Assembly: GCF_039555335.1 (NCBI RefSeq) | Contig: NC_092635.1 | Location: 54,627,755 to 54,691,754 of the forward strand | Source: Amphiura filiformis | Lineage: Eukaryota > Echinodermata > Ophiuroidea > Amphilepidida > Amphiuridae | DNA: 64,000 nucleotides | Direction: 5' to 3' | In this document: in pieces, positions 1 to 64,000 of the stretch | Layout: each line of letters opens with the position of its first letter | How positions within the stretch are numbered: the stretch's first letter is position 1 | Made by a program: the position numbers and the translations under genes | The notes under the pieces: model-generated | The model's input: the letters and a program-made list of their open reading frames with translations, nothing else | Databases searched by the model: none | What the model was told of the DNA's origin: nothing

Positions 1-778
1 GCGGTGTAAAGTTCGGTGGTATAGAGGGGAACATTGACTTGATTGTATTTTAAGCCTACTTAATTGGGTTGCCCTTGTAAGTTTGCCTGGTCAACTGGAT
101 TGGTCTTAATCTTTTCAGCCCTACTGACCATTCTTACCATATCTCTGATTGGCTCAATACATGGTATAGGCATCTTTGTAAGCAATCAAGATTGTTCTTT
201 GAGGCTGGTAGTGCATGCCCATGGGGTTAAAGTGTGCGCTGGTCAATCTGTCACAAAGTACATATCATTGTTGGGCAGGATAAACCTATGTGTCATGGCC
301 CCTGAACATGTTTAAAGCAAAACCTCCTATTGTAACCTCATGGCAGTTTTTTTTTCAAACATGTTCAAGAGTCACAAGTGCATAGGTTTTTCCTACCCAA
401 CGACGACAATTGATGGGTACGACATTATCATAGCTGCCCTGTGTGACCTGGGTCTTAGATATTATTGCATCTAAATTCATTTCCATGATATTAATATTAA
501 TTATCATAAGGCAGCCATTTGCACATATCACTTTCTTGCAATCACAGAGTGAAAATATGTTATATTTACTTTTTTTTTTTTTTATTTCTGTTTGTAATTT
601 TGTATATATTGTTATATAATCTCTTTAAAAGTGTCCTTCGGGAATGGTGCTGAGCCTGCAAATACAAATGTATAAGATGGATTATGTAACATAGCATGGA
701 TTGTGGTACAATTTTCCTAAATCAAAATGAGTTGTAATTGTATTACTTTATTCAACCTAATTAGCGCACCAGACACTT
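1..778. other. Gene-free stretch, nothing coding recognised
   Basis: AT-rich DNA. Its short open frames (for example 64-315) have no recognisable domain and partly lie on an inverted repeat at 267-405. No splice-consistent exon of a known family was seen. Confidence 0.5.
267..405. repeat. Short inverted repeat (MITE-like hairpin)
   Basis: The segment around 267-315 (containing AAACCTATG and GAACATGTTT) returns as its reverse complement at 357-405 (AAACATGTTC, CATAGGTTT). The arms are about 48 bp, imperfect, around a ~40-bp loop. No coding capacity. No target-site duplication could be defined. Confidence 0.6.
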
Positions 779-964
779 AGGGCCAGTTTCTCAAAGCATG
801 GCTAGTGGTCAGGCTTACTAAGCCATCAGGCTTAAGCCCAATTAGTCCTATATACCAGTGCTTGCAATTTCATATCCTAATCAATAAAATGGGTCCACAT
901 TGGTAGAGCTAACCTGCTGGGGTAGAAAGCCTGACCACTAGCCAAGATTAGAGAAATCGGCCCT
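779..964. mobile_element. MITE with terminal inverted repeats AGGGCC...GGCCCT
   Basis: The left end AGGGCCAGTTTCTCAAAG and inner GGCTAGTGGTCAGGC are mirrored by GCCTGACCACTAGCC and a GGCCCT end about 185 bp away. This is a non-autonomous DNA transposon relic. The superfamily is not assigned because no clear target duplication is visible. Confidence 0.6.
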
Positions 965-1064
965 CAGGGACATCATTTTAAGGAGCGCATAATTATCAAA
1001 ATCATTTTATGAATGAAATCAGAAATATGAATTTCCCATGTCAAACAGCATTGGACTTTTTTTT

Positions 1065-1243
1065 CATTTGAAATCCATACACACCATGTGTGAGACATGA
1101 CCTTAATCACTCATACAGGGGGGGTGTAGATTTCAAATGGGGTCACCCATTTAGGTAACCCCATTTGATATCCACACGCCCTGTGAGTGTGTGGAAGGTC
1201 AAGGTCATGTCTTCCATAGGTGATGTATGGATTTCAACTGGTA
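1065..1243. mobile_element. MITE, GGCTATTCCAG family (diverged copy)
   Basis: Starts with TTTGAAATCCATACAC and ends with GTATGGATTTCAACTGG. It has an internal mirrored pair around 1130-1165 (CAAATGGGGTCACC / GGTAACCCCATTTG). The same layout recurs at 3969-4155 and 5517-5689, so this is a dispersed family of short inverted-repeat elements. Confidence 0.6.
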
Positions 1244-2189
1244 TACATATCACCATAAACCATATAGGTGTATTTATCATTATGTTTTCTATGATACAGT
1301 TACACTCGAAAGAAGGTGCATAAACAAGTGAAGGCACTAATTATGATGGGGGCACTAATTAGGTAGAATGTGGTAATATTAACTAGGGGTGTACAAGAAC
1401 TTGTATGCAATGTATTTTTTCACAAGTTTGAGCGTACCTACACTGTGCAAACTGTGTCAAATTAAGTTATGATTTTTGTCAGAGTGGAGAAAATACAGAA
1501 AGGGGTTGCTGATTTCATTTGAAAAACTTTTTTTCCCTTTTTAAGATGGCTCTTGAGGAAATTGCACAAAAAGGGTATGAGCCACCTTAAAAGTTAAGTT
1601 TGTTTCTCAGTAGTTGCCCAAATATAAGTTAATAATGTATGACACAACAGCGTTTTACTGAGATTTTGGGCTTTCAATACAACTTGCATGCAACAGTTTT
1701 AGGCCAATGAAAGTTGATTCCATGTTTCCTGTCACCCACTTTCATCACTTTGTCATTTTGGCCAAAACTTTCATTATTTTCATGAAAAAGTCAATTATCT
1801 GAAATTTGAGATGGAAATGTCAGACATACCCTGCTGATATTAGCAGTTTGTCTTAGTTGTAAGGGTTGCAGGTGTAGACAAAAATGAAAATTTAAGGATT
1901 CCCTCATGTTCTTGGTGAGCATTCGTCCCTGTCATATCATGGTCATGGTCTAACATCAAATCTACAGTCAAATAATGAATAATGAAATGGTCACCTCATC
2001 GCTCGACCAAAAATGTGTCGTGATATTTAACATCAACTTTCATTAGTCTAAATCATATGTCTGGATTTCAAAATATTCTTTGGAAACATGTATCTCATAG
2101 CCTTTAAGCAGGTGAAGTCAGGATTGTGCACGGAGCACCACTTTTGATATTCTATGTGTCATCACAAAGTTGGCCTTATGTAGTATATA

Positions 2190-2610
2190 TTAAATCCACA
2201 CTACCCCTGTGGAAGATTTTGGAAATATCTTCCACAGGGGGAGTATGAATTTCAAATGGAATGAACACATTAGCAGCTCCATTTGAAACACACCCTCCCT
2301 CAGTGGTACCCCTGTGGAAGAATTTATAAATATCTTCTACAGGGGCAGTAAAATCCACACTACCCCTGTGGAAGATTTTGGAAATATCTTCCACAGGGGG
2401 AGTATGAATTTCAAATGGAATAAACACATTAACAGCTCCATTTGAAACACACCCTCCCTCAGTGGAAGATTCGTGTTGAAACTTTCTCAGGTGTATGAAG
2501 TTCAAATGGAACTGCTAATGCGTTCATTCCATTTGAAATTCATACTCCCACTGTGGAAGATATTTCCAAAATATTCCACAGGGGTAGTGTGGATTTTAAA
2601 TAGAATAGCC
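2190..2610. repeat. Clustered hairpin repeats related to the same MITE family
   Basis: A block containing CCACACTACCCCTGTGGAAG followed by its mirror CTTCCACAGGGGGAGT occurs at 2192-2250 and again at 2353-2405. A mirrored copy lies at 2540-2600. Two nearly identical ~160-bp direct units are therefore followed by an inverted one. The open frames here (2176-2505 minus, 2473-2676 plus) only follow this repeat and are not genes. Confidence 0.6.
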
Positions 2611-3564
2611 CACTGTGAGGTTCTCCTTGCGCCTTTAATACACATGCTTCAATTACTGTATACTTTGTTCGAGTAATCTAGCATATTGCGATAGTGAGTG
2701 CAAGGAAAACGCAAAAATCAAAAATGCGCACAGAGAACTTTGTTTTGGTAGTAAGATGGTTAATCCATGCAAAGTGTCAATAGATAAGTGTGAGATGAAT
2801 GCTTCATTGTCAATAATTGCTGCCGTGTGAGTTCACTTTCATTGAAAGTGAGAGCTACTGGTAGAAGTTAATACCTTTTGCTGGAGAGATAAGCAAATAG
2901 CAGCTATTAATTTTTAAGATTTCAATATAGATCGATTATGAGATATAGACAAGTCAGTGTCTCATTATGCAAGATGTCATCGTGGTATCGTAAAGATTTA
3001 AAACAAATGGCAGCTATTTTGTTCAAGCATCTCGCCTGCATTTTGTATTTCAAATATTTTCCATTAAGATATACATGTATTTTGGAGATATTGCATAGGA
3101 AACAATACAAAAGGAACCTTAAATGTTCGAGTTTGGATGAAAAAGAATACTCTGATTTTCAATACATAAGCCACTTATTGGGAAATTGGGAGTTTAGGCT
3201 CTTGGTCAAAATCCTTGGTTGTGGAAGACGTACAGGTGTATGTTTAGATCCGTGCGGATTAAAAAGTGTCACAGGTGTTAAGGAATTAAAGACTGATTTA
3301 TTTTTGTATGATAGAATTGTTTGATGATGATTTTAAGTTTAATGATGTATTGCATGTTGAATCTTCAAATTGTATATCTTATCTTAATTGGTTATTTCAC
3401 CTTGTTTTTCATACCATAAAAATGTTTATATTAAATTATTTCATGTGACGATTGGGAAAAAATAAATCAGCAAATAAATCAGCAGCGAGTGATGGGAACA
3501 AAAAAGTGATTGTGCACCATATGTTGCTACAATGTAACCAGGTGATTATCGATCAATTTCAATT
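2611..3564. other. No gene recognised
   Basis: A 128-codon frame (2938-3324, plus) lies here. It shows no known domain, no compositional signal and no splice context that I can support, and I treat it as chance. The rest is AT-rich with nothing recognised. Confidence 0.4.
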
Positions 3565-3936
3565 GGGCTATTCCAGAAATTAATGGCACCCCCCCCCCCC
3601 TAAAGAAGACATGTGAATTTGTACCATACATTTTTGGGAATTCCCAGAACAAAATTTTATCCAAAAAAAATTGGGAATTCCCATTTTGATTAAAAAATGC
3701 TTAAAAATATTGGGAATTCCCAATGACCCTAAAGAAGACATGCACATTTTTGCCAAATTTTGGGGAATTCCCAAGCCTAAAAAGGCATCTTTTTCTTCGG
3801 AATTCCCATGTCTTCTTTAGGGTTTTAAGAATAATGGCCATTTTTTGGGGGAATTCCCAGAGCAAAAAATGGTGAACATTTTTGGGAATCCCATGTCTTC
3901 TTTAGGGGGGTGTGCCTTTAATTTCTGGAATAGCCC
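3565..3936. mobile_element. MITE ending GGGCTATTCCAG...CTGGAATAGCCC
   Basis: Roughly 50-bp terminal inverted repeats. The left has GGGCTATTCCAGAAATTAAT then poly-C and CTAAAGAAGACATG. The right has CATGTCTTCTTTAG, poly-G and ATTTCTGGAATAGCCC. The interior repeats GGGAATTCCCA blocks that are self-complementary. No protein is encoded. Confidence 0.75.
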
Positions 3937-3968
3937 ATTGTTGAGAAAACAGACATGTAGATGAAAAT

Positions 3969-4155
3969 GGGATATTGCAGTTAAAATCCATACACCCCCT
4001 ATATAAGACATGACCTGAATCTTCAACACGGGGAGTGTGAATTTCAATTGAGGTTACCAGAATGGGCCACTCCATTTTATATCTTTGCCCCCTGTGTGGA
4101 AGATTAAGGTTATGTCTGTCATATGGGGTGTATGGATTTCAACTGGAATAGTCCC
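3969..4155. mobile_element. MITE, GGCTATTCCAG family
   Basis: Left end GGGATATTGCAGTTAAAATC, right end GATTTCAACTGGAATAGTCC. The interior has the same ATACACCCCCTATA / TATGGGGTGTAT mirrored segments as the copy at 5517-5689. Arms are diverged, so the insertion is old. Confidence 0.6.
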
Positions 4156-4823
4156 ATTTACAAACTTAGTATTTTGTGAAGTCTGGTTGAAGGAAGATAT
4201 GTTTATGTTTTTGTTACCTTTCATGTGTTTTCTGACCATTTAATTTCTGCTAAATCCACATTTTTTGTTACATAGCTCTACCTTATTTGTTTTGTAATTT
4301 GGCACTCATCATCTGCAGTTGATGCCCATTTGGAGAGGATTGAACTATTCACCAAATGTGAGTAGTGATCAAGGCAAAAATGTGGGTTTTTTTTCACTGT
4401 ACAAATAATTGGTAACATCAACCTATTGACAGAATGGTTCATAGTTGGGTGCTTTTGGGCAGCATGCCCTGATCACGACAATATCATGTGTATAGTTCCT
4501 GGTATAAGCTGGTCTTTACCTTTTACGATGTCTCTCAACCTATTATGATGTATCGTCTAATTTTCATAACTTTTACATGTATGTATTTCGTACCTCCATA
4601 AGTCCATACCTTCCTTATACTATGTGAATTTGGTTGGCAAGTTACCACATTCCATTATTTTTCAATCAAACAAGTTTAAATCCAAAATTACTGATTACAA
4701 AAAGGATTTGATGATAAATTTACAACTACATCCATCGGTGAATACCCTGACCTGTTATAATGGCCTAATGATGTTGAGATCTTTACTTCTGTACAAAAAG
4801 TAACTTTAGAACAAAAGAAAATA

Positions 4824-5154
4824 CCATATTTCGTCAAATAGTCGCCCCCTCAAATAAACGCCCCCACCACTTTTTTCAACCAAGATGTTTCAAAAATTCC
4901 GATATTTCCATGCTATCTTGTGTAGTAAGCTTACCAAGTTGCTCACATGGTCGGTAATAGCAGCAATAAATGGCGAAAATCTGCATCAGAAACCCGGAAG
5001 TGAACCAAAAGTCAGTGTCAAAAGTTCATAGTTCGTAGTTCATAGCTTACCTAATGATTTTAACGGGAATTGTCGTGCTAAAAATTACCTCTAATAAACA
5101 CCCCCCCTTGGGAAAATGTAATGCCCCCGGGGGCGTTTATTTGATGAAATACGG
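4824..5154. mobile_element. MITE with TIR TATTTCRTCAAATA
   Basis: The left end reads CCATATTTCGTCAAATAGTC followed by a CAAATAAACGCCCCC segment. The right end is GGGGGCGTTTATTTGATGAA then ATACGG. The outer ~40 bp are inverted repeats. The ~250-bp interior has no open frame. Class II non-autonomous element; family not named. Confidence 0.65.
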
Positions 5155-5516
5155 CAGTTAAAAAGTATTGTTTTGAGACCCAACCATGTATGACATGTCT
5201 GTTTAAAACACTGGAAATAAAAAAAAATTTTAAACTTTAAGTGGAACAACAAGGCATATGATAAGTTGTTCCATTTTATCCTCTAATTGAATACTTTCGG
5301 GGTTAATTATTATTTGTAACACAGATGTGGTTACGGTTCTGCTTGAAATTGTTGGTGATTGTTTAATAATACCCATGTGTAAGCAATGTAAGGAGGATTA
5401 TTACCCTCTTATTTAAACCATAATGATTACATATCATGTTTGATATTTTGATTGTATGATATGCGAGTGGGCATGTTTTTATTTTTTAATAATCATGATT
5501 GGTATTATTTACATCA

Positions 5517-5689
5517 GGCTATTCCAGTTGTATTCCATATGCCCTCTGTAAGACACGACCTTAATCCCCCACACAGGGGGTGTAGACTTTAAATGGAGTC
5601 ACCCATTCAGGTAACTCAATTTGAAATCGCACACCCTGGAGATTGAGTCGTATCTTCCATAGGGGGTGTGGATTTCAACTGGAATAGCC
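5517..5689. mobile_element. MITE GGCTATTCCAGTTG...CAACTGGAATAGCC
   Basis: Clean 14-bp terminal inverted repeats enclose 173 bp. A second mirrored pair (CACACAGGGGGTGTAG / CACACCCTGGAG) lies in the centre. This is the best-preserved copy of the family seen at 1065, 2190 and 3969. Confidence 0.75.
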
Positions 5690-6452
5690 TAGAATTCCTA
5701 TGTAAGCAATGTAAAGAGGTATGTGTAACTCTTAAACGATTTTCCTATTACTAAATTGATTGCAAATCACATGCTTTTGATCGGTCAAGTGGGTATGTGT
5801 TGTTTTGTTTTGCTTTTTTTATCATGATGGATATTATTTACATTACCGGTATTAGTAGAGAATTTTAATATGAAATAAATTGATGTAGAGCCATCAAGGA
5901 GAATATGATCAAGTTTGTATTTTGAAAGAAATCAATTATAAATCTTTTAAATGGTAATAAGATGTTATATATACCATAAAACTACTGGTATACATTTGGG
6001 TGTGTTTATTATGTATAAGGGTAGTATGGTATAACTGTATCATATCGGTTTGAATTTTTTGACATAGAATATATGAAATAAAACTATCGGTAACAGGAAT
6101 GCGATTTGAGTTATTGTGTATTGTTCATTTGCTGTATACTGGGTAGATGAATGCTTTTTATTCCCCCATGACATTCAGCTCCCCCCCATTATTTTTTTTT
6201 CATCTTTAAAACTGATGTATCATAAAGTGCCTTGACAATTGTCATTGGATAGATTGGTTTGAGTGTGCCAAACTTCATTGTTTGAAACTCTTAATTAATT
6301 GTTTGATTGAAGCTCATTAAAGCTGAAATGGTCAAATATGAGATTAATTTCGTCAAAACCACATGCACACAGGCATTTCTCTTCTCTTATTCTCTAATAT
6401 CTCTTCTCTGTTTTCAAAACCTAGGGGAGCGTGCCCATTTACAAAGAGCTAT

Positions 6453-6541
6453 ATACGATACTGAATCGTATACGATACTGAATCGTATACGATACTGAAT
6501 CGTATACGATACTGAATCGTATACGATACTGAATCGTATCC
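6453..6541. repeat. 17-bp tandem repeat, five copies
   Basis: The unit TATACGATACTGAATCG is repeated five times without change, then decays. Each junction creates the palindrome CGTATACG. It lies in gene-free DNA. Confidence 0.9.
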
Positions 6542-6789
6542 GAGAGAAGTGTAAAGGTCATCAGCAAACCCTTGATCTGATATGGGTTGCTTATCAATTG
6601 CCTTGGTTTCATCATAAATCTAAATCATGGGACTTGAGGAGTGGCTTGACAAGAGCAGTATTCTAGGACTATGATTAAGAGAAATGGAGCAAGGTGTCCC
6701 CCAGTAGGACTCCTGCTTGGATCTTGAACTCCTCCCTCTCTCTACATAGCTATGAAACAGGTGCTTTATGCTGAAGATTGTAGATATCC

Positions 6790-8575
6790 CATATAAGCAA
6801 TGAGACACGTGTGTGCTATCTGTTGAAAATAGCTATGAGACAAGTATGCTATCTACTGAAGACAGCACAAACGACATTATTGCTATGAGACATGTGCTAT
6901 TGAAGACAGCATACACCACATAAATATAATAGAGGCCGTCAGCCTTTCGCCATCTTGTGGGTACAAATGATACGCGTGTTCATGCGTCAGACACTTCGCG
7001 CAGGTCGCAGCTGTTATCACACTTCGACACGGTGATGGCGACACAAGATGGCGGCATATGACGTCACGCTGACGGCCTCTATAGACAGGAAAGCTATCTA
7101 CTGAAGATAGCACATGCCACATAATAGCTATGAGATGTATGCGCTATCTACTGAAGATAGCACATAGTACCATATAGCCATACATGCTTTCTACTGCTAT
7201 AGCACACTACTTAGCTATGAGACAGATATGCTATCTACTGAAGATAACACCTGCCACATATAGCTATGAGAATGCTATCTACTGAAGATAGCACATGCCA
7301 CATTATAGCTACAAGACTTGTGCTATCTGTTGAAGATAGCATATACCACATTGAGACAGGTGTGCTATCTACTAAAGATCTACTGAAGATGTGCTATCTA
7401 CTAAAGATAGCACATGCCACATATCTATGAGATGGGTGAGCTATCTAGTGAAGATAGCATATAGTACCACATAGCCATACATGCTTTCAACAACACACAC
7501 ACATACCTATGAGAAAGACATTTTATCTACTGAAGATAACACACCTCATTATAGCTATGAGATGGGTGTGCTATCTACTGAAGATAGCACACCTCATAGC
7601 TGTGAGATGGTGTGCGATCTACTGAAGATAGAACACCTCATTATAGCTGTGAGATGGTGTACTATCTACTGAAGATAGCACACCTCATAGCTGTGAGATG
7701 GGCGTGCTATCTACTGAATATAGCACACCTCATTATAGCTATGAGTTGGGTGTGCTATCTACTGAAGATGGTGTGCTATCTACTGAAGATAGCACACATA
7801 GCTGTGAGATGGATGTGCTATCTACTGAAGATAGCACACCTCATTATAGCTGAGATGGTGTGCTATCTACTGAAGATAGCACACCTCATTATAGCTGAGA
7901 GATGGTGTGCTATCTACTGACGATAGCACACCTCATTATAGCTGAGAGATGGTGTGCTATCTACTGAAGATAGCACACCTCATTATAACTGTGAGATGGT
8001 GTGCTATCTACTGACGATAGCACACCTCATTATAGCTGAGATGGTGTGCTATCTACTGAAGATGGCACATCTCATTATAGCTGAGAGATGGTGTGCTATC
8101 TACTGAAGATGGCACACCTCATTATAGCTGAGAGATGGCGTGCTATCTACTGAAGATAGCACACCTCATTATAGCTGAGAGATGGTGTGCTATCTACTGA
8201 AGATGGCACACCTCATTATAGCTGAGAGATGGCGTGCTATCTACTGAAGATAGCACACCTCATTATATAGCTGAGAGATGGTGTGCTATCTACTGACGAT
8301 AGCACACCTCATTATAGCTGAGAGATGGTGTGCTATCTACTGAAGATAGCACACCTCATTATAGCTGTGAGATGGTGTGCTATCTACTGACGATAGCACA
8401 CCTCATTATAGCTGAGAGATGGTGTGCTATCTACTGAAGATGGCACATCTCATTATAGCTGAGAGATGAAGATAGCACACCTTAGCTGAGAGATGGTGTG
8501 CTATCTACTGAAGATAACACACATCTCATTATAGCTACGAGACATGTGTGCTATCTATGATAACACACACCACAT
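6790..8575. repeat. 47-bp minisatellite with hairpin core GCTATCTACTGAAGATAGC
   Basis: About 38 units of roughly 47 bp. The consensus joins TGTGCTATCTACTGAAGATA, GCACACCTCATTATAGCTGA and GAGATGG. GCTATC and GATAGC in each unit pair around a 7-nt loop. The left third is diverged; copies from 7800 on are nearly identical, and some carry a GAAGAT to GACGAT variant. Open frames inside (7481-7920) follow the repeat and are not genes. The array is interrupted by a 148-bp MITE at 6932-7079. Confidence 0.9.
6932..7079. mobile_element. MITE inside the minisatellite, TA-flanked
   Basis: Terminal inverted repeats GAGGCCGTCAGC and GCTGACGGCCTC enclose 148 bp, with inner CGCCATCTTGTG / CACAAGATGGCG mirrored. 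Both ends abut a TA dinucleotide (6930-6931, 7080-7081). A TA target duplication is the Tc1/mariner pattern. The short frame at 6883-7122 (minus) is a by-product. Confidence 0.7.
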
Positions 8576-8848
8576 TTTGGACTTCTGATTTGCTAATGTT
8601 GATTGTCAGTTCAAATTTCTTACTTGCTGGACTGTAAAACGGAAGGTTGTTGATGGTTTTAAAACCTTGAAGCTTAATTGCGTCATCGTCACTGCAAGGC
8701 TGAGTAAGCTATTAACTTTGATCAGCAGCATGCTAATCATGACAATTTGACATTGGGTGAAACCAAACACAATTTGCTTTTGCTATGACAAAGGCATGGT
8801 TAAAGTGGCGATCCGCATGATCCTATTTAGCCACATTCAACATGTAAC
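8576..8848. other. Spacer between two minisatellites
   Basis: Single-copy-looking DNA without a recognisable gene or repeat. It separates the 47-bp array from the 46-bp array and is the left outer flank of the giant inverted repeat. Confidence 0.5.
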
Positions 8849-11800
8849 GGTGTAGGCCTGAGAAATGTGTTCTTTAGATGGTATGAACAAAAAAGGTTTA
8901 GGTCTGAGAAATGTTTTCTTTAGATGGTGTGAACAAAAAAGGTTTAGGCTTGAGAAATGTTTCCTTTAGATGGGTTGATCAAAAAAGGTGTAGGCCTGAG
9001 AAATGTTTCCTTTAGATGGTGTGAACAAAAAAGGTTTAGGCCTGATAAATGTTTTCTTTAGATGGTGTGAACAAAAAAGGTTTAGGCCTGAGAAATGTTT
9101 TCTTTAGATGGTATGAACAAAAAAGGTGTAGGTCTGAGAAATGTGTTCTTTAGATGGTATGAACAAAAAAGGTTTAGGCTTGAGAAATGTTTCCTTTAGA
9201 TGGGTTGATCAAAAAAGGTGTAGGCCTGAGAAATGTGTTCTTTAGATGGTATGAACAAAAAAGGTGTAGGTCTGAGAAATGTTTTCTTTAGATGGTGTGA
9301 ACAAAAAAGGTTTAGGCTTGAGAAATGTTTCCTTTAGATGGTTTGATCAAAAAAGGTGTAGGCCTGAGAAATGTGTTCTTTAGATGGTATAAACAAAAAA
9401 GGTGTAGGCCTGAGAAATGTTTTCTTTAGATGGTGTGAACAAAAAAGGTGTAGGCCTGAGAAATGTGTTCTTTAGATGGTGTGAACAAAAAAGGTGTAGG
9501 CCTGAGAAATGTGTTCTTTAGATGGTGTGAACAAAAAAGGTTTAGGCCTGAGAAATGTTTCCTTTAGATGGTGTGAACAAAAAAGGTGTAGGCCTGAGAA
9601 ATGTGTTCTTTAGATGGTATGAACAAAAAAGGTGTAGGCCTGATAAATGTTTTCTTCAGATGGTGTGAACAAAAAAGGTGTAGGCCTGAGAAATGTTTTC
9701 TTTAGATGGTGTGAACAAAAAAGGTTTAGGCTTGAGAAATGTTTTCTTTAGATGGTTTGATCAAAAAAGGTGTAGGCCTGAGAAATGTGTTCTTTAGATG
9801 GTATAAACAAAAAAGGTGTAGGCCTGAGAAATGTTTTCTTTAGATGGTGTGAACAAAAAAGGTGTAGGCCTGAGAAATGTGTTCTTTAGATGGTGTGAAC
9901 AAAAAAGGTTTAGGCCTGAGAAATGTGTTCTTTAGATGGTGTGAACAAAAAAGGTTTAGGCCTGAGAAATGTTTTCCTTTAGAGTGAACAAAAAAGGTGT
10001 AGGCCTGAGAAATGTGTTCTTTAGATGGTATGAACAAAAAAGGTGTAGGCCTGATAAATGTTTTCTTCAGATGGTGTGAACAAAAAAGGTGTAGGCCTGA
10101 GAAATGTTTTCTTTAGATGGTGTGAACAAAAAAGGTTTAGGCTTGAGAAATGTTTTCTTTAGATGGTGTGAACAAAAAGGTGTAGGCCTGAAAAAGTTTT
10201 CTTTAGATGGTATGAACAAAAAAGGTGTAGGCCTGAGAAATGTTTTCTTTAGATGGTGTGAACAAAAAAGGTGTAGGCCTGAGAAATGTTTTCTTTAGAT
10301 GGTGTGAACAAAAAGGTTTAGGCCTGAGAAATGTTTTCTTTAGATGGTTTGATCAAAAAGGTTTAGGCCTGAGAAATGTTTTCTTTAGATGGTGTGAACA
10401 AAAAAGGTGTAGGCCTGAGAAATGTGTTCTTTAGATGGTATGAACAAAAAAGGTGTAGGCCTGATAAATGTTTTCTTTAGATGGTGTGAACAAAAAAGGT
10501 GTAGGCCTGAGAAATGTTTTCTTTAGATGGTGTGAACAAAAAAGGTTTAGGCTTGAGAAATGTTTTCTTTAGATGGTGTGAACAAAAAAGGTGTAGGCCT
10601 GAAAAAAGTTTTTTTTAGATGGTATGAACAAAAAAGGTGTAGGCCTGAGAAATGTTTTCTTTAGATGGTGTGACCAAAAAAGTGTAGGCCTGAGAAATGT
10701 GTTCTTTAGATGGTGTGAACAAAAAAGGTTTAGGCCTGAGAAATGTTTTCTTTAGATGGTTTGAACAAAAAAGGTTTAGGCCTGAGAAATGTTTTCTTTA
10801 GATGGTGTGAACAAAAAAGGTGTAGGCCTGAGAAATGTGTTCTTTAGATGGTATGAACAAAAAAGGTGTAGGCCTGATAAATGTTTTCTTTAGATGGTGT
10901 GAACAAAAAAGGTGTAGGCCTGAGAAATGTTTTCTTTAGATGGTATGAACAAAAAAGGTGTAGGCCTGAGAAATGTTTTCTTTAGATGGTGTGACCAAAA
11001 AAGTGTAGGCCTGAGAAATGTGTTCTTTAGATGGTGTGAACAAAAAAGGTTTAGGCCTGAGAAATGTTTTCTTTAGATGGTTTGAACAAAAAAGGTTTAG
11101 GCCTGAGAAATGTTTTCTTTAGATGGTGTGAACAAAAAGGTGTAGGCCTGAGAAATGTGTTCTTTAGATGGTATGAACAAAAAAGGTGTAGGCCTGATAA
11201 ATGTTTTCTTTAGATGGTGTGAACAAAAAAGGTGTAGGCCTGAGAAATGTTTTCTTTAGATGGTGTGAACAAAAAAGGTTTAGGCTTGAGAAATGTTTTC
11301 TTTAGATGGTGTGAACAAAAAAGGTGTAGGCCTGAAAAAAGTTTTCTTTAGATGGTATGAACAAAAAAGGTGTAGGCCTGAGAAATGTTTTCTTTAGATG
11401 GTGTGAACAAAAAAGGTGTAGGCCTGAGAAATGTTTTCTTTAGATGGTGTGAACAAAAAAGGTTTAGGCCTGAGAAATGTTTTCTTTAGATGGTTTGACC
11501 AAAAAAGTGTAGGCCTGAGAAATGTTTTCTTTAGATGGTGTGAACAAAAAAGGTTTAGGCCTGAGAAATGTTTTCTTTAGATGGTATGAACAAAAAAGGT
11601 GTATACCTGAAAAATGTTTTCTTTAGATGGTGTGAACAAAAAAGGTGTAGGCCTGAGAAATGTTTTCTTTAGATGGTGTGAACAAAAAAGGTTTAGGCCT
11701 GAGAAATGTTTTCTTTAGATGGTTTGATCAAAAAAGGTTTAGGCCTGAGAAATGTTTTCTTTAGATGGTGTGAACAAAAAAGGTGTAGGCCTGAGAAATG

Positions 11801-12529
11801 TGTTCTTTAGATGGTATGAACAAAAAAGGTGTATACCTGAAAAATGTTTTCTTTAGATGGTGTGAACAAAAAAGGTGTAGGCCTGAGAAATGTTTTCTTT
11901 AGATGGTGTGAACAAAAAAGGTTTAGGCCTGAGAAATGTTTTCTTTAGATGGTTTGATCAAAAAAGGTTTAGGCCTGAGAAATGTTTTCTTTAGATGGTG
12001 TGAACAAAAAAGGTGTAGGCCTGAGAAATGTGTTCTTTAGATGGTATGAACAAAAAAGGTGTAGGCCTGAGATATGTTTCCTTTAGATGGTATGAACAAA
12101 AAAGGTGTAGGCCTGATAAATGTTTCCTTTAGATGGTGTGAACAAAAAAGGTGTAGGCCTGAGAAATGTTTCCTTTAGATGGTGTGAACAAAAAAGGTGT
12201 AGGCCTGAGAAATGTATCCTTTAGCCTAAATGGTGTGAACAAAAAAGGTTTAGGCCTGAGAAATGTTTTCTTTAGAAGATATGAACAAAAAATGTTAGTC
12301 TTTAGGCTTGAGAAATGTTTCCATTAGATGATATGAACAAAAAAGGTTTAGGCTTGAGAAATGTTTCCTTTACATGGTATGGACATGAAAGGTTTGAAAA
12401 TGTTTGAAATGTTTTCTTTAGATGATGTGAACAAAAAGGTGTAGGCCTGAGAAATTAAAAACAAGGTGTAGGCCTTAGAAATGTTTTCTTTAGATGATAT
12501 GAACAAAAAATGTGTAGGCCTGACACAAA
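8849..12529 (+). repeat. 46-bp satellite array, left arm (about 80 copies)
   Basis: The consensus unit joins GAACAAAAAAGGTGTAGGCC, TGAGAAATGTTTTCTTTAGA and TGGTGT. Variants (GTGTAGG/TTTAGG, GTGTTC/GTTTTC, GATAAATG) recur together about every 410-420 bp (near 9620, 10030, 10441, 10861). This indicates a higher-order repeat of about nine units. The unit length is not a multiple of three, so the open frames at 9840-10434 are not proteins. Confidence 0.95.
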
Positions 12530-12788
12530 GGTCCGTATGCACAAAAGAGTTGGACCGGGTCTAAAGTTAGACCTGGTCCAAGTGGAATTTAGTTCCATCA
12601 GGAATGGTCCTTTACTCTTATGTTTCCTTCCTAAAGTAGCTAGCAAATTTAAAGATTTAAATGCAGAGTTCAAAAATAATACAAGATAACTTGAATGTAA
12701 AGGAAAATGTCCTTTCTCCTGGGACTAAATTCTTCTATAGACCAGGTCTAACTTTAGACCCGGACTAACTCTTTTGTGCATACGGACC
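12530..12788. mobile_element. 259-bp MITE with 48-50-bp TIRs, left arm only
   Basis: The left TIR starts GGTCCGTATGCACAAAAGAG (12530-12579). The right TIR ends CTCTTTTGTGCATACGGACC (12741-12788). The TIRs differ at about two positions. The element sits in the inner end of the satellite array and has no counterpart in the right arm, so it inserted after the arms formed. No target duplication was identified. Confidence 0.85.
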
Positions 12789-13476
12789 ATAAGGTTTAGG
12801 CCTGAGAAATGTTTGTTTCAAACGGTATGAACAAAAAATGTGATAGCCTATTCCCTCGTGGTGCAGGTGTACCTTCCATAGACCTTTGTGGTACCACCAC
12901 TGCAGCGATTTAAGTAAAAACTGAAAAAACAGATTATTTTTGCAAGCATCATAATTATGCAAAAATCGAGCCAGCCACCTTATTAAATCAAAGCCACTTA
13001 TGGTGGTCGACACCCTTAACCATAATCCTAACTCAATTGATCCTAATCCTAACCCCTAAAAATAACCTAAAACTCTATGCCTAAACGTAAATCCTAACCC
13101 CATATAACTTTTAAAACCCTAATCCTAATCTCCTATCTTGATGCAACTTTAATAGGCCTACAAATAATACAAATAAAAATACTAAGTAAATAAAGGAATA
13201 TGTTTAAAGAAATAAACTGATTTATCAGGTCTTATGGAAAACGATCGAGATAGGCCTATCCATCATTGTAGGCCTGGAACAATAATTAGGCCTACAACTT
13301 AACACGTAACAAATGTAAAGCAACTGTAATAACCGTCAAATTAATAAAACAGATCAAAAGATAAAACAAACGAACTCAACGTTATAATGAGACCTATAAA
13401 ATTAATACAAGTGTCGGTCTAAATACGAAATATCTATAACTATATACACGGGATTATGTACAAACAATTAACAAAC
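12789..13476. repeat. Last satellite unit, telomere-like CCTAA DNA and 3' flank of the left protease gene
   Basis: 12789-12845 holds a decayed 46-bp unit. 13014-13135 is rich in CCTAATCC, CCTAACCCC and CCCTAATCC, a degenerate relative of the CCCTAA telomere repeat. Its mirror lies at 21290-21725. 13136-13476 is the 3' flank of the protease gene, also mirrored to the right of 20847. No further gene is seen. Confidence 0.6.
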
Positions 13477-14346
13477 CTACAAATTTACCAATCTTGGAGG
13501 TTTTGTCTTTGATGGTGGCCTTGAAATATCCCTCTTCGGAAACGGCGTCAGATGCTGCTCTTCAAAACATCTGCCGAGGTGAGATCTCATCTGGGCCTGA
13601 TCGAAAAAGACACCGGTTGGATCTCTTCCAAGGGCGAGTTCGATGGAGTTAGCGATCGCGAACAATCCACAATCACTGGCACCTCGCTGTCGTTGAACAT
13701 GTGGCCACGAAATAGCGGGTAAACCAGGACAAAGACACTGGATCTGATCCTGAAGGGACGATGTCAAGCCGATATCCAGATTGTCCCACAGACTCGCACA
13801 CCCATCTATAAAGGAAACTGTCACCCAATGACCGCTCCCGTTGTGGACGATTTGCACGCCTGTTCTCTTGGTGTCGCTGAAAGCTCGAAACTGATTCCAA
13901 AGCCCAAGACTCGGCATTTGAAAACCATCCATCTCAGGAAATTGTCGCTCCAGAAGAGTTTGAGCAGCTACAACATGCTCGTCCTCCAACCAGTCTCCGG
14001 TCTCCAAGCCATGTCGCTCTCGGTTGGTGAGGCTAAGAGCAGACACCCATGGCTTTGACGACGGCTCAACTTCAGAAACCATAGACCTTCGACTTCGTGA
14101 CGAACTCGGAGGAACGATCGCAACTGTAGCGGCTCTTACCTTCTTCGGTGACGGCACAGGTTGATCAAGGGATGACAGTGGGCGTTTTCTCGATGTCTTA
14201 TTTACCGCTGCTAGGACATTCGCTGTCGTCACCTTCGTAGATCGGATCCGTCGCAACACCATCCGCAACTCGCCCTTGAAAATCACCTCGTATAATATAT
14301 CTGCTGTCGGCGATTTCGAAACGAACGAACTCTTTGTAGATACCAT
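13477..14346 (-). CDS. Ulp1-like (C48 family) cysteine protease, intact left-arm copy
   Basis: 289 residues. Residues 100-270 resemble the Ulp1/SENP fold: a DWLEDEHVVAAQ segment (119-129), GHW with the presumed catalytic His173, WDN with Asp188, a QRQRGASDCG segment with oxyanion Gln (218 or 220) and nucleophile Cys226. All four positions expected for activity are present. The basic N-terminal part (RKRP at 53-56, SPKKVR at 66-71) looks like a nuclear localisation signal. Ulp1-family enzymes cleave SUMO-like modifiers; the substrate here is unknown. Such domains are also known as passengers in transposons (plant MULEs, KDZ elements). The ATG is supported by a conserved start in the right-arm copy, and a 77-nt intron with GT-AG borders lies 19 nt upstream in the 5' UTR. 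The N-terminal part is about 93% identical to the right copy. The gene lies inside the inverted repeat, so it is more likely an element gene than a host gene. Confidence 0.75.
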   Translation of the reverse strand: MVSTKSSFVSKSPTADILYEVIFKGELRMVLRRIRSTKVTTANVLAAVNKTSRKRPLSSLDQPVPSPKKVRAATVAIVPPSSSRSRRSMVSEVEPSSKPWVSALSLTNRERHGLETGDWLEDEHVVAAQTLLERQFPEMDGFQMPSLGLWNQFRAFSDTKRTGVQIVHNGSGHWVTVSFIDGCASLWDNLDIGLTSSLQDQIQCLCPGLPAISWPHVQRQRGASDCGLFAIANSIELALGRDPTGVFFDQAQMRSHLGRCFEEQHLTPFPKRDISRPPSKTKPPRLVNL

Positions 14347-14365
14347 GACGTAAACTCAGTCGAAT

Positions 14366-14442
14366 CTGAAAGGATAGAGTATCAAAGTAGATCAAAATCG
14401 GTGATAAATCACGAAAAAATCAGAGCAACTCAAAAAGCGTAC
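14366..14442 (-). other. 5' UTR intron of the left protease gene
   Basis: Read on the minus strand, the sequence is TGTTGCAG then GTACGC ... CTTTCAG then ATTCGACTGAG and, 19 nt after the acceptor, the ATG. The right-arm gene has the same donor, acceptor and 77-nt length at 19889-19965. Conservation in both arms supports real splicing; transcription itself cannot be shown from sequence. Confidence 0.6.
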
Positions 14443-14935
14443 CTGCAACAGTCAGCTTCTTTCTTCGAGTCAGGTTGCCAAGCAGGTTGTCAGGTAAACA
14501 ATACACGCGTAATTGTCAGTACGCATGTGCACCAAAAAGCCCGCGAATACGTCACAAAGCTTTCATGCACGCGCGATACGCACGTAAACCCGCGATAAAC
14601 GATGTTACGTTACGCGCACTGGTGCACTGTTCAGTTTGTGACCCACTGCATGGCCACATCACGCCTTTGCACTGTGTCATGACTAATACACATAGTACAT
14701 CCAGATTGGAGTTCTCCGGATGATGAAAGGGCAAACCGAGTAGGCCTACAAATTAATACTAGCTTAAGTTCTATAAAAGTTAAAAGATCAATGTACGAAG
14801 TACTCACATTGACATGATTGATCCAGAAAGAGAATCCGAGGACCTTATACTGTGCCAAAATTAAACAGAGAATGGTTGCGGTAATTTAGGCCTATTTCTG
14901 TTTTAGTTTTTCTTACTAGTGATACTGATGTACAC
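14443..14935. other. 5' flank of the left protease gene
   Basis: Mirrors 19490-19888: both share ACACGCGTAATTGTCAGTAC-type sequence, the AAAGCCCGCGAATACGTCAC segment and a TTTCTGGATCA-like inner motif. It should hold the promoter, but no TATA box placed convincingly relative to the first exon was seen. Short frames here overlap each other on both strands and are not supported. Confidence 0.5.
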
Positions 14936-15130
14936 TACGGGATTCTCATGAGAGTAGCAGCGCTGCTACTCTCGAGTACCCACGTCGGCCACCAGACCCT
15001 TGTGGCCCAGCAAGCCGGCTGCAACTCGCGAATACCTCGTGGCGTAGGTACTTTGAAGGTACTCCGAGTACCGACACTGGTACTCACCTGCCAGGTACTC
15101 CGCAGCTGAGTGCCGACGTGGGTACACTGG
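14936..15130. repeat. GGTACT/AGTACC-rich block, left arm
   Basis: Contains at least eight GTACC, GGTAC or GGTACTC words within 200 bp, plus CACGTCGGCCAC and a self-complementary GAGAGTAGCAGCGCTGCTACTCTC-like core (14952-14975). Its reverse complement resembles 16845-17115: both contain GGCCACAA, GGGTACTCG and GTAGCAGCG in the same order. GC content is much higher than in the flanking AT-rich DNA. Confidence 0.6.
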
Positions 15131-15273
15131 TAAGAAAATGAGGCAAGCGGGTTGCCATTTCTTATTTGTTTTTGTTGCCATATTGATTTATATTGATTAA
15201 TATGTTCTTGATTTATGTTTCTTATTTGTTTTGGGGCATTTTTAAGCGGATAAGTTAAGTAGGACTAGGCCTA

Positions 15274-15780
15274 TTAGTAAATGAGTAAATAAATACGTAA
15301 ATAAGTAAGTAAACAACTAACTAAAGGAGTAAGTAAATAAATAAGGCAATAGGTAAATAAATAAGTTTTTAAATAAATAATTACCCAACTTGAAGTAAAT
15401 GAATAAATAAATATATAAATAAATAAATAAATAAATAAGGAGATTGGTAAACAACTAATCATAAAAATAAGTAACTAATTAGGTAAATAATAACTAAATG
15501 AGTAAGTAAATAAACAAGGAAATAAGAAAATAACCAAGTAAGTAAATAAGCAACTAAATAAATAAATAAATAAATATCTAAATGAGTAAGTAAATAAATA
15601 AGTGAAGATAATAAATAAGTAAACAACTAAATAAAAAATAAATAGTGAAATAAGTAAAGCAAAAGTAAATTTATAAGTAGGCCTAGATAAATAAGTAACT
15701 AACTAAATAAATAAAATAAATAGGTAATAAATAAATGAGTAAATAACTAAAGCAAATAATGATTTAATGAATAAAAAACA
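15274..15780. repeat. Degenerate AAAT/AAGT tetranucleotide tract
   Basis: Long runs of AAATAAAT and AAGTAAAT words for about 500 bp, with interruptions. This is a microsatellite near the centre of the giant inverted repeat. The minus frame at 15274-15462 is a by-product of the tract. Confidence 0.85.
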
Positions 15781-16844
15781 TATGAACATGTCAATAAAAT
15801 ACATGATTCCAATCTTTTCTAAACATTTCTGAAAAATAATAAACTTACTAAATAATTAATTAAATAAGATAAAAATTACAAATGAAAACAACCAAGCTGA
15901 GCATCCAGCCAAGCAAACGGCTAACTAACCAACCAAGTAAACAATCAAACAAACATTAAACCGATACAAAAATCAAAGCACAAGAAAATAAATAACAATC
16001 TTCAGGTTTTGGAACAAGGCAATTTAAAACAGAAGAATCTTCACATAACAGCTCATAACATCGGTCGAAGTAAAAAAATGCTAAAACATTTTATTAACAT
16101 AACAATGATGATGGTAATTTGGTATTACCAAATTAAAGTGTTATTTTCTTAACAAAACAAAACGGAAAACAAAAGAAAAACGACGGGATTATAAATCCCG
16201 GGATAACAATAACACTGTCGCCGGCGTACGGAAAAACTGCATTGTGCAACAAGCATTATTGCATCCATCATAACAAATAAATAATTCCACTTCAACGCGT
16301 TCGTGTGCAAACCTTGTTGAACGCGTAGTCGGCCGCGTAGTTGTATCATAGGCGCGCGCGCCTTGAAGTCAATGAACTTTACGATCGAAGGATTTTGGCG
16401 ACGGAGTACCTCGCGGGTGAGTACCTTCACTCAGGCTAGCGACACTCCGGCACTTTTTGGAAGACATGAAGTACAGCAGACAGTTACATGTACAATGTGA
16501 TTTTCTCATTTATAATTAGGATTACGTCATTGCCAGAATGCCAGAGCTTGTTTCATTTGTTCATTAGAATGATTGACATCGGTGGGCGGAGCAAATACTC
16601 TAAAAATGTGATTCTCTAATAAATTATAGGTCACTAGGTCAATTCGGACCGTCTCTTCCTCAGATCTCTATGTAGGACTCTATGGTATCTTCTCATTACA
16701 CGTTCGTAGTAAGACTTGGCCGGCGATGACGCCTGTCTTCAACCGCTGTATAGCACGGTATAGGCAGTTTGCAGAGAGTGTCGCTTCTCTACCTTTATTT
16801 TCTCTGCTTCACTGCTACTTCACTGCTGACACATGGGTACACCA
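15781..16844. other. Centre of the inverted repeat, no gene recognised
   Basis: AT-rich up to 16150, then mixed. Open frames at 16149-16430 (minus) and 16726-16950 (plus) have no known domain. No transposase motif (DDE, tyrosine recombinase, Rep/helicase) was seen here. A GAGTACC pair lies near 16400-16425. Confidence 0.5.
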
Positions 16845-17115
16845 TGTGTGTGGTTACTGTGCAGGTACTTCCGCTGAAGGGCCATTGAAGTACCCCCGAC
16901 TATGGTGTGCCTATGAGTCACCTACTCGGTACATCGCAGTTGACTCTTAGGTGACGCATGGCGGAGTATCGATGTGAGTACTTTGCTACGGGGGTATCTA
17001 CAGTATGGTGGCCGACACTGGTACTTTGGTGTAGTACCGACGTCGGCCACAAAGGGATTGGGTACTCGGTAGTAGCAGCGGTAGTAGCCGCGAAGTAACA
17101 TTGCAGCAGAGGTAC
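16845..17115. repeat. GGTACT-rich block, right arm
   Basis: Inverted counterpart of 14936-15130. It has many GTAC-containing words (AGGTACTTCC, GGTACATC, GAGTACTTTG, TGGTACTTTGG, GGGTACTCGG, GGTACTACG), GACGTCGGCCACAAAGGG and GTAGCAGCGG. The adjoining GGAATC...GTAGTGTA at 17117-17130 also matches the left flank in reverse complement. No gene. Confidence 0.6.
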
Positions 17116-17679
17116 TACGTCGCCAGGAATCTTGTAGTGTAATGTCAAGAATCTAGGCCTAATTCTGCGTTTTCAAACCGGTATATAGGCCTACAGTATA
17201 CATTTGATTCAGTATGACGAAAATTGTCAACAATGATGGCCAGCATCCCGCGGGGGATGCACGGCAAGAGGAAAGATGTTCCAACCCGCATTGGCTATGC
17301 CACTGGATATCAGCAGTCGGATGATTACGTGTTCATCTTCGACAGCAGCAGCTATATCAGCAGTAGAGATCTATATATTTCATTGACTGCAATAGTGATA
17401 TCAGCAGTGGAGCTTCTTTATCTTCATCATCATGGCGATCTATAAAGGTGACTTTGGTCTTCAACGGGCAAGATGTATACGCTGCAAAATTTACTCGACT
17501 TTCTCTTTTATATCTGCTGTAGTAACAGTAGTTCAGCAGTACAAACTTTATCAATCGCCTATGAATAGTATAGACTTGAAAGGCTTCATCAATATCAATA
17601 ACAGTGAATAAAAAGCTTCTACATTTAAGCCTATATCAGCAGTATACTTATTCGTCATAAATGACAGCAGTATTATACT

Positions 17680-18060
17680 GCTGTCATTTATAGGCCTATA
17701 CCTACTTCATCATGCAGTATCAGAAGTAGATAGCTATATATCAGTACTAAGCAGTAGATAGCTTTTTCAACAGTAGCGACATCAGCAGTAGATAGCAGCT
17801 CCTTCATCAGTAGTGATATCAGCAGTAGATAGCTACGGTACTTCATCAATAGTGACATCAGCAGTAGATAGCTACGGTACTTCATCAATAGCGATATCAG
17901 CAGTAGATAGCTTCTTCATCAGTAATGATATCAGCAGCAGATAGCTATATACTTCATCAGTAGTGATATCAGCAGTAGATAGCTCCTTCATCAGTAATGA
18001 TCAGCAGCAGATAGATTCTTCATCAGTAGCAATATAGATAACTACTTCAAAGGTCAAAGG
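17680..18060. repeat. ~35-bp minisatellite with core CAGTAGATAGC
   Basis: About nine imperfect units of GATATCAGCAGTAGATAGCT followed by ACTTCATCAGTAGT. Earlier scattered copies reach back to 17300. The reverse complement contains GCTATCTACTG, the core shared with arrays at 6790-8575 and 31370-33580. It has no counterpart in the left arm. Confidence 0.8.
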
Positions 18061-18125
18061 CTTGCCGATATCAGTGGACAACATACTGAAGTAAATGCCA
18101 AATAATTACAGAATTTTTAAGACAG

Positions 18126-19325
18126 ATGGTCCAGAAGAAGCCTGCAGCAACATCACCACTATCATCAGTGATGCTATATGGAGATCTATGCATACCAGCA
18201 AAGCTCGTTATCAAGAAGACTGGAGACAAGATATGGTTTGATGACCACTGCAAACGAGCAGCAATCAAGAAGCGCCTTATTCAGAAGAAGCCTGCAGCAA
18301 CATCACCACTATCATCAGTGATGCTATATGGAGATCTATGCATACCAGCAAAGCTCGTTATCAAGAAGACTGGAGACAAGATATGGTTTGATGACCACTG
18401 CAAACGAGCAGCAATCAAGAAGCGCCTTATTCAGGAAGCTAAAAAAAGAGTAACACCAAATAATACAAGGATAAGTTTACAAAAGCTAGAAAAGAGTATA
18501 ATCGCACAGAGAAGGTAGCCAGAAAGAGCTATAACAGCAAGTTGTGAAAAGAACTCTCAGATGACAGCCTCAGCAGCAAGAAATGGCGGAATACTGTTAA
18601 CATCCTAGCTGGTAAGCCCACCAAAGTCGATATACCAGTGCTTAAGGATGGCTGTCACGTCTACACTACATCAAAAGACAAAGCTGAAAAATTCGGCCAA
18701 ACCTTTGCCGCTAAATGGCAACTTGCCATGCAGTGCAGAAGAATCTGCTCCTGAAGTTCAGCATTCAGCAACGTGCTCAATGGAAAAGATAGCCTTCAAG
18801 GTAAAATAATGTTAGTAACTTCTCAGGAATCTGCAAACAGATAAAGCTACTGGTCCTGACGAAATCCCTGCAAGAGTCCTGAAGGAATGCAGCGCAGAAC
18901 TTGCAAGACCACTCAGCCTGCTGTTTGAGCTTTGCTTCTGCAATGGAGTTTTCCCAGGCCAATAGAAGATTACATCTGCCATCCCTATTCACAAGAGAGA
19001 TTCGAAGTCTAATCCATCTACCGCCCAATCTCTCTTCTCTGCATCATCAACAAGGTCATGGAAGCTGTTGTACAGAACCAACTTCAGAAGTACCTCCTTG
19101 GAAACCAACTGATTTCAGATAGTCAGTTTGGACAGCTTGTCCATGCCTTGCCATGCTCTCAAAGTAGGCACCTACCAGCTTCTAGAACCATATCTACTGG
19201 CAGGACCTTCATCCACACCGCAGTTCACGTTTGGAATAGCCAATACCAGATGGAGTAGTCGGAGACGTAACTGACAACGGCACACCATCCTTCAAGAGCA
19301 GAGTGCGTATGCATGTGTCTGATGC
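18126..19325 (+). pseudogene. Decayed LINE (non-LTR) reverse transcriptase fragment
   Basis: Frame-shifted pieces read as a non-LTR retrotransposon. A KATGPDEIPARVLKE block (near 18840-18885) is the RT domain start of LINEs. A PISLLCIINKVMEAV-like block follows near 19030-19060 in another frame, then a C-terminal IHTAVHVWNSQ segment near 19210-19250. At least three frame changes and internal loss show it is dead. An exact 150-bp duplication lies at its 5' end. It interrupts the right half of the giant inverted repeat and has no copy in the left arm. The clade (CR1, Jockey or RTE-like) is not decided. Confidence 0.7.
18132..18431 (+). repeat. Exact 150-bp tandem duplication
   Basis: 18132-18281 and 18282-18431 appear identical base for base. 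Because 150 is a multiple of three, the reading frame 18126-18518 stays open and its protein contains the same 50 residues twice. Identity this high inside a decayed LINE implies a very recent event or an assembly duplication. Confidence 0.9.
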
Positions 19326-19888
19326 TTAAGTTACTGTATAGGTCTACCCCTTCACTCTCGCTGTTCCAAAGCTGCTGTGAACCACTGATTGGCCCATGTG
19401 GTTGTCTTTTATAGTTTATAGTGCATACGGTATATGTACCTATGTTCTTGACTTATGTCACTCCTCAGTCCTCATGGGCTATTTTTCACGCTTTCTAAAA
19501 AAAAAGTAATCGGTTTCTCATTCTGGATCACGTCATGACTAGGACACCAAACAAGTAGGCCTCGAAACGTTAAAAAAATGTGAGTTTGTAAATGAATATG
19601 TTTGATAAAACTTTAGCACTAATTTTATAGTCATGATACATAGTGCACAAAATTTGGACGTGTAAATGTGCCACCGAGCACTAACATGTGCTCGCGTAGC
19701 GTAACAACGTTTCTCGCGTGTTCGCGTGTGTATTTGCTGCGCGGGAGCAGCACGAGAGCGCGTGCACTAAGCTTTGTGACGTATTCGCGGGCTTTTTGGT
19801 GCGCATGCGTACTGACAATTACGCGTGTTTTGTTTACCTGGCAACATGCTTGGCAACCTGACTCGAAGAAAGAAGCTGACTGTTGCAG
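19326..19888. other. 5' flank of the right protease gene
   Basis: From about 19490 on, this is the inverted counterpart of 14443-14850. The stretch 19326-19490 belongs to neither the LINE nor the arm and shows nothing recognisable. Short frames on both strands (19631-19930) mirror those of the left arm and are unsupported. Confidence 0.5.
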
Positions 19889-19965
19889 GTACGCTTTTTT
19901 AGTTTCTGTGCATTTTGAGTGATTTATCACCGATTTTAATCTAGTTTTATACTTTATCCTTTCAG
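19889..19965 (+). other. 5' UTR intron of the right protease gene
   Basis: GTTGCAG then GTACGC at 19889 and CTTTCAG at 19965, followed by ATTCGACTGAG and the ATG at 19985. It is 77 nt, the same as in the left copy. Confidence 0.6.
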
Positions 19966-19984
19966 ATTCGACTGAGTTTACGTC

Positions 19985-20847
19985 ATGGTATCTACAAAGA
20001 GTTCGTTCGTTTCGAAATCGCCGGCAGCAGATATATTATACGAGGTGATTTTCAAGGGCGAGTTGCGGATGGTGTTGCGACGGATCCGATCCACGAAGGT
20101 GACGACAGCGAATGTCCTTACAGGGGTAAAGGATGCATCGAGAAAACGCCCACTGTCATCCCTTGATCAACCTGCCGTGCCGTCACCGAAGAAGGTAAGA
20201 GCCGCTACAGTTGTGATCGTTCCTCCCTGTTCGTCACGAAGTCGAAGGCCTATGGTTTCTGAAGTTGAGCCGTCGTCAAAGCCATGGGTGTCTGCTCTTA
20301 GCCTCACCAACCGAGAGCGACATGGCTTGGAGACCGGAGACTGGTTGGAGGACGAGCATGTTGTAGCTGCTCAAACTCTTCTGGAGCGACAATTTCCTGA
20401 GATGGATGATTTTCAAATGCCGTGTCTTGGGCTTTGGAATCAGTTTCGAGCTTTCAGCGACACCAAGGGACCAGGCGTGCAAATCGTCCACAACGGGAGC
20501 GGTCATTGGGTGACAGTTTCTTACTGTGTGCGAGTCTGTGGGACAATCTGGATATCGGCATGACATCGTCCCTTCAGGATCAGGTCCAGTGTCTTTGTCC
20601 TGGTCTACCCGCTATTTCGTGGCCTTATGTTCAACGACAGCGAGGTGCCAGTGATTGTGGATTGTTCGCGATCGCTAACTCCATCGAACTCGCCCTTGGA
20701 AGAGATCCAACCGGTGTCTTTTTCGATCAGGCCCAGATGAGATCTCACCTCGGCAGATGTTTTGAAGAGCAGCATCTGACGCCGTTTCCGAAGAAAGATG
20801 TTTCAAAGCCACCATCGAAGAAACCTCCGAGATTGGTAAATTTGTAG
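19985..20847 (+). pseudogene. Ulp1-like protease, right-arm copy with frameshift
   Basis: The start, basic N-terminus and fold match the left copy, with substitutions such as TGVKDA for AAVNKT. After GHWVTVS (about 20520) a net 7-bp loss relative to the left copy shifts the frame, so the first frame ends at 20563. The second half continues in another frame to 20847 and keeps the WDN aspartate, the QRQRGASDCG segment and the C-terminus PPRLVNL. The separated halves remove the catalytic His from the Cys. A product would be a non-protease fragment unless a sequencing indel is involved. The 7-bp difference sits where the left copy reads TTTATAGATGGG. Confidence 0.8.
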
Positions 20848-21818
20848 GTTTGCTAAATTGTTGTGTTTAAATTTGTACATATTTCCGTGTATATAGTTAT
20901 AGAGAGTTCGTGTTTAGGCCGACACTTGTTTTTTTTTAAATCGGTCCACAGTTCGTTCGTAGTTTTTTAAATTTTTTTAATGGTTGGTTATTACAGTTGC
21001 GTTGCATTAATTAATGCTGTTTTTAGGCCTAATAACTATACCAGGCCTACAATATAGGCCTATATATTTCGCTTCCCATTAGACCTAATATCTTATTTCT
21101 AAGCAAATATCCCCTCCTTTTTTATTTAGACCTACTTATTATAATCATAGGCCTATTCACTATTTGTAGGCCTATTTGCCGGCAAAAACTGTTTGTGCCA
21201 AACGGTTAAAACTAAAACCCCAGTTAAAACCGCGGTTTTTTTTTTCACCTGCGACAAAAATCTGCCAACCCTGCTTCCAAGATATTAGAATTAGGGTAAG
21301 GATTTACGTTTAGGTATAGAGTTTCAGGTAATTATTTGTAGGGTATAGGGTTAATACAGATTGAGTTAGGATTCTGGTTAAGGGTGGCTTTAATAAGGTG
21401 GCTGGTTATAGGCCTATTCAATATTGTAGGCCTATTAAAATCACGTTAAGATCAAGAGACTTTAGAAGTCCTGCCACCACTTGTAATATATTAGGATTAT
21501 AGGATTTAGGCCTACGTTTAGGCATATAGTTCCAGGTTATTTATAGGGTTAGGGTTATGCTAATTATAGGGTTAGGATTTACGTTTAGGCATAATAGTTC
21601 CAGGTTATTTATAGGGTTAGGTAATAAAAGGGTTAGGATTTACGTTTAGGCATATAGTTCCAGGTTATATAGGGTTAGAATTTACGTTTCGGCATAGAGA
21701 TCCAGGTTATTTATATAGGGTTGAGTCAGGATTCTGGTTTGAAAAAACAATCGGGTTCTCAGTTTTGATTTAATTTGATACAGTTGTATCACAAGGGTCC
21801 AAGGAAAGTATACATCAA
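20848..21818. repeat. 3' flank of the right protease gene with TTAGG-rich repeats
   Basis: Mirrors 12846-13476. From 21290 a ~45-bp unit with GGATTTACGTTTAGGCAT and AGTTCCAGGTTATTTATAGG is repeated about five times with GGGTTAGGG junctions. It appears only once in the left arm, so the right arm has expanded it. AGGCCTA words are dense at 21020-21180. No gene. Confidence 0.6.
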
Positions 21819-23365
21819 AAGGAAACATTTCTCATGTCTAAACCTTTTTGTTCATACCATATCTAAAGGAAACATTTCTCAGGCCTAAACCTTTCTTTGT
21901 TCACACCATCTAAAGGAAACATTTCTCAGGCCTAAACCTTTTTTGTTCACACCATCTAAAGAAAACATTTCTCAGGCCTACACCTTTTTGTTCATACCAT
22001 CTAAAGGAAACATTTCTCAGGCTAAACCGTTTTTGTTCACACCATCTAAAGGAAACATTTCTCAGGCCTAAACCGTTTTTGTTCATGCCATCTAAAGGAA
22101 ACCTTTCTCAGGTCTAAACCATTTTTGTTCATACCATCTAAAGAAAACATTTCTCAAGCCTAAACCTTTTTTGTTCATACCATCTAAAGGAAACATTTCT
22201 CAGGCTAAACCTTTTTTGTTCATACCATCTAAAGGAAACATTTCTCAGGCTAAACCGTTTTTGTTCACACCATCTAAAGGAAACATTTCTCAGGCCTAAA
22301 CCGTTTTTGTTCATGCCATCTAAAGGAAACCTTTCTCAGGTCTAAACCGTTTTTGTTCATACCATCTAAAGAAAACATTTCTCAAGCCTAAACCTTTTTT
22401 GTTCATACCATCTAAAGGAAACATTTCTCAGGCTAAACCTTTTTGTTCATACCATCTAAAGGAAACATTTCTCAGGCTAAACCGTTTTTGTTCACACCAT
22501 CTAAAGGAAACATTTCTCAGGCCTAAACCGTTTTTGTTCATGCCATCTAAAGGAAACCTTTCTCAGGCTAAACCGTTTTTGTTCATACCATCTAAAGGAA
22601 ACATTTCTCAGGTCTAAACCGTTTTTGTTCATACCATCTAAAGAAAACATTTCTCAAGCCTAAACCTTTTTTGTTCATACCATCTAAAGGAAACATTTCT
22701 CAGGCCTAAACCTTTCTTTGTTCACACCATCTAAAGGAAACATTTCTCAGGCCTAAACCTTTTTTGTTCATACCATCTAAAGAAAACATTTCTCAGGCCT
22801 AAACCTTTTTTGTTCATACCATCTAAAGAAAACATTTCTCAGGCCTAAACCGTTTTTGTTCACACCATCTAAAGGAAACATTTCTCAGGCCTACACCTTC
22901 TTTGTTCATACCATCTAAAGGAAACATTTCTCAGGCCTAAACCTTTTTTGTTCACACCATCTAAAGAAAACATTTCTCAGGCCTAAACCTTTTTTGTTCA
23001 TACCATCTAAAGGAAACATTTCTCAGGCTAAACCGTTTTTGTTCACACCATCTAAAGGAAACATTTCTCAGGCCTAAACCGTTTTTGTTCATGCCATCTA
23101 AAGGAAACCTTTCTCAGGCTAAACCGTTTTTGTTCATACCATCTAAAGGAAACATTTCTCAGGTCTAAACCGTTTTTGTTCATACCATCTAAAGAAAACA
23201 TTTCTCAAGCCTAAACCTTTTTGTTCATACCATCTAAAGGAAACATTTCTCAGGTCTAAACCTTTTTTGTTCACACCATCTAAAGGAAACATTTCTTAGA
23301 CCTAAACCTTTTTTGTTCATACCATCTAAAGAAAACATTTCTCAGGCCTACACCTTTTTTGTTCA
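21819..23365 (-). repeat. 46-bp satellite array, right arm
   Basis: Same unit as 8849-12529 in reverse orientation, about 34 copies. Local multi-unit blocks with GTTCATGCC and CAAGCC variants recur near 22090, 22325, 22530 and 23070. The array stops at GTTCA (23365), where a Helitron begins, and resumes at 30121. Confidence 0.95.
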
Positions 23366-23996
23366 TCTTACTATAAATAGGGGAATGTTGTATCTATGTA
23401 TCTTGCATGTATATAAAGGCTCCGTCAGTTTTGATCCAAATGTCGCCAAATTCATACGGGAGATCGGGGAATATACCGAGACGGTAATGCACAAATTTGG
23501 TTGAAAACGGTCAAGAATTGGCTGCAAAAACAGTGAAAATATGGGTAAAAACGGGTTTTTTTATATGAAAATCGGTTGACAGCCTACGCGTCACTGCAGC
23601 TGGCCGGCAGCGCGTCGGCGCCGCGTGCGTAATGCGCACTACGCCAATGCTCGCGTAAACGGCGCAGAGCAACGCGACTTGCGAGCCAGAGACCAGTGGA
23701 CATGATAATACGGAAAGAAGGAAAAATAAAGGACAAAAAGGTACATGGACGGGTCACGGGATTATGATAACGGGTGAACACGTCCGCAGACACGCTATGA
23801 GAGGACGTAATAATACGGGAAACACAACAAGAAGCGGTACTATAAAGAAAAATTAAATTAAAATGAGGACAAAAAAGGTACGAGTAATAGGCCAACGGGT
23901 TAAAGTAAATAAATGATGTACCTTTTCAATAATTCTACCTGTTCAGTAATTCTTCCTGTTATAGTGAACACTCCCATTTACTCACTCACCCGCTAG
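23366..23996 (+). mobile_element. Helitron 1, non-autonomous, 3' hairpin deleted
   Basis: Begins TCTTACTATAAATAGGGG directly after an A and ends CCGCTAG. The end lacks the hairpin that its relatives have (compare CTCACTCACCCGCTAG here with the hairpin-bearing end at 29050-29085). The body matches 28210-29040 (GGCTCCGTCAGTTTCGATCC and following). No Rep/helicase is encoded. Helitrons have 5' TC, 3' CTRR and insert between A and T. Confidence 0.8.
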
Positions 23997-24272
23997 TCTT
24001 ACTATAAATAGGGAAATGTTGTATGTATGTATCTATGTATCTATGTATCTACATTTAAAATAGACTTGGTGATTTATTAAAGCATTATTTACAATATTGT
24101 TTCATGCAAGCCAGCCGAAGCCGACCTACACTCGTCAGAATATGCTTATCACTGGAAACTGATTTCTATTTCTAGCGGAATGCTCACGCCGCGAAGTGGC
24201 GACGGCGAGCGCGAAGCGCGATCACCGAGCGTAAAACGCGCGGAGCTAGTGCTAGATCTTTAGACAGTTTAA

Positions 24273-25378
24273 CGCGGCTGTGTACTCTAGCCATTGTTTC
24301 TTTCTCAAAATTAAGTTTTTATGATATGTTTGTACCTTGTTATGTTTTTTATAAATACAAGGAATGAAAATCCAGATTTGTAAACTCCAACTGCAATATT
24401 TTAAGGATTTTATTTCACTATTCCACTCGTGTTTGAAATTGAAAAGGAAAGAAAATCTTTGTTGTACCAGCAAGGTACACGCGCGCAACAACTCATCGCG
24501 TTGCGTATCGCGCAATTTGTTAACGCACAAATACGCGACGCATACGCGACACTTATCTGCGTGCGCGGCGCATCTTATGGAAACACCACGGAAGCACTGA
24601 TTTCACAAAAACCTAGTGGTCAAATGGCTCCGTTTTAGCTGATAAAATGTGGGTTTTTCAAGTTCTTTCCCCGATTTAAATATCAAGTTATGAATGGATT
24701 TCGCTCAAACTTCTCAAGGGGTTGTGGATTTACCCGATGTTCACGTAATATAAGTTACAAAACGAAAACTGTCGCATTCTCCTGTGAGATTCGATGAAAG
24801 TGCAAAATGTGACCACTTTAAACTTCAACGGCCATTATTTCAATGTTCATTTTCTCGGTAAAATGACGATTTAGGTACACGATAACTCAATAAATACAGC
24901 ATCTATAGGTAAGCAAATATGATCATCGTAAAAAGCATGATCGACTCCCGAACCGGTTTTCTCATTTTTTTACCTTTTGGTCTATTACCGATTTTGGGCA
25001 TCATTTTGTGCAAATAGGCGTTTTGAATTTTAAAAAGTTCATTTTGATGCCTTATATGGTCAATATCTCAAAAAATAAGGCCAATATCAAAAAAATAAAA
25101 AACCGTTTTTGGAATGGAGCCTCAAGATTGAGCTAAAAACAAAATAAAATATTTTGGAAAGAGTGTTTTTTGTTATGATGTACCTAACAAATATTGCCAA
25201 AAACTCACTTTTTGTGATTTTCTTCAAAATTGTTGTTTTTATCCCAAATCTGTATTTATATTAAGATTTATTGATGTCTTGCCTTCATAAAAATGTATAC
25301 TTTTTTATATGTTTTGCGCGAATAATTACAAAGTTATTACACTTTTACTACATGCATGTCTGAGAGTACACAGCCACC
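24273..25378. mobile_element. 1.1-kb DNA transposon at a TTAA site
   Basis: TIRs CGCGGCTGTGTACTCT and AGAGTACACAGCCACC, flanked on both sides by TTAA (24269-24272 and 25379-25382). The other palindrome arm (27555-27580) shows the unoccupied site with a single TTAA. TTAA duplication fits piggyBac- or Kolobok-like elements. The interior frames (24252-24638) have no transposase motif, so it is non-autonomous. Confidence 0.85.
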
Positions 25379-25414
25379 TTAATTGGCATACATTTACGGT
25401 CAAAAATGGTTACA

Positions 25415-27324
25415 TCTATATATAAATAAAAGGAAAGTTGCCCATCTTGTGCGCGAGTGTTCTCCGAATTGCCTAGACTTTCGGCTTTGATTTAGTGGTG
25501 TATTGATCGGGTACATATTGCCATTTTTCCATCGGACAAAAAAAAAAAAAAAATTGGTGGTAACTAAGAGAATAACATAAAAAACTGTCGTGTTGCTATG
25601 CAAAATCGTTCGCAGTGGCATTGTGGGTAATAAGGACACTGTGAACCGCGTAATAATATTTCCATTAAAAAAACCATACGCAGAGCAACATTATTGCCCC
25701 GTTTTCTGCCAACTGCGAGGTGGCCAAGAAATGATTCAGGCTATCTAGATGCACAACAGCGCATAATTTAATAATGATCTTACGAGCTTTTTGTCCCTCA
25801 GATCTACGCGCCCCATTTACCGCCACTGCATCAAGGTTGGCAGCCAAGAAATTAAGGCTACGACGCGTGAATCAGTCTTTGCGTCATCACTAAAGTAACG
25901 TAGGAAACAGTGGTCTGGTAGTCTAGAGTGGTGATAGTGCCTGCGTGGAGACCCGGGGTGCAGACAGTCAGTGTACAATTTCATTATTTATTCTAGGCCT
26001 ATGAATCGTCCGGAGATTGAGGAACGGGAAATGCATTGCACTTTATTTGGTTGAAAACGGTCAACAAATATGGTTAAAACCGGGATTTTTTTCCCGGGCC
26101 TTTTTATTGTCAAAACTCAGTGGTAGCGCGTACCGTAACTAACTGGCAGCGCGTTGGTGTTAGTGCGTTGGCGTACAAGGGATGTGACTCGCACGCACGG
26201 GGCGCATATGCATTTCCGTGCCAGAGAAATAGAAAAGAAAAGAAAGTAGGACAAAACTGAAAAGGTAGGCCTACTATGGATGGGTAAATAAATCTATATA
26301 AATAAAATATGCATAGGCCAACTTTCGGTGCCAGAAAAGGAGAGACAGTAGGACAAAAAAGGGGTACTGGGTTTGGTTAAGAGATTACCAAAATGATAAA
26401 AATCGTAAGGATACGGGAGGAAGGAAGGAACCTAAAAAATGAAAGAATAAATATATAAATAAATAAATAATTCATGAAAAAAGGAAGCTAAAATAATGAG
26501 AACAGAATTAAATACAAACGGGAAATCACAAGCTATAACTTAATAAGCAGGAAATATGAAAAATGGGAACAAAATAATAGAAAAAAAACTTAAAGCTAAA
26601 AGGACAAATGTAAGTAAGGGTAGATTTATAAAATAATGCATGGGAACGGGGTTCAATAAATAAATAACATGGAAACGTAAAATCACAAGCTAAGCAGCAT
26701 ATATCTATTGGAACAAAATAGATTTATGTAGAAGAAACTGAAAAGAAAGAAAGAATAAAATGAATAAAAAAAAAAGAAAAGAAAGGAAGACAAAACTGAA
26801 GATACGGGTATTATACGGGTTATTAAATGAAACGGGAGCAAAATAAAGAAGGAAAGAAAGAAACTAATCAGGAAACGTAAGAAAAAAAGCTAAAATTAAA
26901 AACTAATCAGGAAATATAAGAAAAATGAAGCCAAAATAATGAAAACAGAATTAAATAAATAACATGGAAACGGGAAATCACAAGTTAAGCAGCATAAAAA
27001 GAAGCTAAAAGGGAAACGTAAGAAAGGACAGATTTAGAAAATAATGGGAATGCGGTTAGGCCTAAATAAATAAATAACATGGAAACGGAAAATCCCAAGC
27101 TAAATAGCAATTTTTTAATGGGAACAAACTAGACCCATGTAGAAGAAACTGAAAAGAAAGAAAGAAAGAAAGAAGCTAAATGGAAATGCAAGAAGGAACA
27201 GGTTTAGAAAAATACAATTTACCTTTTCAATGATTCTACCTTTTCAGTAATTCCTCCTGTTTTAGTGATCGCTCCCATTTACTCATCTAGCGGGGACCCG
27301 CGCGAAGCGCGGGTATCCCGCTAG
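25415..27324 (+). mobile_element. Helitron inside the palindrome's left arm
   Basis: 5' TCTATATATAAATAAAAGGA follows an A (25414). 3' end is the hairpin CCGCGCGAAGCGCGG and TATCCCGCTAG, followed by T (27325). The right arm around 27540 reads through the empty site (TGTTATGTAACC in reverse complement). The interior is purine-rich repeats of AAAGAAAG and GGAAACG words, with no Rep/helicase. Confidence 0.85.
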
Positions 27325-27703
27325 TAACATAAAATAAGCAGTTCAAGTTCATGAAGACAGTCAATACTTGATATATTGATCAGTTGTAGTTGATCAAGAG
27401 ATGCTTCTTCCTGTGTCTACAAGTGAATGAGCTAATAAACACTTGTAGACACAGGAAGAAGCATCTCTTGATCAACTACAACTGATCAATATATCAAGTA
27501 TTGACTGTCTTCATGAACTTGAACTGCTTATATTATGTTATGTAACCATTTTGACCGTAAATGTATGCCAATTAAACTGTCTAAAGATCTAGCACTAGCT
27601 CCGCGCGTTTTACGCTCGGTGATCGCGCTTCGCGCTCGCCGTCGCCACTTCGCGGCGTGAGCATTCCGCTAGAAATAGAAATCAGTTTCCAGTGATAAGC
27701 ATA

Positions 27704-28008
27704 GACATACCACCTAGACCTATTACTGCCCATCCTTTACCACAGCTGGAGGTGAAGCCCCGTATCCAAGGTGATATTGACGGATTGACGGGGTTACTAG
27801 GCGCGGAGAAATATCGCATACATGTTTGACGCGCTCGTTTGCGTGATTACTGCACCGTTATCGCCGCGTCAAATGCAACATGTTCCATAGACGCGAACAT
27901 GTCTGCTTGTTTGCGTCCGGGTATGCGTCCTTGTCAAATTCGTTGCTAAGCAGTGTCTGCTTCACTACGCGAGTCAAAGTTATTGGTCTAGGTTCTCGTT
28001 TGTCTGGG
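27704..28008. mobile_element. 305-bp element with 12-bp target duplication
   Basis: Flanked by GTGATAAGCATA at 27692-27703 and 28009-28020. The left palindrome arm has this 12-mer once, so the duplication is real. Ends show imperfect inverted repeats sharing CCTAGACC and GGTCTAGG about 10-17 bp in. No poly-A or simple-repeat tail. A 12-bp duplication is at or beyond the upper range for MULE-like elements, so the superfamily is uncertain. Confidence 0.75.
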
Positions 28009-29085
28009 GTGATAAGCATATTCTGACGAGTGTAGGTCGGCTTCGGCTGGCTTGCATGAAACAATATTGTAAATAATGCTTTAATAAATCACCAAGTCTA
28101 TTTTAAATGTATTCCAGCTCCCTTCTTGGTTGAGCACTTTACTGTGGATGATTTACCTTACTTGGATTTATTTATTTATCTATGTATCTATGTATCTATG
28201 TATGTATCGCTATAAAGGCTCCGTCAGTTTCGATCCAAATGTCGCCAAATTCATACGGGAGATCGAGGAATATACGGGAACGTGTTTAAACTTTATTTGG
28301 TTGAAAACGGTCAAGAATTAGCTCCAAAAACAGTGAAAATATGGGTAAAAACGGGGTTTTTGTTATGAAAATCGGTTACCAGCCTACGCGTCACTGCAGC
28401 TGGCCGGCAGCGCGTCGGCGCCGCGTGCGTAATGCGGGCGTAATGCGCATTGCGCAAATGCGCGCGTAAACGGCGCAGAGCCACACGACTTGCGAGCCAG
28501 AGATCAGTGGGCATGATAATACGGAAAGAAGGAAAAATAAAGGACAAAAAGGTACATGGACGGGTCACGGGATACCGGGTGAACACGTCCGCAGACACGC
28601 TATGAGAGGACGTAATAAATACGGGAAAAGATGTGTGTTGTAGGCCTATAAACAACATGAAGCGGTACTATAAAGAAAAATTAAATTAACATGGGGACAA
28701 AAAGGTACGAGTAATTAGGCCAACGGGTTAAAGTAACTAAATGAAACGGGAACGAAACAAAGACGGAAAGAAACTAATCAGGAATTGTAAGAAAAAAAGA
28801 AGCTAAAATAATGAGAACAGAACTTAAGTAAAAAACATGGAAACGGGAAATCACAAACAGCAAACAAAAAAAAGATGCTAAAAGGGATATGTAAGAAAGA
28901 ACAGATTTAGAAAATAATGATTCAATGATTCTACCTGTTCAGTATTTCTTCCTGTTATAGTGAACGCTCCCATTAGAAAATAATGATTCAATGATTCTAC
29001 CTGTTCAGTATTTCTTCCTGTTATAGTGAACGCTCCCATTTACTCATCTAGCGGGGACCCGCGCGAAGCGCGGGTATCCCGCTAG

Positions 29086-30120
29086 TCTATAACAAATTAC
29101 CGAGTTGCAAAACTTTTCGGGATAAAAACTCGAACGGTGGTGATGCAACTGCAAATTTCACTCTTGCAAACCGAATCATTCACCGAGTTACGCTGCATAT
29201 TCACCTCATTTTTAAAAATCTTAGTGATTAAAGTCTAAAAATGAGCAGAAATAGTTTTTAAAATATCCAGGGACCTCAAAATAGTGGGCATCAGTTACCA
29301 TGTCCGCCTAACAACTACATCGCGTCAAACAAAAAAATATCAACACGCCGCGTCAAACAACAAAACGCGTATCATTTAGTTCGCGACATTGCGTCAACAC
29401 GCTGCCTCTAAAGCAAGTGGGAATATTAAGCACGGGAAAAAATCAAAATGAGTGAGGGGAGTGCATGGGTGCCATGGGTTCAGGTTTGTTCATACTACCG
29501 CCGCATTTGCGATGCGTTGCTTTGCCATGTGGTGCGTTGCCGCACTGCAAACTACTGCATTGCGATATCGCAATGAAGTTAAATACATTTTAACTTGGAA
29601 ATGCGACGAGTTGCGTTGAGTTGCGGCAAAAAGTAATCGATATGCCTATATCGGCATCGCAAAGCAACGCATCGCAAATGCGGTGGTAGTATGAACGAAC
29701 CTGTAGTGATATTATTTAACAATCCGCGATGCATGGGTGACCATCAAACTATAGCCGTTGTGAATTTTTTGAGCATAGGACCCCGTGATAGGACCTACTT
29801 ATAATACTGACTTAAAAATTGCACATACGTTTCATATTCACAAAAAGAAGTACCCGGTACTAAAACCATGATACTAGGGAAGAGGCAGATCGGAGAAGAG
29901 GGATGTGAGCTAGGGGGGGGGGGGGAAGAACGGGAGGATAGGGGACAACATGGGGAGGGGGCACAAAGAAGTTGATTAAAATGAATTAAATGAAACGACT
30001 GATCAATCGGTGATAAAATTGGTAAAGTTGGTAAAATTGTTCCCAATAAAACTCGGAGGGTGGTGATGCATTTGGAAAATTGCATTTATTTACGAACCGC
30101 GAAAGACGGGTGACCGCTAG
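29086..30120 (+). mobile_element. Helitron 3 (different family)
   Basis: Starts TCTATAACAAATTACCGAG immediately after the CTAG of Helitron 2. Ends ACGGGTGACCGCTAG before T (30121). Near both ends it repeats an AAACTCG...GGTGGTGATGCA segment (29127-29148, 30050-30070). It holds a MITE at 29481-29703. No coding capacity. Confidence 0.7.
29481..29703. mobile_element. MITE with ~45-bp TIRs inside Helitron 3
   Basis: The left end starts CAGGTTTGTTCATACTACC and contains GCGATGCGTTGCTTTGCC. The right end contains GGCATCGCAAAGCAACGC and ends GAACGAACCTG. 223 bp, no open frame. The CAGG ends suggest a hAT-like origin, but no 8-bp duplication is visible. Confidence 0.75.
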
Positions 30121-30199
30121 TACCATCTAAAAGAAACATTTCTCAGACCTAAACCTTTTTTGTTCATACCATCTAAAAGAAACATTTCTCAGACCTAAA
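30121..30199 (-). repeat. Displaced end of the right satellite array
   Basis: Starts TACCATCTAAAAGAAACATT and contains just under two 46-bp units. Joining 23365 (…GTTCA) to 30121 (TACCATC…) restores a normal unit exactly, so the 6755 bp between are a clean insertion. Confidence 0.9.
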
Positions 30200-30437
30200 C
30201 TCTTTACTGGGGTATATGAAAAAGAATAGAGTTTTTCTTCAGATGCCAAAATCTCAATTTTGACGGATGAAGCGACAATGCGGGCTCCGGATCACCCATC
30301 TTTGTTTTCGGTGCCAATATGTAGGCCTACATCAAAATAGTATGTAGGCTTAAATCATAGATGTAGGCCTTCTGAGTATTTCAATATGTTTTCAAAACCC
30401 CTTTGTCACTTTCTTTCAAGCTTTAGTAGGCCTAGTA

Positions 30438-30743
30438 TAGACGAATCTCACGAGCCAAGTCATGGTCAGGATTTGGTCGGCCATGACTGGGTCTCCCCGC
30501 TGCACCAAACAGGTGTTGTGACTGCCCAATTGGGTGAATTAAAGCCGCTTAAAAATCGATGTTATATTGTATTGTGTTGTAAACTTTCATCATTCTTTTG
30601 TCTACGTGTAGCACGTGTGATGGAATGCAGTTTAAAATTCCCCCAAGACCGAATCATTTCACATTTTGGGTGTATTATAGCCGACGGGGACCCAGTTATG
30701 GCTGCCAGTGAGGTATAGGAATGCGTGAAATGAGATTCGTCTA
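30438..30743. mobile_element. TA-flanked MITE
   Basis: Ends TAGACGAATCTCA and TGAGATTCGTCTA are inverted repeats flanked by TA. Inner GGCCATGACTGGGTCTCC and GGGACCCAGTTATGGC also mirror each other. The 110-codon frame 30386-30718 spans this hairpin and is not taken as a gene. Confidence 0.7.
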
Positions 30744-31174
30744 TAGGACTTCTTTTAATTTTCGCTATTGCAGACTATAATAGTACTCGAGAATCCTTGA
30801 CTATCTGACTTTTAAGAGGCCTAGAACATGTGACAATTATAACTGCAGGTGTTTTCAATTGGGAGGTTCTTCCATGGTTTCATATCAGCTGTGAGTATTT
30901 CTCAGCATCACCGTTGAGTGAAACCATGGTTGAATTTGCTCATATTGTCGTCGGAAAGAAGAAGAAACAGCCTGGATATGGATCTCATGCAGTGTGTCTT
31001 TTAAAGTTATCGGTTTTGGTCGCGTGGTTTCCCATTGTTCAGTGTGGCTATAAACTGCAAAAGCTCTGAATTTGTAAGACATTTAGAGTGTTCTGGCGTT
31101 TACAGTGTTCATCAAATCATTAGGCGTATATGCGTAAATCACAAAAATATTTTGATATGGTAAGATTTTTCATG

Positions 31175-31330
31175 GATATTCAGCAGAATCAAGAATATTC
31201 AACAGCTTAATGGATATTCAACAGACTTACGAATATTCAGCGGACTCATGAATATTCAACAACTTCATGGATTTCCAACATGCTCATGATTTTCAGCAGA
31301 CTCATGAATATTCAATAGCCTCATGAATAC
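31175..31330. repeat. Short tandem repeat of ATTCAACAG...CTCATGA
   Basis: About six imperfect ~28-bp units combining GAATATTCA and GACTCATG words. Confidence 0.7.
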
Positions 31331-31369
31331 TGATATGCCAGAAAATGCTATCTAAATTTTAATGATGAT

Positions 31370-33580
31370 AGCAATGCATGCCATAATAAAATGGTATCCT
31401 CAGATGATGGCAATGCAGTAATGGTAGAATAAGACGCTATCTACTAATGACAGCAATGCAAGAATAAAACGCTATCTAGGCCTACTGGTGATAGCATTAC
31501 AGTAATGCTATAATAAAATGCTATCTACTGATGATAGCAATGCTAGAATAAAACGCTATCAACAGCTGATGATATCAATGCAGTAATGGTAGAATAAGAT
31601 GCTATCTATACTGATGACGGCATTGCCAGAATAAAATGCTATCTACTGATGATAACAATGCAGTATATGGTAGAATAAGATGCTATCTACTGATGATAGC
31701 AATGCAGTAATGGTAGAATAAGATGCTATCTACTGATGATAGCAATACCAGAATAAAATGCTATCTACTGATGATTGCAATGCAGTATATGGTAGAATAA
31801 GATGCTATCTACTGATGATAGCAATACCAGAATAAAATGCTATCTACTGATGATTGCAATGCAGTAATGATAAAATAAGATGATATCTACTGATGACGGC
31901 AATGCCAGAATAAAATGTTATCTACTGATGATAGCAATGTAGGCCTAGTAATGGTAGAATAAGATGCTATCTATAAAACGCTATCAACAGCTGATGATAG
32001 CAATGCAGTAATGGTAGAATAAGATGCTATCTATACTGATGACGGCATTGCCAGAATAAAATGCTATCTACTGATGATAACAATGCAGTATATGGTAGAA
32101 TAAGATGCTATCTACTGATGATAGCAATGCAGTAATGGTAGAATAAGATGCTATCTACTGATGATAGCAATACCAGAATAAAATGCTATCTACTGATGAT
32201 TGCAATGCAGTATATGGTAGAATAAGATGCTATCTACTGATGATAGCAATACCAGAATAAAATGCTATCTACTGATGATTGCAATGCAGTAATGATAAAA
32301 TAAGATGATATCTACTGATGACGGCATTGCCAGAATAAAATACTATCTACTGATGATAACAACGCAGTAATGGTAGAATAAGATGCTATCTACTGATGAT
32401 AGCAATGCCAGAATAAAATGCTATCTACTGATGATATTAACTGATGATAGCAATGCAGTAATAGTAGATGCTATCTACTGATGACGGCATTGCCAGAATA
32501 AAATGCTATCTACTGATGATAGCAATGCAGTAATGATAGAATAAGATGCTACTCTATACTGATGATAGCAATGCCAGAATAAAATGATATCTACTGATGA
32601 TAGCAATGCAGTAATGGTAGAATACGACGCTATCTACTGATGACGGCATTGCCAGAATAAAATGCTATCTACTGCATGATAGCAATGCAGTAAAGGTAGA
32701 ATAAGATGCTATCTACTGATGACGGACGGCATTGCCAGAATAAGATGCTATCTACTGATGATAGCAATACAGTAATGGTAGAATAAGATGCTATCTACTG
32801 ATGACGGCATTGCCAGAATAAGATGCTATCTACTGATGATAGCAATGCAGTAATGGTAGATTAAGATGCTATCTACTGATGACGGCATTGCCAGAATAAA
32901 ATGCTATCTACTGATGATAGCAATGCAGTAATGATAGAATAAGATGCTACTCTATACTGATGATAGCAATGCCAGAATAAAATGCTATCTACTGATGATA
33001 ACAATGCAGTAATGGTAGAATACGACGCTATCTACTGATGACGGCATTGCCAGAATAAAATGCTATCTACTGCATGATAGCAATGCAGTAAAGGTAGAAT
33101 AAGATGCTATCTACTGATGACGGACGGCAATGCCAGAATAAAATGCTATCTACTGATGATAGCAATACAGTAATGGTAGAATAAGATGCTATCTACTGAT
33201 GACGGCATTGCCAGAATAAGATGCTATCTACTGATGATAGCAATGCAGTAATGGTAGATTAAGATGCTACTCTATACTGATGATAGCAATGCCAGAATAA
33301 AATGCTATCTACTGATGATAACAATGCAGTAATGGTAGAATACGACGCTATCTACTGATGACGGCATTGCCAGAATAAAATGCTATCTACTGCATGATAT
33401 CAATGCAGTAAAGGTAGAATAAGATGCTATCTACTGATGACGGACGGCAATGCCAGAATAAAATGCTATCTACTGATGATAGCAATACAGTAAAGGTAGA
33501 ATAAGATGCTATCTACTGATGACGGCATTGCCAGAATAAAATGCTATCTACTGATGATAGCAATGCCAGAATAAAATGCT
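31370..33580. repeat. Dimeric ~78-bp minisatellite with hairpin core
   Basis: Alternating ~43-bp (GCTATCTACTGATGATAGC then AATGCAGTAATGGTAGAATA) and ~35-bp (GCTATCTACTGATGACGGCA then TTGCCAGAATAA) units. The first unit type can fold GCTATC on GATAGC. Longer blocks recur at 31560-31860 and 31975-32290, and at 32560-32760, 33000-33150 and 33340-33500, showing higher-order duplication. It stands 1.7 kb upstream of RIOK2. Confidence 0.9.
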
Positions 33581-35338
33581 TTGTCACAACGGTATGCAGG
33601 GTCATTGAATGATGGTGATAAACTAGCTGATCATACTGATTTCAGTGAGAGGTCAGTTATCACAGTCGAGCATCACAGTTGACATGCCATATTGTCAAAA
33701 TGAAGTTTAAAATGCTGAGAAGCTATAACCTTTGCTGATCACCAATGTTGGAGTAATCTATTGCCATTCTATTTCCAGTAATGACGTAAAATCGATAATA
33801 TATTCCTACCAGATATTTAAGTTCTTACTTTGACCCCCGCCCACCCATCTGAAAGGAAAAAATGCGTAGTTCTGTTTAAATATGTACACATTTGATAAAC
33901 ACTTTTATTTGGGCGTAAAAATGCGCGTTTTTTGCGCAGTGAACCCAATGTGCATTGAACTTTCCCGGGCAACTTTCACTTCAAATAGCGGAATGGCCTA
34001 AATTTTTCGCGCGCTGCAAAATCTGGCATAATGCTCACTGAGTATTTTCTTTTCTTTGCCCTCCCTCGACAAAAAGTCCTGGCACGCCCCGGGCACGCCA
34101 CTAGAAATTAACTGCAAAATGCTCAAGTTCAATTGGGCCTTCATATTGAACATTTTTACCCCGGCATTTTACACAATAATACCGTAGTGTAAAAAGCTGA
34201 GACGAATGTTTTGTCTCAGGTGCCCACCAAATGGCTCAGTTCATTTGCCGTCCTTTTTCCAATGACTGAAGGGAGGGGGCAGGCGTGTAGCAAGCGGGGC
34301 GTGGACAGGGTGGACGAAGTCAATGGGCCCCGAGGGTTCAGGGGCCCCGAGCACAATTTAGCCAAAATTAAATAAGGGCTGATAATGGAGAGCAGGGCCG
34401 GATTTTCCATTGGGCCAGATGGACCCAAAATTGCCATGCATCTTTCTTTTAACCATGCGCGTATTTGGGGGGGCTTTGAGGCGCCAGCCCCCGGGGTCAA
34501 AGCAGGGGGCGGCAAAATCGAAGGGCGGCAAAAGAGGGCGGCGGAAGAAGGGGCGGCAAAAAGAATTAGCCCTAGTACCAGTAAAGAAAAAGGGCGGAAA
34601 ATGTGAAAAATTGTACTATACATCAACATGATCAAAATGTGTTGCTATAAATCCTTTTTTTTTTTTTTTTTTTTGCTCTTCACTTTTTCAAACGGCCGTA
34701 AAAAAAATGGGGCAACCTTTTCGGGCTGCTGAGGAAGGGGCGGAAAAAAAATCGTAAATCGCGCATTCAAATATCAAAATTCATGTTGATCTGGGACGAA
34801 AATCAGTCTGAAATTGAATTTTTTCACGTGTTTTGCGTAACAATATTTTAGTCCCCTTCTATATTATACGTAAACCAAAACTTGGCCACTAACTTGAGTG
34901 CACATGCCTTCCTCGGCACGTGAGTTCGGGGCCTCCAAATTGTGGCCTGGCCCAGGGCCCCGCTTTGGTTGAAAGGGCCCATACTGGCCTACTGCTCCTT
35001 GTCCATGGGCCCCTGCTCTTGCTACGCTCCTGGGAAGGCGGCACATTCCCCCTAAGACGTACCGCAAGCGCGACGAGAGGTCTGCTTTGCGGTCATATTT
35101 AACAAAACTTGTGCCCTCACCCCACAACCAACTTCGGATTGAGGCCCTAGTACAATGCAAACCTCAGTTCAATAGATATCTTATTTATTAAAGAGTGGTA
35201 TGCGCCCTTAATCGACAGCGCCATCCAGCGGCATGATTTGGTCAGTCAATTAAAGAGCACGCAAATAAATATTGCATAACAGGTGCATGCGTCGAATTTA
35301 CATTTAAAATCTTGTTTTCAGGGAAAAGTGTGGTAACA
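33581..35338. other. Upstream region of RIOK2
   Basis: 33581-34080 shows nothing recognisable. 34080-35110 is GC-rich with old transposon remnants (CAGGGCCGGATTTTCC near 34395, GGGCGGCAAAA runs near 34500-34560, and mirrored CGTGTAGCAAGC / GCTACGCTCC ends). Open frames there overlap on both strands and are unsupported. 35160-35338 should hold the RIOK2 promoter and 5' UTR; no TATA box was identified. A possible 3' splice site (CTTGTTTTCAG at 35311-35321) just before the ATG hints at an upstream non-coding exon. Confidence 0.4.
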
Positions 35339-50497
<15,159 letters not shown>

Positions 50498-50553
50498 GTG
50501 ACATCTATACCAGATTATTATAGAAAGTGACAATTTGAAATCACTTCATTTTA

Positions 50554-50890
50554 AAAGGGCATTTCGTGATCCACAGCATCAACCCCCACTTTTCTCAAAA
50601 AAGTTGAGATATTTATATCACTGGAAACCTCTGGCTATATAATGTTTATGTACAAAATATTTCTTTCAGATTAGTTCATTTAGCAAAAAATATTGTGAAA
50701 TTTGACTTAGGTTCTGGTACACCAGAACAAAATTACAACACAGTGTCTATGGAGCAGTATAATACACATAAATCATGCATAACTCGCAAATGCAAAATCG
50801 GAATCAACTGACATTTTGGGAATAAGTTTTTTCTTGGATATCTACTGAAAAATGTCGTAAGAGGAATGCTAGGATCACAAAATACTCCTT
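50554..50890 (+). mobile_element. MITE (third copy) 56 bp after the RIOK2 stop
   Basis: AAAGGGCATTTCGTGATCC at the left and GGATCACAAAATACTCCTT at the right, 337 bp, uninterrupted. If the transcript extends beyond 50890 this element lies in the RIOK2 3' UTR. Confidence 0.8.
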
Positions 50891-51479
50891 CAAATCAATA
50901 AGTAAGCCAGCCGATATCAGGATGATTTCTCTCCATATCCTCGATCCTCTGAACCTGAACATGAAACTAAACATGAGGGTAGCATGAAAGTGGAACTTAT
51001 TTTTTTGTATTCATAATTTTGTCTGGGGTAGCAAAACCCAAGATAGAAGAGAGAGAGAGAGATAAGGAATCCCACTGGTGGTGCCTCTGTTAAAACAAGC
51101 ATTAGTGGTGAGGTCTATTTCGGGTGTGTCTAACTCCGTGATATTTACCCATGTCATTCAAAAAGTGTTATGATGCACACTTTACAAATACTGCTCATGA
51201 GAGAAATTGTGCAAATGAATTCCCCCAAAGTGATCTAGTGAGTATAGGCCCACTATTTTCACTAAGACATTTTTGCATTCTGTGAAGGGGGAATATAATG
51301 TCCCTCTTTCCCAAATAAAGAGCAGTCACCTAAATATGCAAAATATGTCAGTACAAGTCCAGTATTTACTTAAACTTGAAAGTTTCAGATGTTTTATTAT
51401 CTTCCAAGCAAATATTTCTGCAATAATGTGCTGCCCTAGCAGCTGCACCACCTCTGGCAATCCTATTTACAGGGTCTTT

Positions 51480-51975
51480 AGGATGCCTACAGTTTTGGGG
51501 TCAAAGGTCATTAAGGGGTTACTTCCGGTCAAAAACCAAAATTATCAAAAATGTTCAAAATTTTTTTATCCCAAAATGTAAACAGACCAGAGTAATATAA
51601 CCATCATACATGAATCAGTGTTACCTGATGTATGCATGGTATTTTTATTTTGGGGGTCGAAGGTCATTAAGGGGTCACTTCCTGTTTTTAGCTAAATAAC
51701 TGATTTTTATCTCGACAACTGAACATGTTAAAAAATTTTAATTAAAATTGGAATGCATTTTGTTGGTGTACATGAGGTTTTTTTTTCATTGAGGTCAAAG
51801 GTCATTAAGGGGTCATAAGGTCAATCAAAAATTTAAAAAAAATCTAAATCCATGTTTAAGTTCCGATTAAACTGAAATTCACCAGGAATATTTCTTATGA
51901 CATCCTTCTTACGACATTCTAAACATGTTAAAAAATATTTATGACCCCAAAGGTCAAAGTTTAGGGGTCAAAGAT
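51480..51975. repeat. Diverged ~145-bp direct repeats
   Basis: GGTCAAAGGTCATTAAGGGG or a one-base variant recurs near 51500, 51657 and 51793, with a shorter echo near 51950. Between them the units share AACATGTTAAAAAATTT-like sequence. No gene. Confidence 0.6.
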
Positions 51976-52449
51976 CAAATTGCGGCTTGTACTCAGATTC
52001 TGTTGACTCTTACTAGTATTCTCTTCCTCTGAGTGAGGTGTTTCTTGCATTTATACTGAAGAAATATTAAAATTCACACAGAAGATGAATCATCTAAAAC
52101 TGAGTAAATACTTAATCCTGAAACTTGTCCTCTTTTTAGCAGATTTCAGCTTTTTATGTTGATCAAATTTATGTGTTTTCTTCCCAATTTTAGCTATTTT
52201 ACCCCAATTTTTACGCCGTTTTCCAGCTTTTCTTGAGCATTTTTAGCTTTTTGCACTTAAGGTTAGTTTCAGGTCTGTAACATGTACAACTTAATTTGCC
52301 AATTTAGTGCAATGATATTGCTCCTGATGAACTTAGAACTTAGAATAGTTTATATTATTTTGTTTGACATAACGTATAAAAATATTTGGTTCCATAACGG
52401 CAACCTACTGGAAATTACAAAGGCGTCCCTGTTATAGCTGTTGTACTAT

Positions 52450-52640
52450 TCAGCAAGGTCCTTTTGTACCCTGCTTATTTGGTGCATTCACAGAAGTGAG
52501 ATTCTGATTGGCTAATTGAATCACGTCATCATCACATTGGAACCTCATTCGCTGAACAAAGTGTGTAGCATCGCTTGACTTAGTTCTTTTTATGCAACAA
52601 TCAGAAAGAGCAGTCGGGCAGTGCAGAAGGACCTTGCCGA
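52450..52640 (-). repeat. Dispersed repeat, copy 2
   Basis: Reverse-complement relative of 43030-43190 (GATTGGCTAATTGAATCACG, ACCTCATTCGCTGAACAAAG, AGCAGTCGGGCAG). Confidence 0.6.
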
Positions 52641-52770
52641 ATAGTATAGTACTATGTCTGGGCCCTATGGGGGATATCCTGTGGGAGAAATCTTTTAACT
52701 TTGTCAACTTGATTACTGGGTGTCTAAAGGCTAACTGCTCAAGGGGCATTTGTACTATACAATTACAAAT

Positions 52771-52888
52771 ACTACATGGTTAAAGGGAAAATAGGGCACA
52801 CATTTTCCCAGTGGTCACTGGCTATAGGCCCGTAGCCAGTACTGAAGGAAAATAGTGTGCCCTATTTCCCGGATATAAACCATGTAGT
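52771..52888. mobile_element. 118-bp MITE ACTACATGGTT...AACCATGTAGT
   Basis: Inverted ends with inner AAATAGGGCACACA / GTGTGCCCTATTT, and a CAGTACTGGC-like centre. Lies in the RIOK2-POLK intergenic space. Confidence 0.75.
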
Positions 52889-52994
52889 TTTTGATTTATT
52901 ACACCTCACTTTGAGTGGGGAATGGAACAACTCTTGTTGCAATGTCACACACCAAAATGAGAAGTGAAGAGTTCAGATTCAAAAAGTGATATAT

Positions 52995-53158
52995 TTGTTT
53001 GTTTTTATTTTGTTTTTTCTCCTCACTTTTTGCTTGTATCTCAGTTCCATTATTGCCAACTTTAGCCTGATTGGACCAATCAGGCTAAAGTTGGCAATAA
53101 TGGAACTGAGATACAAGCAACAAGTGAGGAGAAAAAACAAAATAAAAACAAACAAACA
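52995..53158. repeat. Near-perfect palindrome, ~80-bp arms, centre ATTGGACCAAT
   Basis: The left arm reads TTGTTTGTTTTTATTTTG then CTCCTCACTTTTTGCTTG. The right arm is its reverse complement with a few differences. The loop is almost absent. It would extrude as a cruciform or fold as RNA. Confidence 0.85.
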
Positions 53159-54487
53159 ATAAAAAACATAAGAAAATGGACATATGAAAGGTGCGTAACT
53201 TTGCAACCAAGTATTCAAGAGACCTGGGCATTCAACATCAGTATTTGTAGGTACTGAGCAAAGTTGGTAATGGTAGTAACTCAATTTTCAAAATTTCCGA
53301 CTTAAACCTGAGTGGATTAATTGGGTCACATATCCATTTTTCTCATCTTGAAATTGAGGCAAATATAATTGGTCAAATATAAATATCTGCTACTTTGATC
53401 ATATTTTCAAAGATATATATACCTTCTGATTTTTTTAAAGTATGGTGTCAATTTAAAGCGGATTTACATGGTCATAACTAAAAAGTTTGAAAATGGCATT
53501 TAGCAGTTTTTGCATCTCTACTCTTTCAAGTATAAACTGCCTCTAAATTCTTAATCATGTGTTTCACACCATTACAAAGGGAACTTAAAAGACTCTATAT
53601 GTATAAATGATTTTATTTCAGTAATAAGTTTACAATTGTCATATATTACAAAATATATAATAAAATAAACTTTATACAAGTATTCATATAAAAATTAATA
53701 TCGCCTTTGTTGCTCCTTATTGCATTGAATAACAGCATGTACAACCAGATTTGAAAAAGTAAATTATCTAATGGTATCAAAACCAGAACCTGTTAATGCC
53801 AGTTTTACGGATGAATCAAGCAAAATGAATATTCTTAGTTGTTTAAAGTTAATAGCAAATGAGTCCAATTTTTGTTCTATTTTACTGTTTTGCATAACAT
53901 GAAAGAATCTCAGGAATTTCAAATTTCATGAGATTTTCATCAATGTTTAGTCTTTTTGTATTAAGTTACTTGACAAATTTTGCTTGGTTGTGTCACATGA
54001 AATATTATGCAGGTATTTGAGGCATCCAAGGACGTAAGAAAATCAAGATGAAAACAGTTAACAATTAGCCACTACCAAAATGATCGACTAATCACACACT
54101 TTTGATATTGCAGATCCACACAGCTGCAGCAGCAAACTTCTTAAACTTGCTCAAGTCATTTCTGACCTGATGTCTGTGATATGATATCTTATTCTTTTTT
54201 TCTACTATGGCCCTGTTCTCTCCATCAGCAAATCCCAGTTCTTCAACATGTTAAAAGTACTAGTAATATCTACCAAAGTACATTGGTATACCATAGATCA
54301 TGTGCCATTATATTAGGCGTGATATAAGATCTCCCTCCCCTCTGGCTGTGAATATAGCCCTTCAGTGAGTTTTTGCTGTTGTCTGAAAGTTTGTGCAAAC
54401 TGGAAGAAAAGCGTGACACTTGATATATCTGAACATATGGTCATGTGGTTGGCTAATTAGGTGGTCAGATGGGTAACACTGGCTATA
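53159..54487. other. Intergenic DNA 3' of POLK
   Basis: AT-rich, no gene. It may include the POLK 3' UTR: on the minus strand an AATAAA lies at 53612-53617, 1.6 kb beyond the POLK stop. This is only a weak suggestion. Confidence 0.35.
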
Positions 54488-54748
54488 CATATGTGACCCA
54501 TCACATCGAAACACGGCAGTTGTCGGAAACCTACATTTAAAGATAATAAAGAAAATGTGCCCCGCAAAATAAAGGAAATAATAAGGAATTTGAATTCTAT
54601 TTGTCCCATAAAATCACCATTCTACATGCGACATCAATGGATGAGGTGTCATTTTAAAGCTTAAAAGCAGGCCTTTAGTCTGGTAAACAAACCTGTAAGT
54701 TCATTTTTGACGACAACTGCCGTGTTTCGATGTGATGGGTCACATATG
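54488..54748. mobile_element. MITE with 37-bp TIRs
   Basis: Left CATATGTGACCCATCACATC, right GATGTGATGGGTCACATATG. The inverted match continues through GAAACACGGCAGTTGTC. 261 bp with no frame. It lies in or near the POLK 3' UTR. Confidence 0.85.
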
Positions 54749-55213
54749 AGTGACGGATACCACTATCCTAATGCCTTGAATCAAGGCTACAAACTTCCAA
54801 GTTCTATGCCCATTAAAGGCTCATTCAGCAAATTTCTGTATAAAATATTTTGTTTAGACGGCACCACCAAACGATCAACAATTTGATCACAATATATCAA
54901 TTATCATGTCTTGCATAAAACATGTAGATAACCCACCCTGAAAGTCTAAATTGCTATCGCCTTAACCATCATACCATACCAAATTTGGCAGCCTCATTGT
55001 GCGATAAAAACAAGAAACAGTCTTTAATGAAAATGTCCTTAATAAATAACTTTTAACTTAACCACTAACAGACTATATTAATACATCTATGATACTAACA
55101 AAGGTGTAACAAAGGTGTAAAAATATGAATATGTTTATGATCTTCCGAATGAGCAAATCACTGAATGAGCCTTTAAACAGTGTGACGTCTTTGAATGAAA
55201 GTCTAGTAATATT

Positions 55214-55298
55214 TTAGTTGAAAAACTTGTGTAGAGTAGAGCCTTGTTTCTTGTCCTGTTTTCTTCTTTTTGCTGTACTCTGTTGAGTAGAACCACTC
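55214..55298 (-). CDS. POLK: POLK last coding exon
   Basis: Acceptor TTCAATTTCAG. Encodes SGSTQQSTAKRRKQDKKQGS then TLHKFFN and TAA. The basic stretch plus TLxxFF ending equals the human KHTLDIFFK tail in position and type. Confidence 0.85.
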
Positions 55299-58200
55299 CT
55301 GAAATTGAAAGAATGAAATTGTTTAACACTACTCAATCAATTCATCAAATAGCAATGCGGCCATACAGTATGCAGAGGGCAGTGCACAGCTGTAGACATT
55401 TCTTTTGAAACCCTTAACCTCTCCCTCCCTCACTCATGATACACACACATCAATGATTTATTGCGAGTTATTCCATGATGATTGGGGAGGGCAACGACTT
55501 GCATACCTGCCAACATTGTAAAAATAAAATCTGTACATGGTGCGCATGAAGCACGCGCTCACCCAGAACGGCGCATACTTGCCAACCTTTGGAACTAAGG
55601 TCAGTGTCTAATTAGAGTGAAGTGAGAAGCGAAACAAAACTTGGGAAAAAAAAAAAGGTTGGAAAAATAAAAATTTTTTTTTTTTTTTTAATTAAATTTT
55701 TTTTTCTAATTTTTTGTTTAATTTCAAAGTTTTTGGCAACTTTAGAGAACCACTGGACCTATTCTGAAGTGCTAAGATCATTTACAAAATTACAGTTTGT
55801 TATCCTTAATATGTAAACCATTAACTAGTGTTTACCTCTTCATGTATCACATATTATAGATGCATTGGTTTTCCATGCATTTATAATATGTGCTACATGA
55901 AGAGGTAAATATTGGTTAATGGTTTGCATATTAAAAATAACAAACTGTAATTTGTTCATAATTTTTCCAATTTTTCCAATTAAAAAAAAAAAATTAACTG
56001 TGAATGATCCTTATGATCCTAGCACTTCAGAATAGGTCCAGTGGTTCTCTCAAAGTCGCCAAAAACTTTTTTTTTACATTTTCAAAATCGAATTTTTCCG
56101 ATTTTTGTGACCTTTGACCTCAAAAATCGGAACGAATCTGATTAAATCGGAACGGTTGCCAGGCATGCACTTGTATGAAAGTGTGTAAAAGTGTGAAAAG
56201 AAATCCTGGCGCAATTCAAAACTAGGGGTCACTTACATTGAAAGAAATGGGTCTTTTGGTGACAAACTGTAAAAATGGGTTTTTACTTGCTAGATGCTAA
56301 AATGTGGGATCTTTTGGTGACACTTTACTTGATTAAAGTGGATGTGCTAAATATTGTGGTTATTTAGCTATGAAAACTGGAATATGAATGTTGTAAATAA
56401 TAAAGACCTGGGACCAAATTCTCGTAACAATATCATAAGTTACATTTCAGGGCATGCATGATGTGTATGTATGAGAAAATGTCATACAACCCTTGACATT
56501 AATTTGTAAGCCACAGCTTATTTGCTAGCACATACTCGAATAGATACCTTTTAGATGGGATCTTGGTGGGAGAGAGCTGTCTATTTGTAGACTGTGAATC
56601 TGTTTCAGCTGTGGATTTGAGAAAAAATAAACAAGACAATACATTACTAATTTGTGAAATGTTACCTTCTGAAGAAAGAAACCACACCATTGACTGGGAT
56701 GAGGCTACATGATATTTGAAGAATGCTGAGAGGCAAAGAAAAAAAGCCAGAGATTCATATAGCGCAATTACATAAGCTCCTTATGCTTCACAGAAAGTCG
56801 CTGACCACTTTGGCCCAAGACACACCTTATAAACCATTTAGATCATTCAGGGATGCAGCTCTATACAGGCGCAAACCCTGATCAGCCTATATAATAACCA
56901 CCACAGCCAGGATCAGCTCCCCAAGTTTTGTATGGGTAGACTGAGAAAATTAGCAGTAAGATTCTTGTTCAGTGGAATAAGTTTTTTTCCACAAGAAACA
57001 GAAATTAGACACTGCAGGGGCAAGAACTTATACTATCTAACACTCACACACCTGAGTAAAGCACCTTATACAGTGTATAGGAACTAGATGAATTGATTAC
57101 CCAAGAGATAAGTTACCCCCGAAGTTACCTTGCTGATGCAATATCTCCTTAATTGCACCTTTATTCAGACACACATCGACATGGGTGTTGAATTCCTCCA
57201 AGTCACTTGTACGTTGTTCTTTACAGCATATAGGACACACAAGCCCTAGTGAGCTGCCACTAGGATGCTCCTCTGCAGTGGTAGAAGAGATGGACTGATT
57301 GGTTGTTGAAGAGGTTGACTGATTGACTGTTGAAGAGATGGACTGATTGAATGTGGAAGAGGTAGCTTTATCATTAGGTCCAGGGAGCCTGCCAGGGAGA
57401 TCAGCTGTACCAGGTGCTTCATCAAAGTTAGATGTACTGGTATGATTCAAAGATCCTTGTAGTACATCAGTCTCAAAATTGCCTTCCACAAAATTTGTCC
57501 TAGAAGTTGGGACATCAGGAGTTGCATCTTTCTGTGTATCGTCTATAAGACATGCATCAACATGTTCATTGAAAGCTCCTAAATCGACTGTGGACTGCGT
57601 TTTGTTGCACACAGGACAAACAAGGCTAATGTCACCGGCTGCAGATAGTTCACCAGTTGAATGAGTTGGTCTCTCTATGCCATAATTACCCGATTGTTCT
57701 TTGGCATTATTAGAATATTCAGTATTGTGCATTGATGTTGAAGGCATCTTCACATCTGATACACCTGTTGAAAAAGTACATTGTACAGCAACGTCTCCTT
57801 TCACAGCATCTATTCCGCTATGGTTGAACGATGGTAAACTTGGTTCTCCCTTTTCTGATGGCTGTAATGATCTGTTTTGTAAACAGTCTGATTTTGATGA
57901 TGTTTCAGCACCATTATTGTCCACAAGTGGTAATTGCTTACTTGATTCCTTTTTCTTAAAGAATTTTGTAATTGTATTCTGCTTGTCATTAGATTTTCCT
58001 TTCTGCTCCAGGGATGATATCCTCACACCTACAAAACAAATAAAAACATACGAGTGGATATTCATACGTAGTGGTAGATAAAATGAATTAAAGTTTTAAC
58101 TTCAACACTACACTATTTTTCTATCATATGACATCATCAGTGAGAGATATCCCGATTGTAGACAAGATATCAACACAGCATCACCATCTGCTGAAGACGC

Positions 58201-59757
58201 TAGTCGGATTAGTGAAAACGTTCCAGGTGAGCGAAAAATAATGTAGTGTTGAAGTTAAAACTTTAATTCAAATAAAAACATGTTGAAACATTACACACTA
58301 GCACACAAGATCAAGTTTATAATCATGCTTACCTGCAATTATGAGCATACCAATATACAATGGGGAGAAAGAACCGTGCATCTCACAAACCATGCATCAT
58401 ATCATGTGCGATGCATATGTGATGCGATCAAGCAAAATGAGTCGGATGTCGGGAATATTGATTTTGAGATATAATCAATAATGGTATTCAATTTCCTTTG
58501 TATTGTATTGTTCTGAGCAACACTAAAATGGCCATATCTCTGGAACTATACATCTAATTATGATGGGGGTTTCAGCAAAATAAAGCTCTGAGAATGGCTC
58601 ATATAATGAGATAGAAAACTGAATTTTGATTTTGATCGACATCAGACTCATTTTGCTTGATCGCATCACATATGTGCTGCATGGTTCTTTCTCACCTATT
58701 TTGCTTGATTGTATCACCAGCAGTGTACCCAGCCTTTTAGTGGGTGGGGGGGCAAAGCCAAACTTTCATCCCAATTTGTCAATTTTCGTCTCAATTGTTC
58801 AAAATTCTGCCTCCATTTTCATGCAATTTTTGATATATCTTTGTCCCCATTTGCTACATTTTCGTCGGATTTTAAAAATCTTTGCCCCATTTTTAGTAAT
58901 TTTAATGACACTTTTTGCTCTTTGCTACCACCATTTTATCCCTGACAATTTGTGCATTTGGAGGAAATTAAGTTGCCTCCCTGCCCCTGCCTACCACACT
59001 GTTGTTGTATATAGAAGAGACATGTATTAACCTACAATAATATTGAATGAAGAGCTTACCCATAAGTCGTAACCGCAATGGTTCAGGCTGACATGCCCTG
59101 ATTTCAGTTTTTAACAGATCCTTAGCCACATTAAATAGTTCCTCTGCTGAGCACACTGGTGATGGTACGGTATAAACCCTGGTTTTCACATCAAATTTCA
59201 CTGTTTTGATCTTGATGCCCACTGTCTTTCCCTGTGAGATGAATACAAAATTTAAATGTTACAGTTGGCAACTACTCGTGATCAGGGATGTTAGACACCT
59301 CATTATTTGTTTTGGACCTTCGGATGTATGGTTATAGTCTACTTTAGCAGGCCTTTTAATTTATAACTAGTAGGCGGTTACCCGTATTTGGCGGTTCTTG
59401 GCTGGGCGTGATTACCTGGCAGATTGTGACCGTACCCACCAAGTTTCATGCCCATCAGACAATTCTTACTTATTTGACCTCATGACCCCTGGTAACCCTA
59501 AATGACCTTCCCAAAATTTGGCTCGAAATGGTGACTATACCCACCAAGTTTCATGCCCGTTCGACAGTTTTTACTAATATCTGGCCTTCCCCATCTGACC
59601 CCAGTTCAAATTATGAACTTGGCCAACCTTTAATTCTTCCTGAGCAAGGTCCTCAGCTAATGCTTCACATAACTCTCTACATTTGCTAAACAATTCATCC
59701 GGTTTGTTGATTTCATGAAATGTCCTTTCAGTACTCATGCTTTTCCTTTCAGAGTCC
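55214..59757 (-). CDS. POLK: DNA polymerase kappa, five 3'-terminal coding exons (partial)
   Basis: Y-family translesion polymerase acting at stalled forks with PCNA and ubiquitin. Exons in transcript order: 59757-59628, 59231-59060, 58028-57129, 56608-56548, 55298-55214. All introns are GT-AG with matching phases; 448 codons plus TAA are visible. The first two encode the end of the polymerase core (SERKSMSTERTFHEINKP, GKTVGIKIKTVKFDVKTR, LLKTEI..EPLRLRLMG). The long exon has a PIP box QNTITKFF, two C2HC UBZ fingers (CPVC...HVDAC at 57550-57618, CPIC...HVDVC at 57169-57237) and short NQSxSST repeats between them. The last exon ends STLHKFFN, matching the human C-terminal PCNA motif. The palm, fingers and N-clasp exons are not seen up to 64000; a DIRS element occupies the upstream intron or flank. 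No exon is broken. Confidence 0.92.
55729..56066. repeat. ~340-bp imperfect palindrome in the last POLK intron
   Basis: GTTTTTGGCAACTTTAGAG ... CTCTCAAAGTCGCCAAAAAC outside. ACCTCTTCATGTATCACATA / TATGTGCTACATGAAGAGGT near the centre at 55880. A MITE-like foldback. Confidence 0.8.
56548..56608 (-). CDS. POLK: POLK penultimate exon
   Basis: 61 nt, acceptor AAATCCACAG, donor GTATCT. Encodes ETDSQSTNRQLSPTKIPSK. Accepted because splice phases fit on both sides; the sequence itself is not strongly conserved. Confidence 0.7.
57129..58028 (-). CDS. POLK: POLK exon with PIP box and two UBZ fingers
   Basis: 900 nt, acceptor TTGTTTTGTAG, donor GTAACT. Begins VRISSLEQKGK directly after LRLMG. PIP box QNTITKFF at 57958-57981. 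UBZ1 at 57550-57618, UBZ2 at 57169-57237. The frame runs on to 57097 only because the intron lacks an early stop. Confidence 0.9.
58085..58269. mobile_element. MITE with ~37-bp TIRs in POLK intron
   Basis: GAATTAAAGTTTTAACTTCA then ACACTACACTATTTTTC, mirrored at 58233-58269. The interior contains CTGAAGACGCTAGTCGGATT. Confidence 0.8.
58413..58676. repeat. Inverted repeat GCATATGTGATGCGATCAAG...
   Basis: Arms GCATATGTGATGCGATCAAG + CAAAATGAGTC and GACTCATTTTG + CTTGATCGCATCACATATGTGC, about 40 bp, around a ~185-bp middle. MITE-like. Confidence 0.75.
58712..58998. mobile_element. Decayed MITE, CAGTGTACCCAGCC type
   Basis: CAGTGTACCCAGCC at the left and CCTGCCTACCACACTG at the right are imperfect inverted repeats. 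G-rich just inside the left end as in the element at 40707. Confidence 0.5.
59060..59231 (-). CDS. POLK: POLK exon (little-finger/PAD domain)
   Basis: Acceptor CATCTCACAG, donor GTAAGC, ends in phase 1. Encodes GKTVGIKIKTVKFDVKTR through EPLRLRLMG. Confidence 0.92.
59628..59757 (-). CDS. POLK: POLK exon (thumb/little-finger junction)
   Basis: Acceptor CATCTTTTCAG, donor GTTGGC (reading minus). Encodes DSERKSMSTERTFHEINK and LCEALAEDLAQEELK, as in human POLK. Confidence 0.9.
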
Positions 59758-60272
59758 CTGAAAAGATGAAAAAGAAATGATAAATTCAATTTACTTCTTG
59801 CTGAAAAGACTACATATCTATCCACAGCTTCCCAACCTTATTTGGATGACAACTTTTGATTCTTGGAAGTCAAACCTAAGGTGACCACATCCACATGTCA
59901 AAACTGTGTTACTTTCCAGCTTTATCCCCAAGGGAACCACTGGCAAAATATCTGCCTCTAACAAGTATTTTGATTGGTTAGAAAGAGGGCTATATCATGT
60001 ATTGAGCCAATCAGATATATGGTAAGAACAGTCAGTAGGGCTAAAGGGGTATTGAGCTTAAGTTTGCTACAAGATCAAAAAGCTCTATGTTGATTGGTTA
60101 CTCAGACGATTTTATCATATAATTTACCAATCAGAGGCTCTGTAAGAAAGGCAGTAGTGTGGAAATATGACCCTAGTTTGAGTGGTCGGGAACCTCTTGA
60201 CCTGATTCTGAATGAAAGAATATGGCTTTCAATCCATCATTCAAAACAACCCTAAGAATCATGTTGAATACT
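59758..60272. other. POLK upstream intron or flank
   Basis: No exon recognised. Two related segments with TTGATTGGTTA ... ACCAATCAGA or AGCCAATCAGA (about 59970-60020 and 60090-60140) form a diverged direct repeat. Confidence 0.4.
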
Positions 60273-60660
60273 AGTCCCAAACAAAAATGTTTGGTAGACT
60301 CATAACCGGTGCGATCTTACCTTTCCGATGTTGATTAAGATACTTCTTGCATCGATCCCGAGATGCGGAAAAACCAATAGTCATTTTGTCCCACATAAAT
60401 GAATAAATAACAAAACCCCGATCCCCGAGTGGACTCACCCATTCGGTGACGTCACACACGATACTCATCCCTTATCCGACTTGGGCAGCCCCTACTCGGC
60501 CAAACTTGTAGGGGGCGGCGGGTCGAGATAATCAACATCGGAAAGGTAAGATCGCACCGGTTATGAGTCTACCAAACATTTTTGTTTGGGACTAGACTCA
60601 GTACACCGGTCGATCTTACCGCTTCCGATGTTGATTAAGATACTTCTTGCATCAACATCT
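60273..60660 (-). repeat. DIRS 3' inverted terminal repeat and internal complementary region
   Basis: 60273-60334 and 60528-60593 are a perfect ~62-66-bp inverted pair (outer end with CCAAACAAAAATGTTTGG, itself a hairpin; inner GCGATCTTACCTTTCCGATG). 60594-60660 repeats the 60296-60358 sequence directly with changes. An inverted copy next to a diverged direct copy is what a DIRS circle-junction region looks like. Confidence 0.7.
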
Positions 60661-60949
60661 GAAAGATCGATCTAGCAAGTAACCGACGGATGGAGGTACA
60701 AGATTGGCCAGCATCTGATAAGGATCGGGAGAGTGGGTAGCATGGTAATCGCGAGGTCAAACTATTTCCCCCCCCTCCCGGCCGGGAAACAGAAAGACTA
60801 CGTGAACAGACAAAAACCCCTGAACTGAAAGTTCAGTGGTTAAGAATAGAAACACTGGTTCTTACCATGTTGGCATCCTGCTTGTCCATAAAACACCTGA
60901 TACCCAACCACCATATTATCTCCGCAGAATAGCCCTGGAGAACTTATCG

Positions 60950-61815
60950 CCTGGTCGTTGGTTTACGTTTTTGTAGTAAACCGTGGAAAAGGACGACGGG
61001 TTCTTCCAAGACACAGCCTGACAAATCTCTTCTATGGGGACCCCCTATGGTAGGCCCACGAAGATGAGATAGATCTGGTTGAGTGGGCCTTGGGGCGGCG
61101 TCTTTTGCCGCCCCGAGTCCACCAACACCTGGACCAGCCACCGTGCCAGAGTCTGTTTAGCGGCTGGACCGTGCGGTTCTGCGTGAGTGATAAAAAAGCG
61201 GTCATGAGCCCCTCTTAAGGTTTGTGTTCGGCCAAGGTAGTGCTGTAGCGCCCTCACCGGGCACCACAACCTGTCTTCGGCTATTGACGAACCCTGCCCA
61301 ATATTGGGGAGGAAGAGGGCGAGTGTCGGAATGTACTTCGCTCATTTTTTGCAAGGAAATCCGGGCGAAGAAACAGCGTCGCTCCGTTGTTAGTAAATAC
61401 GGAGGCTGACTTCGAGACTGCGTGTAACTCTGAGCAGCGCCGCCCGAAGCCAACGCCAGAAGAAAGGCCGCTTAAGAGTGGACGTATTTAAGGGTCGCTT
61501 TTGACAGGGGCTCAAAAGGGGACCCTTAATATACTCCAAGACTGTGTTGAGGTCCCATGGAGGGACCACCTTCCTTGCCGGCGGGCGCTCGTTGAACATA
61601 CCGTCGAGAAGAAGACTTAGGGACCCATCTGAATTGATAGTCGACCCGTCTTCAAATCCCCGATGAATCGAGAGAATGGCTGACTTATAGTTGGCTATCG
61701 TTGCCTGCTGAAGTCCTGACCTGAACTTTTCTGTCAGAAAATCTGCCACTAGAGGCACAGGGGCTCTAGTGGGAGATGTATTGCTCTCATCGCACCATGC
61801 GTAGTAGGGAGCCAA
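60950..61815 (-). pseudogene. DIRS tyrosine recombinase remnant
   Basis: The N-terminal core-binding part (PVPLVADFLTEKFRSGL, ATIANYKSAILSIH) is in one frame. The catalytic part is scattered over at least three others: CPVRALQHYLGRT, then an HSTR box (near 61070-61080) and a TVYY tyrosine segment (near 60970-60980). The first catalytic Arg position reads ASGGAAQS, so it appears lost. Frameshifts near 61470 and 61200, plus others downstream, leave no functional enzyme. Confidence 0.75.
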
Positions 61816-62263
61816 ACGCTGACTATACGTGCACGGAGGGTAGACTCTCGTCTACCCCGGCGATGAGAGAAGCAGCTTCTGATGAAAAGCCTCCCTCCGC
61901 CGCGACGTTCCCTGATAAGGGCCATGCAGCTAACTGCAGGTGCTCTAGTGGTAGACTTGGTACCTCTCCTCCGGGCATCCGGAGTAGATTTGGTAACTCG
62001 GGGAGTACTCGCGGCTGAGCCGCTAGTAGATCCACCATCGGTCGAAACCACAGGTGTGTCGGCCAGAACGGAGCTATCAGAATGACGTTGCAATCCTCCC
62101 TCCCGATCTTGGTCACCACCCTTGCGAGCAGTGAGATCGGGGAAAGCGTAAGCAGTCATTCCTCCCCAGTCTCACGGACAGAGCGCCCACGGCGAACGCC
62201 TGTGGGTCTGCGACCCTTGAGCAATACACCGCAGCTGATGATTTCGATGAGATGCGAACAAAT

Positions 62264-62968
62264 CTATCGAGGGTGGTACATCACCTCAAGATCGCTCTGG
62301 GCGACCTGCGGAGCAAGGGACCATTCTGTAGGTCCCGACACCTTTCCTCGTGACAGATCGTCCGCGAGGATGTTGGTGACTCCCGCTATGTGCATCGCTC
62401 TCAACGTAATCTGCCTGGCCTTGCACCACCCTATCAGGCGTGGTGCGTGCAGGCATAACCGTGGTGACCTGGTGCCCCCTTGTCTGTTGAGGTAGGCCAC
62501 CACGGTTGTGTTGTCTGTTTGGACAACGATATGAGATCCACGATCACCTTCTCGAAATGCTGGAGAGTTCTCTCCACTGCCCAAAGTGCGAGAAGGTTGA
62601 TATGGAACTCCGTCTCCGTGGCCGACCATAGGCCCGAGACTGAGTCCCGTGGATGTGGCCCCCCAGCCCAGCTTTGACGCGCCGGTCGTCACTACGTGGC
62701 CGACCGCTGGTGCAGGAAACCTGACACCTTGAGTCAAATTGGGCTGATGGGTCCACCACCAGAGTTCCTCTCGCGCGATCTCCGACATCGGAACCGCGAG
62801 GGATATTGGGTGACGACTGGGCCTGTAAAAGGCTAGAAGGTGTAGTTGTATAGGCCTCATGTGAAAGCGGCAGTACGGCACGAGGTCTACCATACTGGCC
62901 ATAAGGCCCAAAACCTTCATCCATGCCACAGCGGGTGCCCCTCTGACTCGGCCAAGAGTCGGGCACAC
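62264..62968 (-). pseudogene. DIRS RNase H and RT connection domain, degraded
   Basis: A 234-codon frame with the RNase H end: VVQTDNTTVVAYLNRQGG and GVTNILADDLSRG. The first active-site segment reads TTGASKLGWGA, with Gly where an Asp is expected, and the Glu-containing helix before QTDN is out of frame. The enzyme is therefore dead even though the frame is long. Confidence 0.75.
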
Positions 62969-63019
62969 CTCGCCATGTTCGTCACCCTCTCGGTGAGGGC
63001 ACCGCGATCCCTCCTTGAG

Positions 63020-63760
63020 GTTGATCTGGGCCCCTAAGAATAGTGGTGTCTCGCGTCGGGACCAAATTGGATTTCTTGACGTTGATCAGAAATCCCAGGT
63101 CCCGCACCGCACGGACTACTAACTCCACGAGACACTGTGTCTCCAGCGGGTGCGTCCGTAAATGAACCAATCGTCCAGGTAGCAACACATGTTGACTCCC
63201 CTGCGCTTCAGGTACGCTGCCACCGCCTGACCAGGAGTGTAAACACTCTGGGGAGGTGGACAAGCGAATGGCAGGCATCGAAACTGGTAAGTTTGACCCT
63301 GTACCTTGAAGCGTAGAAACCTCTGATCTTGAGGTGCGATCGGAACATGCAGATATGCGTCCGAGAGATCTAGCGATGCCGCCCACATACCCTTGATGGG
63401 GCAGGCTAGCACCGAGCGAGAGTCTCCATTCTGAACCTCTTGGGCCTGATGAACTCGCTCAACGGCTTGAGGTTCAGAATGGCCTCAGTCGCCGGTCTTC
63501 TTTGGAGCCAGAAAAAACGTGCTCCAAAACCCCTTGGTGAAAGGGGGGTAGACCGGGACAATCGCTTGCTTCGTGAGAAGCTGAGTGACCTCTGACAGTA
63601 GTGCCCGACGCTGGGGGCCGTCTGGCGGCACTACCGTGGACCTCTGAATCGTGCAGGCGCACGAGGGGTGGCTGGTAAATTCCAGCCTGTAACCCCCACT
63701 GACCACTGACAATACCCAGGCGCCCGGTGAGATGGCATGCCATCTCTGGGCGTAATGCAC
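63020..63760 (-). pseudogene. DIRS reverse transcriptase, frameshifted
   Basis: 63485-63760 encodes the RT fingers start (RRALLSEVTQLLTKQAIVPV, KGFWSTFFLAPKKTGD). 63119-63412 encodes AASLDLSDAYLHVPIAPQDQ, with the first active-site Asp segment, and CCYLDDWFIYG, the YLDD box (63167-63187). A frame break lies near 63485 and another near 63250, where the expected continuation is in other frames. Overlapping frames on both strands in this GC-rich stretch are shadows. Confidence 0.8.
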
Positions 63761-64000
63761 AGCGGCCGCCCACAGGGGAATCCCTGTGGAAGTCCAAGGC
63801 CTGCCGGCATGGACTGTCGACCGCCGTGCCCTCAGGACCGATCTGGTTTGCCACCCTTAGAAGAACGGCTCTTCTTAGGGGCTTGCCATACGGTCCAGCA
63901 CTACTCTTGCGCTTCCCAGTTTTCTTGGGAGGTGCTGGAGTAGCCTCGGCTCGGGTGTAGTCTGTGGTGCTGGCGTCCTGCTGAAGCGGAGCTGGCGCTG
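63761..64000 (-). other. Region upstream of the DIRS RT (gag-like tail)
   Basis: One minus frame is open to the window edge and is basic and proline-rich (APPKKTGKRKSSAGPYGK). It could be the end of a gag ORF. No zinc knuckle is visible. Confidence 0.35.

Follow-up and report, generated by a model that had tools for sequence, protein, structure and literature searches.

A 64,000-nucleotide stretch of Amphiura filiformis DNA (the window) contains a locus in which the same modules, a protease gene among them, lie on both sides of a centre in opposite orientation. Is this a single transposable element with long inverted ends, as the original prediction held, or did the symmetry arise in another way?

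Inverted arms and later insertions

Sequence comparison defined a left arm from 8844 to about 14840 and a right arm from about 19510 to 30207, which are colinear and inverted. From the outer end inward, each begins with the 46-bp satellite, followed by a CCTAA-rich spacer, then a Ulp1-like gene whose 5' UTR probably holds an intron, and lastly a CpG-rich upstream block. Both proteases read outward, the centre between the arms spans roughly 1 kb, and without later insertions the arms measure roughly 5.7 and 3.9 kb. The features are as follows (strand and basis in brackets):

6840-8576 (+; core count): flanking array outside the left arm, 24 exact GCTATCTACTG cores
8844-12850 (+; repeat and arm comparison): left outer satellite, 46-bp units, broken by the MITE-like piece
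12530-12788 (no strand; sequence comparison): MITE-like piece, 69-column inverted ends (89.9%)
12851-13476 (-; sequence): left spacer with CCTAA-rich (telomere-like) stretch 13011-13127
13477-14346 (-; ORF, alignment, structure model): left Ulp1-like protease ORF, 289 aa, open
14347-14840 (-; arm similarity strong to 14574, then patchy to about 14840): left 5' leader and upstream region
14364-14441 (-; sequence signals only): left probable 5' UTR intron, GT...TTTCAG, approximate ends
14933-17139 (no strand; sequence): CACTA-like element flanked on each side by TA, with CACTAC...GTAGTG ends and abundant GGTACT/AGTACC close to them
17300-18040 (-; core count): centre array, 6 exact GCTATCTACTG cores in 17752-17973
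18041-19505 (+; weak RVT_1 match): LINE-like remnant with a poly-A end (19497-19505) and an approximate left boundary
19510-19984 (+; arm comparison, sequence signals): upstream region of the right gene and its 5' leader, which probably holds an intron
19985-20847 (+; ORF and arm comparison): right Ulp1-like gene, frameshifted, two ORF pieces
20848-21812 (+; sequence): right spacer with TTAGG-rich (telomere-like) stretches 21294-21710
21813-23365 (-; repeat analysis): right outer satellite, inner part
23366-30120 (+; end sequences): Helitron-like DNA, TC...CTAG, inserted into the satellite between A and T
30121-30207 (-; arm comparison): final units and outer terminus of the right outer satellite
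31340-33580 (+; core count): flanking array outside the right arm, 39 exact GCTATCTACTG cores

The strongest inverted match joins 13397-14574 to 20938-19758 (1193 columns, 93.1%, 1724 bits). The CCTAA-rich blocks match as well (13011-13127 with 21294-21386 and 21544-21621; 82.7-84.0%), and four weaker colinear blocks, situated between or inside the stronger matches, each outscored 300 of 300 dinucleotide shuffles. The inverted arms are real: both are bounded, they are colinear, and tandem repeats make up their outer domains. The predicted succession of satellite, CCTAA DNA and Ulp1-like gene holds for both.

The boundaries, predicted at 8849 and 30199, had to be moved: the arm match terminates at 8844 and 30207, both within the same A-rich stretch ahead of the satellite GG. 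Outside them, the flanks 8577-8843 and 30208-31340 show no relationship to each other in either orientation. Past the satellites the inverted match scored 20 (159 of 200 shuffles as high) and the direct match 21 (121 of 200), while further out the score was 25 (36 of 60). A continuation of the arm similarity into unique DNA, which the original prediction had said would refute it, is thus not seen.

The 46-bp satellite occupies 8849-12455 and 21813-23366 in opposite orientation, and its consensus 12-mers are confined to these stretches and to 30.0-30.5 kb. It resumes beyond the MITE-like piece to about 12850 on the left and beyond the Helitron-like DNA to 30207 on the right. The satellites have diverged by arm; with units outside 40-50 bases excluded (6 of 81 left intervals, 0 of 35 right), their units showed no positional correspondence between the arms (Spearman -0.01, p 0.95). 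Divergence between the arms is about 5 to 30%, very uneven along their length, and their nested insertions are different.

The GGTACT block, predicted as a further arm module, was rejected as such. It lies in the separate CACTA-like element, which inserted later than the arms, is outside the arm structure and contains 14 of the 31 GGTACT/AGTACC hexamers of the window; the hexamer occurs on both strands in both blocks. The RVT_1 match of the LINE-like remnant (within 19013-19255) is weak and under the Pfam cut-off, and no convincing target duplication of this LINE was found. The Helitron-like DNA is probably two elements joined at 29085/29086. A Helitron origin of the arms themselves was also considered, the inner similarity starting with TCGG on both sides, but was dropped because the outer ends lack CTRR.

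Exact GCTATCTACTG cores number 69 in the window, against none in 20 shuffles. The left and right arrays match directly (score 134, shuffle maximum 33), and the centre array matches the right one in inverted orientation (97, shuffle maximum 44) and the left one more weakly (44, 1 of 100 shuffles as high).

The protease gene and its relatives

The prediction of a protease gene in each arm stands in that a Ulp1-like ORF is found on both sides, although a frameshift breaks the right one. The intron predicted in the 5' UTR, of GT...AG type, can be inferred in both arms from sequence signals alone. As this probable intron is retained in both copies, neither appears to be a retrocopy. The structure model of the left protease (pLDDT 76.9) has Ulp1 2hl8 as its best PDB match (E 2.6e-6, TM 0.57 by target). 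The Pfam C48 model did not match the window protease itself. Catalytic H173, D188, Q220 and C226 are invariant across 9 alignment rows; H, Q and C, but not D, are also invariant in a wider 19-row alignment.

Four close relatives of nearly equal length share 54-58% identity with the left protease and, like it, stop before a PHD finger. The Pfam PHD cut-off was passed by 10 of the 20 relatives scanned, out of 42 found, and some relatives carry SWIM or Gypsy-integrase-like parts. In the tree, built from 40 of 43 rows (P0040 and P0041, without the motif, were left out, as apparently was P0038, under 110 aa), the nearest outsider is the SWIM-zinc-finger protein P0033 (weak support, 81/41). Judged by these relationships, the protease is a member of the animal transposon-linked Ulp1(-PHD) (C48) family. 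Its transposon origin, and with it the mobile origin proposed for the arms, appears well supported, since the SWIM and Gypsy-integrase-like parts recall the Mutator and Ginger1 transposases described in PMC2836005.

Substitutions between the copies occupy 10 of 205 synonymous sites in the gene, against 95 of 320 aligned positions in the 3' flank (p 1.5e-13), as arm-to-arm conversion would give. With four gapped codons excluded, dN/dS between the copies is 0.65, which gives no sign of strong constraint, though one copy is broken.

Target duplication, transposase and other copies

At the outer ends we found no target duplication of 9 bp (up to 2 mismatches) or 8 bp (up to 1 mismatch), just the 4-base TTTA, and the end sequences contain no CCGG/CCGT duplication. 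A target duplication could be lost in an old or rearranged copy. When each arm was treated as its own unit, the left one gave a weak single match (TAGCCACAT/TGGCCACAT at 8828/14651, plus a 7-mer within) and the right one another (GTATATGAA/GTAAATGAA at 30212/19588); neither was accepted.

The locus has 95 ORFs of at least 60 aa; a Pfam scan of 70 of them detected no transposase domain (MULE, PHD-finger or Gypsy-integrase-like). The lack of both a transposase and a target duplication had been conceded in the original prediction, and the scan and end comparison agree with it. Elsewhere in the window, 56 of 74 ORFs of at least 75 aa were scanned. Chance-like Pfam matches were to Taq-exonuc, Imm58, PAP2, zf-primase, Mab-21_C and SUB1_ProdP9. 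No RNA family reached its gathering score in the window.

None of the pattern stretches found in viral contigs (84 and 9) or in genome contigs (108) was confirmed as a copy, exact array patterns were absent from each collection, and phages gave no match. As these collections comprise viruses and prokaryotes, the absence of copies there says little. The literature search, with Repbase Reports outside its scope, returned no paper joining Ulp1 with foldback transposition, or with inverted and tandem repeats in sea urchin transposable elements, and none joining Ulp1, transposon, PHD finger and invertebrate, which does not make the element undescribed.

Origin of the inverted arms

In foldback elements such as Drosophila FB and sea-urchin TU, long inverted arms, each with tandem repeats in its outer domain and with an inner domain, enclose a centre that varies. 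The arms of foldback elements other than Tetris are not known to hold coding sequence. For Tetris of Drosophila virilis, PMC4079207 describes arms that reach 1,735 bp, a lack of conserved ORFs, and target duplications of 8-9 (up to 10) bp. The locus resembles these elements in its arms, outer tandem-repeat domain, inner domain and variable centre, and differs from Tetris, so described, in its protease gene in each arm and in the missing target duplication.

Other known systems share single traits with it. According to PMC2836005, Ginger1 has a Ulp1 protease domain, in some cases with PHD, C-terminal in its transposase, and Mutator-like elements of animals and plants can carry Ulp1. The locus shares this domain with Ginger1, but has neither an integrase-type transposase, nor a CCGG/CCGT duplication, nor 40-270-bp TIR ends, and its protease stands alone, without PHD. 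The likeness to Mutator-like elements lies in a transposon-borne Ulp1 and in the tree position of P0033, the difference in the missing MULE transposase and 9-bp duplication. Rehavkus, as presented in PMC6446971, encodes a PHD-finger transposase, makes a 9-bp TSD and has TIRs 26-400 bp long, with a minisatellite before the 3' one; the locus likewise has a minisatellite near an end, but neither that transposase nor that TSD.

We tentatively favour the view that a foldback-like, non-autonomous DNA transposon, now decayed, left these arms behind, with a probability of roughly 0.4. It is supported by the colinear arms, by their ends within the same A-rich stretch between unrelated flanks, by the transposon-linked protease family (PMC2836005), by the tandem repeats within long inverted arms, a foldback hallmark (Tetris, PMC4079207) that is present here, and by the alike gene copies with diverged 3' flanks. 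Against it stand the missing 8-9-bp target duplication and transposase domain, the lack of correspondence between the satellite units and the evidence from one locus. Nor does it predict outer GCTATCTACTG arrays that match the centre array inversely. Of the predicted single element, the mobile origin and the bounded colinear arms are supported; that the arms form one element is a tentative reading, from which the GGTACT symmetry has dropped out.

The GCTATCTACTG arrays, direct on the left, inverted in the centre and direct on the right, fit about as well with a mobile unit of asymmetric build (roughly 5 kb, running from upstream block through gene and spacer to satellite) that inserted twice, in opposite directions, into a GCTATCTACTG satellite domain, whose centre was later flipped by recombination between the arms. 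The array scores exceed shuffles, if less so for centre against left, and the satellites diverged by arm suit this possible, though somewhat doubtful, history. It requires more events (two opposed insertions and an inversion), a target duplication was found for neither unit, and the LINE hides the inner end of the right one. A palindrome formed when a host locus or a dead transposon underwent inverted segmental duplication, through template switching or break-induced replication and not by transposition, would agree with the absent target duplication, the single locus and the probable intron in both copies; we consider it unlikely, as both outer ends coincide with a satellite edge, the flanks differ and divergence along the arms is very uneven. 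It is very improbable that the host has domesticated the left gene as a SUMO protease, with a pseudogene on the right and the repeats incidental: the open left ORF and the four relatives of nearly equal length speak for it, the transposon-linked family and, although one copy is broken, the dN/dS value against. An assembly artefact is the most remote explanation. Satellites and inverted repeats generally assemble poorly, but arms so divergent, with different nested insertions, are not one sequence assembled twice, even if a wrong join within an array could have occurred.

If the arms do belong to one foldback-like element, a transposase supplied in trans would act on the arm ends to cut and paste the unit, and the tandem repeats might give it additional places to bind, a role already suggested for Galileo and Tetris. 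The protease, a SUMO/ubiquitin-like one of the type also joined to Ginger1 and Mutator transposases, may protect the transposition machinery or ease repair. Unequal exchange would alter array lengths, while arm-to-arm conversion would keep the gene region alike. The mobile unit is probably dead, although the left ORF is open. A bolder proposal, which we regard as quite unlikely, is a foldback lineage with a protease gene inside each arm, homogenised by conversion while the satellites drift, whose arms flip the centre as a local inversion switch in a satellite domain.

If the locus stems from two insertions or a palindrome, it neatly illustrates how inverted copies exchange sequence, and its general interest is limited. 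A single element, on the other hand, would join two things so far known apart, foldback elements and the SUMO/ubiquitin-like proteases that form part of Ginger1 and Mutator transposases. It would suggest that such a protease can travel alone aboard a non-autonomous element and that satellites can be seeded by the arms of transposons.

Colinear inverted arms and later insertions

The same modules, in the same order and on opposite strands, had been noted in the two halves of the locus, and window self-comparison bore this out for the 46-bp satellite, the CCTAA-rich blocks and the Ulp1-like gene. A single strong inverted match pairs 13397-14574 with 20938-19758 (1193 columns, 93.1%). Four weaker blocks, each tested against 300 dinucleotide shuffles, are colinear with it: 13128-13396 and 20939-21291 (score 102, shuffle maximum 35), 12850-13010 and 21387-21812 (47, maximum 28), 14575-14932 and 19400-19757 (47, maximum 30), and one more inner block (34, maximum 28). 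As the weaker blocks keep their order, the CCTAA-rich blocks match at 82.7-84.0% and the satellite lies on the + strand in the left arm and the - strand in the right, the two arms are colinear inverted relatives. Their similarity stops at 8844 and 30207, and the flanks beyond, compared in both orientations, are unrelated, so the similarity does not carry on into unique DNA; the boundaries noted before (8849/30199) are corrected accordingly.

Without the following later insertions the left arm measures ~5.7 kb, the right arm ~3.9 kb and the centre between them ~1 kb.

Later insertions in the locus
12530-12788: MITE-like piece with 69-column inverted ends
14933-17139: presumed CACTA-like element, ends CACTAC...GTAGTG, TA on each side
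ending in poly-A at 19497-19505: LINE-like remnant
23366-30120: Helitron-like DNA bounded by TC and CTAG

No transposase was seen in the 14933-17139 element. Of the 31 GGTACT/AGTACC hexamers in the window, 14 lie within it; the GGTACT block originally taken for an arm module belongs to this insertion instead. The LINE-like remnant has a weak RVT_1 match (19013-19255, under the Pfam cut-off). Joining the flanks of 23366-30120 gives back an exact satellite unit, with the insertion point between A and T; the letters suggest two Helitron-like elements at this same A|T site, with a junction at 29085/29086. Several internal inverted and direct repeats lie in the apparent first one. Four self-palindromes (27325-27540, 95%; 52994-53156, 98%; 55787-55953, 87%; 45034-45151, 86%) are probably additional MITE-like pieces. 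The window also holds a host RIO kinase gene (45983-50494; exons at 46.0-48.1 kb with a Rio2_N match, acidic ORF downstream), a DNA-polymerase-kappa-like host exon (57097-58095; E 6.3e-13 to 7nv0, two UBZ-like fingers by eye) and a GC-rich, retroelement-like block (61390-63998, -) whose only Pfam match is Phage_int_SAM_1, sub-threshold, and whose ORFs, by eye, resemble a DIRS-type element. The host genes point to a eukaryotic, probably animal, genome.

Among the 75 left and 35 right satellite units compared, left-arm units differ from one another by 0.076 on average and right-arm units by 0.113; between arms the mean is 0.123. The nearest neighbour lies in the same arm for 85% of units (56% expected under mixing), left and right units show no positional correspondence, and 12-mers of the consensus occur nowhere in the window outside the arms. 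The satellites have largely been homogenised separately, arm by arm.

The protease gene and its relatives

The left ORF (13477-14346, -) is open and encodes 289 aa (the window protein), while the right copy (19985-20847, +) consists of two ORFs split by a 7-base gap. The predicted 5' UTR intron is matched by GT...TTTCAG sequence signals directly upstream of the ATG in both copies. Over 286 codon pairs, one being a stop, dS is 0.050 and dN 0.033 (ratio 0.65). The arms differ at 10/205 synonymous sites, at about 22/228 5' positions (p 0.067 against synonymous sites, not significant) and at 95/320 3' positions (p 1.5e-13), the 3' value being inflated by an alignment forced through an indel-rich spacer. 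This unevenness is most simply explained by gene conversion with the gene at its centre.

The AlphaFold model of the window protein (mean pLDDT 76.9) has nine Foldseek PDB matches at E 0.001 or better, the top one being yeast Ulp1 2hl8 (E 2.6e-6; TM 0.44 by query, 0.57 by target). Pfam reports only a sub-threshold RickCE_cat and no C48 match. Sequence matches in the PDB are weak: the best, to the ULP_PROTEASE protein 6ups, has E 0.0062, and a five-row profile reaches 0.00015. H173, D188, Q220 and C226, which we take to be the catalytic residues, are invariant in 9 aligned rows; across 19 rows H, Q and C remain so and D varies.

Of 727 candidates drawn from 5.8 billion proteins, 8 were relatives, four of these with 54-58% identity and 283-290 aa; a profile search brought up 5547 candidates and 42 relatives, tick and Hydra proteins included. 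PHD (10), C48 (5) and SWIM (1, the relative P0033) passed the Pfam cut-off in 20 scanned relatives of the 42. Another relative, P0016, looks SWIM-like by eye, and Pfam reports no SWIM there. Read by eye, P0020 and P0027 would start with the tail of a Gypsy-type integrase, including a GPY/F-like stretch, for which Pfam reports only a sub-threshold SH3_Tf2-1, in P0020. In a 40-row tree the window protein groups with P0001-P0004 in a single clade (support 100/99), with P0033 as the weakly supported closest outsider (81/41); neither the SWIM-bearing nor the integrase-bearing rows cluster. The domain company of these relatives agrees with Ginger1 and Mutator transposases, published with Ulp1 and PHD domains (PMC2836005). 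The window protease is transposon-linked.

Surrounding arrays and the nature of the arrangement

Tandem arrays sharing one core lie outside and between the arms.

Arrays with core GCTATCTACTG
6840-8576, +: left flanking array, 24 cores at 6848-8510
17300-18040, -: centre array, 6 cores at 17752-17983
31340-33580, +: right flanking array, 39 cores at 31520-33553

GCTATCTACTG has 69 occurrences in the window against none in 20 shuffles, and many units carry the hairpin GCTATCTACTGAWGATAGC. The flanking arrays align directly (score 134, shuffle maximum 33) and not in inversion (score 26, reached by 14/20 shuffles). Inverted, the centre array gives a good alignment to the right array (97, maximum 44) and only a weak one to the left (44, reached by 1/100 shuffles). 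A small MITE-like piece with inverted ends AGAGGCCGTCAGC...GCTGACGGCCTCT lies at 6931-7080, within the left array.

The mirror-image layout is real, and the genes within it belong to a transposon-linked type; that the whole is a single foldback-type element is the less certain part of the original proposal. Membership of the foldback class calls for a target duplication and for copies elsewhere; in this analysis of one locus the duplication was looked for and not found, and we therefore do not assign the locus to that class. The +, -, + course of the GCTATCTACTG arrays lowers confidence in a single element; it would also fit an element that carried a related array. The same course suits two opposed insertions of one unit, in which both units would have entered one satellite domain before an arm-mediated inversion of the centre; we regard this as possible, if somewhat less so than one element. 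An inverted duplication seems unlikely, and a domesticated gene or an artefact jointly account for the small remainder. One foldback-like element, at a probability of 0.42, is our tentative reading; most plausibly it would be an element, present or past, mobilised in trans.
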